Part shown: piece by piece, positions 1 through 64,000 of the stretch
Position numbering within the stretch: position 1 is the stretch's first letter
How the letters are laid out: the number at the start of each line of letters is the position of its first letter
Assembly (NCBI GenBank): GCA_038400315.1
Contig: CP151667.1
Location: forward strand, 6,645,174-6,709,173
DNA length: 64,000 nucleotides
Reading direction: 5' to 3'
From: Isosphaeraceae bacterium EP7
GTDB taxonomy: Bacteria > Planctomycetota > Planctomycetia > Isosphaerales > Isosphaeraceae
Notes under the pieces: model-generated
What the model saw: the letters and a program-made list of their open reading frames with translations, nothing else
Told to the model about the DNA's origin: nothing
The model's database searches: none
Position numbers and translations under genes: made by a program

Positions 1-105
1 CGAACTTCAAATGTGACATTTCCTCGCGCGGAGGTCCCTCGACGGGCCCGCCGATCGATCGAGACGTTGACCCCGCGCACGCGGGGCCTTCGGAGGCCTT
101 CATCC

Positions 106-1401
106 ATGCTTCGTAAGCTCATCGCCGCCCTGATCATCGTCGCCGCAGTCGGCGGGGCCGCCTATTTCGGCCTGGTGACCAAGGCCGACGTTAGCCACGC
201 CTTTGATTATTTGAAGAACGCCGCCGCAGGTAAGGGGGCCCACGACGACGAGCTCTCCCACAAGCAGGAGGTCGCACCGGCCATCTCCGCGACCTGGGAT
301 CGCCTGGCCGAAGTCGATGAGGTCCAGCGCAAGGCCATCGGCCTCGACACCGTCAAGGTCCGCAAGCAAACCGAACCCATCAAGCTGGAGCTGCTGGGCA
401 CCACCGGCTACGACGAGAGCACCCTCGTCCGGATCAGGCCCCGGTTCGACACCCTGGTGCAGAAAGTGAACGTCGTCAGCGGTGGAATCGTCAAGAAGGG
501 CGACCCGCTCGTCGACCTGTACAGCAACGACCTCTCCCAGGCCAAGAACGACTATCGGGTGGCCTACCTCCAGTGGGTCCTGAAGGACAGGCTCTACCGG
601 ACCCGCAAGGAGCTGGTGAAGACCGGCGCCGTGTCGCAGCTCCTCTGGGTCGAGACCCAGAATGACGAGAACACGGCGCGGCTCAACCGCGACCTGGCGG
701 CCAACAAGCTGTACGTCTACGGGATCTCCGACGAGGTGGTCGTCGCGCTGGTGGACGGGCTCAGCGAGGAGAACTTCAAGGAGATCAAGGCCAAGGACGT
801 CTCGGACCTGGCCAGCATCACCCTGAAGTCGCCCACCGACGGCATCGTCATCTCGCGCGACGTGGTGCCGGGCAACCTCTACGACGAGACGAGCACCCTG
901 CTGACCATCGCCCCGCTGGACCACCTCTATGTGTGGGGAAACGTCTACGAGAGCGACCAGTCCAAGGTGGACGTCGGTCAGACCTGGGAAATCCATTTCC
1001 CATTCCTGGCCGAGAAGGTCAAGGGGAAGGTCGAATACGTCTCCAACCGCGTGGACCCCGAGACCCACGCGATCCGGATCCGCGCATCGATCCCCAACCC
1101 CGACGGCCGCTTCAAGGCCGACAACATGGTCCGGGCGATCCTGGAGATCCCCCCCGTGGCCGGCCAGACGGTCGTCCCACGCCAGGCGGTCGTCACCATC
1201 CACGGCCAGTACTTCGTCTTCGTCGCCAAGACCCCGTCCAAGTTCGAGCGGCGGGCGATCCGCCCGACCCAGGAGAACAGCGACACGGTCATCGTCGCCT
1301 CGGGCCTGGTCGAGGGGGAGGAGATCGTCTCGCAGGGGAGCCTCCTCGTCGAGCAGATCTACGAGGACCAGAGCACCATCCACGGCCAGCTCGAGGACTG
1401 A
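106..1401 (+). CDS. Efflux RND periplasmic adaptor subunit (CusB/HlyD-like)
   Basis: This is a 431-residue membrane-fusion protein that would link an inner-membrane RND pump to an outer-membrane channel. The start at ATG 106 is chosen because a hydrophobic signal/anchor follows at once (MLRKLIAALIIVAAVGG); the open frame reaches 31 codons further upstream but that part is Arg/Pro-rich and unlike a leader. Two biotinyl/lipoyl-like halves flank a helical hairpin: the first half contains IRPRFDTLVQKVNVVSGG and the second SPTDGIVISRDVVPGN. The beta-barrel follows with YVSNRVDPETHAIRIRA, typical of CusB-type adaptors. No pump gene is visible downstream, so its partner is probably upstream of the window. 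The TolC-like gene at 61.6 kb is too far away to be an operon partner. Substrate is not predictable. Confidence 0.88.
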   Translation: MLRKLIAALIIVAAVGGAAYFGLVTKADVSHAFDYLKNAAAGKGAHDDELSHKQEVAPAISATWDRLAEVDEVQRKAIGLDTVKVRKQTEPIKLELLGTTGYDESTLVRIRPRFDTLVQKVNVVSGGIVKKGDPLVDLYSNDLSQAKNDYRVAYLQWVLKDRLYRTRKELVKTGAVSQLLWVETQNDENTARLNRDLAANKLYVYGISDEVVVALVDGLSEENFKEIKAKDVSDLASITLKSPTDGIVISRDVVPGNLYDETSTLLTIAPLDHLYVWGNVYESDQSKVDVGQTWEIHFPFLAEKVKGKVEYVSNRVDPETHAIRIRASIPNPDGRFKADNMVRAILEIPPVAGQTVVPRQAVVTIHGQYFVFVAKTPSKFERRAIRPTQENSDTVIVASGLVEGEEIVSQGSLLVEQIYEDQSTIHGQLED

Positions 1402-1415
1402 CCCTCGGCCAGATC

Positions 1416-1440
1416 GGGCCCGCCCCGGTGTGGCGGGCCC
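1416..1440 (+). terminator. GC-rich hairpin after efflux adaptor gene
   Basis: A perfect 9-bp stem (GGGCCCGCC / GGCGGGCCC) with a 7-nt loop lies 15 nt after the adaptor stop codon. There is no clear T-tract, so it may be an attenuating hairpin rather than a classical intrinsic terminator. Confidence 0.5.
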
Positions 1441-1571
1441 TCTGGAACGGGGCCGTACCGGCACATCCGGCGCCCCATTCGCGTACTTCACAGGGAACCC
1501 GCCCCCTGGGTCCCGTTACCGGTGATATGGTAATGGGGCGGTTTCCTCTCCCTGACGGTCGGGGCTTCTCC

Positions 1572-2858
1572 ATGCCGAAAGTCATCTGTCTGATCCTGGG
1601 CGGCGGGCGCGGCACGCGCCTCTTCCCGCTGACGAAGTCCAGGAGCAAGCCGGCGGTGCCGATCGGCGGCAAGTACCGCCTCATCGACATCCCGATCTCC
1701 AACTGCCTGCACTCCGGGCTCAATCAGATCTTTGTGCTGACGCAGTTCAACTCGAACAGCCTGCATCGGCACATCAGCCGGACGTACTCGTTCGACACCT
1801 TCAGCGGCGGATTCGTCGAGATCCTCGCCGCGCAGCAGACGATGCAGCACGAGAGCTGGTATCAGGGGACCGCCGACGCCGTCCGCCGCAACATCGCCTC
1901 GTTCAACGAGCCCGGCTGCGACCTGGTCCTGATCCTCTCCGGCGACCAGCTCTACCGGATGGACTTCCGGGACATGATCCGGACCCACCTGGAGAACAAG
2001 GCCGAGGCGACCATCGCCGCGCTGCCCGTCGCCGAGGGCGAGGCCAGGGCGTGCGGGATCATGCGGATCGACCCCGAAGCCCGCGTGGTCGACTTCGTCG
2101 AGAAGCCGAAGACCCCCGAGGCGCTCGCCGCCGTCCGCACCCCGGGCGACACCTTCAAGCGGTTCGGCATCGAGGCGAACAACCGCCCCTACCTGGCCAG
2201 CATGGGCATCTACCTGTTCAACAGGTCCACGCTCGTCGACCTGCTGGCATCGGAACTGACCACCGACTTCGGCAAGGAGATCTTCCCCCAGGCCATCGCC
2301 AACCACCGGGTCCAGGCCCACCTCTTCGACGGCTACTGGGAAGACATCGGCACCGTGGGTGCCTTCCACAAGGCCAATATCGACCTCACGTTAGAGAATC
2401 CGCCGTTCGACTTCATGTTCGGTGACCACCCGATCTACACCAGGCCACGCTACCTCCCCTGCTCTCGGCTGGGGGGCGTCACCGTCTCGGACAGCCTGAT
2501 CGCCGACGGCTGCTTCATCGGCAAGGGGTCGATCATCGAGAACTCGGTCATCGGCGTTCGCGCCCTGATCGGCGAGAACGTCGTGGTCCGCAACAGCTAC
2601 CTGATGGGCGCCGACCTCTACGAGACCACCAAGCAGGTCGAGGCCAACGCGCGAGCAGGCCGCCCCGACGTCGGCATCGGCGACAACTCGCGGATCGAGA
2701 ACGCCATCGTCGACAAGAACGCACGCATCGGCCGCGGTGTCCGGATCATCAATGAAGACAAGGTGATCGACTCCGAGGAAGCCCCCCACTACGTGATCCG
2801 CGACGGCATCACGGTCATCCCCAAGTTCACCATCCTGCAAGACGGCACGACCCTCTGA
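1572..2858 (+). CDS. glgC: Glucose-1-phosphate adenylyltransferase
   Basis: A 428-residue ADP-glucose pyrophosphorylase, which makes ADP-glucose from glucose-1-phosphate and ATP for glycogen synthesis in the cytoplasm. The nucleotide-binding signature ILGGGRGTRLFPLT is at residues 7-20, followed by KPAVPIGGKYRLIDIPISNC. The catalytic-region motif SGDQLYRMD and the sugar-phosphate-binding EKP sequence are present. The C-terminal part is a left-handed beta-helix (ENSVIGVRALIGENVVV and similar hexapeptides), usual for GlgC. The start at ATG 1572 gives the normal N-terminus; the frame is open far upstream but that part is a shadow of the adaptor gene. It appears to be a single gene, not next to other glycogen genes. 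Confidence 0.96.
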   Translation: MPKVICLILGGGRGTRLFPLTKSRSKPAVPIGGKYRLIDIPISNCLHSGLNQIFVLTQFNSNSLHRHISRTYSFDTFSGGFVEILAAQQTMQHESWYQGTADAVRRNIASFNEPGCDLVLILSGDQLYRMDFRDMIRTHLENKAEATIAALPVAEGEARACGIMRIDPEARVVDFVEKPKTPEALAAVRTPGDTFKRFGIEANNRPYLASMGIYLFNRSTLVDLLASELTTDFGKEIFPQAIANHRVQAHLFDGYWEDIGTVGAFHKANIDLTLENPPFDFMFGDHPIYTRPRYLPCSRLGGVTVSDSLIADGCFIGKGSIIENSVIGVRALIGENVVVRNSYLMGADLYETTKQVEANARAGRPDVGIGDNSRIENAIVDKNARIGRGVRIINEDKVIDSEEAPHYVIRDGITVIPKFTILQDGTTL

Positions 2859-2925
2859 GCCAAATGACTCCCGACCGTCCGCCTCGGAATTTGTCGCCCT
2901 CCGAATCTCATGTCCCCTCATTGCC

Positions 2926-2952
2926 GATCCCGATGGAATTTCCATCGGGATC
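2926..2952. terminator. Perfect 13-bp inverted repeat after glgC
   Basis: GATCCCGATGGAA and its exact reverse complement are separated by one base, giving a hairpin with a 12-13 bp stem 68 nt after the glgC stop. No T-run follows directly. It is most likely a transcription terminator or an mRNA 3'-end stabiliser; a palindromic protein-binding site is the alternative. Confidence 0.5.
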
Positions 2953-3020
2953 GAGCAGTCGAATTCTATAATCCCCTAAACTCAATATTCCCCCCAAAGC
3001 ACCCATTCCACCTAATCATC

Positions 3021-3049
3021 TTGCCTCTTCGACCTCCTTGTCATAAACT
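3021..3049 (+). promoter_or_regulatory. Possible sigma70-type promoter for desaturase
   Basis: TTGCCT and TAAACT are separated by exactly 17 bases, each matching the consensus at four of six positions, in an AT-rich stretch about 130 bases before the desaturase start. It would give a leader of roughly 120 nt. This rests on sequence match alone. Confidence 0.3.
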
Positions 3050-3175
3050 GGAGAAAGTTGGTCTTGCAGGCAAGTAGGGCAAGATCAGCGATATGTCTCA
3101 AGGATGAGACCGAGGTTGTCACCGCACGTCTCCCGTCGGGCAAGTCGAGGGGACGGTGTCGGGGGGATTTTGCTG

Positions 3176-4525
3176 ATGAGCGTGATGAGCTGTCGACCCA
3201 GCTTCGACCAGACGGCCCTCCAGCAGCAGATCCGGCCCCTGAGGCGGGTTGATAACCTGACGAATCTGGCCTTCCTGGCGGCCGAGTATCTCACGCTGGC
3301 GACGGTCCTCGGCGGGGCGATCGCGTTCGCCGAGCTGCGCGCGGGGTGGGGACTGGCCTGGGCCTGGAACGTCCCTGTCTTCGCGATCGCCATCGTCCTC
3401 GTCGGCGCGATCCAGCATCGGCTGGCGGGCCTGGGGCACGAGGCCTCGCATTACACGCTGCTGCACAACAAGTTCGCCAACGACCTGGTGGCCGACCTCT
3501 TCTTCATGTTCCCGCTGGTCACCACGATCCACTTCTATCGCCTGTTCCACATGGCCCACCATCAGTACACCAACGACCCGGAGCACGACCCGGACCTGGT
3601 GAACATGGGCGAGGGAAAGCAGATCCACGACCTGCCCATGCCTCGTGGCCGGTTCGTGCGCAATTATTACTTGCGGGCGCTTCTGGGCCCGCTCTCCTTC
3701 CCCAAGTTCCAGTGGGCTTATTTCCACGTGAATTCGCTGGGAAAGGGGGGCAACGTCTACATGAAGCGGACCCCCGGCGGCGACGGAGACAGCGACCGTC
3801 CGAGGGTGGGGACCGTCCTCGGCTTCGCCTTCATCCTGGCATTCAGCGTCTGGACGCAGTTCCTGGCCATGACAGGACGGTCCGAGCTCATGGTCCCGTC
3901 CACCCTTGCGGCCATTGCCATCGGGGTTTTGGGCTGCTACCTGGTGCCGACTCGCTGGACCTTTCACTCGCCCTTCCGGCAAGCGTACTCGGCGCGCTTC
4001 GCGGGCGCGGTCCGGATCTCTTACTACATCCTCGCGCAACTCGTCCTGTTTGACTTGCGGATCGCCACCGACGGGCGGTCGGCCGTGTACTTCGTCGCGC
4101 TCTGGCTCGTCCCGCTGGGCACGAGCTTCTCGTTCTTCATGCTGCTGCGGGACACGTACCAGCACGGCAACGCCGACGACGGGCGGCTGACGAACTCGAG
4201 GATCTTCAACGCCGACCCGTTCACTCGCTGGGCGGTCTTCGTCTATGGACAGGACGTCCACGTGACGCACCACCTCTTCCCGGCCATCCCTCACTTCCGG
4301 CTCCGTCGGCTGCATGCGCTTTTGAAAACGGGCCACGCCGAGTATCAGGAGAAAGTGGTCGAGGTTTACGGGACATTCTCCAATGACCGCGGCCTGCCGA
4401 CGATCCTGGACGTGATGACGACCCCGCGCGAGGAAGCCGGGTTCGAGGAGCAGGTCGGGCCGGCTTCGCTCCAGATGCCCCGGGCGGCCGGGTTCCGGGT
4501 CGGGGCCGAGCACGATGCGGCCTGA
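3176..4525 (+). CDS. Fatty acid desaturase
   Basis: A 449-residue integral-membrane di-iron desaturase of the FA_desaturase family, which would introduce a double bond into acyl chains or a related lipid. Three histidine boxes are visible: HEASH in GLGHEASHYTLLHN, HMAHHQ followed by YTNDPEHDPD, and HVTHHLFPAIPHFRLRRLH near the C-terminus. Hydrophobic segments lie between them (for example around the VLGGAIAFAEL and FAIAIVLVGAIQ regions). ATG 3176 is preceded by a GGGGGG run about 9 bases upstream; ATG 3185 and GTG 3182 are alternatives. The gene is monocistronic, flanked by non-coding DNA on both sides. The specific substrate and bond position cannot be told from sequence. Confidence 0.88.
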   Translation: MSVMSCRPSFDQTALQQQIRPLRRVDNLTNLAFLAAEYLTLATVLGGAIAFAELRAGWGLAWAWNVPVFAIAIVLVGAIQHRLAGLGHEASHYTLLHNKFANDLVADLFFMFPLVTTIHFYRLFHMAHHQYTNDPEHDPDLVNMGEGKQIHDLPMPRGRFVRNYYLRALLGPLSFPKFQWAYFHVNSLGKGGNVYMKRTPGGDGDSDRPRVGTVLGFAFILAFSVWTQFLAMTGRSELMVPSTLAAIAIGVLGCYLVPTRWTFHSPFRQAYSARFAGAVRISYYILAQLVLFDLRIATDGRSAVYFVALWLVPLGTSFSFFMLLRDTYQHGNADDGRLTNSRIFNADPFTRWAVFVYGQDVHVTHHLFPAIPHFRLRRLHALLKTGHAEYQEKVVEVYGTFSNDRGLPTILDVMTTPREEAGFEEQVGPASLQMPRAAGFRVGAEHDAA

Positions 4526-4834
4526 ATCGTGAGGGAGTGCATTTCATGCATCTTCCTTCATGCGATTCGGCCATGCTGATCGGGCGTTCGGTCGTGGTAT
4601 GAATTTCCGAATCCGTAGCCCCCGGCCGTAACGCCCATGAAACCCCTTGCCCAAGCGGTGCACGCCATCCGACCTGGCTTTTGTTCGGATCGCTCGGCCG
4701 GCCAGCCAATGCGTCGGCCGGCACGAACGTCCAGAACATCCGGTCGAGTCGAGACGTTCCTTGCCGGCTGACTTGGGTGCGATCGTCTCGCAGATTCGGG
4801 AGACCTGCCCCATGGTCAAGGGATCGATCGTCCC
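4526..4834. other. Convergent intergenic region
   Basis: About 309 bases between the ends of the desaturase and sulfatase genes. Short open frames here lack ribosome sites and family features. No strong terminator hairpin was found. Confidence 0.6.
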
Positions 4835-6448
4835 TCATTTCAAGGGAGATTCCCCCCGCGGTGCGGTCGCGCCTTGCTTGCGAAACTCCTCGTCCCTGCT
4901 CCTCCAAAGGTTGATCAATTCCTGGAGCTTCTCGGGACGCTGTGCCGCCAGATTGGTCGTCTCCGAGCGATCGACCGAGAGGTCATAAAGCTCCCACGGG
5001 GAGTTCTCGCCGGCTCCGACGATTTTCCAGTCGCCCGCCCTGAGGCCACGGTTCTTCTCGTGTCGGAAGTACAGGAACTCACGGCTCACGATGGCATCGC
5101 CGTCAAGCGCGGGAACCAGGCTCCGACCCGGCAACAGGGGGCGGGGCTCGCCGCTCCAGCGTTCGGGGGGGGCGACGCCGGCGAGTTCCAGGATGGTCGG
5201 CACAATGTCGACGAGGTGTCCCGGAGACGTTCGCACCTTGCCACGATCCTTGATCCTCGAAGGCCAGTGGGCAATCAATGGCGTCGCGATTCCCCCCTCG
5301 TGGTTCCAGGACTTGTGGAGGCGGAACGGCGTGTTGGCCGCCGTCGACCATCCCGGCCCGAGCGAAAGGTAGGTGCGTGCCGATCCCGGTGGGGCGGCCT
5401 GATCATGCTCGTCGCCACGAATGATCTGCTCGGCGCTTGCACCGTTGTCGGAGGCGAACAGGATCAAGGTGTCGTCGAGGACCCCCATCGTCTCGAGCTG
5501 GGTGATCACCCGGCCGACCTCCCGGTCGAGGCGGTCGACCATCGCGGCGTGGATCGCCATCTTCAGCGACTGGAGGTCTTTCTGCTCCTGGGTGAGCGAT
5601 GACCAGGCGACGGCGTATCCGACCTCCCCTGCTCCGATCCGGCGCCGGAGTTCCGCCTCCTTGAGGTTCCACCCGGGGATCGTCTTCGGGTCACGGGCCG
5701 AGAGCTTCGTATCGAGCAGCCCCGACTCGCGCTGGCGCTTCCAACGAGCCTCGCGGATGACGTCCCAACCGGCGGTGTACCTGGATCGGTACCGATCGAT
5801 ATCTTCCGGCAGGGCCTGGACGGGAAAGTGGGGAGCGGTGAACGCGAGGTAGAGGAAGAAAGGCGACGTTTTGTGGTTCGTTCGGTGATCGGCCAGCCAT
5901 TCCACCGCGTGGCCCCCAATGGCCGTGGTGGCGTAATACGCATCTGCCGGCCCGGGCTGCGGGAGCGGCCGGTCATCGAGCTGATGGTCTCGAGGGCTGA
6001 AGAAACGGTCCTGATCGGCCACGAGATAAGACCGATCGAACCCGCCGGCGAGGACCGGCCCGTCCACATGCCACTTCCCGGAGTGATACGAGCGATAGCC
6101 GACGGGCCTCAGCAATTCAGGGAGCAATGCCCCCCAGGCCGGACGTCGCCCGGCCGGGTCGCGGTTGACCTGCTGGGCGTAGTAGCCGGTCAGCAGGGCT
6201 GCCCGGGAGGGCCAGCACCGCCCTGTGTTGTAGAACTGGCTGAACCGAACCCCATTCGCCGCCAGCCGGTCGAGGTTCGGCGTGCTGATTTCACCGCCGT
6301 AGCTGCCGAGGTCCGAGTATCCGAGGTCGTCGGCGAGGATGAACACGACGTTCGGCCTGGCCGGGGCCGCCGGCGGAGCGGACAACGCCCGGCCCGCGGA
6401 CGCAGCGGCGATCACGAGTGCAAGCGAGGCCGTCAAGGATCGCGACAT
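4835..6448 (-). CDS. Sulfatase (arylsulfatase family)
   Basis: A 537-residue secreted type I sulfatase that hydrolyses sulfate esters, likely of algal or other polysaccharides or glycans. A signal peptide is followed by NVVFILADDLGYSDLGSYGG with the metal-binding Asp pair (D40-D41 from this start). The formylglycine motif CxPSR is at residues 78-82 (CWPSR), so maturation needs a formylglycine-generating enzyme. The motif SGKWH and the FASDNGA region complete the active site. ATG 6448 is chosen over a start eight codons upstream because AAAGG lies 8 bases before it. It is the third gene of an operon with a DUF1559 protein and a small lipoprotein, only 20 bases after the latter. This arrangement is common in planctomycetes. 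Confidence 0.94.
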   Translation of the reverse strand: MSRSLTASLALVIAAASAGRALSAPPAAPARPNVVFILADDLGYSDLGSYGGEISTPNLDRLAANGVRFSQFYNTGRCWPSRAALLTGYYAQQVNRDPAGRRPAWGALLPELLRPVGYRSYHSGKWHVDGPVLAGGFDRSYLVADQDRFFSPRDHQLDDRPLPQPGPADAYYATTAIGGHAVEWLADHRTNHKTSPFFLYLAFTAPHFPVQALPEDIDRYRSRYTAGWDVIREARWKRQRESGLLDTKLSARDPKTIPGWNLKEAELRRRIGAGEVGYAVAWSSLTQEQKDLQSLKMAIHAAMVDRLDREVGRVITQLETMGVLDDTLILFASDNGASAEQIIRGDEHDQAAPPGSARTYLSLGPGWSTAANTPFRLHKSWNHEGGIATPLIAHWPSRIKDRGKVRTSPGHLVDIVPTILELAGVAPPERWSGEPRPLLPGRSLVPALDGDAIVSREFLYFRHEKNRGLRAGDWKIVGAGENSPWELYDLSVDRSETTNLAAQRPEKLQELINLWRSRDEEFRKQGATAPRGESPLK

Positions 6449-6468
6449 CGAGTGTGCCTTTCGGGATC

Positions 6469-6945
6469 TCATCGGGACTGGAGGCTTCGGGTCCGCGTGC
6501 TGGCCGGGGGCCGCCTCTTCGGGACTTTCAGGTCGAAATCGAAGGAGTTCTCATCGTCGGCCTTGATCTCGACGTTCAGCCGGGAGTCGGCGTTATACTC
6601 CGCCGGCACCAGATCCTTGACCTTGTCGACCTTCTGAAGTTCGACCGGATCGTAGACTTGTTCATTCGTCGCCTGGATGCTGTTGATCTCGACGCGGTAG
6701 GGTCCGAGGCCAGGCCCGGCCGACTCGGGTATGGAGTACGCCCCGTCGACGACCTGTCCTACCGCTCCGGGCCCCTCGCGGAGCGGCACGAACCCGATCG
6801 TCCCCGTCGCAAGCGGTTCTCCGTCGAGCTTGACGGCGCCCGAGACGGGTCGCCTTGCCGCTTCCCACTCCGTGCCCCCACAGCCGAGGGCGGGCAGCGT
6901 GGCCAGCCCCATCGCGGCGAGGAGCCCGGCTCGAAATCCAAACAT
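6469..6945 (-). CDS. Small lipoprotein with transthyretin/CarboxypepD-like fold
   Basis: A 158-residue planctomycete-type exported protein. The N-terminus is hydrophobic and ends in ALGCGG, a weak lipobox, so membrane anchoring through that Cys is probable. The rest contains VSGAVKLDGEPLATGTIGF and DGAYSIP, as in beta-sandwich carboxypeptidase-regulatory-like proteins that sit in these operons. ATG 6945 follows GGGAG with a 7-base spacer; a TTG two codons upstream is the alternative. It lies between the DUF1559 gene (70 bases upstream) and the sulfatase (20 bases downstream). Its function is not established; a structural or assembly role at the cell surface is a guess. Confidence 0.8.
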   Translation of the reverse strand: MFGFRAGLLAAMGLATLPALGCGGTEWEAARRPVSGAVKLDGEPLATGTIGFVPLREGPGAVGQVVDGAYSIPESAGPGLGPYRVEINSIQATNEQVYDPVELQKVDKVKDLVPAEYNADSRLNVEIKADDENSFDFDLKVPKRRPPASTRTRSLQSR

Positions 6946-7015
6946 GATCAAACTCCCAGTCCATCACGGCGTCGCGGGCCTCGCACCTTCCCGATCTCGC
7001 GGCGAATCGGCCGGT

Positions 7016-8002
7016 TCAGTAGGCGTCCGCCGAGATGATCTCCCCGCCCGCCCTGGAACTCAGCCCGCCCCAAACTTCGAGGTTGACCGAGTTCTTGACG
7101 AACCGGACCGCGCCGTCGCACAGGAGCGAGTTCACACCCCCGGGGTGCCGGCTACGCGAGGTGATGAACTGGATGGAGAAGGCCCCCGGGTTGTTGACGC
7201 ACGGGGCATTCCGGCCGGGATCGTCGCCGCAGGCACTCAGATCCGGGAGGCGGCTGTTGGGCCCCTGCTTCGTCGTCACCTGATAGCAGCCCCCGCCGTC
7301 GTTCCAGATCCGCCCTCGCCGGTCGAGCACCTGGGTCGCACTCCCCGGGGACAGGGCGACCGGTGTCGTGGTCTGAAGCATCTCGAGCATCGCCAACGTG
7401 TTCGTCGTCCCGTCGGTGATCTCCGCGAGCGATGCCCCGTAGCTCAGGAAAAAGGGCGATGCCCCGGTCGCTGAAACCGCCGACCCGACCGCCCCCTGAA
7501 CGAGTAGGTTGTTCCGACCCCAGTTCGGCCCGTAGCTTCCCTTCACGTCGATCGGCGCCTGGTTCGGCCTGGCGAAGTAGACCTGCGCGTCGGACGGGCA
7601 ATCGTAAACGTTGATCCGCATCATCCGTGTCGTGTCGTTCGCGGGGTCCTCGAAAAGCGCCACGGCGAAGTTGTAGGAGTTGAACAGGGTGAGTTGTTCG
7701 TAATAAGGGAGGAGCGACACGACGAACGGGTGTCGATAGTATCCCGCGGGGTAGAGCCCCGTCAGCGGATTCAGGCCCTGGGAACCCATCGGAAATCGAT
7801 TGTTGACGTCGTGGTAAGTGTGCAAGGACAGCCCGAGTTGCTTGAGATTGTTGACGCAATGGATGCGGCGAGCTGCTTCCCTCGCCGATTGCACCGCGGG
7901 CAACAGTAGCGCGATCAGGACCGCGATGATCGAGATGACAACCAACAACTCAATGAGGGTAAATCCCCGCCGCCAACCGCCTGCTCGCGAATCCGCTCGC
8001 AT
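7016..8002 (-). CDS. DUF1559 domain protein with prepilin-type N-terminus
   Basis: A 328-residue member of the DUF1559 family, greatly expanded in planctomycetes. The N-terminus has the prepilin cleavage/methylation motif [17 protein letters not shown], so it should be processed like a type II pseudopilin, followed by [23 protein letters not shown]. The C-terminus has the typical [17 protein letters not shown] motif. ATG 8002 follows GGAG at a 7-base spacer; GTG 8023 is less likely. It is the first gene of the lipoprotein/sulfatase operon and has a good promoter match 80 bases upstream. The molecular role of the family is unknown; a pseudopilin-like surface or secretion part is usually proposed. 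Confidence 0.94.
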
Positions 8003-8414
8003 GACCCGACTCCTGATGCCCACGACCCGGCTCGGCTAACTCGTAAGGGCGTTGCCGACAATTTTCGCCGAAGAGTGCGAGATAATCACCATGTCAATCG
8101 ATTTTGTCAAGTACAAGGTCGCCGCGAAGCTTCGATGCTGAGGTGCGGCTGCAAGGTCTGGCCATTTGACTGCGATCATCTTCCCGGAAAGTCCAGGAAG
8201 GGGCTGAACGCATCGAAATGGGGCGAAGTACGACACAACCCCGATCCTGCGCCGTAGTAATTTGGCGGTTGGTCTTCCGACGCGGCCCGCCCCGCCTGGC
8301 ATGCGTTGTCTGCGGGATCGGTCTCGGTTAAAATTCGTTGAAGGGGAGACCCGGTCCCGGCGAGTGCGGATCCCGCGACGTTCGGTGCCGATCCCCCGGA
8401 TCGTGAGGTCGTCC
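8003..8414. other. Divergent intergenic region DUF1559 / kinase
   Basis: About 412 bases between divergent genes. It carries the promoter for the DUF1559 operon on the minus strand. No other gene or repeat is supported. Confidence 0.6.
8082..8110 (-). promoter_or_regulatory. Sigma70-type promoter for DUF1559-lipoprotein-sulfatase operon
   Basis: On the minus strand a perfect TTGACA is followed after 17 bases by GATTAT (four of six consensus matches), giving a leader of roughly 70 nt to the ATG at 8002. Planctomycete promoters are poorly known, so this is a consensus match only. Confidence 0.45.
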
Positions 8415-9311
8415 ATGGCGATGAATGCAAGCGTCTCCAACGAAGAGTGGATCGGCGGCTATAAGGTCGTCCGCACCATGCTCATCGGTCAGGCGACGTC
8501 CGTCATGGAGGTCGAGCAGCAGGCGACCGGCAAGCGGTTCGTCATGAAGCAGCTCCTGCCGTCTCGCGCGGGCGACGCCGACGAGCGCCGCAACCTGGCG
8601 TTCGAGGCCAGGCTGGGGACCGAGTTCCGCCACCCGAACCTGATCCGGGTCCACGAGTTCGTCAAGGACCCGGAGGGCGCCTACTTCGTGATGGATTACT
8701 TCCCGTCGTCGTACCAGCTGAGGCTGCCGATCGCCCGGCCGAGCGTCTATCCGCTGCCCAAGACGCAGCTACACCGGATCATCGAGCAGGCGGCGGCCGG
8801 GTTGGGCTACATCCACGACAAGGGTTGGGTCCACCGGGACGTGAAGCCCGAGAATATCCTGGTCAACAAGGCGGGCGAGGTCCGGGTCATCGACTATGCG
8901 CTGGCACGGCGCATCCCATCGGGCCTGGGCAAGCTGTTCGGCGGCAAGCCCCCCCGGCAGGGGACCAAGAGCTACATGTCTCCCGAGCAGATCCGCCGCG
9001 AGCCGCCGGCCCCCACGGCCGATATCTACAGCTTCGGCATCACCTGCTACGAGATCGCCTGCGGACGCCAGCCGTTCCGGGCGAACAGCGACCAGGAACT
9101 GCTGAGCAAGCACGTTCACAGCATGCCGATGCCCCCGACGAACCACAATCCGGCCATCACGCGCGAATACTCCGAGCTCGTGATGTCGATGATCGAGAAG
9201 AACCCGGCAGCCAGGCCCCCCGACCTTCGCACCTTCCTGTCCCGGTTCGCCAAGATCCGGATCTTCCAGGACGACCCGATGCCCCAGCCCATCGGCCTGG
9301 GGATGTACTGA
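8415..9311 (+). CDS. Soluble Ser/Thr protein kinase-like protein
   Basis: A 298-residue Hanks-type kinase domain with no membrane segment or sensor domain. Visible motifs are the VMK lysine (K45), the C-helix Glu (about E65), the catalytic loop HRDVKPEN (140-147) and the activation-segment end MSPEQ. The glycine-rich loop is degenerate (GQATSVMEVE), and DFG reads DYA at 160-162, so the metal Asp is kept but loop and nucleotide contacts are altered. ATG 8415 is preceded by GAGG at about 6 bases. accA follows on the same strand after 64 bases, so the two may be co-transcribed. A regulatory link to acetyl-CoA carboxylase is only a guess. Confidence 0.88.
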   Translation: MAMNASVSNEEWIGGYKVVRTMLIGQATSVMEVEQQATGKRFVMKQLLPSRAGDADERRNLAFEARLGTEFRHPNLIRVHEFVKDPEGAYFVMDYFPSSYQLRLPIARPSVYPLPKTQLHRIIEQAAAGLGYIHDKGWVHRDVKPENILVNKAGEVRVIDYALARRIPSGLGKLFGGKPPRQGTKSYMSPEQIRREPPAPTADIYSFGITCYEIACGRQPFRANSDQELLSKHVHSMPMPPTNHNPAITREYSELVMSMIEKNPAARPPDLRTFLSRFAKIRIFQDDPMPQPIGLGMY

Positions 9312-9375
9312 GAGAGCGACCGAACCGGGCCCGCCGAACGAGCGACCCCGGCGCGGCAAGGATGAGGCCCTTTCG

Positions 9376-10422
9376 ATGTCGACGAAGAACGAACACAGAC
9401 TCCCGTTCGAGGCCCCCATCTACGAGATGGAAGCCCGCCTCGGCGAGATGGAGTCGATGTACGCCAGGACCAAGACCGGCCAGGAGACGCTCTCGGCGGA
9501 GGCCACCGAGCAGATCCGCCGGATGAGGCGCGAGCTGCTCAGCTTCAAGAAGACCGTCTACTCCAACCTCGACCCCTGGCAGACGGTGCAGGTCTCGAGG
9601 CACCAGAACCGCCCCCAGACCCGCGATTACCTGGAGCTGATCTTCGACCGATTCGTCGAGCTGCACGGCGACCGTGCCATCGGCAATGACATGGCGATGG
9701 TCACCGGCCTGGCCCACTTGGGCGACGCCAAGGTGATGTTCGTCGGCCACCAGAAAGGGAAGAACCTGGTCGAGCGCACCAGCTGCAACTTCGGCTGCGC
9801 CCACCCCGAAGGCTACCGCAAGGCGATGGTCAAGATGCGCATGGCCGCCAAGTTCGGCCTGCCCATCGTCACGTTCATCGACACCCCGGGGGCCTACCCG
9901 GGGATCGCCGCCGAGGAGCGTGGCGTGGCCGCGATCATCGCCGAGAACCTGATGGAGATGAGCCAGCTGGAGACGCCAATCGTCTGCGTCGTGATCGGCG
10001 AAGGGGGCTCCGGCGGGGCGATCGGCATCGGCGTGGGCGACCGCGTGGCGATGCTGGAGCACGCCTATTACTCCGTCATCAGCCCCGAAGGGTGCGCCAC
10101 GATCCTCTGGAAAGACGCCAAGCACGCCGACAAGGCGGCACGGGCCCTGAAAATGACGGGCAAGGACCTGCTCGCCATGGGCGTCGTCGACGAGGTCATC
10201 GCCGAGCCCATCGGGGGTGCCCATCGCGACCATCGCGAGGCGGCCGCGTCGCTGAAGTCGTACCTCATCCGCTCGATCCGAGAGTTGAAGGACCTGCCCC
10301 GCGACCAGCTCCTCGACCAACGTTACGCCAAGTTCCGGCGCATCGGCGTCTTCGTCGAGGAGCAGGCGCAGGAATACTCCGGCGAACTCAACGGCCAGCC
10401 GGCCGAGCCGACCCTATCCTGA
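9376..10422 (+). CDS. accA: Acetyl-CoA carboxylase carboxyltransferase subunit alpha
   Basis: A 348-residue AccA, the alpha half of the carboxyltransferase that moves CO2 from carboxybiotin to acetyl-CoA to give malonyl-CoA. Family sequences are clear: ELHGDRAIGND, GRxQGR-like GHQKGKN, NFGCAHPEGYRKA, TFIDTPGAYPG and EGGSGGAIGIGVGD, the crotonase-fold oxyanion region. It is slightly longer than the E. coli protein. The N-terminal part contains the usual coiled segment. The beta subunit AccD is not in the window, so the complex is encoded from separate loci. A strong hairpin follows the gene. Confidence 0.97.
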   Translation: MSTKNEHRLPFEAPIYEMEARLGEMESMYARTKTGQETLSAEATEQIRRMRRELLSFKKTVYSNLDPWQTVQVSRHQNRPQTRDYLELIFDRFVELHGDRAIGNDMAMVTGLAHLGDAKVMFVGHQKGKNLVERTSCNFGCAHPEGYRKAMVKMRMAAKFGLPIVTFIDTPGAYPGIAAEERGVAAIIAENLMEMSQLETPIVCVVIGEGGSGGAIGIGVGDRVAMLEHAYYSVISPEGCATILWKDAKHADKAARALKMTGKDLLAMGVVDEVIAEPIGGAHRDHREAAASLKSYLIRSIRELKDLPRDQLLDQRYAKFRRIGVFVEEQAQEYSGELNGQPAEPTLS

Positions 10423-10429
10423 AACGGCG

Positions 10430-10457
10430 GCGGGCCCGGTCGCAACCCCGGGCCCGC
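10430..10457. terminator. Bidirectional hairpin between accA and dipeptidase
   Basis: A perfect 10-bp stem (GCGGGCCCGG / CCGGGCCCGC) with an 8-base loop sits between two convergent genes, 8 bases after the accA stop. Position and symmetry suggest a shared terminator, without a clear T-tract. Confidence 0.6.
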
Positions 10458-10486
10458 ATCCAGCCTCGAATCCGCACCCGAACGAA

Positions 10487-11899
10487 TCAGGCCTTGGGCC
10501 TGAAAGTCCCTTCGGGCAGGGCCGCCAGGTTCTCGAAGAGGTGGGTGATCGAGGTCATCAGCTTGACCCAATCCCCTTCGTGCAGGCTCTCATTGGGGGC
10601 GTGGGGGTTGCTCTGGGCGTCGGAGATGCCGAGCAGGAGCGCGGGGACGTTGCCGAGCAATTCCGCGACCGGCCCGACGAAGCCGATGGTGCCGCCGGCG
10701 CCGATCGGCACCGGCTCTTTCTGGTAGCCCTGCCGGAGGGCGTCGAGCGCGGCGGTGAAGGCCGGGCCGGTCGGGTCGGTGATCCACCACGAGGCGGGCT
10801 TGTCTCGCTGGGTCACGCTCACCCGAGTTCCCCACGGGGGGTTGGCCGTGAGGTAATCGCGGACCTGCTCGAACGCCTCGGCCGGTTCCTGGTCGGGGAC
10901 GATCCGGCACGAGACCACGGCCGAAGCCCTGGGAAGCACCTGGTTTGAGGCAGCCCCGATTGAGGATGCCTCCTGGGCGATGACGCTGATGGCCGGCCTG
11001 CGCCAGGTCGCCTCGTACCAATCCAGGCCCTGGGGGACGCCGAGCTGGACGCCCGGCAGGACGCCGAAGTCGCGCCGGACCTGTTCCTCGTCCCAGCCGA
11101 TCCCGCGGATCGTCGCGCGTTCGGCTTCGGTCAGGGGCCGAACGCGGTCGTTGTAATGAGGGATCGGGATCGGGCCCTCGCCCCAGAAGAGGCGTGAGAG
11201 GACGACATTCAGGGCGATGGCGGCGTCGGCCAGGCCGCCGCCGACGAATCCGCTGTGCGACGGCGCCGTCGCGCTCTCGACCTCGACGAGCATCGAGAGG
11301 ACGCCGCGGAGCGAGTACGTGATCGACGGCGTGCCGGTCTTGATGTTCTCGGTGTCGGTGACGACCATCAGGTCGGACCGGAGCAGGTCGCGGTTGGCCT
11401 TGAAGAAGCTGAGCAGGTTGGGCGAGCCGACCTCCTCTTCCCCTTCGATAATCACCTTCACGTTGACCGGGAGCCGACCGTCGGACTTCAGGAATGCGGC
11501 GATCGCGGCGATCTGAGCGACGACGCCCCCCTTGTCGTCGCAACTGCCGCGGCCGTAGAGCCTTCCCCCGCGTGGCGTCAGCTCCAAAGGAGGAGAGAGC
11601 CACTGGTCGGCGAAGTTAATCGGCTGGACGTCGTGGTGCGAGTAAAGGAGGACGGTGGGAGCCCCTGGGGCCCCAAGCCACTCGCCGAAGACGTAGGGAT
11701 TGGATCCCTCAGACCGGAGGGTCTGGATGTTCTGAAGCCCGGCCGACTCCATCATCGAGGCGACCAGCTCTGCCGAAAGGTCGATCTCGGCCTGATGCTG
11801 GCCGTCGTTGCTGACGCTGGCAATCTGAACCAGGCGGGCGAGCGATTGGATGTGCTCGGCGTGATGCGCCTTCAGGTACTGGCGGGGCACATCCGACAT
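10487..11899 (-). CDS. M20 family dipeptidase (zinc metallopeptidase)
   Basis: A 470-residue cytosolic M20 peptidase resembling carnosinase/CNDP-like dipeptidases, which cleave dipeptides with a two-zinc centre. Metal and catalytic motifs are in order: LLYSHHDVQP (His plus Asp), GRGSCDDKGG (bridging Asp), IEGEEEVGS (catalytic Glu pair), VVTDTEN, and a C-terminal NPHAPNE His. The dimerisation domain lies between. ATG 11899 is chosen because GAGGA lies about 9 bases upstream and it gives the normal M20 N-terminus; the frame is open further upstream without homology. It is convergent with accA. The physiological peptide substrate is unknown. Confidence 0.93.
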   Translation of the reverse strand: MSDVPRQYLKAHHAEHIQSLARLVQIASVSNDGQHQAEIDLSAELVASMMESAGLQNIQTLRSEGSNPYVFGEWLGAPGAPTVLLYSHHDVQPINFADQWLSPPLELTPRGGRLYGRGSCDDKGGVVAQIAAIAAFLKSDGRLPVNVKVIIEGEEEVGSPNLLSFFKANRDLLRSDLMVVTDTENIKTGTPSITYSLRGVLSMLVEVESATAPSHSGFVGGGLADAAIALNVVLSRLFWGEGPIPIPHYNDRVRPLTEAERATIRGIGWDEEQVRRDFGVLPGVQLGVPQGLDWYEATWRRPAISVIAQEASSIGAASNQVLPRASAVVSCRIVPDQEPAEAFEQVRDYLTANPPWGTRVSVTQRDKPASWWITDPTGPAFTAALDALRQGYQKEPVPIGAGGTIGFVGPVAELLGNVPALLLGISDAQSNPHAPNESLHEGDWVKLMTSITHLFENLAALPEGTFRPKA

Positions 11900-12079
11900 G
11901 ACCGGGAGTCCTCGGGCGGACCTCCCGCCATCGGCCACACCGACACGCGTCGTGCGACCTCCGCGAGTTCCGTTCCGCCGTCCGGATCCGATGGTAGGAG
12001 CGCCCTGGCCGACGGTCAAGATCCGAAAATCCGCGGAAGTCTTGCAAAGTCGACCACCAAGGCATGTCCCGGACACGGC

Positions 12080-13900
12080 TTACCGGTCGCGTGCATCCTC
12101 GGGGAGCTTGATCACCTGGCCGGCGACAACACGGACGTCGTCGCCCAGAAGATCGCGATTCAGGTCGATGATCTCGGCCGCGCGATGCGAGTCGCCGAGC
12201 TTCTTCTTGGCGATGCTTCGAAGCGTGTCATAAGCCCGGACGCGATATCGGGGATACTCCTCCTGATATTGCGGGTCGATCGGGTCGCGGTCTCCCTGGA
12301 GAACGGCCGCGGACCGGGGCCTGGGAGGAGCGATGGGCAGGGCGATCGCCTCGTCGGTCGCCTGTGTCGCGGACGCGACTCGCTTCGTCTTGGTCACCGG
12401 CCTGGCCGCGCCGCCCGCCTGCGCCAACGGCTTGCCCGCTGGGACGATCAGCGACCGGTCGAGCTGCTCCGGCGGGGGGATCAGGATCGTCTGGCCTTCA
12501 GTCAACTCGCCGGGCCGAGGGACCTTCGACCGGTTGGCCGACCAGAGGGCCCTCGAGAACCGGCCCGATCCATAATAGTTCTGCGAGATCGAGTCGAAGC
12601 TGTCGCCACCACGCACGAGATGGTGGATCGGTTGGACGCGCTCCTTCTTCAGGTCGTCCGAGGATTCAGCGAGCGAGGTGGCCGAGCCGGCGATGATGAC
12701 ACCGCCGCCGGCCGCACCGATCAGGCGATTCTTCGCGTTGGGCAGCGTCACCCAGGGCCCCTTGGGCTCGATGGAGGCGCGCGCAGGGAGGGCGACCGGC
12801 TCGGTCGATGCCGGTGTCAACGTGAAGACGGGAACGTCGGCGGAGGGCTTCGGCGCAATCGCCTCGGGTTGAGGGCTGGCCTTCACCTCGGGCGCAGCGG
12901 CGGGAGGAGGCGTGGTTGTAGCGAGAGCCGGAGCTGCGGCCGGCGTCTCGACCTCGGGGAGCGTGGAGGTGACTTGCTGGCTCGGCGCAGGCGGCACCTC
13001 CGCAGGGGCAGGAGGGGCCGGCTGTCCGGCTTGTTCGGGCGTCGGCAAGGCCGTCACGGCCGCGGGCTCGGGTTCGGCGGGCAGAGGATTCGCCTCGGCG
13101 ACGGGCGGCAAAACGGGCACCGGCGGCGCTTCCGAAGCCACCGGGAGCGCACCGGCCAGGGGATCGGTCGGCGCGGGCACCGGCACCGGAGGTGCGGGCG
13201 GTTCCGGCGGATTCATGCCGGGTTCCGTGGGCGAGTTCGCAGCCACCGGCGGAGCAACGGCGGGCGTCGCGGCCACAGGGTCCTTCTCGTCATCGGGCGG
13301 AAGGGTCGGAAGCCCCGCGTCGACGGCCTCGGCCTTGGCGGAATCGGTCGGTGCCGTCTCGTTGGATGCGACCGGAGTCGGCGGAGGGGTCGGCGCCTCC
13401 TCGAGATTGGCAGTGCCCTCTACCGCAAGGCTCATGATCGGCGGAGGGTCGTTCGATGGCTGGCGGTTCACCTTGTCGAGGGCGGCGACCTCGATCGGCG
13501 ATCCGTCGGATTTCTTCTTGACCGTTGGCGCCCCCCGGGGGTGCGTCGGGACGTCGCCCTTCTTCCGGTTGATCACCAGCACCGTGACGAGGACCAGGAA
13601 CGAGAGGAGCGAAGCGATGCCGACCCGCGTCTCCCATCGGCCGGGCAGGGTGAGTCGGCCCAGGCTCAGTCGCCCCCGCGAGGGCGGAGCGTCGACCTCG
13701 GGAAGGTCGGCGTCGGGGAGACGGTCGGCCGAGGAGACCGCGACGTCGTGCGATTGAGCCAGGTCGGAGTCGATCGGCGTGCCTAGCCCGGAGCCGAACG
13801 AGTCGAGCGGCGCCTGGGACTCGTGATCGTTCAACGGCCGATCCGACCCGCCGTCATGCGGAGGCTCGGTGGCGTCGGAGGTCCAATGAGATTCGGACAT
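12080..13900 (-). CDS. LysM-domain membrane protein with long Pro/Ala-rich linker
   Basis: A 606-residue bitopic protein. Residues 1-90 are acidic and cytoplasmic, a transmembrane helix (GIASLLSFLVLVTVLVI) follows at about 93-109, then about 300 residues rich in Pro, Ala, Val and Glu. Two LysM-type modules close the protein: one near HHLVRGGDSFDSISQNYYG ending TILIPPP, one at YRVRAYDTLRSIAKKKLGD ending QVIKLPED. LysM domains bind glycan chains such as peptidoglycan. The start overlaps the 3' end of rsmH by 70 bases, so it is probably translated from the same mRNA. It occupies the place that ftsL has in classical mraW clusters but has no visible homology to FtsL. A cell-envelope anchoring role is inferred. 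Confidence 0.85.
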   Translation of the reverse strand: MSESHWTSDATEPPHDGGSDRPLNDHESQAPLDSFGSGLGTPIDSDLAQSHDVAVSSADRLPDADLPEVDAPPSRGRLSLGRLTLPGRWETRVGIASLLSFLVLVTVLVINRKKGDVPTHPRGAPTVKKKSDGSPIEVAALDKVNRQPSNDPPPIMSLAVEGTANLEEAPTPPPTPVASNETAPTDSAKAEAVDAGLPTLPPDDEKDPVAATPAVAPPVAANSPTEPGMNPPEPPAPPVPVPAPTDPLAGALPVASEAPPVPVLPPVAEANPLPAEPEPAAVTALPTPEQAGQPAPPAPAEVPPAPSQQVTSTLPEVETPAAAPALATTTPPPAAAPEVKASPQPEAIAPKPSADVPVFTLTPASTEPVALPARASIEPKGPWVTLPNAKNRLIGAAGGGVIIAGSATSLAESSDDLKKERVQPIHHLVRGGDSFDSISQNYYGSGRFSRALWSANRSKVPRPGELTEGQTILIPPPEQLDRSLIVPAGKPLAQAGGAARPVTKTKRVASATQATDEAIALPIAPPRPRSAAVLQGDRDPIDPQYQEEYPRYRVRAYDTLRSIAKKKLGDSHRAAEIIDLNRDLLGDDVRVVAGQVIKLPEDARDR

Positions 13901-14784
13901 CGCTCGGCGGCCCTCAGTTTAGCGCTGCGAGACCGGGGGTTGGCGGCCAGTTCCTCGGGCGTCGCGGTGACGGGCTTCCGAGTCAAAGGGATCAGGTCGC
14001 GGTCGTCCCGGAAGGCTTCCTTGACCCGCCGGTCTTCCAGCGAGTGGAAGCTGATGATCGCGGCGCGGCCCCCGGCCTTGAGCAAGTCGGGGAGTTGTGC
14101 CAGCACGGACTCCAAGTGTCCCAGTTCGTCGTTGACGGCGATCCTGAGGGCCTGGAAGACTCGGGTGGCGGGGTCGATCGGGCCCCACTTCCCCGGAACG
14201 CTCTTGCGGACGACATCGGCCAGCTGGACGCTGGTCTTGAACGGCTCGATACGCCTGACCTCGACAATCCGCTTCGCGATCCGTCGGCTGTGCCGCTCTT
14301 CCCCATACTGGAAGAAGAGGTCTGCCAGTTCGTCGGCCGAGAGTTCGTTGACCAGGTCGGCGGCCGTCTGCCTGATGTCGGGGCCGAATCGCATGTCGAG
14401 CGGACCGTCTGCCCCGAAGCTGAAGCCCCGATCTGTCCAGGCGAGCTGGTCGGAGGAGAGCCCCAGGTCGAGAAGAATGCCGTCGACCTGATCGATCTGG
14501 AGGTCATCGAGGACCTTGCCGACATCGGAATAGGCGGACCGGACGAGATTGACGGGGAGGCCGAGCGTCGAGGCTTCGGCCAGTGCGAGCATCTCCGGGT
14601 CACGGTCCAGACCGATCACAAGGCCGGTCGGGCCGACCAAGGCCGCAAGGGCCGCAGCATGCCCCCCGGCCCCGACGGTCCCGTCGACCAGGACGGCACC
14701 CTCGCGGGGCGCCAGCCAGGCGACGACCTCATCGAGCAGGACGGGCCGATGCAATGGGATTGGAGACGCCAGATCGCCAGGCAA
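13831..14784 (-). CDS. rsmH: 16S rRNA (cytosine(1402)-N(4))-methyltransferase
   Basis: A 317-residue RsmH/MraW that methylates N4 of C1402 in 16S rRNA using S-adenosylmethionine. Motifs include HRPVLLDEVV, the SAM-binding VDGTVGAGGHAAA, GLDRDPEML, LDLGLSSDQL, GPLDMRF and the C-terminal SFHSLEDRRVKEAF. The start is a TTG at 14784; no in-frame ATG gives a sensible N-terminus, and no strong ribosome site is seen, so the start is uncertain by about 10 codons. It overlaps the following LysM gene. mraZ, ftsL, ftsI and mur genes are not next to it, in line with the broken-up division cluster of planctomycetes. Confidence 0.95.
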   Translation of the reverse strand: MPGDLASPIPLHRPVLLDEVVAWLAPREGAVLVDGTVGAGGHAAALAALVGPTGLVIGLDRDPEMLALAEASTLGLPVNLVRSAYSDVGKVLDDLQIDQVDGILLDLGLSSDQLAWTDRGFSFGADGPLDMRFGPDIRQTAADLVNELSADELADLFFQYGEERHSRRIAKRIVEVRRIEPFKTSVQLADVVRKSVPGKWGPIDPATRVFQALRIAVNDELGHLESVLAQLPDLLKAGGRAAIISFHSLEDRRVKEAFRDDRDLIPLTRKPVTATPEELAANPRSRSAKLRAAERCPNLIGPPTPPSLRMTAGRIGR

Positions 14785-15128
14785 GGCCAGCTCGTTTCAA
14801 GGTCGGAGGAGGTGCGTCGAGGTGAAGAGACGGGCAGCCCGGACTGACTCCGGCAGGTCCGAATCTATCCGACTGGCCGATGCTGTCAAGGTCGGCCGGG
14901 GTGGTCGCCGACCTCGCCGGGTGAAACCCAGCGACGACCTTCGCCAGTGCCGGGTCCGGCCGTCAATCGAAAATGCCCGGCATGTGGGGCAAACCCGACC
15001 GAATCCGCGTTCGTCCACGGGGCGGGAGGACGACCTCCCGAGATTTCATCGTCCCCGGCGTTGCTGCCGGGCGATGCTGGGGCGGGGCCCAGGGCTGTCT
15101 CCGACGATCTCAGCCCCTTCGGCGGGCT
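14785..15128. other. Intergenic region upstream of rsmH
   Basis: About 344 bases between the NYN gene end and rsmH. It carries a probable promoter for rsmH (14862-14889). No MraZ gene or MraZ-type direct repeats were recognised. Confidence 0.55.
14862..14889 (-). promoter_or_regulatory. Possible sigma70-type promoter for rsmH-LysM
   Basis: On the minus strand a perfect TTGACA is followed after 16 bases by TAGATT, which would give a leader of about 70 nt before the rsmH start. Consensus match only. Confidence 0.42.
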
Positions 15129-15974
15129 TCAGTGAGTCTTGCGAGCCTGCGGCTGCCCTTGCCTGGGCGAGAGAGAGGGCTTGGGGCTTTCGCGCTCGCC
15201 GAAGCGGGTCACGACGTAGGTGCCGCTCTTGTGATTGCGCTCGATGTCGATGACGCCCTCGTTGTCGGCAGCCTCGAGCATGTGGGTGAAGCTGCGGAAG
15301 CCGTAGTAGCTCTCGTCGAAGGACGGCTTCTTCCGCTTCATGGTGTCCTTGATCATCGACGCGTACAGGAACTCGTGATTCTCACGCCTCAGGGCGCTGC
15401 AGGCATCGATCATCAGCGAATAGAGCTCGCGTTTGCGCTCGGGCAAGTCGGCGTAGAGGTTCGTGACGAGCTGCTGGTCGTCTTGCTCCTGGCGCTCGAG
15501 GTCTTCGTAATAGATGAACTCGTCGCAATTGTCCCGGAGCAGTTCAGAGGTCGAGCCCTTCATGCCCAGGCCGATGACGTGCTTGCCGTTCTCCTTGAGC
15601 TTGGAGACGAGCGGCGAGAAGTCGCTGTCGCCGGAGACGATGACGAACGTATCCACGTGTGGCTTGGACCAGGCCAAGTCCATGGCATCGACAACCAGGC
15701 GGATGTCGGCCGAGTTCTTGCCGGTCTGGCTCCGCTTGGGGATCTCGATGAGCTCAATGGCCGCCTCGTGGAAGGGGGCCGTATAGGCCTGATACCGACT
15801 CCAGTCGGCGTAGGCCTTCTTGACGATCAGCTTGCCCTTCTCGACCAGCCGTTCGAGGACCTTCTGGATCTCGAATTTGGTCTTGCGCTGATTCTGGAAA
15901 CCCATGGCGAGGTTTTCCAGGTCGATAAATACGGCAAGGCTGCGATCCCGATCGGTGTTCGCCATGGACGTCAC
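15129..15974 (-). CDS. NYN domain (LabA/DUF88-like) protein with C-terminal LOTUS/OST-HTH-like domain
   Basis: A 281-residue protein with an N-terminal PIN-like NYN nuclease fold: LAVFIDLENLA carries the first conserved Asp, ADIRLVVDAMDLA the second, and IVSGDSDFSPLVSKLKENG the third acidic cluster. This set predicts metal-dependent RNase activity. Residues from about 185 (ERKRELYSLMIDACSAL to SGTYVVTRFG) look like an OST-HTH/LOTUS winged-helix domain that binds RNA. GTG 15974 has AAGG 6 bases upstream and is preferred; ATG 15965 would remove three residues. It is transcribed alone. The RNA target is unknown. Confidence 0.88.
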   Translation of the reverse strand: MTSMANTDRDRSLAVFIDLENLAMGFQNQRKTKFEIQKVLERLVEKGKLIVKKAYADWSRYQAYTAPFHEAAIELIEIPKRSQTGKNSADIRLVVDAMDLAWSKPHVDTFVIVSGDSDFSPLVSKLKENGKHVIGLGMKGSTSELLRDNCDEFIYYEDLERQEQDDQQLVTNLYADLPERKRELYSLMIDACSALRRENHEFLYASMIKDTMKRKKPSFDESYYGFRSFTHMLEAADNEGVIDIERNHKSGTYVVTRFGERESPKPSLSPRQGQPQARKTH

Positions 15975-16149
15975 GTCGCGCCTTGCACGGGAGAGGGGAT
16001 GGGAATATCGAGGCTGGGGCCTCGGGTGAAAGCCCCCGAGGTTTTATGACGAAGCCGACGACACCAGAAACGATGCCGGCCGCAATCTCGCCCCAACCTC
16101 GGGGATTTCCGCGGACGACTCGGCGAACCAGGACCGATCCCGATCCGGC

Positions 16150-16443
16150 TCAGCCGCCGACACCGTACCAGCCGCCGCCCGCATACATGTCGCGGACAGT
16201 CCGGCGAGGGCGGGACTCGTTGACCTTCAAGGCTCGATCGCGATGATCGCTATTATTCAGGGCCGTGATGGCAGCCTGGGCCTCATCGCCATTAGCCATC
16301 TCGACCAGGCCGAAGCCGCGGGACTGGCCGGTGCGGGATTTGACCTGCACTTCAGCGAACGTCACCGCGCCAAAAGGCTCGAAGAGGGCCCGGAGGTCGT
16401 CCGAAGTCATTGCGTAATCGAGGTTCCCGACGTAAATGATCAT
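16150..16443 (-). CDS. RRM-domain RNA-binding protein
   Basis: A 97-residue single-RRM protein of the glycine-tailed bacterial type. RNP2 is IYVGNL near the N-terminus and RNP1 is RGFGLVEM at the centre; the alpha/beta order of an RRM is complete, followed by a short basic and Gly-rich tail (GGGWYGVGG). ATG 16443 is used because the RRM begins immediately after it; the open frame extends 11 codons upstream. AGGAG is present 12 bases before, a rather long spacing. Such proteins act as RNA chaperones, often cold- or stress-induced; the role here is inferred from family only. It is divergent from the carbonic anhydrase gene. Confidence 0.9.
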   Translation of the reverse strand: MIIYVGNLDYAMTSDDLRALFEPFGAVTFAEVQVKSRTGQSRGFGLVEMANGDEAQAAITALNNSDHRDRALKVNESRPRRTVRDMYAGGGWYGVGG

Positions 16444-16885
16444 GAGCGGACTGAACTCCTGGATCGATGGCGACACGCGACCGGCGGCCCGCCTGCGCGA
16501 TCGGACTTCGGGCCCGGTCGACCGATAGGATGGGCCGCGTCATCATCGCAGAAGCCCGGCCGATCGATACGGGGCCACCATCTCCGCTCGCTTAGCCCGG
16601 CGTCTCGCCATGACCTGGGCCGGGTGCATTCCCTGCGGGCGCGGATGGGTCTCTGATCTGCCGTGCAACGCCGTGACAGGTCGATGCGCCTTCGGCACGT
16701 CCGGTCAGTATAACGGCAGCACCGCTCGACCGCCAGCATACTCCTCGCGCTCTTTCTTCTCCGCGAGCCGAGTCCGTGCCCCCAACGGTCCCTTTCCCTG
16801 CGCCGTCGATGGTATTCACGGGGTCTCGCGAGTACCATCGTGCGCGATCCGGGCGAGAGTTGAGCGTCGAGGGCACATCACGACC
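16444..16885. other. Divergent intergenic region RRM / carbonic anhydrase
   Basis: About 442 bases. A minus-strand TATACT (16712-16707) could be a -10 box for the RRM gene with a long leader of over 250 nt, as seen for cold-shock-type genes, but no good -35 box accompanies it. No gene is supported. Confidence 0.45.
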
Positions 16886-17755
16886 ATGCTGGACATCATC
16901 TACCGGTACGACCCACGCTGGGGGCTCGAGCGACTCTTGCCGGTCGACGCCGCGGATGCCCGCCGGATGCTGGAGCAGGGCAACCGCGAATTCGCCCAGA
17001 TGGTCGAATTCGACAAGGGTGATGAGTCGACGACGACGCGGATCGTCCCCATCGACCTCGAAGAGTTGGGCGTCGCGCCCGCGGACGGGACGGCCCCACT
17101 GCACTCGCCCTTCGCGGTCGTGCTGGGATGCTCCGACGCGAGGGTGCCGACCGAGTTGATTTTCCACCAGTCGTGCAATGACATGTTCGTCGTCCGGGTG
17201 GCGGGCCATGTCCTGGGCAGCGAGTGCCTTGGGAGCATCGACTACGCGATCGGCACGCTGGCCGAGAGCCTGAAGGTTGTCGTCGTCCTGGGCCACAGCC
17301 GATGCGGCGCGATCACGGCGGCCGTCGACACGTTCCTCGCGCCGGCGAACTACCTCTCTTACTCGAACTCCCACCACCTCCGCTCGATCCTCGATCGTCT
17401 CCTCTCCACGGTCCAAGGGGCCGCGAAGACGTTAGTCGGCATCTGGGGCGATTCGGTGGTCGAGAGGCCCGGGTATCGCGATGCACTGATCGAGATGTCC
17501 GTCACGCTGAACGCCGCTGTGGTCGCCCACACACTCCGGCGAGAATATCCGCAGCAGGGCGATTCCAGGATCGAGGTCGTTTTCGGTGTGTACGACCTTG
17601 TGACTCGCAAAGTCGGGGCACGGGGCCTCGCGGACGAGGCCGAGGAGGGCGACTCACACCTGGGAGATCCGCCCGAGAACCTCGCCGAGTTCCTGGTATT
17701 CTCCAGCCGCCTCGCACGGCACCACACCATTCGCAAACTCCTGGAACTCGATTAA
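16886..17755 (+). CDS. Beta-class carbonic anhydrase
   Basis: A 289-residue zinc enzyme interconverting CO2 and bicarbonate. The zinc site is complete: Cys82 in LGCSDARVP with the Asp84-Arg86 dyad, and His137 plus Cys140 in LGHSRCGA. The N-terminal 60 residues before the core and an insertion (APADGTAPLHS) make it longer than the minimal 220-residue enzymes. ATG 16886 is chosen because MLDIIYRYDP leads directly into the family; the ribosome site (GAGGG) is 12-13 bases away. A strong terminator hairpin follows directly after the stop. Likely role is supply of bicarbonate, for example to acetyl-CoA carboxylase, but no operon link exists. Confidence 0.92.
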   Translation: MLDIIYRYDPRWGLERLLPVDAADARRMLEQGNREFAQMVEFDKGDESTTTRIVPIDLEELGVAPADGTAPLHSPFAVVLGCSDARVPTELIFHQSCNDMFVVRVAGHVLGSECLGSIDYAIGTLAESLKVVVVLGHSRCGAITAAVDTFLAPANYLSYSNSHHLRSILDRLLSTVQGAAKTLVGIWGDSVVERPGYRDALIEMSVTLNAAVVAHTLRREYPQQGDSRIEVVFGVYDLVTRKVGARGLADEAEEGDSHLGDPPENLAEFLVFSSRLARHHTIRKLLELD

Positions 17756-17762
17756 CGAAAAA

Positions 17763-17795
17763 ACGGGCTAGGTGGGCTTAGCCCACCCAGCCCGT
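17763..17795. terminator. Strong terminator hairpin after carbonic anhydrase
   Basis: ACGGGCT-A-GGTGGGC and GCCCACC-C-AGCCCGT form a 14-bp stem with one internal mismatch and a TTA loop, 7 bases after the stop codon. An A-run just upstream would also serve as a T-tract for transcription from the other strand. Confidence 0.75.
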
Positions 17796-17909
17796 GCCGG
17801 TGTCGAACGAATTGATCTGATTTTGCCAGGGTGGGCCCCCAGAATACGGGCGACTCGTACCGGTTCGCGAACCCATCCCAGGCCTCGAGCCATTTCGGAG
17901 CCGACGATC

Positions 17910-18131
17910 ATGATTAATGAGCAACTCCTGTCGCTACTCGTTTGCCCGATGGGTAAAGCCCCACTGAAGCTCGAAGGAGATCAACTCGTCTGCACACGAT
18001 GCGGGGCGCGATTCCGCATCCAGGACGACATCCCGAATATGCTCATCGAGGAGGCCGAGTTGCCGGAAGGGTGCGACACACCGGCCAACCTCGTCTGTGC
18101 GCGCGAGGGGGCCGTCAAGAGCCGCCCATAA
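17910..18131 (+). CDS. Trm112/UPF0434 family small zinc-ribbon-like protein
   Basis: A 73-residue protein of the Trm112 family, whose members often serve as small partner or activator subunits for methyltransferases. LLVCPMGKAPL and LVCTRCGARF mark the two halves of the zinc ribbon, and DDIPNML is the conserved C-terminal motif. The first pair lacks its second Cys (CPMG), leaving three cysteines; some bacterial members show similar loss, so this does not mean decay. ATG 17910 has GGAG about 10 bases upstream. It stands alone between the carbonic anhydrase and the end of the phage-like cassette. Confidence 0.88.
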   Translation: MINEQLLSLLVCPMGKAPLKLEGDQLVCTRCGARFRIQDDIPNMLIEEAELPEGCDTPANLVCAREGAVKSRP

Positions 18132-18476
18132 GCGAGTCTCGCTCGGAGATAATCGACGTCATTGTGCAGACAATACAGTCCCTGAGAATGACACTGCCGC
18201 TCTTCTCACCACGACCTCGGCTGCACTCATTGAATTCCGAGCACCCACATCCGGGCTGCTCGGGATGAGGGAGCGTCATCCCTCGATCTGGGCATCGACC
18301 GATTCGTGCGAGGATTATCCCGAGATCGATCGGTTCGGCGATTCGGGGGAGGACGGCCGAGGCCGGGGGGGCCAGGAACCGCCCTGGATCTCCCCCCCGC
18401 GATGCCGCGAGCACACAGAGACGAGGGATCGGCTCGCCCAGACAGGCCCCGACCCCGATGGGGCATTCAGCGCATT
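18132..18476. other. Intergenic region at the 3' edge of the phage-like cassette
   Basis: About 345 bases between the Trm112-like gene and the last cassette gene. It is the junction between chromosome and cassette. I saw no tRNA, integrase fragment or direct repeat matching the other junction near 39.8-40.0 kb. Confidence 0.5.
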
Positions 18477-19241
18477 TCATTGGGTCACGACTACCGATGA
18501 TGTCGGGTCGCCTCCGTCGTAAACCCGGCCATTCAGGAGCATCATCGGCGAGCAGACGTTTCCCGCCGCAGAGAGCGACCATCGATAGCGGATATCGTCC
18601 TGATACGGCGAGACGTAGGTGGTCGTCGGGAAGAGTCTCCGAAGCAGATATGCACCTGGCTCGCAGGCAAGGTAGTAGCGGAACGCGTCGCCCGTGATCG
18701 CGTCGGTGAAAGTGCCCGGGCTCAGATGGATAGAGTCGGGGATCTGGAGGCTCTGGAATACCGGTGGTGTCGGCCCGTAGACGAGCGGCGTCGACTGGAA
18801 CATGCCATTCTGGGCAGAGGGATGATTGCTGACCATCTGGAGCACCGCGGGCGTCGTCAAGCATGGGCAGCCGACGATTTTGATTGGCGCCCCGGAGATC
18901 GGCTGGCCGGAGGTCTTCTCGGCGACCCATCGATTGCCGATGAATCGACAGATCAGGTCGTCACCCAGGATCGGGGCGGTCCTCCCGCAGACGTAGACCA
19001 GCACCGTCGTCGACGAATCCACCGAGAGGCTGGCGGTCCCCGACTCCACTTCCTGCCCCTTGACCGAGACCGGGTTGACGCTGAAGTAGCATCCGATCGA
19101 GGTCGGAACCGTCGGCTTGCCGACGACCCTGCCGACGAAGGATGGCTGCCCCGACGACGATGGCGAAAGGAACCTCGAAGCCTGCGCCGCCCTCGCGTCG
19201 ATTCCGGCGAGAAAGCGACGTCGATCGTCATCAACCATCAT
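18477..19241 (-). CDS. Phage-cassette hypothetical protein (distal end)
   Basis: A 254-residue protein of unknown function, the last gene of the cassette. The first 35 residues are charged and helical, and the remainder is Ser/Thr/Val/Pro-rich and probably all beta. The segment EVESGTASLSVDSSTTVLVYV echoes ETEGGQGSVTAAPATFFAYN of the preceding gene, so the two are probably diverged relatives. ATG 19241 overlaps the stop of the previous gene by 11 bases (translational coupling); a second ATG follows directly. Position suggests a minor tail or virion surface protein. No recognised family. Confidence 0.65.
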   Translation of the reverse strand: MMVDDDRRRFLAGIDARAAQASRFLSPSSSGQPSFVGRVVGKPTVPTSIGCYFSVNPVSVKGQEVESGTASLSVDSSTTVLVYVCGRTAPILGDDLICRFIGNRWVAEKTSGQPISGAPIKIVGCPCLTTPAVLQMVSNHPSAQNGMFQSTPLVYGPTPPVFQSLQIPDSIHLSPGTFTDAITGDAFRYYLACEPGAYLLRRLFPTTTYVSPYQDDIRYRWSLSAAGNVCSPMMLLNGRVYDGGDPTSSVVVTQ

Positions 19242-19563
19242 AGCGGAAAACCCAGCGGGCCCCAGTGAAGGTTGCGACCACGGTCGTCCCCGACGCGGGC
19301 ACTCCCGCGCCGAGGTTGTAGGCGAAAAAGGTGGCCGGAGCCGCGGTGACGCTCCCCTGCCCCCCTTCCGTCTCCTGCCCGAGCACGAAGAGCGGCTCGA
19401 GCGCATAAAATCGAGAGGCCGACGTCGGATATGCGACCAGCGTCTTGGTCCGGCCGACCACGCTGGGCATCCCCTGGAGCGTATCGCGCCGGAGGCGAGT
19501 CATCCTGTCGGACTGGTCGGCATTACGAATACGGAGGCGTCTCAACTCGTCAGTGTCTATCAT
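19231..19563 (-). CDS. Phage-cassette hypothetical protein
   Basis: A 110-residue protein of unknown function. It starts with a charged helix (DTDELRRLRIRNADQSDRM) and continues with short beta-rich sequence ending FTGARWVFRYDG. The core resembles the next gene's protein (VGRTKTLVAYPTSASRFYALEP against VGRVVGKPTVPTSIGCYFSV). The ATG shares an ATGA overlap with the stop of the hub-like gene before it, so it is translationally coupled. It is likely part of the virion tail; no family was recognised. Confidence 0.6.
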   Translation of the reverse strand: MIDTDELRRLRIRNADQSDRMTRLRRDTLQGMPSVVGRTKTLVAYPTSASRFYALEPLFVLGQETEGGQGSVTAAPATFFAYNLGAGVPASGTTVVATFTGARWVFRYDG

Positions 19564-21659
19564 CGGCCGGTCCCTCGCTGGTCTGACAGCCTCAGGATCG
19601 TCCTCTGCCCGGACTGGAAGTCCCAGGTCAGGCCGACGACCATGGGGTAGGAATCTCCCTCGTCGGCGGGGGCGCCGGCGTTCGTCTTGAGCGAAAGTTC
19701 TCGCCCTCGGATGCTCCGGATCCGGTCGCCGACCCGGTAGGCCCTGGTGAAGTAAGGGATGATGACCTGGCCGGAGACCTCGCCCGCCTCGGTCGTCATC
19801 CGCCGCGCATCCGCCTCGGTAAGGGCGGCCCTGGTGTCGTCGCGAACGACGACAGCGGTTGAGCCGGGATTGAACTCGCTCTTCGCCGCCTTGACGTGCT
19901 TGGCCAACCGATCTCGAGCGTCGATCCGCCTGGTAATCGTGTAGGCGGTCGGGCTCGTCGGCCGCCTCGGTGCGTTGGCGGAAACAGTCCGATCTCCCTC
20001 GATGACACAGGTCAGGCGCAGCACAAATCGACGAAACGCCGATCCGTTAAGGTCCTCGATTCCCCGGACCATCCCCAGGGGGTATGGCGCGTTGGGTACT
20101 TTCGATGCGCCGATGTTCCAGGCGTTGGGGTTCGAGGCGTTGATCCAGACGCCGAGTTGGTCGGAGAGCAGTTCGAATCCTCCGCCGACCGTCTGCCAGG
20201 TCCCCGTCCCGTCCCAGAGTCCCGGCTGAGTCCCAGAATAGTTGGTCGAGATGGAAAGCTTCGCCCTCAATGGCCTCTGCTCTGCGTCGACCGTGAAGAG
20301 GTCGCCCAGCGGGGGCCTGCGGCGGCTGACATACCCTTTCGACGAGCCGGTGGCACGTCCGAAGAGGGCCGACAAGGATGGCACGGTCTTGACGATCGCC
20401 GAGGTCGCCCAGTTCCAGTGTCCTTCCCCCGTCTCGTCGAAGACGAACAGCCGATACTTCAGAGGATTGCCCACACCCAGGTCGAACTGCGAGAGGGAGG
20501 CGTCAGAGTTGGCATCGGCAGGGTCGAGCGCGAACCCAGGAGCCAGGATGAAACTGGCCTCGTATCGCACGAGGCCCGATTCGACGGTGTACGAATTCGC
20601 GACATTCGACGTATCACGAGAGAGCCTTGCCTTGGCCAGGTTCGTCAGGCCAGGATCGAACAGTCCGCCCCTGGGTTGGAGGGCAAGATCCTTGACGCTG
20701 GCCTCCGAGTCGTCGTTGGTCCGGATGACCTCGAGCGACGTGCAGGGGGTACCATCGCCGCTCGTTTCGGTGCGAAAGATCAGGCCGAAGCCGTGAGGCT
20801 CGAGGATGTCGCGCAAGGCGATCGGCCAAGGCTTGCCCGTCACCGGGACATCGGGGACGAAAATTGATTGATTCCGATAAGTCTGTGTATCGGACGAGTT
20901 GAGCGTCGCGCCGTTGGACGACACCCTGACCTGGAGCATGGCATCGAGCGTATCGCTATCGGGATTGCTCACATACGTCTGTGTCCCGTTCTGACGATAG
21001 CAGAGGTACCTGGCGGCCATGGACAGGGTCCAGGGCCGCCGCGGGTCCGGGTCCCTGATGACCGCCGGATCGAGAAAGGTCGAATAGCGATTGCCGGATG
21101 GGTCGCTCGCATCGGCCCCGTCCGGGGTCGCATTAGGCTCGCCCTTGGGATTGAAGTGCGTGACCAGGTCGGTCTCGACATCCTCCCCGTTGATGGGATC
21201 ATTGGCGTCTCTCATGAGGGCACCGCCGACCGGCTGATCCCACTCGCGTACGGCCACGCCCTGAACGACGAATGTGACCGACTCCTGCACTGGGCCTAAG
21301 ACAAGCTCGGGCACCTGCGCGAATCCGTCGAAGAGCACGCAGGGATTGCCGTCGGGGTCGACCGTCAGGATGACGAGTCGCTCGTCGTTGGCGACGACCC
21401 CCGAGGGGCCGCCGTCGACGCTCAAGATCTGCTCGAACGAGATGGGGTCGTCCGGATTCCCCAGAGGGTCGAGGACGTAACGCAAGATGGCCAGGCCGGG
21501 GTCGGCGCCGGCGGCAAGCTGGATCGACTCGACCTGGACGTTCGGAAGGATCTCGTAGGGGGTCGCATCCCCCGGCCGATACCGGAAGACGCAGACCCGG
21601 TTGGCGCCCCGCGACAGCGGCACGCCGGACTGCTCGATCGTTCCCGACGATGCCATCAT
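19560..21659 (-). CDS. Large tail protein, baseplate/hub candidate
   Basis: A 699-residue protein, mostly predicted beta structure, with no signal peptide or membrane segment. It begins with a domain containing NRVCVFRYRPGDATPYE and VESIQLAAGADPG and ends with IRSIRGRELSLKTNAG and VVGLTWDFQSGQRTILRLSDQ. A C-terminal segment that sets up local coordinates and refers to angular or frame-like terms is typical of hub proteins, but the assignment rests mainly on size and on its place after the tail-tube and small tail genes. It lies 13 bases after the fibre-like gene before it and is ATGA-coupled to the next gene. Another type of tail-tip protein is possible. Confidence 0.6.
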   Translation of the reverse strand: MMASSGTIEQSGVPLSRGANRVCVFRYRPGDATPYEILPNVQVESIQLAAGADPGLAILRYVLDPLGNPDDPISFEQILSVDGGPSGVVANDERLVILTVDPDGNPCVLFDGFAQVPELVLGPVQESVTFVVQGVAVREWDQPVGGALMRDANDPINGEDVETDLVTHFNPKGEPNATPDGADASDPSGNRYSTFLDPAVIRDPDPRRPWTLSMAARYLCYRQNGTQTYVSNPDSDTLDAMLQVRVSSNGATLNSSDTQTYRNQSIFVPDVPVTGKPWPIALRDILEPHGFGLIFRTETSGDGTPCTSLEVIRTNDDSEASVKDLALQPRGGLFDPGLTNLAKARLSRDTSNVANSYTVESGLVRYEASFILAPGFALDPADANSDASLSQFDLGVGNPLKYRLFVFDETGEGHWNWATSAIVKTVPSLSALFGRATGSSKGYVSRRRPPLGDLFTVDAEQRPLRAKLSISTNYSGTQPGLWDGTGTWQTVGGGFELLSDQLGVWINASNPNAWNIGASKVPNAPYPLGMVRGIEDLNGSAFRRFVLRLTCVIEGDRTVSANAPRRPTSPTAYTITRRIDARDRLAKHVKAAKSEFNPGSTAVVVRDDTRAALTEADARRMTTEAGEVSGQVIIPYFTRAYRVGDRIRSIRGRELSLKTNAGAPADEGDSYPMVVGLTWDFQSGQRTILRLSDQRGTGR

Positions 21660-21672
21660 CTGACCCTTCTCG

Positions 21673-22389
21673 TTAGCTGTTCATCAGCCCGTGCCGCTTC
21701 ATCGCGGCGACCAGGGCGTTGACCGCGGCCACAAGGGACGCGAAGTTCGAATTCAAGATGACCTGCGAATGTGTCGTGCCGACGTTGGCAACCGTCGCTC
21801 CGGCCACGCCGGTCGTTGCGTCAATCAAGGCGGCCAGCGTCGCAGCCTGGGTGGCCGGTGTCGCCCCGAAGAATGAGAGAGTACGTGCGATCGGGTCGAC
21901 GGCCAGGACCGGCAGCGAGTCGGTCGGATTTTTGACCGACACGGCACCCGTCAGCTGGCCCCCGGCGGTCGGCAGGAACCCACCGGAGGGGGATGCCGTG
22001 GCACACTGGACCCGCTCGTCGACGATCGAGCTAACCGATGCGGCGAGCGTGGTGACCGTCGCCAGTCGACAGTGCGAAGTCGTCGGAAATTGTGCACCGA
22101 ATGCCGGAATCCCGGCCGAGTCCAACCAGATGGCGATGGTCGACGACGCGGGGAGTACGAGCGAATTGCTGCCCGCGAAAGTCTTGAGGCTACCATCGGC
22201 CCCCGCGTAAGCGCCGGGAGTCAGGCGAACTCGGAGGGACGAGCTCGGCTCCTCGGTCGTAGCCACGGCAAGGTGCCCGAGGGCCGCGGACCGATCCAGT
22301 CGGTCGGCGTTGGCATTCAAAGCGTCGTGCCAGTTGCGGTCGGCGAAGGCCGGTTTCTGAAGCCGGACATTGTCGGTGAAGGTCGTCAT
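21673..22389 (-). CDS. Tail fibre-like protein
   Basis: A 238-residue protein whose first part (FTDNVRLQKPAFADRNWHDAL followed by NANADRLDR) matches the usual opening of phage tail-fibre or tail-tip proteins, in which short beta strands precede a paired Asn/Asp helix. Residues from about 130 (GGFLPTAGGQLTGAVSV) are similar to the repeated GG-x-LTG-x motifs of fibre shafts. The end (NSNFASLVAAVNALVAAMKRHG) is a helix. The ATG has GAGG 9 bases upstream. It lies between a fibronectin-like protein and the hub candidate, consistent with a host-contact or tail-tip role. Confidence 0.6.
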   Translation of the reverse strand: MTTFTDNVRLQKPAFADRNWHDALNANADRLDRSAALGHLAVATTEEPSSSLRVRLTPGAYAGADGSLKTFAGSNSLVLPASSTIAIWLDSAGIPAFGAQFPTTSHCRLATVTTLAASVSSIVDERVQCATASPSGGFLPTAGGQLTGAVSVKNPTDSLPVLAVDPIARTLSFFGATPATQAATLAALIDATTGVAGATVANVGTTHSQVILNSNFASLVAAVNALVAAMKRHGLMNS

Positions 22390-22410
22390 GGTCGGAGGCC
22401 TCGATTCCGG

Positions 22411-23127
22411 TCAAGCCGATGGGCTCGGCTGCCAGGACAGTGTGGCCACTCGCGAGGCCGCACCGGTGTACATGTAAGTCAGCGAACCCCCGTCCAGGCC
22501 GCGGGCGGGCGGGCGGGGAGGGGCCTGGATCGTCACGCTCGCCGGCGTGGGCACACCGCGCTCGTCGCCGGAGTGGTCGTAGGGGACGATCGCGAACGAC
22601 CAGACGCCCGATGCGAGCGGCTCGCTCTGCCAGGCATAACGGCCCGCGCTCCGGCCGAAGCCCCCCTGGCCGAATCCGCCCAGGCCGAAACCGTCGGCGA
22701 CCCAGCCCCCCGGATAGGCCGGTACCGAGCCGACGAGGTTGGTGAAGTCGACAGGCTGGCCCGGGCGCATCGATCCATAGATACGGAATCCGCGGATGTC
22801 ATCCTGGCCGCTCGGGTCGAGATACGTCCCCCCGAGCCACGACAGGCTGGCCCATGGGCTAGTTCCCGGCGAGGAGGGGAGCTGTCCCGAGAGGTCCTGG
22901 TTGAAGTCAGACGGGTCGACTTGAACGACGTCGACCCGGGACACCCTGCCCGCTCCCCCCGCGGGTAAAGGGGCCTGGCAGCGGCGCCCGCGGCCCTGCC
23001 AGACCAGCCGACGATCGAGATAGACCTGGAACAAGGCCCCGGGCGGAGACTGCGACGACCAGGAGACGATAAGGTCTCCACCGGCCTGGTCGAGGGCCAG
23101 GTCGATCACGGCGGTCGGAAGGATCAT
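22411..23127 (-). CDS. Fibronectin-type-III-like phage-cassette protein
   Basis: A 238-residue protein with one or two Ig/FN3-like beta-sandwich modules: DLIVSWSSQSPPGALFQVYLDRRLVWQG at the start resembles an FN3 strand pattern, and WSFAIVPYDHSGDERG lies near the middle. A short Gly-rich loop (GFGLGGFGQGGFG) interrupts it. The related 192-residue protein at 32.2 kb has a comparable pattern (ALAWLSPVIRG, FRLYATTVAGG). FN3 modules are common in virion surface proteins, where they bind carbohydrate or give spacing. Only 7 bases separate it from the preceding gene. Confidence 0.6.
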   Translation of the reverse strand: MILPTAVIDLALDQAGGDLIVSWSSQSPPGALFQVYLDRRLVWQGRGRRCQAPLPAGGAGRVSRVDVVQVDPSDFNQDLSGQLPSSPGTSPWASLSWLGGTYLDPSGQDDIRGFRIYGSMRPGQPVDFTNLVGSVPAYPGGWVADGFGLGGFGQGGFGRSAGRYAWQSEPLASGVWSFAIVPYDHSGDERGVPTPASVTIQAPPRPPARGLDGGSLTYMYTGAASRVATLSWQPSPSA

Positions 23128-23134
23128 GGAGGGG

Positions 23135-23503
23135 TCACCTCAGGTGCAAGAGGCGGGCCCAGTAGGGCTGCAGGTAATAACCTTGAACGGAGCGGAGCAC
23201 GCGACCGGTGGGGCGGAATGCGTCGAGGCAGACCCCGTCCCAGGAATTGGACGCGCTGTCCACCAGCGTTCGCGCGACCCCGTCGTTCAGCGACCGAAAT
23301 GTCGCCTCGACCGAGCGAAGCGACGCCACGGAGTTGCCGACGAGGAGCCCGACCACCTCGGTCTGCCTACCTCGGCGGCCTCCGTCGATGAACTCCAGCC
23401 CATCCAATCCGAAATACTCATTGACTTGACGAGACCTCTGCAGGTCGGTCGTGGTCATCGTGACCGAGATGCCGAAGATATTCATTCCGCCATAGCTGGG
23501 CAT
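23135..23503 (-). CDS. Small phage tail protein candidate
   Basis: A 122-residue protein of unknown family. It begins MPSYGGMNIFGISVTM and has a compact alternating pattern with the sequence GLDGLEFIDGGRRGRQTEVVG near residue 40 and CLDAF and QGYYLQPYWARLLHLR near the end. ATG 23503 is chosen because the upstream part of the open frame overlaps the preceding gene in another frame. The next gene begins 7 bases later. Position between tail-tube and fibre genes points to a tail-completion or tail-tip role, which remains inference. Confidence 0.6.
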   Translation of the reverse strand: MPSYGGMNIFGISVTMTTTDLQRSRQVNEYFGLDGLEFIDGGRRGRQTEVVGLLVGNSVASLRSVEATFRSLNDGVARTLVDSASNSWDGVCLDAFRPTGRVLRSVQGYYLQPYWARLLHLR

Positions 23504-23511
23504 AAGTTTAT

Positions 23512-24069
23512 TCACACGAGCGATTCGAGGTGGATCCGCTCCTCCGCATCCCGGCAGACATCCGCGAAGTCGGCCAGCGGGATGGTCCGGCCGGTGGCGG
23601 AAAGCACGGCGAGGAGTGGCGACAAGTCGCCGGCATCGATGGACACGCCCCCGAGGCCGTTGGCCTGGAGCGACGCGCGGGCCCATCCGGTGAACGAGGC
23701 CACGCCGGGCCGGGCACCGAACAGCGATTCGACAAGGGTAGCGGCCAGCGCCCTCATCGGCGGCCCCGGCGGTACGGCGACGAGCGACTCGGCCTCGGCC
23801 TCGGAAAGGTCATAGTTAGGCCGAAGCAGGCTCCGTGCAGCGACGCGGATCGTCCGCGGGTCGATCGGCTCGCCCAGGACGAGGCCGTCGAAGATCCGGT
23901 CCAGGGCGTCGTCGACGTCGGGCTCGGACAACGAACCACGGTCGCCCATGAGCCTCGGCCGTGCCAGCATCCATTCGCCCCCGTCGGCCAGGAGGACGGG
24001 TGTCCCCCGGGCCTTCGGGAGCCGGCGTCCGGCCTCGCTCAATGCATCAGTCAGGCTTGATCGTTCCAT
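23512..24069 (-). CDS. Phage-cassette protein, possible tail assembly protein
   Basis: A 185-residue acidic, helix-rich protein without recognised domain. Sequence near residue 90 (SEAEAESLVAVPPGPPMRAL) and the run of Leu/Ala helices could suit a tail-assembly chaperone, which usually sits directly after the tail-tube gene. There is no frameshift-type slippery site obvious at its end, which such chaperones often have. The ATG has GGAG 6 bases upstream and lies within the last 23 bases of the previous gene. Function is open. Confidence 0.55.
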   Translation of the reverse strand: MERSSLTDALSEAGRRLPKARGTPVLLADGGEWMLARPRLMGDRGSLSEPDVDDALDRIFDGLVLGEPIDPRTIRVAARSLLRPNYDLSEAEAESLVAVPPGPPMRALAATLVESLFGARPGVASFTGWARASLQANGLGGVSIDAGDLSPLLAVLSATGRTIPLADFADVCRDAEERIHLESLV

Positions 24070-24328
24070 AAAGAACTCCGTCGCCCCGGTCCAGCCAGTC
24101 GTAGCGAGGCTGGCCGGCCAGGGGCGAGTGCGTCGGGTGGAGCAGCGTGTCTCCGCCCTGGGGGCTCAGGAAATGGCCGGTCCCCTGCTGGCGGATGAAC
24201 ATCGCACGGACTCCGAGCAGGGGTGCAAACTCCCGGTCGAGGCGAGACAGTCGCTCGCGGGACGAGCCCTGCCCCGGGTATCCAACGGGGACCATCACGG
24301 CGGCCACGCGGCTGATTTCGTTATCCAT
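24047..24328 (-). CDS. Small phage-cassette protein
   Basis: A 93-residue protein of unknown function. It begins MDNEISRVAAVMVPVGYPGQG and ends DRGDGVLYGTIKPD, with a central segment RAMFIRQQGTGHFLSPQGG. No domain was recognised. The ATG has GGAG 9 bases upstream, and the reading frame overlaps the next gene by 23 bases. It probably belongs to the tail-assembly group because it directly follows the tail-tube candidate. Confidence 0.55.
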   Translation of the reverse strand: MDNEISRVAAVMVPVGYPGQGSSRERLSRLDREFAPLLGVRAMFIRQQGTGHFLSPQGGDTLLHPTHSPLAGQPRYDWLDRGDGVLYGTIKPD

Positions 24329-24347
24329 TTGCGGTCGCTCCGATGGC

Positions 24348-24785
24348 TTACGAGGCTGCGCTGGCCGAGAGCGGATTCGTGGTCCCGTCGGCAGAGAAGG
24401 CGACGAACGTGAGGATCGCCTGGCCGAAATTGCGGTGATCGCCCGAGGTCGCCTGCGACGCGATCACGGCGTTGCTCAGCGTGTAGGTGATCGCCCCGGA
24501 ACCCGAGCCATTCCTGGCATCGTTATGCGTCGCGGTCAGTGTACCCACCGTGCCGATCGCATTGGCTCTCGTCGCGGCGATGTCGGCGCAGCGGATCGTC
24601 ACCGTGGGCTCGGACATCTCGGAAACGATCGTCGTCGGGTAACGGTCCCCGTCGCCCGAGAACTTCGCCAGCGTCCCGCCGGCTTCGATCTTCAGCGAAA
24701 GGACCCCGGTGTACGTCGTCGCGGTCCCTCCGCTCGGGGTGAAGGTCACGTTCGTCCAATTCATGTGTCGCTTGGTCGCGGGCAT
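24348..24785 (-). CDS. Tail tube protein candidate
   Basis: A 145-residue protein with a tail-tube-like beta pattern: WTNVTFTPSGG, then TGVLSLKIEAGGTLAKFSGDG, then PTTIVSEMSEPTVTI, and a second sheet with GTLTATHNDARNG and ITYTLSNAVIAS. The pattern of two sheets with a long loop and a terminal FGQAILTFVAFSADG strand resembles Hcp/gpV-like tube folds. ATG 24785 is chosen over the TTG two codons upstream. It follows the giant fibre gene after 58 bases. The fold is inferred from pattern, not from a database match. Confidence 0.6.
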   Translation of the reverse strand: MPATKRHMNWTNVTFTPSGGTATTYTGVLSLKIEAGGTLAKFSGDGDRYPTTIVSEMSEPTVTIRCADIAATRANAIGTVGTLTATHNDARNGSGSGAITYTLSNAVIASQATSGDHRNFGQAILTFVAFSADGTTNPLSASAAS

Positions 24786-24843
24786 TGTCAAACTCCAGGC
24801 CCGAGGCGGGGCAGTCCGTGCAAGACCGCCCCGCCCCGCGCGA

Positions 24844-27800
24844 TTAGGCGGGCAGGTTCAGCGTGACGGAAGAGCGATTGCCGGCATTGTCCGTAGACGC
24901 CGTGATGCGGGTGGGCGCGTTGTTGCCACCCTTAATCACGACGGTCCCAGTCCCGGCCCCGCTGAGCGTGCCGGCCGAGGCGGCCAGGATCGGCGAGATC
25001 GCCTGGCGGATGTTGATCCCTGGCTCGATGGTGACGGTGTCAAGGCCCGCCGCCGCCAGGGCGAAGCCCGATTTGTTGGTCACTTCGCCGACCGTCGGAA
25101 CGATCGCGCCGTCGTGGCTTACGGCGGCGAGGATCACACGGCCCGTGGTGTCGGTCTTCAGCCGATTCTGGGGGGTGGAGAGCACCAGCGTCGCCGGATC
25201 CTGTCCGGTGGCGTAGCCCGAAACCGTCACACCGCCGGCGACCGAATAACCCACCTTGTCGAGCACTGTCCCTGCCGACACGCGGCCGTTGCCGTCGGTG
25301 GCAAGTTTATTCGACGGGGTGGCGAGGATCAGGCTCGCCGGGTCCTGACCGGTCGCATAACCGCCGATATTGACGCTGCCCGCGACGGCCACCGGAGCGG
25401 TGACCGATGCCACTGCACCGCCCGCGAACGTCGAGTAGGTGCCGCTGGCCAGTAGGTTGTCGAGCTTGGAAAGACGCGTGGCGTCGAACTTGCCGTTCAC
25501 CGCAGTCGACGCAGCCGTCGCGGAGGCAACGGACGTATCCAGCGAGTTGAACCGGGCACCGACGGCGACGTCGAGATTGTCAAGCTTCAAGGCTCGGGCG
25601 GAGGTGAAACCGGCCGCCGTGAGACCGGCGCCGACGGAGGTAGAGACGCTCGAAGGGGTCGCCAGAGTCGAAGAGGCGACGTCGAGGTTGTCAAGCTTCA
25701 AGGCACGGGTCGGGGTTAGTCCCACGTTCGTCAAGGCAGCAGCCGGATCGACATAGGCCGCAGTCGTGACGGCCTGCCTGGGATCGACCAGGCCGTAACC
25801 GAGGGTGACCGACGGGGAGTCGGAGTTGTAGAACCGGACCCCGCCGACCAGGGTGGCGTCGAGGCCGGTGTAATCCCATCGGTAAAAGCCATTGCCCTTG
25901 TCGGTGAAGCCGGTCGAGATCGGGCTGCCGATGTCGGTGTCGGTGCCCGACCCGTCGGCCGACTGCGGCTGGGCGCGGAGATTGGCCAGGATGCCGGCCA
26001 TGCCGTTGCCGAGATTCAAACTCGCCTGGATTCGCATGATGCCTTCCCTCGGGGTGATGCCGCCGCCTTCGAGGGGGGCGTTGTAATAGGTGGTGGTCAG
26101 CAGCGTGGTGAGGGCGGACTGCTTGGCGCCCGGGGCCTGCCCCTGGTACTCGAGGGCGCCGAACTGGTTGCCCGCGCCGGTGGACCCGAACGACTTGTAG
26201 TGGTTGGCCAGGATGAACCCGGCCGCGTCGAGCATCTGGTAATAGGACAGGTAGCAGTCGCCCATCCTCGGGTCGCGATTCAGCTCGAAGTAGAACGCGG
26301 CCGCGGCCGGCCCGGCGACCGACGCGAGGTGCTGGCCCGACTCATAGGCGGCGATTCGCAGGCCGTTGGGCGTGATGTACTTGGCCACGAATGCGGCCAT
26401 GAGCTGCGGGAACGCGCCGGAGCCTGGGCCGATGACCATCGCGTTCAGGGCGGCGAAGCCGGCGGACATCGTCCGATCCGAGAACATCCAGATCCGCGCG
26501 CCGCCGTTGCCGGGGGACGTGGTCGCCGTGGCGGCGGGGGCGCCGGTCACCGGGAATGTGAATGTGTTGGCGTCCACCACGGTGATCGACCTCGCCCCGC
26601 GGCAGCTGCCGGTGACGGCGCCTCCCGAGACGGTGTCGTCCACGCCGGCGACGAACCAGACCTGGCCGGTCGTCAGGCCGTGGCCCGGGCAGGTCGCGGT
26701 CGCCACGCCGCCGGCGCTGGTCAGCGAGATCAGCTCGCGGCCGCCGAACGCCCCGCTGTAGCCCCCCCGGATCGTGCCCGACGTGGTCGCCGGCGTGGCC
26801 GGGGTGCCGGCCACCTCGAAGGTGATGGTCGTCGAGGTCGTCGAGAGGACGATGTGATCGCCGTTGTACTCGGCCTGATCCGCCCCGGCGATCCGCATTG
26901 CCACGCCGAACGAGACGTTGTGACCGATGGCCGTCGCGGTGGCGATGTTGCCCGAGCGGGTGATGCTCGTGACGTTGAACCCGAGGGCACGCACGCCCAA
27001 GGAGACCTTCATCCCGTCGGTCGTGCCGGTCGCCGTCGCGGCCGGGCTGCCGGGCACGGCGTAGGTGAAGGTCGTCGTCGTCGGGGCCGAGAGGACGGTG
27101 AAGCCGCCGTTGTACTCGACCTGGTTGACGCCGATGATCCGCACCGTGTCGTTGGCGACAAACCCGTGGGCGCCCGAGGTGGTGGCGGTGGCGATCCCGC
27201 CAGCCGAGGTGAGCGAGTTGACGACCCGGGCATAGCCCGAGACGCAGTTCTCGTCGATGTCGGCTCCGCCGCCGGCGTTGCTCTTGAAGTAGGGGGCGAC
27301 GGCGAAGACCTCGTCGCCGGTGAAGACGCCGCCGTTGTCGGCCTTGTACTGGGCCAGGATCGCGGCGTTGTAGGCGCTGTCGACGTACCAGCCACCGATG
27401 ACCGGCACGAGACGGCTGCCCATGATGGGCCGCATGATCGCGAAGATCTGCTGGTAGCGGCGGCCCATCCAGCGGGCGGCCGAGTCGTCGGACTGGGGGT
27501 AGCCGGAAACGCTGGCATTGGAGACGATCTTGCGGAACCGGATCGTCTTGCCGGGCGCCGCCGCGATCGGGACCGATCCGACCATGTCGGTCGGCAGATC
27601 TCGCGTCGAGGCGGGGCAAGCGTAGATCGCCAGAGTCGTGCCGGACGTGACCTTGCCGGCACGCCAGATGCCGTTGGCACGGACGTCGGCGCAGCCCGAG
27701 AGGACGAAGTAATCGCTCTCGACGAGCCCGGTGCCGGCGGCCGAGAACGAGCCGGCGTAGGTGCCGGTCCCCATCGTGAACTGCAGGCTGCCGACGTCGA

Positions 27801-29469
27801 TCGGCATCACCTTCGCATCATTCTTGTAGGCGAGGATGTGATGATCTTCGATCGCGACGGCCGGCGACGCGGGCGAGCCCGAGACGGTGAACGTGACCGC
27901 GAGCAGGTCGGTGACGCCGGCGACCGTGAACGTCCCGTTCCAGCCCTGGTCCGTCGCGCCGGTCAACATGATTGAGTCGCCGACGATCAGGCCGTGGCCG
28001 GTGGCGAACATCGCCCCGGTGGCGGGTGTGGCGGGCGAGTTTGCCACGTTGAGCGTGAACGTGTTGGCCGTCGGGATGCCGGTGACCGTGAACGTCCCGT
28101 TGTAGTCGGCCTGATTCGCGCCGCCGATGTTCACCAGCGAGCCAACCGACAGGCCGTGCAGCGGGCAGGTGACCGTGGCCACGGAGCCCGAGCGGGTGAT
28201 GCCCGAGACGTACCGGCGCAGGCAGGAGACGCCCCAGGTGGCCGTCGCGGTTGTGCCCGACCGGGTCAGGCTGGCGAGGCCGTCGGTCTCGCGGGACCAG
28301 CGGGCGATGGCCCAGTATTTGACCCAATAGTTCCAGTTCCAGACCTCGAGATTGTGCTCGACCCAGACCTTGAGCCGGGGGTCGAGGGTGTCGAGGAAGT
28401 AGGCGGCCAACGCGGCGATCGAGGCGTCGGTCTCGCGGTGTGTGGTGTTGTGCCAGAGGTCGCGGCCGATCTCGTTGCAGAGCTGGACCTCCTGCTCGAC
28501 GGGCATCGACCGGCCGCTGTTGTAGCCGAACAGCTGCGTGTTCTTCGATCGGTCGACCCACTCCGCCTTCATCGGCGGGCTGGACTGGCTGTTGACGTTA
28601 TTGTCGGCCGTGCGGATGCAGGCGAACGGCAGGTAATACGCCAGATAATCGGGGTGGTGCAGGAAGTAGGTCGGGTTCGACGCGTTCTCGGCGTAGAGCT
28701 GGACGAAGGTCTTGCCGCTGTCCGGGTCGGAGCCGGGCATGATGAACCGTGCGTCGTACAGCGGGGCGGCCGCGTTGGACGCCGTGAGGGTGATCAGCCA
28801 GTTCTGATCGACCGCGATCGTCGGCATGGCCAGCGTGGGGGAACTGCACGCGCCGTCCACGAAGGCGAACGTCTTGGTGTAGGCTCCGGCCGTGACGGCG
28901 AGCGTGCCGGTCCCCTTGGCGGTCATGGTCCAGGTGCCGGCCGGCGTGGCCCGGCTGGACTTGTAGACGACCCGCATCGACTGGTTGGCCGCCAACCCGG
29001 CCGGATAGCCGGTGTCGCGGCCGGAGACGACGTGGTTGGCCGCGAGCGGGGAGGGGCCGTCGTTGACCCAGACCGACGCCCCGTTGCGGCTGACCAGGCT
29101 GCCGGCGTCGCAGATGACGTCGGTCGTGCCGTAGAGGGCCACGCCGGTGAGGATCAGCTTCGTCGAGCCCTTGACCGTGGTGTAGGCGTACCGCACCGAG
29201 CCGCGCGACACCCCGCCGTTGGTCGTGCCCAGGTCGCGCACGGTCAGCAGCCCGGTGGAGGGGACGCCGGTGTAGCCCGGGTCGTCGCTCCAGACGCTGG
29301 GCGTCGCGATCGTCAGCAGGTTGTCGCCGACCGCGTGGGCCGAGGCGAGCGTATCCGACATCCGCGAGGTGTCGAGCCCGCTGGCCTGCCGCGCCAGGAT
29401 GTCGGGCGAGCAGGTCGCTGGGTCGTAATAGGAGAGCTGCGAGAGATGGGTGCCAATTTTAAGTGCCAT
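24844..29469 (-). CDS. Giant tail fibre/spike with glycoside-hydrolase-like barrel and inserted Ig-like repeats
   Basis: A 1541-residue protein, the largest in the cassette. Blocks of a glycoside-hydrolase-like TIM barrel are recognisable: QLCNEIGRDLWHNTTH, LDPRLKVWVEHNLEVWNW (the usual family motif is NEVWN), RWMGRRYQQIFAIM with LVPVIGGW, and AAYESGQHL with LNRDPRMG and GALEYQGQ. Such barrels occur in cellulose-binding or glycan-degrading planctomycete proteins. At least five repeats of about 70 residues (SxTxxGxxATAT...YNGxFTV...TFTxxVxGxPA) are inserted between the barrel blocks. The C-terminal 300 residues carry repeats such as RALKLDNLDVA and GYATGQDPASLILATP. ATG 29469 has GGAG 6 bases upstream. 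A host-glycan-degrading spike is the best guess. Loss of the Asn before the motif Glu makes catalysis uncertain. Confidence 0.75.
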   Translation of the reverse strand: MALKIGTHLSQLSYYDPATCSPDILARQASGLDTSRMSDTLASAHAVGDNLLTIATPSVWSDDPGYTGVPSTGLLTVRDLGTTNGGVSRGSVRYAYTTVKGSTKLILTGVALYGTTDVICDAGSLVSRNGASVWVNDGPSPLAANHVVSGRDTGYPAGLAANQSMRVVYKSSRATPAGTWTMTAKGTGTLAVTAGAYTKTFAFVDGACSSPTLAMPTIAVDQNWLITLTASNAAAPLYDARFIMPGSDPDSGKTFVQLYAENASNPTYFLHHPDYLAYYLPFACIRTADNNVNSQSSPPMKAEWVDRSKNTQLFGYNSGRSMPVEQEVQLCNEIGRDLWHNTTHRETDASIAALAAYFLDTLDPRLKVWVEHNLEVWNWNYWVKYWAIARWSRETDGLASLTRSGTTATATWGVSCLRRYVSGITRSGSVATVTCPLHGLSVGSLVNIGGANQADYNGTFTVTGIPTANTFTLNVANSPATPATGAMFATGHGLIVGDSIMLTGATDQGWNGTFTVAGVTDLLAVTFTVSGSPASPAVAIEDHHILAYKNDAKVMPIDVGSLQFTMGTGTYAGSFSAAGTGLVESDYFVLSGCADVRANGIWRAGKVTSGTTLAIYACPASTRDLPTDMVGSVPIAAAPGKTIRFRKIVSNASVSGYPQSDDSAARWMGRRYQQIFAIMRPIMGSRLVPVIGGWYVDSAYNAAILAQYKADNGGVFTGDEVFAVAPYFKSNAGGGADIDENCVSGYARVVNSLTSAGGIATATTSGAHGFVANDTVRIIGVNQVEYNGGFTVLSAPTTTTFTYAVPGSPAATATGTTDGMKVSLGVRALGFNVTSITRSGNIATATAIGHNVSFGVAMRIAGADQAEYNGDHIVLSTTSTTITFEVAGTPATPATTSGTIRGGYSGAFGGRELISLTSAGGVATATCPGHGLTTGQVWFVAGVDDTVSGGAVTGSCRGARSITVVDANTFTFPVTGAPAATATTSPGNGGARIWMFSDRTMSAGFAALNAMVIGPGSGAFPQLMAAFVAKYITPNGLRIAAYESGQHLASVAGPAAAAFYFELNRDPRMGDCYLSYYQMLDAAGFILANHYKSFGSTGAGNQFGALEYQGQAPGAKQSALTTLLTTTYYNAPLEGGGITPREGIMRIQASLNLGNGMAGILANLRAQPQSADGSGTDTDIGSPISTGFTDKGNGFYRWDYTGLDATLVGGVRFYNSDSPSVTLGYGLVDPRQAVTTAAYVDPAAALTNVGLTPTRALKLDNLDVASSTLATPSSVSTSVGAGLTAAGFTSARALKLDNLDVAVGARFNSLDTSVASATAASTAVNGKFDATRLSKLDNLLASGTYSTFAGGAVASVTAPVAVAGSVNIGGYATGQDPASLILATPSNKLATDGNGRVSAGTVLDKVGYSVAGGVTVSGYATGQDPATLVLSTPQNRLKTDTTGRVILAAVSHDGAIVPTVGEVTNKSGFALAAAGLDTVTIEPGINIRQAISPILAASAGTLSGAGTGTVVIKGGNNAPTRITASTDNAGNRSSVTLNLPA
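26497..28284 (-). repeat. Ig-like protein repeats inside the giant fibre
   Basis: At least five copies of a roughly 70-residue beta module occur here, at approximate minus-strand positions 28212-28018, 28017-27850, 27225-27013, 26976-26770 and 26736-26512, with a partial first copy at about 28281. Each holds the ATxTxxGHG, xxGxxYNGxFTV and TFTxxVxGxPA blocks. They interrupt the glycoside-hydrolase-like barrel rather than following it. Confidence 0.7.
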
Positions 29470-29520
29470 GCAAGTCTCCATAGAGTCGGTCGGTTCGGAG
29501 TCGAACGGGGGGCCGGCCGA

Positions 29521-31218
29521 TCACAGGAGAGTCACGAGGGACCGCGAGCCGTTACCGAGGCTGAACCAAAACTGCGGGTATCTGGGCGAGGGGGTGAGGC
29601 TGGACGTCACGGTCGCCTGAACCTTGGCCACGCCCGAGGCGAATGTGACGTTAAACCCAACGGCGAGCGTGCCCGAGCTAGCCAGCAGGACCGGCGTACC
29701 GATGGGCGTGATCTGGCTGGTCGCCACTCCGGCCTTGTTGAGGATGTCGATCGTCGTGACCCCGGAGAGTCGCTGGAGGTCGGTCCCGTCGGTGACCTCG
29801 GCCGACCAGGAGAGGTTGAGGCCGACGCTGGTGCCGGCGGCTAGAGGAACCGACAACACATCACCCGCGACCGCGGTCGTCAGCGACTTCTCCGGCGCGA
29901 CGACGAGACGATCGACGGCGGCCGACCCGGCAGACCCGCTCGACATGCTCCTGAGGAACGTCTGCAGCCTGACGGCCCCGCCGCGGGGGTTGACGGCCGT
30001 TCCCAGTCCGGTCGAAGCCCCGCCCGCGAGCACGACGTCGGAGGCGCCGATGTCGGTGCCGATGCCCGACGTGGTCGTGTACATGGCCGAGGGACGGGGG
30101 GCGACGTCGGTCGTGACTCCCAGGCTCATCGCCTTGATGAAGCAGAGCGGATCGGACGCGGTCGAGGACGCCCCGACGGCGAAGTAATTCGCGTAGGCGC
30201 CCAGGCAGGTGGCGAGCTTGCCCATGACGATCGAATAATGGGCGTCGGTGTTGCCGCCGATGCTGATGGAATTGACGCCGTTGGTGTTGCCGCCGCCGAT
30301 CGCGATCGCGCCGGCCTGGCGGGCCCAGGAGCTGGTGCCAAGCGCCATGCCACCTCCGGCCGTGGCCTCGACCCGCGCGGTGTTGCCGATGGCCATCGCG
30401 TAATTGCCGAGGCAATAGGCGTTGGCACCGAAAACCTCGCTGCCGATCCCCACCCCCGGCGACGACACAACTCCGGTCGAGGCGACGGTCAGCCCCACCC
30501 CGGCAGACGTCCTGGCCTGGAAGATGTCGGCAGTCTGCGAGGCCATGCCGATGGCTTTCACCGTCACGTCGGTCGTCGCCGAAGAGACGGCGTGCAAGGC
30601 GGCCGTCGGTGAGGCGATGCCGACTCCGAGTCGCTTATTGGTCGCGTCGAAGGCGAGCTTGGCGTCCTGGGCAAGGACTCCGGAGGTTCCGACGATCAGG
30701 ACGGCCCCCACTGAGGGCGAGCCGCTGAGTGTCGTGCCCATCCCGATGGACGCCGCCACGGTCGCCGGGTCGAACTTCGCGGTGGAGGCGTTCCAGGCCA
30801 GCACCTGGCCGGTCGTGGTCGGCACTGCCGACAAATCGGAGGCGCCGGCGATCGTGGACAAACCGGTCACGCCGGCGGGGCCCGTATTGCCGGTGTCGCC
30901 CTTAGGCCCGACCGCACCAGTTAGGCCAGCAGGCCCCACAGGGCCCAACGGACCGACGGGCCCCGTGTTGCCGGTGTCGCCCTTAGGCCCGACCGCACCA
31001 GTTAGGCCAGCAGGCCCCACAGGGCCCAACGGACCGACGGGGCCCGTATTGCCGGTATCGCCCTTAGGCCCGGCAGGGCCCGCCGGCCCGACCGTGATGG
31101 CGGTCGGGTCAAACTTCTTCGTGGCTTGATTCCAGGCAGGCACCTGGCCCGTCGCCGTGAACGAGGAGGACAGGTCGTCCTGGTCCTGGAGTCGCGTAGC
31201 AGTCCGCACGATATTCAT
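29521..31218 (-). CDS. Collagen-like trimeric tail fibre
   Basis: A 565-residue fibre. A short N-terminal module ([16 protein letters not shown]) is repeated in diverged form after the collagen segment ([16 protein letters not shown]). Residues about 44-120 are Gly-X-Y collagen triplets such as [10 protein letters not shown], which form a triple helix. Residues about 270-335 are a YadA-type trimeric head pattern ([22 protein letters not shown]). The C-terminal half is beta-rich with a trimerisation-like end. ATG 31218 has GGAGA about 8 bases upstream; the longer open frame is not supported. It lies directly before the giant fibre gene, so both probably form host-contact structures. Confidence 0.82.
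30881..31072 (-). repeat. 81-bp tandem repeat encoding collagen triplets
   Basis: Two nearly identical 81-bp units (30881-30961 and 30962-31042; only two differences seen) are followed by about 30 bases of a third. Each unit encodes nine Gly-X-Y triplets. The near identity means a recent duplication, so fibre length may vary between strains. Confidence 0.9.
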
Positions 31219-31468
31219 GGATAAGTCTCCGGGAAGAGACGCCGCCCGACCTTCGTTCGGTTCCTTCACTCGAGCCGTCGCGACGAAGCATCAAAGATCA
31301 GAGGATTGAACGACGAGTCGGCTGTAGGGCCGAGAGATGTCTCGTCGACCGCGTTAAGAGTCGAGACGAAGCCGGACGATCCCGAAGTCTCGCGGACCGC
31401 CCTCGACCGGGCCATTTGCAGCGGGATTCATCCCGCCGCCGTGACCGGGGCGAGCCGCACGTTGAGCC

Positions 31469-32107
31469 TCAGCCCACGGCCACGCCGCCGATCCTCGCCT
31501 GAGAGATCGAGAGCCGGGCGCTTAGCGAGTAGCGATATTCGCCCGCCTGGGCGACCACGGCCTTCTCCCACCGCGTAAGGCGAGGGACCACGTCGGTCGC
31601 CGGCGTCACACCAGCGATCGCCGCGCGGGCCGATCTGAAGAGGCGGAACAACTCCACAGCCCCGCCGCGCCCGTCGAGTCCGGTCGCGACGATATGGATC
31701 AGGAATTCGGACCGCTCGATCGAGCAATCCGAGTCATGAAGAGCCATCTGCCATCCGTCGGGGATCACACCGAGGAAGGGCAGCCGATCGAGTGCCAGCT
31801 CGTCACGCTCGGCGATCGTGGCCAGCCCGCGGACCTCTCCGAACTCCGCGGAATCGTCCAGAGCCGCGACGATCGCCTCCAGCAAGGGCACGTCCTCGGC
31901 AACCGGGGGGACCTCGGGCTGCGTGGAGTCGCCAGCAGTCCCATTCCAGGGGAAGTAGCTCGGCGGATAATAGCTCGGCGCGAAATACAGCGGGCCGGTC
32001 GAGTCCGAAGGCAGGGTGGGCGACGTCGGAGCCAGGGCGTAACTCGGAAAGTAGTCGCTCGGGAAATACTTCGGTGCGAAGTAAGGTGTTGAATTCACCA
32101 GGTTCAC
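31469..32107 (-). CDS. Tail terminator candidate with YFPS-type aromatic repeats
   Basis: A 212-residue protein. Residues about 8-55 contain repeated Tyr/Phe/Pro units (YFAPKYFPSDYFPSY and YFAPSYYPPSYFPW). The remainder (LLEAIVAALDDSAEFGEVRG, then SEFLIHIVATGLDGRGG and LFRLFRSARAAIAGV) has the alpha/beta pattern and length of tail-terminator/minor-tail-U-like proteins that cap the tube. Its place after the connector genes and before tail genes supports this. The start is a GTG at 32107 (or GTG 32098) with no clear ribosome site. The aromatic N-terminus is not a family feature. Confidence 0.6.
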   Translation of the reverse strand: MNLVNSTPYFAPKYFPSDYFPSYALAPTSPTLPSDSTGPLYFAPSYYPPSYFPWNGTAGDSTQPEVPPVAEDVPLLEAIVAALDDSAEFGEVRGLATIAERDELALDRLPFLGVIPDGWQMALHDSDCSIERSEFLIHIVATGLDGRGGAVELFRLFRSARAAIAGVTPATDVVPRLTRWEKAVVAQAGEYRYSLSARLSISQARIGGVAVG

Positions 32108-32243
32108 CGGTCCATTGGTCTCAGAGACGTTCCGGCCCGCTCGCGCTGAGGCCGACGTCGAGGGTCGAGGCGTGCTCTCCCGGGAGGCCCCGGGTCACGC
32201 CTTTGCCGCCGCGCCGAGACCCGGCGTCCAACGCTCGGCGGGC

Positions 32244-32822
32244 TCAGTTGGAATTGGCCCCGATCAACTCGGCAGCCGAGAGGCTCGCCGTCGAAGAGAG
32301 CCCGGACGGCGAGAGCACCGGCTCGGCGGCCCGCTCACCGGCCGCGTTGTAAGGCCGGATCGTCACGCCACGATAGCCCGCGTCCGCAACGATGAGACGG
32401 TAGGTCGACTGGCCACCCACGAACGCGACCGTCGCCAGGAGCTGGTCGGGGACGCCGCCCGCGACAGTCGTCGCGTAGAGTCGGAACCCATCAGGTCCGG
32501 CCGAGCCCCGGATCACGGGGCTGAGCCAGGCCAGCGCCAGGCGCCGTCCCGAGATCCGGCGGACCGAGGGGCCGATCAGGGCACCGGGCAATGCCCCCAC
32601 GTCAGTGCCCAGGGCGTCGGTCCGAATACGGACACGGGCATCCCTGTTCGACTCCTCGATACCGACCGAATCGTCGAAGGCACGGACCGCATAGGCCGCG
32701 TCGCTGCCGGGCGGAAGCGTGCCGACCAGGAAGGTCGTCGCCGCCGTCGTGGCGATCGGCAGGTTGTAGTTAATCGGGCCGCCGTGGCCGTCGTTCGCAT
32801 AGATCCGATAGACAATGGCCAT
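32244..32822 (-). CDS. FN3-like phage-cassette protein
   Basis: A 192-residue protein with beta-sandwich pattern. The first half (MAIVYRIYANDGHGGPINY, then LPPGSDAAYAVRAFDDSVG) and the second half (ALAWLSPVIRGSAGPDGFR followed by LYATTVAGG) each resemble one FN3 module. ATG 32822 lies 2 bases after the previous stop. It may decorate the neck or capsid. It resembles the 238-residue protein at 22.4 kb in architecture rather than in clear sequence identity. Confidence 0.6.
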   Translation of the reverse strand: MAIVYRIYANDGHGGPINYNLPIATTAATTFLVGTLPPGSDAAYAVRAFDDSVGIEESNRDARVRIRTDALGTDVGALPGALIGPSVRRISGRRLALAWLSPVIRGSAGPDGFRLYATTVAGGVPDQLLATVAFVGGQSTYRLIVADAGYRGVTIRPYNAAGERAAEPVLSPSGLSSTASLSAAELIGANSN

Positions 32823-32824
32823 GG

Positions 32825-33517
32825 CTAGCGCGAGATCCGGGTGCTGAACCGACTGGCAGGAACGGACCAGCCAGACGGGTCGGCGGGCTTCCAGTGGACG
32901 ATCAGCCGGGCCAGAAGCTCGTCCAGCTCGGCCTTGAACAGCGACGCTTTCGCGACGAACGTCCCCTCCGACCGGCCGTCTCCGCGGGCCAGGTCGAGGT
33001 AGCGGCGATAGAGCACGGTCAGGACCACGGCGTCCCGCAGCTCCCTCGGGTCCGACAGGTCGCCCGGCCTCCGGCCGGCCAGGGACGGATCGACCCCGAG
33101 CCGTCGGTTCAGGTCGCTCGTGGCCGCAGCGATCTGAGGCGCCAGCGTGACGATCCGGAACTCGACCCCGGTGACCCCGGCGTCGGGGCCGGGCGTCTGC
33201 CCTGCCCCGGATCCCTGCCCGAGGCGCCTCAGCAGCACGCCGGAGCCGGCCACCGCCCGATCCACGGCGAGGGACTCGCCCGGCGGCCTGAAGGCCGTGA
33301 CGGGGCGGAGCAGCCGCACCACCTGGCCAGCGACGACCCCGCGGGCCGTGAAGTCCACCGTGCCCGAGCGGAGCAGCCATCGATCCGCCGGCCCGAGGAC
33401 CCCGTCGGAACCCTGGACGACCACCTGGTCGTGGGGGCAAAGGAGCATGAAGTCGGCCGCGGCACGGACCGCCACGTCCTCGTCCGTCGCATAGACCGAT
33501 TCAGGACCGATCATCAT
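32825..33517 (-). CDS. Head-tail connector-type protein candidate
   Basis: A 230-residue protein located where phages encode neck and connector proteins, after capsid and before tail genes. It begins MMIGPESVYATDEDVAVRAAADF and contains a beta-rich middle (GTVDFTARGVVAGQVVRLL) followed by a helical end (RELRDAVVLTVLYRRYLDLA). ATG 33517 overlaps the preceding stop by 17 bases. No precise family was recognised, and the role is from position. Confidence 0.55.
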   Translation of the reverse strand: MMIGPESVYATDEDVAVRAAADFMLLCPHDQVVVQGSDGVLGPADRWLLRSGTVDFTARGVVAGQVVRLLRPVTAFRPPGESLAVDRAVAGSGVLLRRLGQGSGAGQTPGPDAGVTGVEFRIVTLAPQIAAATSDLNRRLGVDPSLAGRRPGDLSDPRELRDAVVLTVLYRRYLDLARGDGRSEGTFVAKASLFKAELDELLARLIVHWKPADPSGWSVPASRFSTRISR

Positions 33518-33902
33518 TGCCTGGCTTTCTGGTTCGGGTCCGGGACCGGGCCGGCCGGGGCTTGATATAGTCGCTGATCTCGGGGACGTGACCGCTCTCC
33601 GCATCCGTCCCGGCAGGCGGGGGGCCCTCCCCCGCCTCCGAGACATCGTGCAGGCCACTCCGGGCGTGCTCCAGCATCAGCTCGGCCGCCCAGAGCGTGA
33701 TCCGGAGGACGTCTCGATGCCGCGTCGCGCGGTCGAGGATCGTCAGCGCCTCGGCCGCCGACGCCTCGGCCGCCTGCGCACACAGGTTCGACAGCGAAGA
33801 GAGGGTCTCGACACCCCGCATCGACGAGGCGAGATCGGCGAGACCCGCCTGGCGTGCGGCGGCCGCCACGAAGACGGACATCCCTGGGAAACGTAACCTC
33901 AT
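33501..33902 (-). CDS. Small helical protein after the capsid gene
   Basis: A 133-residue Ala-rich helical protein (MSVFVAAAARQAGLADLASSM, then AQAAEASAAEALTILDRA) with a basic C-terminus (PRPARSRTRTRKPGNDD). ATG 33902 is used, with GAGG about 11 bases upstream; TTG 33941 just after the capsid stop would add 13 residues. Its place between major capsid and connector genes fits a head-completion or decoration protein. It is not a recognised family. Confidence 0.5.
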   Translation of the reverse strand: MRLRFPGMSVFVAAAARQAGLADLASSMRGVETLSSLSNLCAQAAEASAAEALTILDRATRHRDVLRITLWAAELMLEHARSGLHDVSEAGEGPPPAGTDAESGHVPEISDYIKPRPARSRTRTRKPGNDDRS

Positions 33903-33964
33903 GGCCGTCTGCACCTCGTCGAGGAAGGGGGCGAGTGTCAATAGCTGGGCGAAGTGCCCGGCGA

Positions 33965-35107
33965 TCAGCTCGCCGAGAAAGCGGTCACGCCTTCGAGCCA
34001 GGCATGATGGCTGGGGTTCTCCACTTCGATGGCGCCCTCGGCCAACCACTCACCTTCGAAGGCGTCGCCGCGAACGCCACGCGGGTTCCAGAACTCGTTG
34101 CGCTTCATCCGCAGCCTTACCTCGGACGAGGTCAGACAGACCGCGGTGCCCGAACGCAGGAGCGGGGCCTCGATGATCGACAGGCCGCCCAGGAACGGCA
34201 CGGCGAACACATCGATCGGCGTGCCGAACACGTTCACGCCGGCGTCGATCCGCTGAATCTGCGAGCCCCATGTGGCAAGGCCAGTCATGAAGTTCGGGGC
34301 CACCAGCAGCACGTCGGGATCGCCGCCGCCGGTGCGGCACTTCTCCATCGTGTCGCGGATGAAGTCCACGGCGCGGTAGGCCGCCGCGTTCGTCGGGCTG
34401 GTCACGCTGTTGACGTTCAGCAGGGTCTTCAGGCCCTTCTGCTTCGGCCTGCTGGCGACGGCGGGGTCTTCGCCGCGGCCGTAGTAGCAGCTGACCTCCA
34501 TGTCATCCATCAGGTTCTGCAAGGCGTCCATCTTGTTCTGGTCGAACGGGGTCCGATTGCCCGCGGACGCCTGGTACGAGGTGGAGCCTTGCAGCGCGCC
34601 GCTGACCTGCACGGGGTGCATCCAGGTCTGGCAGAACTGCGGCACGCCGATGGGCTTCAGCGCGATCCCGTTCTGGTTGATCTCGCCACCGGTCCGGCTG
34701 TTGCCGATCAGTCGGACGGTGTCATTAATGGCGCCCGTGCTGGCGGTCGTGCCTTCGGCGGCGCGGCGCACCGTGATGGCGTTGGTCACCGGGTTGGGGT
34801 CGGACAGCAGCTCGACCCGCTCGCCCGAGGCCAGCTCGAGCACGTCGCCGGTCATGAAGGCGCTGGCGTCGACCAGCGTGAGCTGGCTGTCGCCGGCGGT
34901 CGCGGCCGCGGCCAGCGTGGCGACCCGGGTGCGGAAGGCGCGGCTGACCATCGTGAAGGTGGTCGAGCCGGCGGCCGCACGCGGCAGCCTCGAGACCAGC
35001 GGGCAGCGATTCACGAACCAGTTAGTCGAAACGACGTGGATGTCGTTGCGGATCTGCGACTGGTTGTCGAAGACGTTCTGGATGCCCTGCAGATACGCAT
35101 TGGCCAT
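33965..35107 (-). CDS. Major capsid protein (SU10-like, DUF5309)
   Basis: A 380-residue capsid protein of the SU10/DUF5309 type, HK97-like fold. Recognisable features are the N-terminus QGIQNVFDNQSQIRNDIHVV, the central LNVNSVTSPTNAAAYRAVDF and MEKCRTGGGDPDVLLVAPNF regions, and the C-terminal WNPRGVRGDAFEGEWLAEG followed by AIEVENP. GAGGG lies 8 bases before ATG 35107. The scaffold-like gene lies directly upstream, and connectors follow, as in tailed phages. The family assignment is from pattern recognition and should be confirmed by profile search. Confidence 0.82.
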   Translation of the reverse strand: MANAYLQGIQNVFDNQSQIRNDIHVVSTNWFVNRCPLVSRLPRAAAGSTTFTMVSRAFRTRVATLAAAATAGDSQLTLVDASAFMTGDVLELASGERVELLSDPNPVTNAITVRRAAEGTTASTGAINDTVRLIGNSRTGGEINQNGIALKPIGVPQFCQTWMHPVQVSGALQGSTSYQASAGNRTPFDQNKMDALQNLMDDMEVSCYYGRGEDPAVASRPKQKGLKTLLNVNSVTSPTNAAAYRAVDFIRDTMEKCRTGGGDPDVLLVAPNFMTGLATWGSQIQRIDAGVNVFGTPIDVFAVPFLGGLSIIEAPLLRSGTAVCLTSSEVRLRMKRNEFWNPRGVRGDAFEGEWLAEGAIEVENPSHHAWLEGVTAFSAS

Positions 35108-35182
35108 GAACGGGACCCTCGGACCTGGCCCCGCCCCTTGCGCCGGATCGCGGCGAGGAGGCGGGACCGACTCGGAAATGAA

Positions 35183-35809
35183 TTAAGAACGGCGGGGACG
35201 GCCCAGCCCGACGGGGCCGGTGGCCCCCGAATCGGGACGATCCATCGACCGCCACTGGCTCACGACGGCCTCGCCCAGCGTCCGCGGGCTCGTGCCCCGG
35301 GCTGCGGCGCCCGGTACGGGAGACGCGACGTCGCGTCCCCCGACACCACCACGAGAACTGGGCAAGGCGAAATGGGCATACTCGGAACTCTTCAGTCGCT
35401 CGGCCACGACATCCGATGCGGGCCGGCCGTCGCGAGAGACCACCTCGTGGCGACCCTCGCGTTCGAAGACCTCGAAGTCGTCGCGCCAGAGCTTCAGCAG
35501 CTGGCCGACGGCCCCGGAGACCAGCGGACGGCCCGCCAGGGCGGTGGCAACCTCGCGGTCACGCATCGCCCCCTTGAACGCCTGCTCCCAGGCGCTCGCC
35601 TTCTTCTCCATCCCGGCCAGCTCCGCGGCCAGGGCCTCCGTCCGCTCCTCGGCCTCACGCGACCGGGACGGCCGCGGCTCCTCGGGCGGGCCGGCGGCCT
35701 GAAGGCGCAGCGCGTCGAGCTCTGCCCGCGAGATCGTCACGACGTCGGCGGCCGGCGAACCGCCGGGCTCACCGACCAGTGGGGCAAGACGGATCAAACG
35801 GATACTCAT
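35183..35809 (-). CDS. Scaffold-type protein
   Basis: A 208-residue protein with a short N-terminal extension, a long charged helix/coiled coil (EEPRPSRSREAEERTEALAA, then LAGMEKKASAWEQAFKGAM) and a C-terminal Gly/Arg-rich tail. This composition and its place directly before the major capsid gene match phage scaffolding proteins, which assemble the procapsid. ATG 35809 follows a GTG start four codons upstream (35821); neither has a strong ribosome site. No protease motif is seen. Confidence 0.68.
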   Translation of the reverse strand: MSIRLIRLAPLVGEPGGSPAADVVTISRAELDALRLQAAGPPEEPRPSRSREAEERTEALAAELAGMEKKASAWEQAFKGAMRDREVATALAGRPLVSGAVGQLLKLWRDDFEVFEREGRHEVVSRDGRPASDVVAERLKSSEYAHFALPSSRGGVGGRDVASPVPGAAARGTSPRTLGEAVVSQWRSMDRPDSGATGPVGLGRPRRS

Positions 35810-35831
35810 TTTTTGGGCCACTCACATTCGC

Positions 35832-35951
35832 TCAAGGGCGGCGACGAAACAGGCCCAGGACCAGCGGCAGGGCCACCGCGCGGCACGCCGCCAGGCCCAT
35901 CAGAATGACGGCCCCCGCGACGAGCAGCGGGCCGAGCTGTTCTCCATTCAT
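35832..35951 (-). CDS. Possible small membrane protein
   Basis: A 39-residue frame with a single predicted transmembrane helix (LGPLLVAGAVILMGLAACRA) and basic end (LGLFRRRP). It would fit a tiny holin-like or virion membrane protein and lies between portal and scaffold genes. There is no clear ribosome site, so coding is uncertain. A longer version from 36053 is possible but its first 34 residues look non-coding. Confidence 0.3.
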   Translation of the reverse strand: MNGEQLGPLLVAGAVILMGLAACRAVALPLVLGLFRRRP

Positions 35952-36132
35952 GGATTCGAGGCCCCAGGCGACGCGGCACATTCGCCTGGCGACCGGGCCG
36001 GGCCGAGGGGCCCATCGGCCCCGCGTCCACACCCTTCCCGGCCGCCAACTCACCGCGTCCTCACCCCTTTGCAGCCGGCGATGGCCACAATTCAGTCTCT
36101 CTCAATCCCGCAAACGCAACATAAATCCCACA

Positions 36133-37716
36133 TTAGGGCTCGGACAGGTGGCCGCTTTCCGCGTGACCGCCCCGCTTCTCCGCCGCGGGCAACGGCGTCC
36201 GGCCCTCCAGGAACGACGTGATCTCCTCGTCGCAGGCCGCGTACTGGGCGTCGGGCATCCCCGGCAGGCAGAGCCGGGCGAGTCTCGAGAGGATCAAGGC
36301 CTCCGTCGTCGGCAGCGCCCCGGCCTGGGCCGCGATCGACTGGAACGACGAGGCCGCGCTCGCCACGTCGCCGGCCGTGTACAGGTCGAACTCCGCCGGG
36401 TAGATCACCTGGACGAGCTGGAGGTCGCCCCGCTCGACGTCGCCGTCGTTCAGGACCACCCAGGCCAGCTCGGCGGCCACCTGCTCGGAGCGGGCCAGGA
36501 CCTTGGCCACCTTGGCCAGCCGGTTGTTGCCGTCGGCGTGGTCGATCAGCTTCGACAGGCCCGACTGCGCCGCACCGGACAGGCCGCTCGGGCGGACCAG
36601 GGCCGAGTCCCGGTCGACTTCCTGCCGCAGGTCGGCCTTGTTCTTCCGTAGGCTCTCGGCCCCGTCCTTGGGGAAGTTGACCACGTCGAACCCCTCGTAG
36701 GTCGCCGTCCCCCCGTGCACATTCTTCTTCTTGGGCAGGAGCCAGCTCGGCCCGATCGGGACCGTGCCGTCCCCCTGCACGAAGTCCTCGGGCCCTTGCA
36801 GCAGCGGGTGTGCCTGCGTCGTGTCAGAGAGGATCAGCTCCGAATCGCGGTTGTAATACTCGCGCTGGCGCTCGGCGATCCCCTCGTAGCGCGACTGCCC
36901 GGTGTGGCGGCACCGGGGCTTGCGCCGGTCGAATAGCCGGACGATCGGCACCAGGCCGTAGGGGTGCGGCATCTCGGCCAGAACCTCGCCCTCCTCCGTG
37001 TACAGGGTCGATCCTTCGGCCGTCCAGTGCCTGTAGCGTTGCTCCACGCCATCGGCACCCTCCACCAGCTCGCGCACCAGGCATTCCTCGTAGCGCTGGC
37101 CGGTCGAATCCAGGCGCCACCAAAGCATGTCCTCGGGCAGGATGCACGAGGCCACGCACCGGTCGAGCCCCAGCCTGCGCTGGTCGGCTCGGGTCTCCAC
37201 CACCTCGCCCTTGGGCGGCGCCGGGTGATCGAAGCAGAGGTCGATCTGCCCGAGCACCATCAGCAGCGGAGCCACGGTCTCGGCCATCCATTGGTCGATC
37301 GAGGTACCGCAGCCGTCGACGTCGGCCCACCAGGCGGTCAAGGCCTCGGGGCCGCTGCGCCTCACCTCTCGCACATAGATGCGTGACAGGTGCGTCTCCA
37401 CGGCCTCGGCCACGAAGGTCGGCGGTGGCGTCCGCGCCCGCCTCAGCTCGTAGTCGTCGTCGGTGGCCAGGGTCGCCGGGTCGGCGCCCGCCATCGCCGC
37501 CAGCTCGCCCGATGACTCCCGAGGGTCGGGGTACTCGCGCTTGTGGCGGATCATGTTGCGGATCGGCAGGCCTCGGCGGTCATAGCCGTAGATCGCCTGC
37601 CGGTAACGCTCGCCCCCCTCCAGCGAATCCAGCAGCCACTGCCAGCGCAGCCTGTGCTCGGACCACTCGGGATGGCGGCGTCGGATCAAGTCCACGCTCT
37701 CCCGCTTCAAATTCAT
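36133..37716 (-). CDS. Phage portal protein
   Basis: A 527-residue portal, the dodecameric ring through which DNA enters the capsid. Typical features are the helical N-terminus (SVDLIRRRHPEWSEHRLRWQ), stem-like FVAEAVETHLSRIYVREV, and YNRDSELILSDTTQAHPLL with the later LSKLIDHADGNNRLAKVAKV helices. It follows the terminase gene after one base (TGACATG) and precedes the scaffold and capsid, as in a standard head module. The C-terminus is extended by a short Pro/Glu/Gly stretch. The exact portal family was not resolved. Confidence 0.82.
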   Translation of the reverse strand: MNLKRESVDLIRRRHPEWSEHRLRWQWLLDSLEGGERYRQAIYGYDRRGLPIRNMIRHKREYPDPRESSGELAAMAGADPATLATDDDYELRRARTPPPTFVAEAVETHLSRIYVREVRRSGPEALTAWWADVDGCGTSIDQWMAETVAPLLMVLGQIDLCFDHPAPPKGEVVETRADQRRLGLDRCVASCILPEDMLWWRLDSTGQRYEECLVRELVEGADGVEQRYRHWTAEGSTLYTEEGEVLAEMPHPYGLVPIVRLFDRRKPRCRHTGQSRYEGIAERQREYYNRDSELILSDTTQAHPLLQGPEDFVQGDGTVPIGPSWLLPKKKNVHGGTATYEGFDVVNFPKDGAESLRKNKADLRQEVDRDSALVRPSGLSGAAQSGLSKLIDHADGNNRLAKVAKVLARSEQVAAELAWVVLNDGDVERGDLQLVQVIYPAEFDLYTAGDVASAASSFQSIAAQAGALPTTEALILSRLARLCLPGMPDAQYAACDEEITSFLEGRTPLPAAEKRGGHAESGHLSEP

Positions 37717-37717
37717 G

Positions 37718-39271
37718 TCAGAACACCTGTCGGGCGGCCACGCGGGGGAGTTTGTCCGAGGCCGGAGGCTTCCGGCCCTCGGGGTAGATCGCGCGCAGGC
37801 CCCCGCGCAGCGCGTCGACCAGGTCCTCGTGCGGATGCTGCGGATCCTCCGGATAGTCCATCCACTGACCCGCCCGCTTCGCCCTCCGGTAGCTCCGCAA
37901 GGCCGAGATCAGGTTCTTGCATCGCGGGTGGATCAGCAGCCGAGACTTCCCGTCGGCTGCGTCCATGAACGACTCGACCAGGGTCAGGCCGTCGTTCACC
38001 GAGCCGCCGGGCCAAGGGTTCATGGGCTTCAGCCCGTGGTTCTCGTAGATGCTCGTCGCCGTCACGGCGATCGTGTTCCGGTAGCTCCCCGCCGGGTCGG
38101 CCCAGATGTGCTGCATCTTGCCCTGGCAGAGGCTCCCGGCGATGTCGCGCAAGGTCCGCGCGTTCACCTCGACCGACTGCGCCTCCATCAGGTGGTCGGC
38201 GAACACGTGGATCGATTCGACCATCCCAGTGGGCGTGTAAGCCTGGGTCTTCTGGAAGAACACCGCCCCCGTGAACACGCCCGAGTCCACCGCCAGGTGC
38301 ACCGGCAGGTGCGGGTCATATTCGGCGAGCTCGCTCACGTGCCGATCCGGGTCGAACGCGGGGAACCAGAGCCCGTCGGCCTTCGGCCCCTTGCAGAGGT
38401 AGTCGGCCTCGAAGGTCCGCTTGCTGGTCGCCACCACCTTCTGCACCAGCGAATCGATCGAGTAGTGGCCGTCCGACCGCTTCGCCTTGGGCGTCTGCCA
38501 GGGGGGCCGGTCGTGGCAATGCGTCATCAGGGGGCAGCTCGGGCAGTGCTCGAGGTTAGGCCCCGACCGCTCGTCGGTGCACCGCTCCAGCACCTCGAAG
38601 ACGCAGAACGTGTACGACGGGAACGTGTTCCCCTCGCGTGATCGGTCGAGCAGCTGCCCCACCGGGCCGCCGAGCCTGTGCCAGGTGGAGGTCATCACCA
38701 CCGAGGCCTTATGCCCATGCTTGTTCATGCTCATGCCCATTGCCGCCTCGCGGCAATCGGAGTCGATCTCGTCGACCTCGTCGAGCTTGAGGCAGGGAAC
38801 ATGCGGCCCGCGCACGCTCCGGCTTGACGCCGCGAGGATCGCCACGTCCGAGCCGTTCTCGTACCGCGCCCGGTCGCGCAGCATCTTCACCCGATCCATG
38901 TCCCCGCGGCCGAGGAGCTCCGAGCCCTCCAAAATCTCGCGCAGCCCCGCATACACCTGCTCCGATTGCGCCCGGCTTGCACCCAGAATCCGGGTGCCAT
39001 ACCGCGGGTTCCAGCGGCTCATCAGGTGCGTGTCGAGCGCCGATAAGAACGACTTGCCGCCGCCCCGGGGCCCGACGATCAGGCTCAGGTTCGGCCGGTT
39101 GAAGAACAGGTCACGCACGAACGCCCAGACCGGCGAGTGCCCCTCGCAGACGCTCGTCCGGGCGATCTTGATCCCCGTGTTCTCGACGATCCATTTGTAG
39201 AGCGCTTCCTCATCCAGAGGGCGGGCATCGTCGCCCCCCTTCGGGCAGTTGACCACGTCGTCCACAAGCAT
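37718..39271 (-). CDS. Phage terminase large subunit
   Basis: A 517-residue ATPase-nuclease that packages DNA. Walker A is GPRGGGKS (67-74) and Walker B is CLKLDEVDEID with the acidic pair at 164-165. The C-terminal nuclease acidic residues fit D328 (LAVDSG), D392 (IWADPAG) and D484 (HEDLVDALR). Between the domains is a Cys-rich insert with C231, C243, C246 and C252, the spacing of a zinc knuckle, unusual for terminases. It lies between the HTH gene and portal. Presence of intact catalytic motifs suggests the packaging machine is still functional. Confidence 0.9.
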   Translation of the reverse strand: MLVDDVVNCPKGGDDARPLDEEALYKWIVENTGIKIARTSVCEGHSPVWAFVRDLFFNRPNLSLIVGPRGGGKSFLSALDTHLMSRWNPRYGTRILGASRAQSEQVYAGLREILEGSELLGRGDMDRVKMLRDRARYENGSDVAILAASSRSVRGPHVPCLKLDEVDEIDSDCREAAMGMSMNKHGHKASVVMTSTWHRLGGPVGQLLDRSREGNTFPSYTFCVFEVLERCTDERSGPNLEHCPSCPLMTHCHDRPPWQTPKAKRSDGHYSIDSLVQKVVATSKRTFEADYLCKGPKADGLWFPAFDPDRHVSELAEYDPHLPVHLAVDSGVFTGAVFFQKTQAYTPTGMVESIHVFADHLMEAQSVEVNARTLRDIAGSLCQGKMQHIWADPAGSYRNTIAVTATSIYENHGLKPMNPWPGGSVNDGLTLVESFMDAADGKSRLLIHPRCKNLISALRSYRRAKRAGQWMDYPEDPQHPHEDLVDALRGGLRAIYPEGRKPPASDKLPRVAARQVF

Positions 39272-39490
39272 TAAATCCAGGAAATAGACAAGTCATGAAA
39301 CAAGCCCCGCCATGGTCCGCCTCCTCCCGGCTCCTACGCCCCCGGGCCCGCATCGCCCCGGAAGCCGCCGGCTCCGTCCCCTCCGCCGCTCCCGAAACCC
39401 GGGCCCGCCGCGCGGGGACCGGGGCAAAATTCAAAGGAATGAAACGATGAACCGATCAAACAGCTTCGGATGAACTCGCGGTGCCTCCGC

Positions 39491-39793
39491 TCACTCGAAC
39501 TTCGCCATCTCCTCCAGGATCGCGCCGATCCTCGACCTCGGCAGGTCGAAGACGTCGGCCAGCATCCGCTGCGAGAGCCCCGAGCGGTGCGCCACGTAGA
39601 TCACCAGGTTGCGCCGGAACCTCCAGCGCTTCCCGACGCTCGCCCCTTCCGGCGGCGCCATCGGATGCCCCGCCCCGGCCCCTTCGGTCGAGGACTCTTG
39701 CCTGACCGAAGAGGTCGGCCGGGTCCGGTCCTGCTTCCGGCACGTCCCGCCTGAAATCGAGACCACTCGCCCTTGTGCGTTCGCCATGGCCAT
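39491..39793 (-). CDS. HTH protein, small terminase or cassette regulator candidate
   Basis: A 100-residue protein. The first half is polar and likely flexible; the second half is a helix-turn-helix (GLSQRMLADVFDLPRSRIGAI) like sigma-4/HTH domains used by small terminase subunits to bind DNA. It is the first gene of the cassette, directly before the large terminase (219 bases), which suits a small terminase. A transcriptional regulator is equally possible. ATG 39793 has GGGG 4 bases upstream; ATG 39787 is the alternative. An AT-rich stretch upstream probably holds the cassette promoter. Confidence 0.6.
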   Translation of the reverse strand: MAMANAQGRVVSISGGTCRKQDRTRPTSSVRQESSTEGAGAGHPMAPPEGASVGKRWRFRRNLVIYVAHRSGLSQRMLADVFDLPRSRIGAILEEMAKFE

Positions 39794-40035
39794 AATTCCC
39801 CAATACGGGATAACACAAGTCTTAAACCACAAATAATTTGCGGCACAATCCACCCGGCCAGTTCCCATCCATGGGCCGGGGCCGTCGGCTCAGTTTCACG
39901 CGGCCCCCTAGTAGATAGTCCGAAAAAAAGGCAATTCTCTCCCTAGAATCCTCGCAAAGTTCCGAAATATCTCGTATCAGTAGTGCAGCTCGACTTTGCA
40001 TGTACGGGAATTCTCCTCTCGACCCGGCGGACGGC
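39794..40035. other. AT-rich junction upstream of the phage-like cassette
   Basis: About 240 bases. The part 39794-39840 is much richer in A/T than the surrounding DNA (for example AATTATTTG on the minus strand) and lies directly upstream of the first cassette gene, so it is the best candidate for the cassette promoter. No tRNA or att repeat was recognised. Confidence 0.45.
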
Positions 40036-41220
40036 ATGATCCTGACCTGGCTCGTCTCGGCCTCGATCAGCCTCCTCCTCGCGGCCCTGGCCGTCGCGGC
40101 CCGCCGCCTTTCAGCGCACTGCGGCCAATGTGCGGCGGCCCGCCTCGGCCTCGCCACGACGACGGTCCTGGGCCTGGTTTCACTCCCGTTCGGCCTGCTC
40201 GCGGTCTACCTGGCCGCCTGCTTTGCGCTGGGCCAGCCCGCGCCCGAGTCCCGGGTGCTCGCCCCGGGCGTGACTTACACCCGCCTGGTCCGTTCCTCCC
40301 CCAGGCCCATCGTCGCCCACGTCGTCGTGGTCGACCTCGACCGTGGAAGCCGCCTGGCGGCGACGCCCCCGACGATGACCCCCGACGGCCCTCGCGCCGC
40401 CGCCCTCACGCCCACGCGGGCGCTCGAAGCCCTGGATGTCGACCTGGCCATCAATGCCAGCTTTTTCCACCCCTTCCGAGAGTCCCATCCCCTGAGCTTC
40501 AGCCCCCACGAGGGCGACCTCGTCCAGCCGATCGGCCCGACAATCGGCGAGGGCCAACCCTTCGGCACCCCGCAGCCGGCCTGGATCACCTTCTGGGCCA
40601 CCCCCAGCGGAGAAGCCGGCTTCGGTCCCCCCCCGCCCGAAGCCTCCCTGGCCGTCAGCGGACCGCGTTGGCTTCTGAGAAGGGACGAACCCATTCCGCC
40701 GGGATCGAACGAACCCATTCCGCCGGGATCGAACGAACCCATTCCGCCGGGATCGAACGAACCCATTCCGCCGGGATCGAACGAACCCATTCCGCCGGGA
40801 TCGAACGAACCCATTCCGCCGGGATCGAACGAACCCATTCCGCCGGGATCGAACGAACCCATTCCGGGCTCCGAGAGTCACCCCTACCCCCACACGGCCC
40901 TGGGCCTGGATCTCGCACGCCGGCGTCTTGTCCTCATCGTTGTCGACGGCAAGCAGCCTCGTTACAGCCTCGGGATGACCGACCGGGAACTTGCCCAGCT
41001 CTTTCTTGAGCTGGGGGTCGCCGAGGCGATCGAACTCGATGGCGGCGGCTCTTCGGCCCTCGCCGGGCGTGGGCTGGACGGCTCGCCGGCGCTGCTCAGC
41101 CGGCCTTGCCACACCAAGATTCCGCGTTGTCAGCGTCCCGTGGCGAACATCCTCGGGGTCCGATTCGCCGGAACGCCCGGCCGAGGCACGCGTCGGCCTC
41201 GGGGCAAGGAGTCACCATGA
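40036..41220 (+). CDS. Phosphodiester glycosidase family protein (NAGPA domain) with octapeptide repeats
   Basis: A 394-residue membrane-anchored or exported protein. An N-terminal anchor (LTWLVSASISLLLAALAV) and a second hydrophobic segment (GLVSLPFGLLAVYLAACFAL) precede the NAGPA-like domain: AHVVVVDLD, DLAINASFFHPF and the C-terminal signature GVAEAIELDGGGSSAL. This fold occurs in enzymes that remove sugar-phosphodiester caps and in peptidoglycan-related proteins. The domain is split by seven copies of EPIPPGSN. ATG 40036 is preferred because the anchor starts there; ATG 40000 is the alternative. The stop overlaps an ATG (ATGA) that begins a 47-bp sequence also found at 63505. Confidence 0.8.
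   Translation: MILTWLVSASISLLLAALAVAARRLSAHCGQCAAARLGLATTTVLGLVSLPFGLLAVYLAACFALGQPAPESRVLAPGVTYTRLVRSSPRPIVAHVVVVDLDRGSRLAATPPTMTPDGPRAAALTPTRALEALDVDLAINASFFHPFRESHPLSFSPHEGDLVQPIGPTIGEGQPFGTPQPAWITFWATPSGEAGFGPPPPEASLAVSGPRWLLRRDEPIPPGSNEPIPPGSNEPIPPGSNEPIPPGSNEPIPPGSNEPIPPGSNEPIPPGSNEPIPGSESHPYPHTALGLDLARRRLVLIVVDGKQPRYSLGMTDRELAQLFLELGVAEAIELDGGGSSALAGRGLDGSPALLSRPCHTKIPRCQRPVANILGVRFAGTPGRGTRRPRGKESP
40687..40866 (+). repeat. 24-bp tandem repeat (7.5 copies) in phosphodiester glycosidase gene
   Basis: The 24-base unit GAACCCATTCCGCCGGGATC+GAAC is repeated exactly seven times (40687-40854) and followed by 12 bases of an eighth. All copies appear identical, so the array is young or kept homogeneous. 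It encodes EPIPPGSN repeats and keeps frame. It lies inside the enzyme domain, between its N- and C-terminal parts. Confidence 0.97.
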
Positions 41221-41263
41221 GCACCATCAGTCCTCAGCCTGAATTCCGGCGGCCTCGGGCCGA
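41217..41263 (+). repeat. 47-bp sequence repeated at 63505
   Basis: ATGAGCACCATCAGTCCTCA and the following 27 bases match 63505-63550 at about 43 of 47 positions with one base missing. At 63505 it opens an acyltransferase frame; here it begins at the stop of the phosphodiester glycosidase gene and leads into antisense sequence of the PPOX gene. It is probably a duplicated gene start or a scar of recombination. Confidence 0.75.
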
Positions 41264-41273
41264 ACCCATGGGC

Positions 41274-41846
41274 TCAGGGGTTGAGCGGCTCGGGCGCCCA
41301 TTCGCCATGCCCGGCCCGCACCCATCGGGTCCGCCGATGCGGGGTGGGGCGGAGATCGAGGTGGTCGACCTCCTCGGGGTCGAGGATCAGCAGGGTGAAA
41401 ACAGCCGGCGGGCGATCGGCGTCGGGGGCCGGCAGCTCGAAGGCAGACGGGTCTGCACGATGACCACCCGGCTCGGGCCAGGCGTATTGGATCCGCGCCG
41501 CGGGAGACTGGGCCCGCCAGAGGCGGACTCGCTCGGCGGCGAACTCCTCGTCACGCCCGGGGCCGACCGCCGTCAGCTTCCCCAGGATGCGGAACTGCTG
41601 CCGCGTGCCGGCGAACAACCAGCAGACTTCGCCCCAGGGGAGTTGCCTCAGCTTGGAACTCCGCGAGTCGGTGGCGACGAGCAGGGCGTCGGACCCCGGC
41701 GCGAACCCACGGAAGACCAGGGTCCGGTTGGCCGGACGGCCGTCCGGTCGCACCGTCGCGAGATGGAGATAGCGCGAGACCGGGTCGTCGCCGGCCTGGC
41801 GGATCGCATCGTCCAACTCGATTCGCCAGCTCACCGTGTCTCCCAT
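41274..41846 (-). CDS. PPOX-type FMN-dependent flavoprotein
   Basis: A 190-residue pyridoxamine-5'-phosphate-oxidase-like protein of the kind that lacks the terminal PNPOx dimer motif (Alr4036/Npun-type). FMN-site features are YLHLATVRPDGRPANRTLVFRG, DALLVATDSRSSKLRQL and CWLFAGTRQQFRILGKL. RIQYAWPEPG and VFTLLILDPEEVDHLDL complete the barrel. ATG 41846 gives a normal N-terminus; the open frame is longer but overlaps the divergent gene's leader. It may oxidise a small flavin-linked substrate. True pyridoxine oxidase activity is not supported. It is convergent with the phosphodiester glycosidase. Confidence 0.85.
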   Translation of the reverse strand: MGDTVSWRIELDDAIRQAGDDPVSRYLHLATVRPDGRPANRTLVFRGFAPGSDALLVATDSRSSKLRQLPWGEVCWLFAGTRQQFRILGKLTAVGPGRDEEFAAERVRLWRAQSPAARIQYAWPEPGGHRADPSAFELPAPDADRPPAVFTLLILDPEEVDHLDLRPTPHRRTRWVRAGHGEWAPEPLNP

Positions 41847-42009
41847 GTCGCCGACTTTAGCGGATCGCCGGCCCGCGACCAAGGGGGGGGGCCGCGACCC
41901 ATCCCCAGGCTTGAGTTTCTCGCCAAGCTCCACGATACTCGGATCCGGTCGAGCGACCCGGCCCACTTCGTGGAAGCCTGCCGAGAGGTCCAGGTCTAGG
42001 AGATCGTTG

Positions 42010-45000
42010 ATGTTGTTGACGCCATCGGGACGATTGAAGCCCCATCACGCGACGATTCTCTGTGCCTTGCTCGCGCTGGCCACCGCACGGTCGCATGCCC
42101 AGGAGCCCGAGCCGATCCCGCGCGGCCAGTCCAAGCCGCCGGGGGCCCCGCTGGGCGCCGCCGAGGCCGCCCGCGCCATGACCGTGCCGCCGGGGTTCTC
42201 CGTCGAGGTCGTCGCCAGCGAGCCCGACCTGGTCAACCCCGTCGGGATGACCTTCGACGAGCGGGGCCGCGTCTGGGTCGTCGAGAGCCTGGAATACCCC
42301 AGGCGCAGCCCCGGTCCCGGCAAGGATCGCGTCAAGGTCATGGAGGATACCGACGGCGACGGCGTGATGGACAAGTTCACCGTCTTCGCCGACGGCCTGA
42401 ATATCCCGTCGGGAATCGCCGTGGGCCACGGCGGCGTCTGGGTCGCCAACTCCCCCGACATCCTCTTCCTCAAGGACACCGACGGCGATGACAAGGCCGA
42501 CACCCGCGAGGTCGTCGTCACCGGCTTCGGCCGAGATGACACCCACGAGCTGCCCAACTCGCTGACCTGGGGCCCCGACGGCTGGCTCTACGGCTGGAAC
42601 GGCGTCTTCAACCCCGCCCACGTCGAGCATCGCGGCAAGACATTCGACTTCACCTGCGCCATCTTCCGCATCCATCCCAGGACCAAAGACTTCGAGGTCT
42701 TCTGCGAGGGGACCAGCAACCCCTGGGGCATCACGTTCGACACCGAGGGGAGCGCCTTCGCCAGCGCCTGCGTCATCGACCATCTCTGGAACCTGGCCGA
42801 GACCGGCTACTACCACCGCCAGGGGGGGCCATACCCGCCCTTCACCTGGAAGATCGAGTCCATCGTCAACTACAAGCATCAGCAGGCCGCCTACTGCGGC
42901 ATCCAGTATTTCGACAGCCCCGCCTATCCCGAGCAGTACCGCGGCGCCCTCTTCATGGGCAACATCCACGGCAACGCCATCAACTTCGACCGCGTCGACC
43001 GCAACGGGTCCACCTACGCGGGCCGTCCCGAGGAGGACTTCCTCAGGGCCAACGACGCCTGGTTCATGCCGGTCGCCCAGAAGGTCGGCCCGGATGGTTC
43101 GCTCTATGTGCTCGACTGGTACGACCGCTATCACTGCTATCAGGACGCCAATCGAGACCCCGAGGGAATCGACCGGCTGAAGGGTCGCCTCTACCGGGTC
43201 CGCTACAAGGACACGCCCAGGGCCCCGAAGTTTGACATGGCCCGGGACTCGACCGCCCGCCTCATCACGCGCCTGTCCAGCCCGAACATCTACGACCGCG
43301 ACATCGCCCAGCGCCTGCTGACCGAACGGAACGAACCCGCGGCCAGGCCCCAGCTCGAACGCCTGGTCCTCGACGAATCGGCCTCGCGCCCGGGCCGGAT
43401 GCACGCCCTCTGGGCGCTCGTCGGCTCAGGCCCGCTCGACCCGGCCTTCAACACAAAGCTGTTGGGCCACCCCGACCGCGTGCTGCGTGCCTGGGGCGTT
43501 CGGGCCGCGGGCAATGCCAGGACCACCGATGAATCCTTGCGCAACCAGATCGTCGCGCTCGCGAGCGATCCCGCCCTCGACGTCGTCCTCCAGGTGGCCA
43601 TCGCCGCCCGCAAGATCGAGGGGATCGACGCCGTCCCGCTCCTGGTCGAGATCATCGGCCGAGCCGGCGACGACCCTGCCCTGCCTCGCGTCGCCTGGCA
43701 GAATCTGCACCCGCTCCTGGAAGATCAGGGCGAGCGGTTCGCGTCGCTGATCGCCAACGGGAACCTCGCCGCGAACCCGGCCATCGCAGGGGTCCTCCCC
43801 CGCGCCATCGACCGCCTGCTCGGCCGGGCTCGTCCCTCCGCCGGAACCGCCGCGCGGGTCGCGCTCGCCGTCATCGAGGCCCCCGACGTGGACAGGAAGG
43901 TCGTCGCATCGACCCTCGAAGTGCTGAAGCAGGGCTACCGCAGGGGCGGCCCCGAGCTTCGAACCGGCCTGAAACACGAGCTTGGAAAGGCCGTTGCCGC
44001 GTTGGCGGCTGCCCCTGAGTCGCCCGTCGCCCTCGACGCGGCGCTCCTCTCGGCGACCTGGGGCGACCCCGCCGGCCTGGCGCTGGCCCAGGCCTCGGTC
44101 GGCCGCCACGACCTGCCGGACGGCCGCCGGCTCGACGCGCTGAACAGTCTGGTCGGCGCCAATCCTCGGGGCGCCGTCGAGGCCTGCGGAATCCTGCTCG
44201 ATTCGAAGGCGTCGGCCGAACTGCGGGGCCAGGCGCTCTCCTCCATGGGTGGCCTGGACGACCCGGCCGTTGCCGTCCTGGTCCTCGCCCGCTTCAACGC
44301 CCTGGAGCCGCAGCTGAAGCCCCGGGCCGTCGAGTTGCTCACGCAACGACCCTCGTGGAGTAAGGCACTGCTGGAGGCCGTCGCCGCCGAGTCGATCCCC
44401 GCCGGGGCGCTCGACGCCAATCAGATCCGCAAGCTCGCCGCCAGCAAGGACCCGGCCATCGCCCCGCTGGTCCTCAAACACTTCGGGATGGTGCGCGAGG
44501 CACGTAACCCGGCCCGCGAGAAGGTGATCGGCCAGATGCGGGAGTTCCTCGTCGCGAATAAGGAGAAGGGCAAGCCCGAGGCCGGACAGGTCGCCTTCCG
44601 CAAGGTCTGCGCCCAGTGCCACAAGATCTATGGCGAGGGCCAGGAGGTGGGCCCCGAGATCACCCGCAACGGCCGCGCGTCCTTCGAGCAGCTCCTCTCC
44701 AACGTCTTCGACCCCAGCCTGGTCATCGGCACGGCCTACCAGGCGACGACCGTCGCCACCGCCGATGGCCGGGTCCTGGCCGGCCTGCTCGTCGAGGAGA
44801 GCCCGCAGGCCGTCTCGCTCAAACTTCAGGGCGGGAAGGTCGAGGTCATCCCCCGCGCCGAGGTCGAGGAGGTGAAGCGAGGCGAACTCTCCTTGATGCC
44901 CGAGGCGATCGAGAGTCAGCTCACACCCCAGGAGATCCTCGACCTGTTCGCCTTCATCACCCTGGACCGGCCCCCGACCGACTCGGAGGCCAGGCGCATC

Positions 45001-45015
45001 CCAGGGTCGCCCTGA
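42010..45015 (+). CDS. PVC-type beta-propeller/HEAT/cytochrome c protein
   Basis: A 1001-residue exported protein characteristic of Planctomycetota/Verrucomicrobiota. A signal peptide (ILCALLALATARSHA) is followed by a beta-propeller dehydrogenase-like domain with SVEVVASEPDLVNPVGMTFD, TDGDGVMDKF and DRYHCYQDANRDPEGIDRLKG. Residues about 440-820 are HEAT-like helical repeats. The C-terminal class I cytochrome c domain has the haem motif CAQCH (about 867-871). AGGAG lies 7 bases before ATG 42010. Such proteins are believed to oxidise sugars or alcohols and pass electrons to the haem; the substrate is unknown. The gene is divergent from the PPOX gene. Confidence 0.93.
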   Translation: MLLTPSGRLKPHHATILCALLALATARSHAQEPEPIPRGQSKPPGAPLGAAEAARAMTVPPGFSVEVVASEPDLVNPVGMTFDERGRVWVVESLEYPRRSPGPGKDRVKVMEDTDGDGVMDKFTVFADGLNIPSGIAVGHGGVWVANSPDILFLKDTDGDDKADTREVVVTGFGRDDTHELPNSLTWGPDGWLYGWNGVFNPAHVEHRGKTFDFTCAIFRIHPRTKDFEVFCEGTSNPWGITFDTEGSAFASACVIDHLWNLAETGYYHRQGGPYPPFTWKIESIVNYKHQQAAYCGIQYFDSPAYPEQYRGALFMGNIHGNAINFDRVDRNGSTYAGRPEEDFLRANDAWFMPVAQKVGPDGSLYVLDWYDRYHCYQDANRDPEGIDRLKGRLYRVRYKDTPRAPKFDMARDSTARLITRLSSPNIYDRDIAQRLLTERNEPAARPQLERLVLDESASRPGRMHALWALVGSGPLDPAFNTKLLGHPDRVLRAWGVRAAGNARTTDESLRNQIVALASDPALDVVLQVAIAARKIEGIDAVPLLVEIIGRAGDDPALPRVAWQNLHPLLEDQGERFASLIANGNLAANPAIAGVLPRAIDRLLGRARPSAGTAARVALAVIEAPDVDRKVVASTLEVLKQGYRRGGPELRTGLKHELGKAVAALAAAPESPVALDAALLSATWGDPAGLALAQASVGRHDLPDGRRLDALNSLVGANPRGAVEACGILLDSKASAELRGQALSSMGGLDDPAVAVLVLARFNALEPQLKPRAVELLTQRPSWSKALLEAVAAESIPAGALDANQIRKLAASKDPAIAPLVLKHFGMVREARNPAREKVIGQMREFLVANKEKGKPEAGQVAFRKVCAQCHKIYGEGQEVGPEITRNGRASFEQLLSNVFDPSLVIGTAYQATTVATADGRVLAGLLVEESPQAVSLKLQGGKVEVIPRAEVEEVKRGELSLMPEAIESQLTPQEILDLFAFITLDRPPTDSEARRIPGSP

Positions 45016-45034
45016 CCGGGCGCAGGGCCGCCCA

Positions 45035-45448
45035 TCAGGCGGGCGACCACCCCTCGGCGATCGACTTGGGCGACGAGGGGGAGGCGCTCGCCGACGGGCC
45101 GCGGCCGGCGTTCAGGGCGTCGGCCACCACATTCTCAAGGACGTTGATATAATCCAGGAACCGCTTCCGCCCCTCGTCCGTCAGCCTGCAGAGCGTCTGC
45201 GGGCGGTTGCGGCGGTGGCCCTTCCAGACCTCGACGAAGCCGGCCTCGTGCAACGCCTGGAGGTGGCGGCTCAGGTTGCCATCGGTCAGGGCGCAGAGCT
45301 CCTTGAGGTCATTGAACATGAGCCCCTTTGGATGCGTGACCAGCGAGGTCATGATCCCCAGCCGGGCCTTCTCGTGGAAGATGCGATCGATCCCGTCGTA
45401 GGCGAACCGGCCGGCCTCGCCGCCGGCGATGTCTTCAGGCATGGACAT
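45035..45448 (-). CDS. Winged-helix transcriptional regulator (ArsR/MarR-like)
   Basis: A 137-residue DNA-binding protein with winged-helix pattern: ARLGIMTSLVTHPKGLMFNDL, then LCALTDGNLSRHLQALHEAGF (recognition helix) and a wing ending RPQTLCRLTDEGRKRFLDYI. No metal-binding Cys pair is present, so sensing is not by ArsR metal ligands. ATG 45448 has GGAGG 6 bases upstream. It overlaps the end of the membrane-protein gene (ATGTCCATGCCTGA), so the two are translationally coupled. Pairs of this kind occur in planctomycetes and related phyla. The effector and target are unknown. Confidence 0.88.
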   Translation of the reverse strand: MSMPEDIAGGEAGRFAYDGIDRIFHEKARLGIMTSLVTHPKGLMFNDLKELCALTDGNLSRHLQALHEAGFVEVWKGHRRNRPQTLCRLTDEGRKRFLDYINVLENVVADALNAGRGPSASASPSSPKSIAEGWSPA

Positions 45449-46055
45449 CGTCCGCCTCCCCGCCGCCCGACCGACGCAAGACGGCCGCCGCCAGCATCTG
45501 GCCGACCCCGAACGGCACGCCCATCGCCCAGGCCGACAACGCCAGCGGCCCCTGGGCCACCGACAGGCAGGCCAGCCCGCTGGCCAGGTAAAAGCCCGCC
45601 ACCAGTGAGGTTCCCCGGGGCAAGAGTCGGCAGGCGGAAAAGAGGCCCAGGCTGTAGACCACCTGCCAGAGCCCCGGCAGCATCCACGCCGACGCCGGGG
45701 CCCGCAGCGACAGCACCGCGGTCAGCAGACCACCGGCCACGACGCAAGGCACGAGTTGCTCGACCACCAGCCGGGTCTTCTCGCGGGCCCAGGCCGGTCG
45801 GAACTGCCGGTCTCGCAGCGCCATCTCGGCGAAGGCCGCCGCCACGCTCAATGCCGCCGCGCCCACCCAGATGACCAGGTAGGCATCCATCTGCGTCGTC
45901 GGATTGCCCACCCAGGCCGCCTGCAAGGCCGCCGCTCCCACCGCCAGCACCCCCGAGAACGCCACCGGCACCGAACGGAAGTCTCGGCAGACCTCCGTCC
46001 TGGCCAGTTGCAGGCGGATCTCGGCGATCTGAGTCATCGCCTCGCGCAGCTCCAT
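45435..46055 (-). CDS. Polytopic membrane protein paired with regulator
   Basis: A 206-residue membrane protein with about six hydrophobic helices (for example VPVAFSGVLAVGAAALQAAW, LVIWVGAAALSVAAAFAEMA, VVAGGLLTAVLSLRA). The first 30 residues (MELREAMTQIAEIRLQLART) form an amphipathic or cytoplasmic helix. No transporter signature is recognised. It is translationally coupled to the winged-helix regulator downstream, so it may be a membrane sensor or a target whose activity that regulator controls. It follows the redox cluster after 85 bases on the same strand and could be part of the same transcript. Confidence 0.7.
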   Translation of the reverse strand: MELREAMTQIAEIRLQLARTEVCRDFRSVPVAFSGVLAVGAAALQAAWVGNPTTQMDAYLVIWVGAAALSVAAAFAEMALRDRQFRPAWAREKTRLVVEQLVPCVVAGGLLTAVLSLRAPASAWMLPGLWQVVYSLGLFSACRLLPRGTSLVAGFYLASGLACLSVAQGPLALSAWAMGVPFGVGQMLAAAVLRRSGGGEADDVHA

Positions 46056-46140
46056 CGCGGTCGCCCCCCGGTGCCTCGACCTGCTCTCCCTTTGCTTTGT
46101 AGGATAAAGTGAGCCCGGCCCCTGTCAAGCCCCCGCCGCG

Positions 46141-48561
46141 TCAGCCGGCGGTGCCGCCGATCTGCACGAGGTTGCGCAGCTCGGCCCCGGTCATCCGGTG
46201 CGCCGCGTCGTGGGGGCAGGCGTAGACGCACGAGGGCTGGCCGTCCAGGCTGATGCAGAGGTCGCAGGTCGTCGCCTTCTGCTGCACCACGGCGATCGTC
46301 CGCGCCGGGTCGGCGGGGTCGGCCTGCATCCTGCCGGGCAGCGAGTGCATGTTGATATTGCCATAGGGGCAATTCTCGGCGCACTTGCCGCAGCCGATGC
46401 AGTGGTCGGCAATAAGGATCTCGCGGGTCTCGCCGCGGTGGATGGCGTTGACCGGGCAGCCCACCAGGCAGAACGGGTCGAGGCACGACCGGCACGAGCT
46501 GGCGACCAGGAACTTGTCGAACCGGAGCCCTTCGCGGATGAGCCGGGTGACCCCCTCGTGGGCGTCGGAGCAGGCCTTGGTGCACTCGTCGCAGCGGGTG
46601 CATTTCTCCAGGTCCAGCACCAGCAGGCTCTGCGCATTGTAGAGCCCCTGGCTGAGGAAGTCGGGCAGCGAGACCGACTCCACCTGGCCGATGGCCCGCT
46701 CGATCTCGCGCAGCCGGTCGACCGCCAGCCGGGCCACCTGCTGCCGCACGGCCGGGAACTCGTCCAGGATCGTGCGGAACACGTCGCCGCCGATGCGGAC
46801 CAGGTCGACGTGGTCCAGGGCGCTGCACGTCGCCGTGCGCCGGCCCGCGGAGACGTGCATGGCCTGGATCTCGGGCAGATGCGAGATCAGGCCGATCTCG
46901 CCGATGTAACCGCCGGGGCCGACGTAGTTGAGCACCTGCTCCTGACCGCGTCGAGACTGGGCCACCTTGACGAACCCGGTGCGGACCAGGTACATCGCGT
47001 CGGCCTCGTCCCCCTGGCTGAAGATCCGGTCGCCCGGGTTCAGCCGACCCAGGCCCACCCGGTCGCGCAGCAGGTCGACCAGCCTGCGGAACTCCGCCTC
47101 GTCGCGGGCCACCGCCGAGAACAGGGGGACGCTCCGGAGCTGATTGTCGATGGCCCGCCGCCGGTATCGCTCGTCGAGCATGGCCCGCGACTTGGTGCTG
47201 CGCTGGAGGATGTACAGGACGTTGCGCTGAAGCTCCAGCACGGTGCAGTCGGTGGCCGCGCGCACGGTGGCCGACCGCGGGTAGGAACTCATGCATGTCA
47301 TCTCGCCGAAGATGTCGCCGGCGACCATGCGGGCGATGGGCTCCTCGGAGTCGAGGGCGACGGGCGCGTCGATGTTGATGAATCGGGGCGCATATTCCTC
47401 GTCGCGGCTGTCCTCATCGCGGCCGACCAGCTCGGTGGTGAACTTGCGGACCAGGCCGAAGAGGCCCCAGTCCACGCGGTCGCCCTTCTTCCGGTTATTG
47501 CGGGTGCGCAGGTGCTTGAGCTGCGCCTGGAGGAAGACCTCGACCTCGCCGTCCTCGATGTAAAACGCCGTCGAGCCGAAGTCGCCCTCGCGGCAGATGA
47601 CCTCCCCCTTCGCCAGCCTCCTCCGCCGCACGGCCCCCTCGTTCCAGGCGAGGAACGGCACCGAGACTCCCTCGAACAGCGGGTGCCGCGCCAGCTCGTC
47701 GGCGGGCACGGTCCCCTCGGGAACTTTGGACTGGACCTGACCCCGGTACGACAGCGCCCCGGTGGGGCACGAGATCATGCACTCGCCGCACGAGACGCAC
47801 GAGGAATGGCCCATGTCGGCGTCGAGGTCGAAGGCGATGCGGGCCGTGAACCCCTTGCCGGCCCGGCCGATGACCTGATTGTCGCGCACGTCGTTGCAGG
47901 CCCGCACGCAACGGTCGCAGAGGATGCATGCGTTGTGGTCCACGGCGATCACGACCGAGCTGTCGTCGTGGCCCCGGTCGCGTCCCGACGCCGGGAATCG
48001 GCTCTCGGTCACGCCTAGGCGTGCGGCCAGGGCCCCCAGCTCGTCGACGTTGGTGCCGCGCCCGGCCGTCGACTTCGGCGGGCTGTGGTCGGTGCACAGC
48101 AGCTCGGTCAGCAGCGAGACGGCCTCGCGCACCCGGGCGCTGGTTGCCATCGTGCCGACTTCCAGCGGCTTGGCCAGCCGCTCGTCCCAGGCGGGCCGCT
48201 GGCAGGCGGGGGCCAGCTTGCCGGCCTTCCCCTCTGGGTCGAGGTCGACGACGCACATCCGGCAGACGGCCGCCGGGCGCATGTGCTCGCGGTGGCAAAG
48301 GATCGGGATGTTCGCACGCGTCTCGTCGCCAAGCTCGCAGGCGGCGTCGTAGATGGTCGTGTACCGCAGCACGGGCTCGCCGTCGGCGTCGAGCACGTCG
48401 TTGTTGGCGGCATCCTTGAGGATTCGGGCCTTGTTCACCTCGATCATCCGGCCGTCGATCGACAGCGAGACCTTCTCGGAGAGGCGCTGCTTGGTCAGGT
48501 CGGGGAGGGTGAGCTGGCGCCCCTCGTAGGTGAACTGGACCAGGTCATCGTTGCTCTCCAT
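46141..48561 (-). CDS. NuoG-like/ferredoxin fusion with two cyclic-nucleotide-binding domains
   Basis: An 806-residue fusion. Residues 1-200 have the NuoG/HoxU [2Fe-2S] set C89, C100, C103, C120, but the downstream HxxxCxxC cluster of NuoG is absent. Residues 210-265 hold two [4Fe-4S] motifs (C212-C215-C218-C222; C255-C258-C261-C265). About 296-475 and 476-605 are two cyclic-nucleotide-binding folds (GEVICREGDFGSTAFYIEDG, GDIFGEM; GDRIFSQGDEADAMYLVRTG, GYIGEIG), the first with a charged insertion. Residues 650-785 form a four-cluster HybA/NrfC-like unit with CTRCDEC, CRSC, CIGCGKC and CDLC. No molybdopterin catalytic domain is present. It follows a NuoEF fusion by 28 bases. GAGG precedes ATG 48561 by 7 bases. 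It probably carries electrons from NADH, with nucleotide binding as a control. Confidence 0.88.
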   Translation of the reverse strand: MESNDDLVQFTYEGRQLTLPDLTKQRLSEKVSLSIDGRMIEVNKARILKDAANNDVLDADGEPVLRYTTIYDAACELGDETRANIPILCHREHMRPAAVCRMCVVDLDPEGKAGKLAPACQRPAWDERLAKPLEVGTMATSARVREAVSLLTELLCTDHSPPKSTAGRGTNVDELGALAARLGVTESRFPASGRDRGHDDSSVVIAVDHNACILCDRCVRACNDVRDNQVIGRAGKGFTARIAFDLDADMGHSSCVSCGECMISCPTGALSYRGQVQSKVPEGTVPADELARHPLFEGVSVPFLAWNEGAVRRRRLAKGEVICREGDFGSTAFYIEDGEVEVFLQAQLKHLRTRNNRKKGDRVDWGLFGLVRKFTTELVGRDEDSRDEEYAPRFINIDAPVALDSEEPIARMVAGDIFGEMTCMSSYPRSATVRAATDCTVLELQRNVLYILQRSTKSRAMLDERYRRRAIDNQLRSVPLFSAVARDEAEFRRLVDLLRDRVGLGRLNPGDRIFSQGDEADAMYLVRTGFVKVAQSRRGQEQVLNYVGPGGYIGEIGLISHLPEIQAMHVSAGRRTATCSALDHVDLVRIGGDVFRTILDEFPAVRQQVARLAVDRLREIERAIGQVESVSLPDFLSQGLYNAQSLLVLDLEKCTRCDECTKACSDAHEGVTRLIREGLRFDKFLVASSCRSCLDPFCLVGCPVNAIHRGETREILIADHCIGCGKCAENCPYGNINMHSLPGRMQADPADPARTIAVVQQKATTCDLCISLDGQPSCVYACPHDAAHRMTGAELRNLVQIGGTAG

Positions 48562-48589
48562 CGTCGGGCCTCGGGTGCGTTGGGGCCGC

Positions 48590-50296
48590 TCAGCGGGCCG
48601 GTGCCAGGTAGGGCTCGACCGCCTCGGGGAAGTGCTTGATGAGCGATGTCAGGGGGCTGGGCGCCACCATCCCCAGCCCGCAGATCGACGTCAGGACCAT
48701 CGCCCTGGAAAGCTCATCGACCAGCCCCAGGCCCGATCTCGGGAAGTTACCACGCGCCAGTGACTCGGCCAGGTCCACGAGCTTCTGCGAGCCGACCCGG
48801 CAGGGGACGCACTTGCCGCACGACTCGTCACGGTAGAACCGCAGGCAGCTCAGCGCGAAGTCGAGCAGATTTGCCTCGGCACCGATGATCGTGATCGCCG
48901 CGCCCAGCATCGTGCCGATCGCGCGGAACGACTCTGGCTCCAGCGGCAGGTCCAGCACGTCATAGGTCCCGTCATCGCCCGGCGGATGGTCCTTGGACCA
49001 ACGCCTGCCGACGTTCTCAACCTTGACCCGGGCCGGGGTCAGGCCGCCCGACGGGCCCGAGAACGCCACGGCCCGCAAGGCTTGGCCACCGCGCATCCCG
49101 CCCGCGTGGTCGAAGACAAGCCGCCGCAGGGTCGTCCCCGTGGGGATCTCATACACCCCGGGCCGCTCAACGTCGCCGGCGATCGAGAAGAACCTCAGCC
49201 CGGTCCCGCCGCCGATCCCCTGGTCGCGATACCAGGCGCCACCGTTGAGCAGGATCGAGGGGACCCAGCTCAGGGTCTCGACGTTATTGATCAAAGTCGG
49301 TTTGCCATAAAGCCCCGTATACATGGGGAACGGGGGCTTGTTGCGCGGCTCGGCCCGGCGGTCTTCCATCGCCTCCAGCAGCGCGCTCTCCTCGCCGCAG
49401 ATGTAGCCGCCGGGGCTGACGAAGACGTCGATCTCCATCGCCCGGCCCGTGCCGAAGATGTCGGGGCCGAGGGCCCCCATCGCGCGGGCGGCCTCGACGG
49501 CGGCCTTCACCGCGGCGATCTCCTCCTCATACTCGTGGCGGATGTAGATCGTCCCTCGCCTGGCGCCGATGACCAGGGCGCCAATGATCACCCCCTCGAC
49601 GACCAAGTGGGGGGCGAGCCGCATCAGGTCGCGGTCCTTGAAGGTCCCCGGCTCGCTCTCGTCGCCGTTGCAGACGACGTACTTGATCGCCCCGGGGGCC
49701 TTCCGCACCGACTTCCACTTATGGGTAGTGGCGAATGCGGCGCCTCCCATGCCGAAGAGCTTCGACGTCTCCATCTGCTCCAGGGCCGCATCGACATCGC
49801 CCCCCTGCGCCAGCTTGCGGGCGGCTTCGTAGCGGGGCTCGCCGTCGTAGGGGTCGATCTTCCAGCCCGGCTTCACCCGGCTGGCGTGCTGCATGGGGGG
49901 CTGCGTCGGGTCGACGACGGCCAGGCGGATCATCTCACGCAGCTCGGACGCCGACTTGTCCCAGTAGACCTTGTCATTGATGACCACCGAGGGGGCGTGA
50001 TCGCAGCGGCCCAGGCACGAGGCCTTGCCCACGGTCAGCTTGGCCTCGCCCAGCTCGTTGGCCAGGCCCTTCAGGTCGGTCTCCAGCTCCGCGGCCCCCC
50101 TGAGGTGGCAGGCCATGTCTCGGCAGACGAGCACGCGGGCCGCGGGGCCGGGAGCCAGGCGATAGTGTGGGAAGAAGCTGGCCACCTCATGCAGCCTGTG
50201 CAGGGGCTCGCCGATCTCAGCGGAGAGGGCCCGCATCTCGGCCTCGGGCAGATACCCGCAGCGTTCCTGGATCTCGTGGAGCCTCTGGACGATCAT
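48590..50296 (-). CDS. NuoE-NuoF/HoxEF-like NADH dehydrogenase fusion
   Basis: A 568-residue NAD(H)-diaphorase unit. Residues 1-130 are NuoE-like with the [2Fe-2S] ligands C58, C63, C94 and C98. The NuoF part carries FMN/NADH-binding GMGGAAFATTHKWKS, VVCNGDESEPGTFKDRDLM and GGYICGEESALLEAM, and an N3 [4Fe-4S] site with ESCGKCVPCRVGSQ and SICGLG. The order E then F in one chain is like fused diaphorases of formate dehydrogenases and bidirectional hydrogenases. It is followed by the Fe-S/cNMP fusion (28 bases) and preceded by a multihaem cytochrome (65 bases), so all four are likely one operon. It oxidises NADH or reduces NAD+. Confidence 0.9.
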   Translation of the reverse strand: MIVQRLHEIQERCGYLPEAEMRALSAEIGEPLHRLHEVASFFPHYRLAPGPAARVLVCRDMACHLRGAAELETDLKGLANELGEAKLTVGKASCLGRCDHAPSVVINDKVYWDKSASELREMIRLAVVDPTQPPMQHASRVKPGWKIDPYDGEPRYEAARKLAQGGDVDAALEQMETSKLFGMGGAAFATTHKWKSVRKAPGAIKYVVCNGDESEPGTFKDRDLMRLAPHLVVEGVIIGALVIGARRGTIYIRHEYEEEIAAVKAAVEAARAMGALGPDIFGTGRAMEIDVFVSPGGYICGEESALLEAMEDRRAEPRNKPPFPMYTGLYGKPTLINNVETLSWVPSILLNGGAWYRDQGIGGGTGLRFFSIAGDVERPGVYEIPTGTTLRRLVFDHAGGMRGGQALRAVAFSGPSGGLTPARVKVENVGRRWSKDHPPGDDGTYDVLDLPLEPESFRAIGTMLGAAITIIGAEANLLDFALSCLRFYRDESCGKCVPCRVGSQKLVDLAESLARGNFPRSGLGLVDELSRAMVLTSICGLGMVAPSPLTSLIKHFPEAVEPYLAPAR

Positions 50297-50361
50297 CGTC
50301 TGCTCGCGGGGGGAGTGGGACGCGGGGGCACCGCCATAATAACGTGGCGGAACCCGGACCG

Positions 50362-51879
50362 TCAGGGCCCGGCCGGCGCCAGGCGGGCCAGCTCGTCGAA
50401 GTCGCGGCGGAACTGCGCCGGGTCGTAGTCGCTCAGGGCCTTCAGGCGTTGCGAGAGCAGGGCCACCGGGTCGCGCTTCGGGCCGGTCGGAATCGCCAGT
50501 CCGAGCCCCTCGTCCAGCCTGTCCATCACGGCGTCATACGCGGGATCGGCCGGCGTGGCGCCGATCTCGACCAACTCGCCGCGGATGGTCTGATAGGCCC
50601 AGGCAAGCTGCTTGGCGGCGTCGGGATCGATGAATTTGGAGCCGCGGCCGCGTTCGACGAGCCGGGCCAGGGCACGCCGGCCCGCCTCGGCGTTGATCTT
50701 CGTCGACTTGATCGCAGCGACAAGATCGTCCGACCACGCCGAGATTACCCGCGAGGCGGGGACAACCCGGGCGGGGTCGCCGAACGGTCGGTCGCTGAAG
50801 GCCTCAGCAAGCGTGGACCGCGCCGCGTCGTATCGGGGCCGCAAGGTCGTGTCGCCCGAGGGGGCGGACTCGACGAGGTGCAGGGCCAGGTCGATCAGGG
50901 CATCGGGCCAGGCCGGCGGGCGTGGGCGTCCCGGCGGGCCGACAGCGCCTCGGGCCTGGCGCCAGCTCGGCCGCCTCAGCTCGTGGTGGCACGACTGGCA
51001 GTCGAACCGGCCGAACTCGCTGGTGCCGTCGGCGACCCCCTGCTCCGTGGTGGCGGCCAGCAGGTCCATCGCGTGCCGCAGGCTGACGACGCCGGCGATC
51101 ACGGTGAACCGGGTCTCCTCCAGCTCGGTCGGATCCACCTTCAGGATCGCCTTGGTGGCCTCGGAGTTCTGGCGGTTGAGCCGCCAGTGGCGGGGCTGGG
51201 CCTTGCTGAAGGCGCCCACCTCGATGCCCGGCAGCGGCGGGTGGCCGGCGGCGTACATCTCGTGGGTCAGCACCTTCCCTTGCTCATGATTGCCGACGTG
51301 GCAGGCCAGGCAGGTCGAGGCACGCTTCACCGGATCGCGCAAGTTGACCAGCCCCTTCGCCTCTTTCTCGGCCGGCGGCAGGGTGCGCCACTTCGGGTCG
51401 AGCCCGTGCGGCAAGATCCAGCCGGAGTCGGGGCCGTGGCAGGCGGTGCAGGTCACCCCTTCGGCCAGCGAGAAGGGGCGACCTCGCTCATCCTCGGGAG
51501 CCCAGGTCGAGTGGCAGCTCAGGCATCGACGATCGTTCAGGGCGTCGTAGCCCAGAAGGGCCGACATCGAGGCCGTCCGCTCCTTCCAGACGCCGGCCAG
51601 CCTGGAATAGGCCTTGGAGTGGTTGTCCTGCGTGCTCCAGGTCACGTACTCATCAAGCTTGACCCAAGAGACGTCGCGAGCCTCGGCGTCGGCGACGACG
51701 TTCCTGGCCCCGGTCGCGTGGCACTGGGCGCACCCCTGGGCTCCGACATACAGCCGCCTCGACGCACCGGCGCCGCCTCCGTCCTGGCCCCGGCCTTCGC
51801 GGCGTGGGGTCAGGACCAAGACCGTCAGCAGCGCCAGGCCGGCCATGCCGAGCCGCCATCCCGGGTACTTCGCGTGCAC
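50362..51879 (-). CDS. Pentahaem cytochrome c
   Basis: A 505-residue exported multihaem cytochrome resembling the cytochrome c554 family. A hydrophobic N-terminus (LGMAGLALLTVLVL) acts as signal or anchor. Five CxxCH motifs are present: CAQCH, CLSCH, CTACH, CLACH and CQSCH. Extra His residues could be distal ligands (for example HEMYAAGHPPLPG). The start GTG 51879 follows AAGGAG by 6 bases and is much better than the TTG at 51894. The preceding cytochrome ends 15 bases before it; the fused NADH dehydrogenase follows. It probably accepts electrons at the outside of the cytoplasmic membrane. Direction of flow is unknown. Confidence 0.87.
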   Translation of the reverse strand: MHAKYPGWRLGMAGLALLTVLVLTPRREGRGQDGGGAGASRRLYVGAQGCAQCHATGARNVVADAEARDVSWVKLDEYVTWSTQDNHSKAYSRLAGVWKERTASMSALLGYDALNDRRCLSCHSTWAPEDERGRPFSLAEGVTCTACHGPDSGWILPHGLDPKWRTLPPAEKEAKGLVNLRDPVKRASTCLACHVGNHEQGKVLTHEMYAAGHPPLPGIEVGAFSKAQPRHWRLNRQNSEATKAILKVDPTELEETRFTVIAGVVSLRHAMDLLAATTEQGVADGTSEFGRFDCQSCHHELRRPSWRQARGAVGPPGRPRPPAWPDALIDLALHLVESAPSGDTTLRPRYDAARSTLAEAFSDRPFGDPARVVPASRVISAWSDDLVAAIKSTKINAEAGRRALARLVERGRGSKFIDPDAAKQLAWAYQTIRGELVEIGATPADPAYDAVMDRLDEGLGLAIPTGPKRDPVALLSQRLKALSDYDPAQFRRDFDELARLAPAGP

Positions 51880-51894
51880 GCGCCGCTCCTTCAA

Positions 51895-53394
51895 TCAGTC
51901 GGACGAACCAAGGGGGGTCGCCCGCAACGTCGCCCAGCGTCGGGCCAACTCGCGTGCCTGGTCGTCGGTCAGCCCTTCGCGGCTTCCCGGGGCCCGGAAC
52001 ACATCAAGATAGCCCGACAATTCGCGGATGAACAGCGTCTCGGCTCGCCTCGGGTCGTCGTCCACCAGCCGCCTGGCCATCGCCCGGAGCCCCAGTGCCG
52101 TCGCTTCGGCGCGGTCGCGGCTGATCGGGGCGATGTCACCCCCCGATGCCATCATCGCCCCGATCAGCCGTGATGCATCGCCCGGTTCCAGCGGCATCGC
52201 GCGTAGCGTCTCGATCAGGGCCTCCAACCGAACAACTCCCTGGCGGGCAAGGTCGGCCGCCGCGGCCGGGCTGGGCGAAGGCCGGCGCATTTCCCGTTCC
52301 AGGGAACCAAGCCAGGGCACGTCCTGGCCGACGACCCCGGCCAGAAACCGCGTCGAGGGAGCGAACCAGCTTCCCCATGCCAGCGGCCCGCGGCCCGCAT
52401 TCTGGCCGGGCCTGGTCGCGGGGTTCGACAGGTCGTGGTGGCACGAGGCGCATTCATATTCCGAGAACTCGGGCCAGGCCGGCGGCGTGGCCAGCGCATG
52501 CGCACCGCTCGCAAGCCCATCGCCACGAGCCTTCGAGGCCTCGGCACGCCACGAGAGTAGGGAGAGAGCCGCCTGAGCCGAGAGAGCCCGGCCAACGGCC
52601 CAGGCGCGGGCCTCGTACGATGGGTCGCGCCGCTTGTCGTCCTCGACGAGCCAGTGCTTGGGATAGCGGGCCATCTGGCTGGCGTACTCGAATTCGAGCC
52701 TGGGGTGGCCTGCGGCGATGAGGTCGTGGTTGACGTCGGCACGGCCGTCGCCGACATGGCACGCCACGCAACGCCGCCCACGCTCAACCAGGTCCTTCGT
52801 CGCCACCATGCCAAATTCGCGCTGCTTGCGAGCGTCGCTGAGCTGGCCCGACAGGCTGAGCCCCTTCCAGGCGGCCGAGCCGTGCTGGGCAAGCCAGCCG
52901 CCGGCGGCCCCGTGGCAGCTCTCGCAGCCCACGCCGTCGGCCTTGGTCGTGGCCTCGAAATTCAGCAGGCGGTCATCCTCGACGAGCGAGGGGTTGTACT
53001 CCTGATGGACATGGCACGACAGGCAGAGCACCTCGTCGCCGGGCCGCGCCTCGGCCGCGTCGGGCATCCCCCTGTAACGGGCCAGCATCCGACGGGCACG
53101 CGGGGTCAGCAGGGCCTCGTAGGCCTTGGCGTGAGGGTCACGCATCGCCCAGGCGGTGTATTCCGAGCCCTTCAGGCCGGTGGCCCCCAGTCCGGCAACC
53201 CCGCCGTGGCAGTCGAGCGCCGAGCATGAACCGGTCCCCGTCCATCGGGTCGCGGCTGCGGCGGGCGTCGCCCAGTTCCGGTCGGCCGCCGCCAGAATCC
53301 GGGGACCCGGGGCAGGCAACCAGGGGCAGGCCAGGGCCGCCGCGGTCAGGATGAGGCCGATCCAGGGGCGAGCGTCGGGTCGTTGCGTCCGCAT
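51895..53394 (-). CDS. Multihaem cytochrome c with a CX4CH motif
   Basis: A 499-residue exported cytochrome, diverged relative of the next gene's product. A signal region (LILTAAALACPWLPAPG) is followed by CSALDCH, a CX4CH haem motif, then canonical CLSCH, CESCH, CVACH and CASCH, giving five possible haems. Shared elements with its neighbour include HDLIAAGHPRLEFEYASQMAR against HEMYAAGHPPLPGIEVGAFS. GGAGG lies 8 bases before ATG 53394. It heads the redox operon, divergent from the cyclic-nucleotide phosphodiesterase gene with a 214-base shared promoter region. Its partner acceptor is unknown. Confidence 0.87.
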   Translation of the reverse strand: MRTQRPDARPWIGLILTAAALACPWLPAPGPRILAAADRNWATPAAAATRWTGTGSCSALDCHGGVAGLGATGLKGSEYTAWAMRDPHAKAYEALLTPRARRMLARYRGMPDAAEARPGDEVLCLSCHVHQEYNPSLVEDDRLLNFEATTKADGVGCESCHGAAGGWLAQHGSAAWKGLSLSGQLSDARKQREFGMVATKDLVERGRRCVACHVGDGRADVNHDLIAAGHPRLEFEYASQMARYPKHWLVEDDKRRDPSYEARAWAVGRALSAQAALSLLSWRAEASKARGDGLASGAHALATPPAWPEFSEYECASCHHDLSNPATRPGQNAGRGPLAWGSWFAPSTRFLAGVVGQDVPWLGSLEREMRRPSPSPAAAADLARQGVVRLEALIETLRAMPLEPGDASRLIGAMMASGGDIAPISRDRAEATALGLRAMARRLVDDDPRRAETLFIRELSGYLDVFRAPGSREGLTDDQARELARRWATLRATPLGSSD

Positions 53395-53608
53395 CCGGCG
53401 AGCCTCCCCGGCGGCCTTTGAGACTCTTCGGCCTTAGAAAGGGGCCACCGAGGGGAACTTTAGCACATGGCCTGCGGTGCTCCCGCGGAAGGCCCGCGGC
53501 GCCCTATCTCGCGGGGGGATCGGGAAATCGGTCGGGCTCGCGCCTGCCCGCACGCCTTGTGCGTGGTAGGCTTGGCCGAGACCTCGTCCTCCCCCTGGGG
53601 ATCGTCGC
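53395..53608. promoter_or_regulatory. Divergent promoter region of redox cluster and phosphodiesterase
   Basis: A 214-base region between two divergent genes. It must hold promoters for both, and is the natural place for a cyclic-nucleotide-linked regulator site. I could not identify a CRP-type palindrome or strong -10/-35 boxes by eye. Confidence 0.4.
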
Positions 53609-54379
53609 GTGAAGGTCACGATCATCCCGTCGTCGATGACGCCGCCCGGGCAGCATCAGGAACAGTACCTGATCTCCTACCTCATCAACGACTCGGTCGC
53701 CGTCGACGCAGGCTGCCTGGGCTTCTACCTGACTCCGGTCGAGCAGGCGAAGGTGCAGCACGTCCTGATCTCGCACACCCACGCCGACCACATCGCCAGC
53801 CTTCCCATCTTCGCCGAGAACGCCTACGAGGCGGGCGACGCTTGCGTGACGGTCCACGGCAGCAAAGCCGTGCTCGACTGCTTGCGCACCGACGTCTTCA
53901 ACGGGCGGGTCTGGCCCGACTTCCTCGGCATGGCCGAGGGGGGGCTCTCGTTCCTCAGGCTCGGGAGCCTGGAGCACTTGCGGACGATCGAAGTGGAAGG
54001 CCTGCGGATCACGCCCGTCGAGGTCAATCACGTCGTGCCGACGATGGGGTTCCTGATCGAGGACGACCATTCTGCCGTGGTGATCGCCTCGGACACGGGC
54101 CCGACCGAGGCCCTCTGGCGGCTTGCCTCGGCCACACCTCGGCTGGATGCGGTCTTCCTGGAGGCCTCGTTCCCCGACGAGCTCGAATGGCTGGCGGCCG
54201 TCTCGATGCACATGACCCCGGCACGCTTCGCCGTCGAGGCGAGCAAGGTCTCTCATCCCGCCCGCTGGATCGCCGTCCACATGAAGGCCCGCTATCGCGA
54301 GCAGATCGCCCGCGAACTGGCCGACCTCCGCCTGGAGGGGCTGGAGATCGGCCGGTTCGGCGTCCCTTATTCGTTCTAG
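53609..54379 (+). CDS. Metallo-beta-lactamase-fold cyclic-nucleotide phosphodiesterase candidate
   Basis: A 256-residue protein of the metallo-beta-lactamase fold, nearest in pattern to class II 3',5'-cyclic-nucleotide phosphodiesterases. The di-metal motif is HTHADH (LISHTHADHIASLPIFAEN), followed by VEVNHVVPTMGFLIEDD, ASDTGPTEALW and MHMTPA and WIAVHMKARY late His residues. GTG 53609 has GGGG 8 bases upstream and is the only sensible start. It lies divergent from the redox cluster that encodes two cyclic-nucleotide-binding domains. It could therefore lower the signal that the fusion protein senses. Other MBL activities cannot be excluded. Confidence 0.82.
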   Translation: MKVTIIPSSMTPPGQHQEQYLISYLINDSVAVDAGCLGFYLTPVEQAKVQHVLISHTHADHIASLPIFAENAYEAGDACVTVHGSKAVLDCLRTDVFNGRVWPDFLGMAEGGLSFLRLGSLEHLRTIEVEGLRITPVEVNHVVPTMGFLIEDDHSAVVIASDTGPTEALWRLASATPRLDAVFLEASFPDELEWLAAVSMHMTPARFAVEASKVSHPARWIAVHMKARYREQIARELADLRLEGLEIGRFGVPYSF

Positions 54380-54390
54380 GCCGCTCCCAC

Positions 54391-55707
54391 CTAACGCCAC
54401 TGCTTCTCTGGGTTGTACTTCACGAGCTTGACGGCCGATCCGCCCGGTGCGGAGCCGACCAGGCGGCGGATCTCGGCCTCCTGCGTGACGACGTCGACTC
54501 CTGTGGCGGCGGCACTTCCCGGCAGGTCGGCGGCGTCGACCATCGAGACGAGGTCGCCGACGCCCAGGCCCGCAACGGCGACCCGCGAGATCAAGCCGGC
54601 GGTGGCCGCGACGTGGCGATCTGAGGCGTCCAGGCCGCCGATGCCCAGCAGCGTGACCAGGCTGACGCCCAGGCCGGCCCGCTTGAGGTCGACGACCAAC
54701 GCGACGAGATCGTCGTCGGACCAGGATCGCCCCAGGTTCGAGCGCAAGGCCCGGTCGCCCGACTCGATGCCGAGATGGACCCGACGCAGGCCGAGGGCGG
54801 CCAGGCGCTGGAAGCCCCGGGCGTCGGGCCTGGGTCGGGAGAATTCGTCCAGAGAAGCGTGCACGCCCCGGAACCGATGCGAGCCGGGGACCGCCTCGTC
54901 GCCGGGCTCGGTGCCGATCGGGAATCGGGCGATCGCCTCCTCCAGATAGCCCGCCACGTCGTCAATCGGCAGCCGGAGGACATCGGACCCGGCCAGGAAG
55001 AGGACGCGGTACTGGAACTCGCGCCGGCCGATGAGCCTGGAAACGGCCTTGATGTGGTCGGCGAACTGCCGCCGGGTGCGGACCTCGCGCCAGGAGTCCG
55101 AGGCCGCCCGCTTCCCGCCGCCGAGGCCCCACTCGTCGGAGGGCCCCATCGTGGCCTGGAGCGTCAGGGCATTCTGGCAGTCGGGGGGGAGGAACGGCAG
55201 CGGGCCGTAGGTGTCGAGGTAGCGCTCGCGGGCTGCGAACCAGGCGGCGGCGTCCCAGCCGGCGATCCGGTCGAGCGTGTCGCGCAAGGTCTCGGGGTCG
55301 ATCGAGTGGGCGGCCGGCGGCGGCTCCAGGCGGCGCATCTCTCCGGACGAGGCGGCCTCCGCAAGCTCGATCGCGGCGGAGCGAATGGAGGCGTCCAGGT
55401 CGGCCGCTTCGGCGTAAGGAAGTGTCCGCCTGCGTAGGACGAGGTTCTCGCCCACCCGGACGCGATCGATGGCCTGGACGCTGGTGTCCAGTGCCTTGAG
55501 GTAGTGGGTGGCCCCGACGTAGGCACGCTGCCAGCGGCCGTCGAGGTCGAAGTGATAGATGGGGGCGTCGCCATAGTAGAGCGAGAACGCCCCGGCCTTG
55601 AAGCCCGCGAAAACAGGGTCGGCGACCTCGTCTGAGCGCAAGCCGATCCTGTGCTTGTACAAGGCGCCTGTCTGGAGAAGGCACGCGGCTTCAGTCTGGT
55701 GCACCAT
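54391..55707 (-). CDS. Radical-SAM-like protein lacking cluster cysteines
   Basis: A 438-residue protein with a radical-SAM-like C-terminal half. The lead-in (PPDCQNALTLQATMG) matches the position just before the CxxxCxxC loop in related radical-SAM proteins, but the loop reads GPSDEWGLGGGKRAASDS. Only two cysteines are present in the whole chain (C9 and C177). Later barrel elements remain: RVLFLAGSDVLRLP, FRGVHASLDEFSRP, LGLRRVHLGIESGD and GVSLVTLLGIGGLD. The N-terminal 130 residues are a separate domain. The gene is convergent with the phosphodiesterase (11 bases apart). It probably lost SAM-radical chemistry; no frameshift is needed to explain the missing cysteines. Confidence 0.75.
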   Translation of the reverse strand: MVHQTEAACLLQTGALYKHRIGLRSDEVADPVFAGFKAGAFSLYYGDAPIYHFDLDGRWQRAYVGATHYLKALDTSVQAIDRVRVGENLVLRRRTLPYAEAADLDASIRSAAIELAEAASSGEMRRLEPPPAAHSIDPETLRDTLDRIAGWDAAAWFAARERYLDTYGPLPFLPPDCQNALTLQATMGPSDEWGLGGGKRAASDSWREVRTRRQFADHIKAVSRLIGRREFQYRVLFLAGSDVLRLPIDDVAGYLEEAIARFPIGTEPGDEAVPGSHRFRGVHASLDEFSRPRPDARGFQRLAALGLRRVHLGIESGDRALRSNLGRSWSDDDLVALVVDLKRAGLGVSLVTLLGIGGLDASDRHVAATAGLISRVAVAGLGVGDLVSMVDAADLPGSAAATGVDVVTQEAEIRRLVGSAPGGSAVKLVKYNPEKQWR

Positions 55708-55895
55708 CGGGAGGATTCTCTCGTCGCCGGTGTGGGAGAGGGGGCGTCCGGTAAACCGGGCTCAACCGATCCGGCCGGGTTGATTATACTGCCGGCGGCC
55801 ATGGTCGACATCCCTGCCAGGAGGGGAGGGAGGTCGGCCGCAGCCCGGGGCGCGATGCGCCCGGGGGGGCCGTTGACCAAGGAAGGGGCAGACGC

Positions 55896-57608
55896 ATGGG
55901 TGCGCAAGAGCTCGCGCCGTTGTTGCCGGACGAGGACCGTGGCCGGCCGAGGCGGCTGGCCATGGAGGCCGCCTTGATCCTGGGCCTGACGCTGGCCCTG
56001 AATCTGGCCGGCAACGACCGGGTCGGCCTGTTCGACCGCGATGAGCCGCGGTACGCCGTGGCCGTGCGCGAGATGCGGGCCAGCGGCGACTGGATGATCC
56101 CCTCCTTCAACGGCGAGCCCCGCTACCACAAGCCAATCTTCGCCTACTGGCTGATGGGGGCCACGACGGCCGTCTTCGGCGACACCCCATTCGGCGTCCG
56201 CCTCGTCTCGGCGCTGGCCGGCTCGGCGCTGTGCCTGGGCGTCTGGGCCCTGGCCCGCGCCGCGGTCGGCCCCCGCGCGGGGCTGGTCGCGGCCCTTGCC
56301 ATGGCCACGGCGCCTCTGGTGTTCGTGGAGTCCAAGCTGGCCACCACCGATGCCACGCTTGCCCTGTTCTTGCTGGGCTGCCAGGCCTGCCTCTGGGTGC
56401 TTCATCAGAGGCCGTCGACCCGCGCGGCGGCCGGCTTCTGGATCCTGCTGTCGCTGGCTACGCTAACGAAAGGGCCGGTCGGGCCGGCGTTTCTGGCCGC
56501 GGCGGGACTTGCGACCTGGGCGTTTGGCGGGCCCACGGCGGGCTGGAGCCGGCTGCAATATCGCTGGGGCGTCGCCACGTTCCTGGTCTTGACGGCCCCC
56601 TGGTACATCCTGGTGGGCGTGATCACCAAGGGCGAGTTCTACCGGTTCGCCGTCGGCGACCAGGTCGTCCGACGGGTGACGACCGGCATGGAGGAGCACG
56701 GCGGCTTCCCCGGCTATTACCTCGTGATGGTCTTGGGGACGTTCCACCCCTGGTCGGCCCTGCTGCCTGCGGCCTTGCTGGCGGCCTGGTCGCGCCGCAA
56801 GGCAAATCCCACCTTGGGGTTCCTGATGGGCTGGATCGTCGGCCCCTGGCTGATGCTCGAGTGCGTGCGGACGAAGCTGGTCCACTACTACTATCCCTCC
56901 CTGCCGGCCTGCGCCCTTCTGGTGGCCTGGCTGGTGGAGCTGGTGGCCCGCGATGAGGTGAGCCTGCGCCGCTGGCCGCTGGGCCGGCTGGCGGTCGGGC
57001 TCCTCGGCGGTGTGGCGATGACCGGCGTGGTCGGCCTGGCGGCCGGAGCGTTCGTGCTCCCTTCGCCGCTGTTCCTGCCGCTGATGCTGACTGCGGCCTT
57101 GCTGGCGGCGGGCACCCTGGCGGCCATCGAGAGGTTCCACACCGGCGCGACCCACAGGGCCGCGCAGGCCCTGGCCATCTCGTGGGCGCTGGCCCTGTTC
57201 GTCACGGCTTCGTGGACGATGCCGGCGGCCGAGCCGTTCCGGATGCCCTTGCTGGTGGGCGAGCGGCTGGGCGACCTGGCCTCGAAGCACAAGGCCGAGC
57301 CGATCCTCTTCTCGTTCCAGGAGCCCAGCATCATCTACGCCCTGAAGCAGCCGGCCGCGCAGGCCTTCAGCAGGCCCGCGCTGTATGAGCGGGTCCGCAG
57401 CAGCGGGCTGGCCATCGCCGCGGTCACGCCCAAGGAGCTGTCGGTGCTGCTCAAGGACACCTCGCTGAAGGTGGACGTTTGCGAGGACCTCTCCGGGTTC
57501 AACCTAAACAAGGGGATGTCGCAGACGATCCACTTCGCCCTGCTGCGGCCGGGCGACTCAATGGCCATCCGCAATGATCCGGCCGTCGAGAAGGCGTCCG
57601 TAAAGTAG
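55896..57608 (+). CDS. ArnT/PMT-family glycosyltransferase (GT39/GT83-like)
   Basis: A 570-residue polytopic membrane protein of the dolichyl/undecaprenyl-phosphate mannosyltransferase type. The signature loop FDRDEPRYAVAVREM with the catalytic Asp-Glu is present at about residues 46-60, followed by FNGEPRYHKPIFAYWLMG. About 11-12 transmembrane helices follow, and the last 120 residues are a periplasmic C-terminal domain. It would transfer a sugar from a lipid carrier to a lipid or protein outside the cytoplasmic membrane. Its end overlaps the convergent glycosyltransferase gene by 51 bases. The acceptor is unknown. Confidence 0.9.
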   Translation: MGAQELAPLLPDEDRGRPRRLAMEAALILGLTLALNLAGNDRVGLFDRDEPRYAVAVREMRASGDWMIPSFNGEPRYHKPIFAYWLMGATTAVFGDTPFGVRLVSALAGSALCLGVWALARAAVGPRAGLVAALAMATAPLVFVESKLATTDATLALFLLGCQACLWVLHQRPSTRAAAGFWILLSLATLTKGPVGPAFLAAAGLATWAFGGPTAGWSRLQYRWGVATFLVLTAPWYILVGVITKGEFYRFAVGDQVVRRVTTGMEEHGGFPGYYLVMVLGTFHPWSALLPAALLAAWSRRKANPTLGFLMGWIVGPWLMLECVRTKLVHYYYPSLPACALLVAWLVELVARDEVSLRRWPLGRLAVGLLGGVAMTGVVGLAAGAFVLPSPLFLPLMLTAALLAAGTLAAIERFHTGATHRAAQALAISWALALFVTASWTMPAAEPFRMPLLVGERLGDLASKHKAEPILFSFQEPSIIYALKQPAAQAFSRPALYERVRSSGLAIAAVTPKELSVLLKDTSLKVDVCEDLSGFNLNKGMSQTIHFALLRPGDSMAIRNDPAVEKASVK

Positions 57609-58733
57609 CCGCAGGGCGTCGACCATCGTCTCCTCGCGGAACCGGTCGGCAAACAGCCGCCGCCCCTCCAGGCCCATGGCGTCCCGCAAGTCGGGGTCGC
57701 CGGCAAGCCTGAGGATCGCGGCGGTCAGGCCGTCGACCGAGCGGTCGGGCAGCAGGATCCCGGTCTCGGGCAGGACGACTTCGCGGGCGCCGTCGACGTC
57801 GTAGCTGATCGCGGGCCGGCCCGAGATGAGCGCCTGCGGCAGGACCCTGGCCAGGCCTTCGCGCAGGCTGGGGTGGACCACGGCGTCGACGCCATGGATC
57901 AGCTCGGGGATGCGCCCGGGTGGGACCAGGCCGGTGAAGATGATGGCGTGGCCGATACCCAGCCCCGCGGCGTCGGCCTTCAGGCGGTCTCGCAAGATCC
58001 CGTCGCCGATGAAGACGAACCGGACTTTGGGGTTGGCCGCGAGCACGGCGGGCGCCGCGGCCAGGATATCATCGTGCCCCTTGCGCTCGAAAAGCCGGGC
58101 GACCGTGGCGAAGGCGACCTCATCGTCGGCCAGCCCAAGCTCGCGGCGGACCTCGGCGCGGGGGCGGCCTGGGTTCAAGAACGAGTCAACGTCCATGCCG
58201 CTGTAGACCGTGCTGAACTGGCCGGGGCGGCCGACGCCGGCGGCGAGCGCCTGGTCGGTCATGGCGTCGCAGACGCTGACGATCGAGTGGCAGCGCCTGC
58301 CCGCCCAGCGCTCCAGGGCGACGTAAAGGCGGTTCTTGAAGGCCGATTCGCTGGGCCCGAACGGCAGGCCGTGAATGGTGTGGACCACCGCGGGCACACG
58401 CTCGTCCCAGGCCGCGGCCCGGCCGACGATCCCCGCCTTGGAGCTGTGCGTATGCACCACGTCGGGCTTCAGGCGGCGGATCGATTGCCGCAAGGCGCGG
58501 TAGGCCCGGTAGTCGGTCATCGGCCGGACGGCGCGGACCAGCTCGGGCATCAGTTCGACCTTGAGGCCCTGCGCGGCGGCCCGTTCGAAGAGGTCCCCTT
58601 CGGGGCCTTCGGCGGGTCCGGTGATCAGGGTCACGTCATCGCGGTGGCGGTGGTGCAGCCCCTCGACGGTGAGCAGGGTATTTTCCTGGGCCCCGCCGAG
58701 GATCAGGCGCGTGATGACGTGGACGATCTTCAA
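57558..58733 (-). CDS. GT4 family glycosyltransferase
   Basis: A 391-residue GT-B glycosyltransferase. The N-terminal nucleotide-independent domain starts KIVHVITRLILGGAQENTLL, with VHTHSSKAGIVGR and VVHTIHGLPFG. The donor domain has RLFERKGHDDILAAAPAV, VRFVFIGDGILRDRL, and the EX7E-type segment SLREGLARVLPQALISGRPA. It probably builds exopolysaccharide or lipid-linked glycan. It is the third gene of the asd-truA-GT4 group (20 bases after truA). Its 3' end overlaps the convergent GT39 gene. Specificity is unknown. Confidence 0.92.
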   Translation of the reverse strand: MKIVHVITRLILGGAQENTLLTVEGLHHRHRDDVTLITGPAEGPEGDLFERAAAQGLKVELMPELVRAVRPMTDYRAYRALRQSIRRLKPDVVHTHSSKAGIVGRAAAWDERVPAVVHTIHGLPFGPSESAFKNRLYVALERWAGRRCHSIVSVCDAMTDQALAAGVGRPGQFSTVYSGMDVDSFLNPGRPRAEVRRELGLADDEVAFATVARLFERKGHDDILAAAPAVLAANPKVRFVFIGDGILRDRLKADAAGLGIGHAIIFTGLVPPGRIPELIHGVDAVVHPSLREGLARVLPQALISGRPAISYDVDGAREVVLPETGILLPDRSVDGLTAAILRLAGDPDLRDAMGLEGRRLFADRFREETMVDALRLLYGRLLDGRIIADGH

Positions 58734-58752
58734 CGGTCGACCTCGCCTTGGA

Positions 58753-59490
58753 TCAGTAGCGGACGTAGAGCATGAACAGCCCCTGAGGCGGCGCGGTCGG
58801 GCCGGCCTCGGCGCGATCCTCGGCGGCCAGGGCGTCCGCGACCCAGCCTTCGGGGCGGCGGCCGGTGCCGACGAGCGTCAGTGTTCCGGTGATCGACCGG
58901 ACCATGTTGTACAGGAATCCATCGGCCTCGACCTCCAGCGTGACGAGGCTCCCTACGCGGGTCACGGTCAGATCATAGATCGTCCGGACGCTGCTAGTGC
59001 GATTGGGCCAGTGGGTCTCGAAGCTGTGGAAGTCGTGCCGGCCGACCAGGGCTTGCCCGGCCCGCTGCATGGCGGCGTCGTCCAGCGGCTGGAAGACGTG
59101 CCAGGCCGTGCGGCGGAGAAACGGGTCGGCGATCGGGCTATTGTCGATGACGTAGCGATAGCGCTTCGATTTGGCATCGAGGGTGCAGTGGAAGGCTTGC
59201 GGGACGTCCTCGGCGGAGAGGATGCGGACGTCGGCCGGAAGCTTGGCGTTGAGCGCCTTGACGAAGACACTGGCCGGGTGCTTCGAGGCGGTGAGGAAGT
59301 GGACGACCTGCCCCAGCGCGTGCACACCGGCGTCGGTCCGACCGCTGGCGTTGGTCGGGGGCTGGACGCCGGTCAGTTCGCCCAGGGCTTCTTCGAGCAC
59401 CTGCTGCACGGTCCTCCGGTCTGGCTGACGCTGCCAGCCGGAGAACTCGGTGCCGTCGTAGCTCAGGACGAGCTTGATGTTTCTCAGCAC
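58753..59490 (-). CDS. truA: tRNA pseudouridine(38-40) synthase
   Basis: A 245-residue TruA that isomerises U38-U40 in the tRNA anticodon stem. The N-terminal YDGTEFSGWQRQP, the catalytic-Asp motif ASGRTDAGVHALGQVVHF, RYRYVI, the RHDFHSFE region and the C-terminal DGFLYNMVRSITGTL are all present. It begins 4 bases after the stop of asd, so the genes are translationally close, although their functions are unrelated. Confidence 0.97.
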   Translation of the reverse strand: MLRNIKLVLSYDGTEFSGWQRQPDRRTVQQVLEEALGELTGVQPPTNASGRTDAGVHALGQVVHFLTASKHPASVFVKALNAKLPADVRILSAEDVPQAFHCTLDAKSKRYRYVIDNSPIADPFLRRTAWHVFQPLDDAAMQRAGQALVGRHDFHSFETHWPNRTSSVRTIYDLTVTRVGSLVTLEVEADGFLYNMVRSITGTLTLVGTGRRPEGWVADALAAEDRAEAGPTAPPQGLFMLYVRY

Positions 59491-59494
59491 GTCA

Positions 59495-60511
59495 TCAGGC
59501 GCCGACCGGGTCGAGCTTCAGCAGCTCTTCGGCGATCTGGACCGCGTTGGTGGCGGCCCCTTTGCGGAGGTTGTCGCTGACGCACCAGAAGAGCAGGGCG
59601 TTGGGCCTGGCCAGGTCCTGGCGGATCCGGCCGACGAAGACGTCGTCGGAGCCCGCGGCGGCGGCGGGCAGCGGGTACTGCTTGACGGAGGGGTCGTCCA
59701 GCACGACCACGCCGGGGGCGTTGGCCCAGAGGGCGCGGGCCTGCGTGGGGGTCAGCGGCCGCTCGGTCTCGACCAGGATCGACTCGCTGTGGGAATAGAG
59801 GACGGGCACGCGCACGCAGGTCGGGCAGACGTCGATGGAGTCGTCCCCCATGATCTTGCGGGTCTCGAGCACCATCTTCATCTCTTCCTTGGTGTAGCCG
59901 CTCTCCAGGAAGTCATCGATCTGGGGGATGCAGTTATAAGCGATCGGGTGGGCGAACTTGTTGGGCGTGGGGGCGGACATACCGTGGACGGCGGCCTCGT
60001 TCTGGGCCCTCAGCTCTTCCAGGCCGCTCTGGCCGGCGCCCGAGACCGACTGGTAGGTGCTGACGATGATGCGCCTGATGCGGGCGGCGTCGTGCAGGGG
60101 CTTCAGGGCGACGACCATCTGGATGGTCGAGCAATTGGGGTTGGCGATGATCCCCTTGTGCCGGGCCACGTCGCCGGGATTGACCTCGGGGACAACCAGC
60201 GGCACCTCGGGGTCCATGCGCCAGGCGCTCGAATTGTCGACCACGACGGCGCCCGCCCTGGCGGCTAGCGGGCTGAACTCGCGGGAGACCGAGGCGGGGG
60301 TGCTGGACAGGACGATGTCGACGCCCCGGAAGGCGTCGGCCGTCAGCGGCTCGATGGCGTGCATCTCGCCCCGGAACGTGATCGATTTGCCCGCGCTCCG
60401 GCCGGATGCCAGGAACTTGATCTGGCTGATGGGGAAGTTGCGTTCTTCCAGCAGGCGGATCATCACCTGCCCCACGGCCCCACTGGCACCCACCACGGCG
60501 ACGCTCTTCAC
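59495..60511 (-). CDS. asd: Aspartate-semialdehyde dehydrogenase
   Basis: A 338-residue NADP-dependent enzyme that reduces aspartyl-phosphate to aspartate semialdehyde for lysine, threonine, methionine and diaminopimelate. The Rossmann motif VAVVGASGAVGQVM is at the start. The active-site Cys is in IIANPNCSTIQM, the His region is RVPVLYSHSESILVETE, and SVSGAGQSGLEELRAQ is also typical. GTG 60511 has GGGGGA about 9 bases upstream; the longer open frame is not homologous. truA follows after 4 bases. Confidence 0.96.
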   Translation of the reverse strand: MKSVAVVGASGAVGQVMIRLLEERNFPISQIKFLASGRSAGKSITFRGEMHAIEPLTADAFRGVDIVLSSTPASVSREFSPLAARAGAVVVDNSSAWRMDPEVPLVVPEVNPGDVARHKGIIANPNCSTIQMVVALKPLHDAARIRRIIVSTYQSVSGAGQSGLEELRAQNEAAVHGMSAPTPNKFAHPIAYNCIPQIDDFLESGYTKEEMKMVLETRKIMGDDSIDVCPTCVRVPVLYSHSESILVETERPLTPTQARALWANAPGVVVLDDPSVKQYPLPAAAAGSDDVFVGRIRQDLARPNALLFWCVSDNLRKGAATNAVQIAEELLKLDPVGA

Positions 60512-60561
60512 GGTCCCATCTCCCCCGGCATTCGACTCGACCCGGACAAACACACGGTCCG

Positions 60562-60580
60562 CGGACCTGGCACAGGTCCG
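60562..60580. terminator. Small hairpin between YaiI-like gene and asd
   Basis: CGGACCTG and CAGGTCCG form a perfect 8-bp stem with a GCA loop. It lies after the YaiI-like gene and before asd on the minus strand, so it may terminate the first transcript or act as an asd leader hairpin. No T-run is evident. Confidence 0.4.
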
Positions 60581-60659
60581 ACACTCTTCCCGGCCGCGAG
60601 GTTCGCGCGGGCGGGTGGACCATGATACGCCCCGACGCCCCCGGGTTGGAAGCCGGCCT

Positions 60660-61112
60660 TCACTTCCGGTCGCGCTTCGCCGCGTGGATCGTCTCGTCGA
60701 GCTTGGCCAGGAACCGCGACCGGTCGGCCTTGGAATAGGGGGAGGGGCCGCCGCGGAACTCGCCCGACTGCCTGAGCATGTCCAGCAAGGCACGGGTGGC
60801 CATGGCGTTGCCGATCGAGTCTTCGTTGAATGGGTCTCCCTTGGGCCCGAGCACCCGGGCCCCCGCATTCAGGCAGCGCTCGGCCAGTGGGATGTCCGAC
60901 GTCACGACGATGTCGCCCACGGTCGCCCGCTCGGCGATCCAGTCGTCGGCGATGTCGAATCCCCCTTTGACGAGGACCATCTCGACGAGCCCCTCCTTGG
61001 GCATGATCATCGACGCGTTGGAGACGACGTAGACCTGAATTTCATAGCGCGCCGCGACCTTGTAGATCTCGGCCTTCACAGGGCAGGCATCGGCATCAAT
61101 GTAGATCGGCAT
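60660..61112 (-). CDS. YaiI/YqxD family protein (DUF188)
   Basis: A 150-residue PIN-like protein of the YaiI/YqxD family. Conserved sequence includes [38 protein letters not shown] and [20 protein letters not shown]. The Asp cluster suggests a metal site, but the biochemical role of the family is unclear. ATG 61112 is preferred over the longer frame, which lacks homology. It follows the SnoaL-like gene by 14 bases, so they may be co-transcribed. Confidence 0.93.
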
Positions 61113-61126
61113 CGAGCCCCCGCCCC

Positions 61127-61543
61127 TCAGACTGTGGCTGCGACGCCCAGCTCTTCGTAAAGCTGGGCCCTGTCCCAGTAATCCCAACCTTCGACCATCT
61201 TACCATCGACGAACCGGACCCAGGTGATGCCGACGACGCGGACGGTGCGGCCGGTGGGGGAGAACCCCAGCCCCTCGCCGGTGTGGGTGCCGCTGACGAC
61301 CCATCGGGCGACGGTGACGTCGCCGCTCGCCACCACGTCCTCGATTTCGAGCCGGATGTCCGGGAAGGCCCCGGTCATGACCGCGAACTGCCCTTCGAGG
61401 AACCCGGCCTTGCCCTGGAGGTCACCCATCGACGAGTGGCAGACTCCGTCGTCGTGCAGCAGCTCGTCGACGGTCTCCAGCCTGCGCTGGTTCCAGACCT
61501 CGTCCAGCCACCTGCGCGTCAAGGCCGCATTGTCGGTCGCCAT
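61127..61543 (-). CDS. SnoaL-like ester cyclase/NTF2-fold protein
   Basis: A 138-residue NTF2-fold protein resembling SnoaL-type polyketide cyclases. Typical parts are [57 protein letters not shown] and [20 protein letters not shown]. In non-polyketide contexts such proteins are small-molecule isomerases or of unknown role. No polyketide genes are near. It is transcribed just before the YaiI-like gene. Confidence 0.88.
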
Positions 61544-61629
61544 GGGGGGAAGCTCCGTGGTTGGGTCCGGGCAACAATCGGCCAGGATCGCATGTGCTTG
61601 CGTGAAAATCCAGGGTTGGAGGCCGGGGC

Positions 61630-63240
61630 TCAGGGGAGGGCGCGGGTGCCCAAGGCGGTGTTCAGCTCGAGCATGCTCCGGCGATGTCTGACCAGGGCAT
61701 CGCGGTACTGGCGGACAACTTCATTGTAGTCGCGCTGGGCTTCAAGGTAGGGGGCCACGGCGGTCTCGCCGCCCAGGTAGAGCCGCAGGGCGGTGTTGCG
61801 CACCTGGGAAGCTTCGGGGAGGAGCTCCTCGCGGATCTCGGCGAGGGCAGCCTTGGACAGGTCGTATTCCTGGTCGGCTTCCAGGACTTCGCCGCGGACC
61901 TTCTCCTCCAGAGCGGCCATGCCGATCTGAGTCTGGGTGACGTTCAGGCGGGCCCGCTGGATGTTCCCCTGATTGCGGTTGTAGACCGGGATGGGGACGG
62001 TGACGGCCACCGACCAGGAGTGGGCGCTCTTGGTGCCGAAGGGGGCGTTGTTCTGGAAGACGTAGGGCGCGGCCATGAAGTAGACGTCGGCATACTTGTT
62101 GGCCTGCGCGAGCTTGACGTCGGAGTGGGCCCGCTCGATGCCCAGGCGGAAGGCGTTCAGGTCGGGGCGGCAGCCGAGTGCGATCTCGATGAGCTTCTCG
62201 TCGGGCGGGGGCTCGTCGAAGAGGTCGAGGATCGTGCCTCGCAGCTCCAAGCCGTCGGCCTGATCGAGGGGCAGGTTGAGGAGCACCGACAGCGCTCGCT
62301 TGGTCCGGCGGACGCCCCCCTCGGCCTCGCGGACCTGGAGCACCGCGGAGGTGCGCTGGATCCGTACCTGATTCAGCTCCGCCTCGGTCTTGGTCCCCGA
62401 CTTGAAGAGCTGGCTGGAGGTGGACTGGAGCTGATTGAGCCCCTCGAGCGCGGCGCGGGCAAACCGAAGGGTCTCGCGGGCGGCCAGCACGTCGATGTAG
62501 GCGTTATAGAGGTTGTCGATCTGGAGCCGAACGGCGTCCTGGAACTGAGCCTCCAGCACCCGCTTGGCGCGGAAGGCGACCATCATCCGCGACTTGCGCT
62601 TCTTGCTGACGTCGAACGGGTAGGTGACGCTGACGTCGTACTGCGTCTGGCCGCCCGGCCTCGCCGGCGAGAAGTTGCCGTAGGGGACGGCGTTGGCGTC
62701 CGCGTAGAAGAGGGGGTTGGCTCGCAGGCTGGCGGTCAGGATATCGGCGTCGGCCTGGGGGATCTCGACGAACTGGGTGCGCAGGTCGAGGTTGCTTCGC
62801 ACCAATCGCTCGATGGCGGCGTCGAGGGTCAGGCCGTCGGCGGGCCCCTCGTCCTCCTCGAACCGCTCGCCGGGCAGGGCCAGGGGGCCGAGCGTGGGGA
62901 GTTGGGCCTGCTCTCGGCGGATCGGCTTGGTGATCCCGGCCGGAGCCTGCGGCTCGAACGGCCCGGCCGGCCGCGTCAGTGTATTGGAAACGCGCGGCCC
63001 CGATCGCCCAGGCCTGCCCAGCAGGATCGAGTCGGCATCCCCGGGAGAATTGCCCAGCGGCCGGCTGCCCGCGCCCGGCGATTCGCCCAGGGTCGGGGAT
63101 TCGCGGCCCGGCGACATCCGTTCGGACTCGGCGCTCGGCAGAGTCTGTCCGACCGCACGCCCGGCCCCGCCATGCGCCGCGACGAATGTGGCCAGAGCCA
63201 GGGCCAGGGCAATCCGCCCCGCCTCGATCCTTCGTCCCAT
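61630..63240 (-). CDS. TolC family outer-membrane efflux protein
   Basis: A 536-residue outer-membrane factor. A signal peptide (ALALALATFVAAHGGAG) is followed by a Pro/Ser-rich stretch of about 100 residues, longer than usual, then the TolC repeat structure: LTLDAAIERLVRSNLDLR, coiled segments such as LEGLNQLQSTSSQLF with KSGTKTEAELNQVRI, and the second half with GMAALEEKVRGEVLEADQEYD. ATG 63240 has GGAGG about 9 bases upstream; the ORF extends 28 codons further without support. No pump or adaptor is adjacent. It could be the channel for a pump encoded elsewhere, including the one using the adaptor at 0.1 kb. Confidence 0.88.
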   Translation of the reverse strand: MGRRIEAGRIALALALATFVAAHGGAGRAVGQTLPSAESERMSPGRESPTLGESPGAGSRPLGNSPGDADSILLGRPGRSGPRVSNTLTRPAGPFEPQAPAGITKPIRREQAQLPTLGPLALPGERFEEDEGPADGLTLDAAIERLVRSNLDLRTQFVEIPQADADILTASLRANPLFYADANAVPYGNFSPARPGGQTQYDVSVTYPFDVSKKRKSRMMVAFRAKRVLEAQFQDAVRLQIDNLYNAYIDVLAARETLRFARAALEGLNQLQSTSSQLFKSGTKTEAELNQVRIQRTSAVLQVREAEGGVRRTKRALSVLLNLPLDQADGLELRGTILDLFDEPPPDEKLIEIALGCRPDLNAFRLGIERAHSDVKLAQANKYADVYFMAAPYVFQNNAPFGTKSAHSWSVAVTVPIPVYNRNQGNIQRARLNVTQTQIGMAALEEKVRGEVLEADQEYDLSKAALAEIREELLPEASQVRNTALRLYLGGETAVAPYLEAQRDYNEVVRQYRDALVRHRRSMLELNTALGTRALP

Positions 63241-63504
63241 TGGTCCACCCCTCCGGGGAGAGCGACTCGATGGCCGGACGTCGTCCCGACGTCCGCGACG
63301 GCCCCGCTGCTCGGCCGCCACCATCGATCGCTATCTACTTCGGATACCGCACACACGGCATCCTTCCCAAATCCTCAGTCCAACCTGGCCCCAATGGGAC
63401 AACCGGCGTCCTCGGCAGGACCGCCCCCCCTTCAGTGGAGAGCTGATTGCTTTCCTCGCGAAAGTGAGCGCCGGCCTCGCGGCAGTGGCCAGGTGGGGGC
63501 AGAC

Positions 63505-63550
63505 ATGAGTACCATCAGTCCTCGCCCGAATTCCAGCGGCCTCGGGCCGA
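63505..63550 (+). repeat. Second copy of the 47-bp sequence at 41217
   Basis: Matches 41217-41263 at about 43 of 47 positions, with one base fewer. Here it spans the first 15 codons of the acyltransferase frame. Confidence 0.75.
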
Positions 63551-64000
63551 CGTCTCGGGCTCTTGGTGCAGCCTGCGACGGGGGTCCATCGAGCATGCGG
63601 CGCGTCCCCGAATTCGACTCGATCCGGGCCATCGCGGCGGCAGCCATCCTCCTCTTCCACCTCGACCCGATGCGGTTCTATCCCGGCTGGTCGGGCGTCG
63701 ACCTGTTCTTCGTTCTCTCCGGCTACCTCATCACCCGCAATATCCTGGAGTACGGCGATTCCCGCGGCTTCCTCGCCCGGTTCTACGCCCGTCGCTCGTT
63801 GCGAATCTGGCCCATCTATTACCTGGCGCTCTTGGCCCTCGTGGCGATCAACCCGTTCCTCTCGCCCCCCGAGCCCATGGCCGCCCTCCCCTGGTACGTT
63901 ACCTACACACAGAACCTCTGGCTGCTCAGGCCATGGCCCGCCCCATCGTTCACGCACGCGTTCGACCACACCTGGACCCTGGCCATCGAGGAGCAGTTCT
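63505..64000 (+). CDS. Acyltransferase family protein (partial, runs off the window)
   Basis: The first 165 codons of an acyltransferase-3-type membrane protein (OafA/NodX/WecH-like). EFDSIRAIAAAAILLFHLDP is the first membrane segment with the conserved His, then GWSGVDLFFVLSGYLITRN, FYARRSLRIWPIYYLAL, and TWTLAIEEQF near the edge. Members O-acylate cell-surface sugars. ATG 63505 has GGGGG 5 bases upstream; ATG 63595, just before the conserved part, is the alternative. The first 46 bases of the frame are repeated at 41217. Confidence 0.85.
   Translation, partial: MSTISPRPNSSGLGPTSRALGAACDGGPSSMRRVPEFDSIRAIAAAAILLFHLDPMRFYPGWSGVDLFFVLSGYLITRNILEYGDSRGFLARFYARRSLRIWPIYYLALLALVAINPFLSPPEPMAALPWYVTYTQNLWLLRPWPAPSFTHAFDHTWTLAIEEQF

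Follow-up and report, generated by a model that had tools for sequence, protein, structure and literature searches.

The chromosome of Isosphaeraceae bacterium EP7 harbours, within the 64-kb stretch analysed here (contig CP151667.1, 64,000 nucleotides, referred to as the window), a series of phage structural genes which raises the question of whether it is a decaying prophage or a virion module that the host has adopted and, if the latter, what the module is kept for. The original prediction, a phage structural cassette of 21 genes on one strand with fibres at the end of the gene order, is confirmed by profiles and folds as regards the nature and strandedness of the cassette. The gene count has to be corrected: there are 20 intact genes on the minus strand (18477-39661), 19 co-oriented ones forming the core (18477-39271) and a small HTH gene just upstream as the 20th, and the number rises to 21 only if one counts a doubtful frame of 49 aa lying between portal and scaffold. 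The predicted gene order does not hold either, as the fibre genes precede the tail-tube gene. The content comprises an HTH/TerS candidate, TerL, portal, scaffold, an SU10-type capsid, neck-like genes, fibres, tail tube and hub (Table 1).

Table 1. Genes of the EP7 cassette and two host genes next to it, with positions in the window.
Feature	Position	Strand	Basis
Small HTH protein of 56 aa, candidate small terminase or regulator; longest frame extends to 39868	39491..39661	-	Homologues upstream of TerL in G001, G003, G019, G024, G066; only weak HTH matches in Pfam
Large terminase TerL, 517 aa	37718..39271	-	phrog_2 E 1e-12
Portal protein, 527 aa	36133..37716	-	phrog_145 E 3e-31
Scaffold protein, 185 aa (longest frame to 35821)	35183..35740	-	phrog_206 E 4e-5; relatives' homologues in same place
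Major capsid protein, 380 aa, SU10_MCP family	33965..35107	-	PF17236 E 1e-36
h47, conserved head/neck-region protein, 126 aa	33501..33881	-	Same-place homologues in G008, G018, G019, G024, G025, G034, G066
h4, conserved neck-region protein, 230 aa; adaptor candidate by position	32825..33517	-	19-member alignment
h10, 192 aa, fibronectin-like by eye	32244..32822	-	Homologues in relatives
t22, 212 aa; neck/tail-terminator candidate by position	31469..32107	-	Kept in tail-less cassettes
Collagen-like fibre, 565 aa (longest frame to 31269)	29521..31218	-	PF01391 E 4e-12; tail-fibre PHROGs
Large fibre, 1541 aa (longest frame to 29481)	24844..29469	-	phrog_9998 E 2e-42; phrog_529 tail fibre E 9e-13; C-terminus common to relatives' fibres
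Tail tube protein, 145 aa	24348..24785	-	Predicted fold; tail-tube/Hcp type
t15, tail module, 93 aa	24047..24328	-	10 contexts incl. EP7
t53, 185 aa; tail-assembly chaperone candidate by position	23512..24069	-	Homologues in G016, G019, G024
t11, 122 aa; distal-tail candidate by position	23135..23503	-	12-member alignment; slot comparison
t7, tail module, 238 aa	22411..23127	-	15 contexts incl. EP7
t9, tail module, 238 aa	21673..22389	-	14 contexts incl. EP7
Baseplate/tail hub, 699 aa	19560..21659	-	N-terminal part like central hubs (gp27/gp44/VgrG type); Foldseek best E 3e-6
e0a, cassette end, 110 aa	19231..19563	-	Homologues after hub in relatives
e0b, cassette end, 190 aa (longest frame to 19406)	18477..19049	-	Homologues after hub in relatives
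Trm112-like host gene	17772..18131	+	Conserved 3' neighbour of cassette; Pfam Trm112p E 2e-7; same antisense position in G008, G012, G016, G018, G019, G024, G034, G066
NYN/OST-HTH host gene	15129..15974	-	Pfam NYN E 3e-36; also linked to cassette region in G007, G012

The phrog_2 match recurs in all 11 aligned TerL members, in all of which the Walker A/B motifs and three aspartates, which we take to serve the ATPase and the nuclease part, respectively, are invariant. The capsid profile additionally matches the major capsid protein of PDB 9in6 (E 2e-15). With its SU10_MCP match the capsid is of the kind found in SU10-like phages; we do not file the cassette under these since its tail tube is of the long-tailed kind. 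The AlphaFold2 model of the tube (pLDDT 73.5) resembles the tail tube of siphophage R4C (8gtb; Foldseek E 4e-4, VIA Z 11.9) and chain 6tba_50 of a gene transfer agent (GTA) virion (Z 10.1), and many Hcp tubes match as well. The mean pLDDT of the hub model amounts to only 57.5; most of residues 21-310 reach 71-88, with lower values over residues 241-260. Scanning tube and hub members against PHROGs yielded stray weak matches only, and PDB profile searches with TerL, portal, t11 and h4 returned nothing useful. The alignment of t22, which is of low identity, consists of seven clustered members plus two added second-lineage proteins (see below).

As predicted, neither integrase nor repressor, replication or lysis genes are matched in the EP7 cassette by scans against PHROGs (18 of the 20 proteins, all but the products of 32244-32822 and 23135-23503) and Pfam (13 of these 18), a search which covers cassette proteins only. 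There is no tRNA in the 64-kb window, and the longest direct repeat common to both 2.7 kb flanks measures 13 nt, which is at chance level (11-17 nt, mostly 12-14, in 184 random flank pairs of the same size). Hence, the integrase, repressor and att repeats of a temperate prophage are not seen in the proteins scanned and the flanks compared. Neither does the cassette resemble a tailocin or another phage-tail-like device: TerL, portal, scaffold and capsid are present, and the tail is what gets lost. The predicted absence of a tape measure is likewise borne out, its slot between t53 and t11 being reduced to an 8-base gap in EP7. This slot is a remnant or empty in 14 of the 14 cassettes examined, EP7 included: 13 contain a remnant of low complexity as judged by eye, EP7 nothing, and the one helical protein in this position belongs to a related prophage. 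Lacking a tape measure, EP7 would be expected to form no tail, or one that is very short or irregular.

In the genomes sampled, the cassette belongs to one family. TerL is found in 28 genomes out of 59, every one of which is from the 37 Isosphaeraceae in this set, and the capsid in 32 of 45 Isosphaeraceae genomes; of 248 genomes from the class, only members of this family yield a full-length match to the capsid (0/203 outside). The portal profile hits 4 of 294 genomes of the phylum, namely EP7's own and three with weak partial matches. No TerL or capsid match exists in 50,697 phage records, and the portal obtains only partial matches of 24-26% in six of them. A viral collection contains 23 loci with related sequences, which suggests that free relatives of the cassette may exist. 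An initial terminase scan of the genome contigs found no relative; a search with the portal alignment found 26 loci. In low-GC genomes (G001, G022), which the gene finder under-calls, homology was used instead.

The original prediction had proposed to look for the cassette at the same locus in related genomes, and there it is: in eight genomes from five genera it lies between the same host genes, with pfkA on one side and trm112/minf on the other. EP7 retains the trm112 (3') side of this locus and differs from it on the 5' side. The distance from pfkA to minf is 20.7 kb in G024 and 13.1-14.0 kb in G008, G012, G025, G034 and G066, and shrinks to 2.4-2.5 kb in G009 and G026, where the site is empty. 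G001 carries TerL about 14 kb from egtD, with no trm112 found downstream, and in genus g6 the cassette is sited elsewhere. In the family the cassette has very probably occupied one chromosomal place since before several genera split.

Every starred clade of the cassette tree (concatenated TerL, portal, capsid and h4) recurs in the rpoB tree, the clades common to both being g8, g8+g20, g9 (starred) and g9+g13 (92/95). The rpoB tree joins g1 and g2 (96/97), a grouping which the cassette tree lacks yet does not reject (AU p 0.19). A possible exception to vertical inheritance, to judge from the capsid sequences, is g19, which in their tree groups with g13, g4 and g9 (93), but in the rpoB tree with g1 and g2 (83) or with g1, g2, g8 and g20 (93/91). 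This placement, together with a gene of 60-70 aa between t22 and trm112 which g9, g13 and g19 have in common, might indicate that homologous recombination of the flanks carries the cassette from genus to genus, so that the shared locus would reflect transfer, not descent. We attach very little probability to this explanation, since the concatenated tree, in which g19 has no resolved position, contains no starred conflict with rpoB, and protein identities to EP7 of 51-73% within the EP7 lineage point to an old divergence. In the portal tree the EP7 lineage forms one clade (98 SH-aLRT), which the capsid tree does not resolve; its sole metagenome contig is V147. This contig is a 9.8 kb fragment with a g8-like gene order.

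The selection that had been considered likely is evident in relatives. Between G008 and G025, dN/dS amounts to 0.056 for TerL, 0.064 for portal and 0.059 for capsid, compared to 0.030, 0.083 and 0.087 for the flanking host genes pfkA, fabF and egtD; dS ranges from 0.40-0.60 for the former and 0.37-0.92 for the latter, NG86 estimates of dS being biased in GC-rich genes. These values belong to a set of five genome pairs, all from relatives, as the EP7 genus comprises one genome, and none of them a tailed pair of the EP7 lineage. In the tail-less genus g9, the head genes are under strong purifying selection, with dN/dS within the range of flanking host genes. The GC3 of the cassette tracks that of its flanks (r 0.90 over 23 contexts), and the genes are intact as predicted, with no internal stop among the capsid and hub matches listed.

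Ordinary defective prophages, inserted repeatedly at one hot spot and now decaying, could produce part of this picture. Tail loss resembles decay, and related prophages do exist, such as G063:C15 from Isosphaeraceae (IMGVR_UViG_2889415604_000004), which has homologous TerL, portal, scaffold, capsid, h4, tail tube and hub genes and differs from the cassette by a helical 512-aa tape-measure-like protein and by serine recombinase-like and HTH repressor-like genes (all assigned by eye). Nevertheless, this explanation is highly improbable in our view: the flanks compared contain no att repeat beyond chance, the cassette proteins scanned include no integrase, no internal stops occur among the matches listed, the dS of cassette genes overlaps that of their neighbours, the EP7 lineage is a single portal clade with only one metagenome contig in it, and the host tree is compatible with that of the cassette. 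Of the outcomes named beforehand as refuting domestication, namely an empty site in all close relatives, att repeats with an integrase, or disrupted genes, none was seen. The shared locus, the compatible trees and the host-like selection support the term "domesticated" well, and we regard the cassette as very probably domesticated and vertically inherited.

What it is kept for is best approached via its tail. At the shared site, the genera g9, g13 and g19 have lost tail tube and hub and kept head and terminase; g13 and g19 also retain fibres. These losses may be one event, given the small gene between t22 and trm112 that the three genera share. Altogether, neither tube nor hub was found in ten sampled g6, g9, g13 and g19 genomes which keep TerL or capsid, the absence being weaker for three that are less than 80% complete (G018, G032 77%, G065 64%); in G018 it is seen at the locus itself. 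A domesticated packaging head kept for something else than gene transfer, for instance DNA disposal or storage, lysis that helps kin, or presentation of fibres acting on surfaces or rivals, would account for these losses since delivery into cells would not be needed, and would agree with the selection on the head genes of tail-less g9, the degenerate slot in all cassettes examined and the retained fibres. Against it, many genera still carry tailed cassettes, tube and hub show dN/dS values of 0.11-0.23 in the pairs tested from a second lineage, and the incompleteness of the three genomes counts here as well. To our knowledge there is no precedent for a domesticated packaging head in such a role, which we consider rather unlikely. 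We tentatively propose, with more doubt than conviction, that at least in g9 and g13 a tail-less DNA-packaging head is kept as a chromosomal trait, tube, hub and tape measure having been deleted in place while an active-looking terminase, portal and scaffold are conserved. Such a head would be a DNA-handling particle that works with no phage tail at all, whether by exporting DNA or by getting into cells along a route not used by phages.

The reading we favour, and hold to be probable, is that of a siphophage which the host has domesticated and passed on vertically, which is GTA-like and whose tail is decaying; it would package and perhaps transfer host DNA. The siphophage would have become part of an ancestral Isosphaeraceae chromosome, and its virion module would have survived and been inherited with the host. 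On expression, portal, scaffold and capsid would assemble a prohead, which TerL would fill with whatever DNA is at hand, presumably mostly host DNA because the element is devoid of replication and excision genes. The heads, decorated by fibres, would be released by lysis functions encoded elsewhere. The benefit would most likely lie in the packaged DNA, that is, in gene transfer as in GTAs, and less likely in DNA export or in lysis itself. Packaging of host DNA is likely; that this DNA is delivered to other cells is somewhat less than an even bet, and delivery by the usual siphophage route is unlikely given the degenerate tape measure and the lost tails. "Gene-transfer-agent-like" is thus a term we infer, since packaging and transfer of host DNA are themselves deduced and several lineages have a degenerate tail or none.

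Known GTAs are few, and outside Alphaproteobacteria they are little studied. Like them, the cassette is a phage-type head and packaging cluster fixed in the chromosome, vertically inherited, under purifying selection (relatives, five pairs) and, among the 18 of its 20 proteins scanned in EP7, free of recognisable products for integration, excision or replication. The GTAs of Rhodobacter, Caulobacter, Bartonella, Desulfovibrio, Brachyspira and Methanococcus are equally chromosomal, phage-derived head-tail clusters inherited with the host and lacking self-mobilisation genes (in part after a review, PMC11841831). The cassette differs in belonging to another phylum, in its degenerate or missing tape measure and in tail loss in several genera; its portal and capsid profiles retrieve no GTA chain, RcGTA included, among PDB sequences at E 0.1. 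The same review asks whether features separating GTAs from phages exist (PMC11841831). The cassette offers a test case: its locus is common to several cultured genera, the site is empty in some genomes, a tape measure is present in a prophage-like sister, and tail decay proceeds in graded steps. In Thaumarchaeota, provirus-like head-tail loci for which a GTA role has been proposed also have an intact morphogenesis module and no identifiable att sites or replication genes; they are highly divergent and of distinct origins, in contrast to one element running through many genera, in several of them at one locus (PMC6563490). Lactococcus lactis is reported to release, chronically, phage particles without tails from resident prophages (PMC8752148), whereas the cassette is chromosomally fixed and no integrase was found in it. 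In PMC12603096, phage genes were sought on plasmids and none found. Among the papers listed for planctomycete GTAs and for phages and prophages of Isosphaeraceae, no title or abstract opening reports the cassette, and the word "phage" is not present in the species description of EP7.

The second lineage (g7, g14, g15, g18) is located elsewhere in the genomes, together with a sigma factor. Sigma factor and helicase might suggest full prophages, a reading we set aside: an M32 gene is nearby in 6 of 9 contexts (g7, g14, g15) and the tape-measure slot is degenerate, for which reasons we regard this lineage as probably domesticated, less certainly so than that of EP7. A cysteine-peptidase-like gene (by eye) upstream of its cassettes was considered as a lysis gene and rejected as proof of a lysis module, since Pfam does not match it, the EP7 genome lacks it, and genomes with no cassette found (e.g. 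G009, G010, G020, G026) also carry it. A D5-type helicase gene accompanies four of the nine second-lineage contexts, so that not every member of the cassette family is devoid of replication-type genes.

Judged by its sequence, the cassette is in our reading a domesticated phage module which is vertically inherited and which, in relatives, is held under host-like constraint. A shared locus, compatible trees and this constraint in relatives bear out the original prediction of a "domesticated phage". The most unusual feature is the retention of the packaging head after loss of the tail. As far as sequence can show, the cassette resembles a gene transfer agent (GTA) in its working and may be regarded as a candidate member of that functional class.

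In the genome holding the window (five contigs, 7,199,273 bases in total) the cassette comprises 20 intact genes; their location on one strand had been predicted correctly, their number, 21, had not. Passages in PMC12603096 and PMC12402505 credit the genome of Kueselia aquadivae EP7 with four plasmids. The large terminase (TerL), the portal, the scaffold and an SU10-type capsid were each assigned by profile match. Two fibre genes lie between the neck genes and the gene of a 145-aa product which is predicted to fold as a tail-tube protein (pLDDT 73.5). Its model matches the tail tube of siphophage R4C (VIA Z 11.9, rmsd 5.0, 125 aligned) and a chain of a GTA virion (Z 10.1); Hcp tubes of secretion systems match it likewise. 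The N-terminal part of the 699-aa hub product is similar to tail hubs, while its model is weak in the remainder. As originally predicted, the 18 cassette proteins scanned gave no match to integrases, repressors, replication proteins or lysis proteins, and the search revealed neither a tRNA nor an att-like repeat exceeding chance expectation. The phosphodiester-glycosidase-like gene adjoining the cassette harbours a perfect 24-base tandem repeat (7.6 copies).

The slot between the tail-module genes t53 and t11, expected to encode the tape measure, contains no gene in the window but an 8-base gap. In the 13 cassettes examined this slot is occupied by frames of 205-405 aa which, by eye, are of low complexity, mostly Pro-, Ser- or Ala-rich, and many of which finish with a short helix-like motif. 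Taken together, these observations indicate that the predicted absence of a tape measure from the window is genuine and part of a trend. In the prophage-like relative G063:C15, inspection by eye suggests a 512-aa, helical-looking, tape-measure-like protein between the t53- and t11-type genes as well as a serine recombinase-like and a helix-turn-helix (HTH) repressor-like gene upstream of the terminase. This relative is a second copy in one g15 genome and identical to IMG/VR contig L167.

Gene maps of relatives reveal the 5' order ppa, rmlD-like, cvpA, S4, pfkA, egtD-like, followed by a small HTH gene, TerL, portal, scaffold and capsid, and at the 3' side of the cassette trm112 (antisense), fabF, psp1, minf and a methyltransferase gene. 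This order is a consensus from which individual genomes may miss some genes, the flank genes being mostly named by Pfam and otherwise by eye. Occurrence of the cassette at the same locus in relatives, proposed as a check of the original prediction, was found with both flanks in 8 genomes of 5 genera: G024 (g8), G012 (g13), G008, G025, G034 and G066 (g9), and, spread over two contigs each, G016 (g17) and G019 (g20). The 3' flank of G025 was counted from fabF and minf, not from trm112. G018 (g19) shows the 3' flank only, and in G001 (g2) about 14 kb separate TerL from the ppa-to-egtD block upstream. The site is free of the cassette in G009 and G026, where the egtD-psp1 gap measures 138 and 210 bases. 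The pfkA-to-minf spacing amounts to 20.7 kb in the tailed G024, 13.1-14.0 kb in tail-less genomes (n=5) and 2.4-2.5 kb at the empty site. In the window trm112 is present directly behind the cassette and an NYN gene beyond it. G007 and G012 likewise show linkage of this NYN gene, whose product combines an NYN nuclease with a weak OST-HTH/LOTUS domain, to the cassette region. Within the window's genome minf is located away from the cassette and no pfkA of the shared-locus kind was found.

Neither the hub nor, by profile search, the tail tube was found in any of the 10 genomes of g6, g9, g13 and g19, three of which (G018, G032, G065) are <80% complete. Where g9, g13 and g19 carry the cassette at the shared locus, a 60-70 aa gene and then trm112 come after the capsid and neck genes, with or without fibres. 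In these tail-less cassettes the small gene sits between t22, a neck/tail-terminator candidate, and trm112; it was not found among the tailed contexts searched.

In the capsid tree, the species of g6, g7, g8, g9, g14 and g15 cluster by genus, second copies excepted, while g18 and g5 group together without resolution. The concatenated tree (TerL, portal, capsid and the neck-region protein h4; 1669 columns, 18 genomes) shares with the rpoB tree the starred clades g8+g20, g8, g9 and G008+G025, and further g9+g13 (92/95) and g15 (93/94); no conflict of starred clades between both trees was observed. The g1+g2 clade, joined by rpoB (96/97), is absent from the cassette tree yet not rejected (AU p 0.19). 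The single capsid tree places g19 with g13, g4 and g9 (93), which counts against descent. Phage-like contigs from metagenomes fall, in the portal tree, near the second lineage and not inside that of the window.

The proposed dN/dS check, run on the tail-less relatives G008 and G025, yielded 0.056 for TerL and 0.059 for the capsid, along with 0.064 for the portal, 0.170 for the scaffold and 0.103 for h4, compared to 0 to 0.153 for 12 host genes of the same pair (dS 0.33-0.60 and 0.37-0.92, respectively). The portal of G008 versus G034 gave 0.12. In second-lineage pairs, tube and hub range from 0.11 to 0.23, the sigma factor being under weaker constraint (0.28-0.38). Across all 11 aligned TerL sequences, 5 of which come from tail-less cassettes, there is no variation in the motifs which we take to be Walker A, Walker B and three aspartates of the nuclease part. 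GC3 of the cassette tracks that of the host from 0.47 to 0.94 (r 0.90, n=23 contexts), a match which a host-adapted phage could also attain. No internal stop is present among the capsid and hub matches listed; many disrupted genes in relatives, named beforehand as an argument against the original prediction, were not seen among these matches.

The second lineage, i.e. the related cassettes of g7, g14, g15 and g18, is located elsewhere. An M32 carboxypeptidase gene is found nearby in 6 of its 9 contexts (g7, g14, g15) and uvrA upstream in four g15 contexts. Its additions are, upstream, a cysteine-peptidase-like gene and small membrane proteins (by eye) and, downstream, a sigma-70 factor; 4 of the 9 contexts contain a pair of D5-type helicase (Pfam) and primase-like (by eye) genes.

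TerL is present in 28 of 59 genomes (family 28/37, other families 0/22) and the capsid in 32 of 45 family genomes. The 26 relative loci include Tautonia sociabilis, Aquisphaera insulae and Paludisphaera soli, which identifies the family as Isosphaeraceae; some MAG records are otherwise labelled. Across the class the capsid search matched 43 of 248 genomes, namely 33 of 45 in the family, including a weak match in G015, and 10 of 203 outsiders, whose matches are weak and confined to capsid residues about 49-153. In other families of the class this segment matches within very long open frames of up to 12,073 aa. The portal profile matched 4 of 294 genomes across the phylum, comprising the window itself and three weak, partial cases; a viral collection provided 23 loci with related portals. 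Finally, the window encodes a large protein with cyclic-nucleotide-binding and several 4Fe-4S ferredoxin domains.

Positions of the features in the window and in loci (L) of relatives
Feature	Position	Strand
Cassette	39661 to 18477	-
Capsid gene	33965-35107	
Putative tail-tube gene	24348-24785	
NYN gene	15129-15974	
Phosphodiester-glycosidase-like gene	40000-41220	
Tandem repeat	40685-40866	
Cyclic-nucleotide-binding/ferredoxin protein	46141-48561	
60-70 aa gene	L023:2648-2857	-
60-70 aa gene	L032:4762-4971	+
Sigma-70 factor and D5-type helicase gene behind second-lineage cassette	L038:16024-17040, L213:215-2062	
G063:C15	L222:3043-20000 and L223:1-4424
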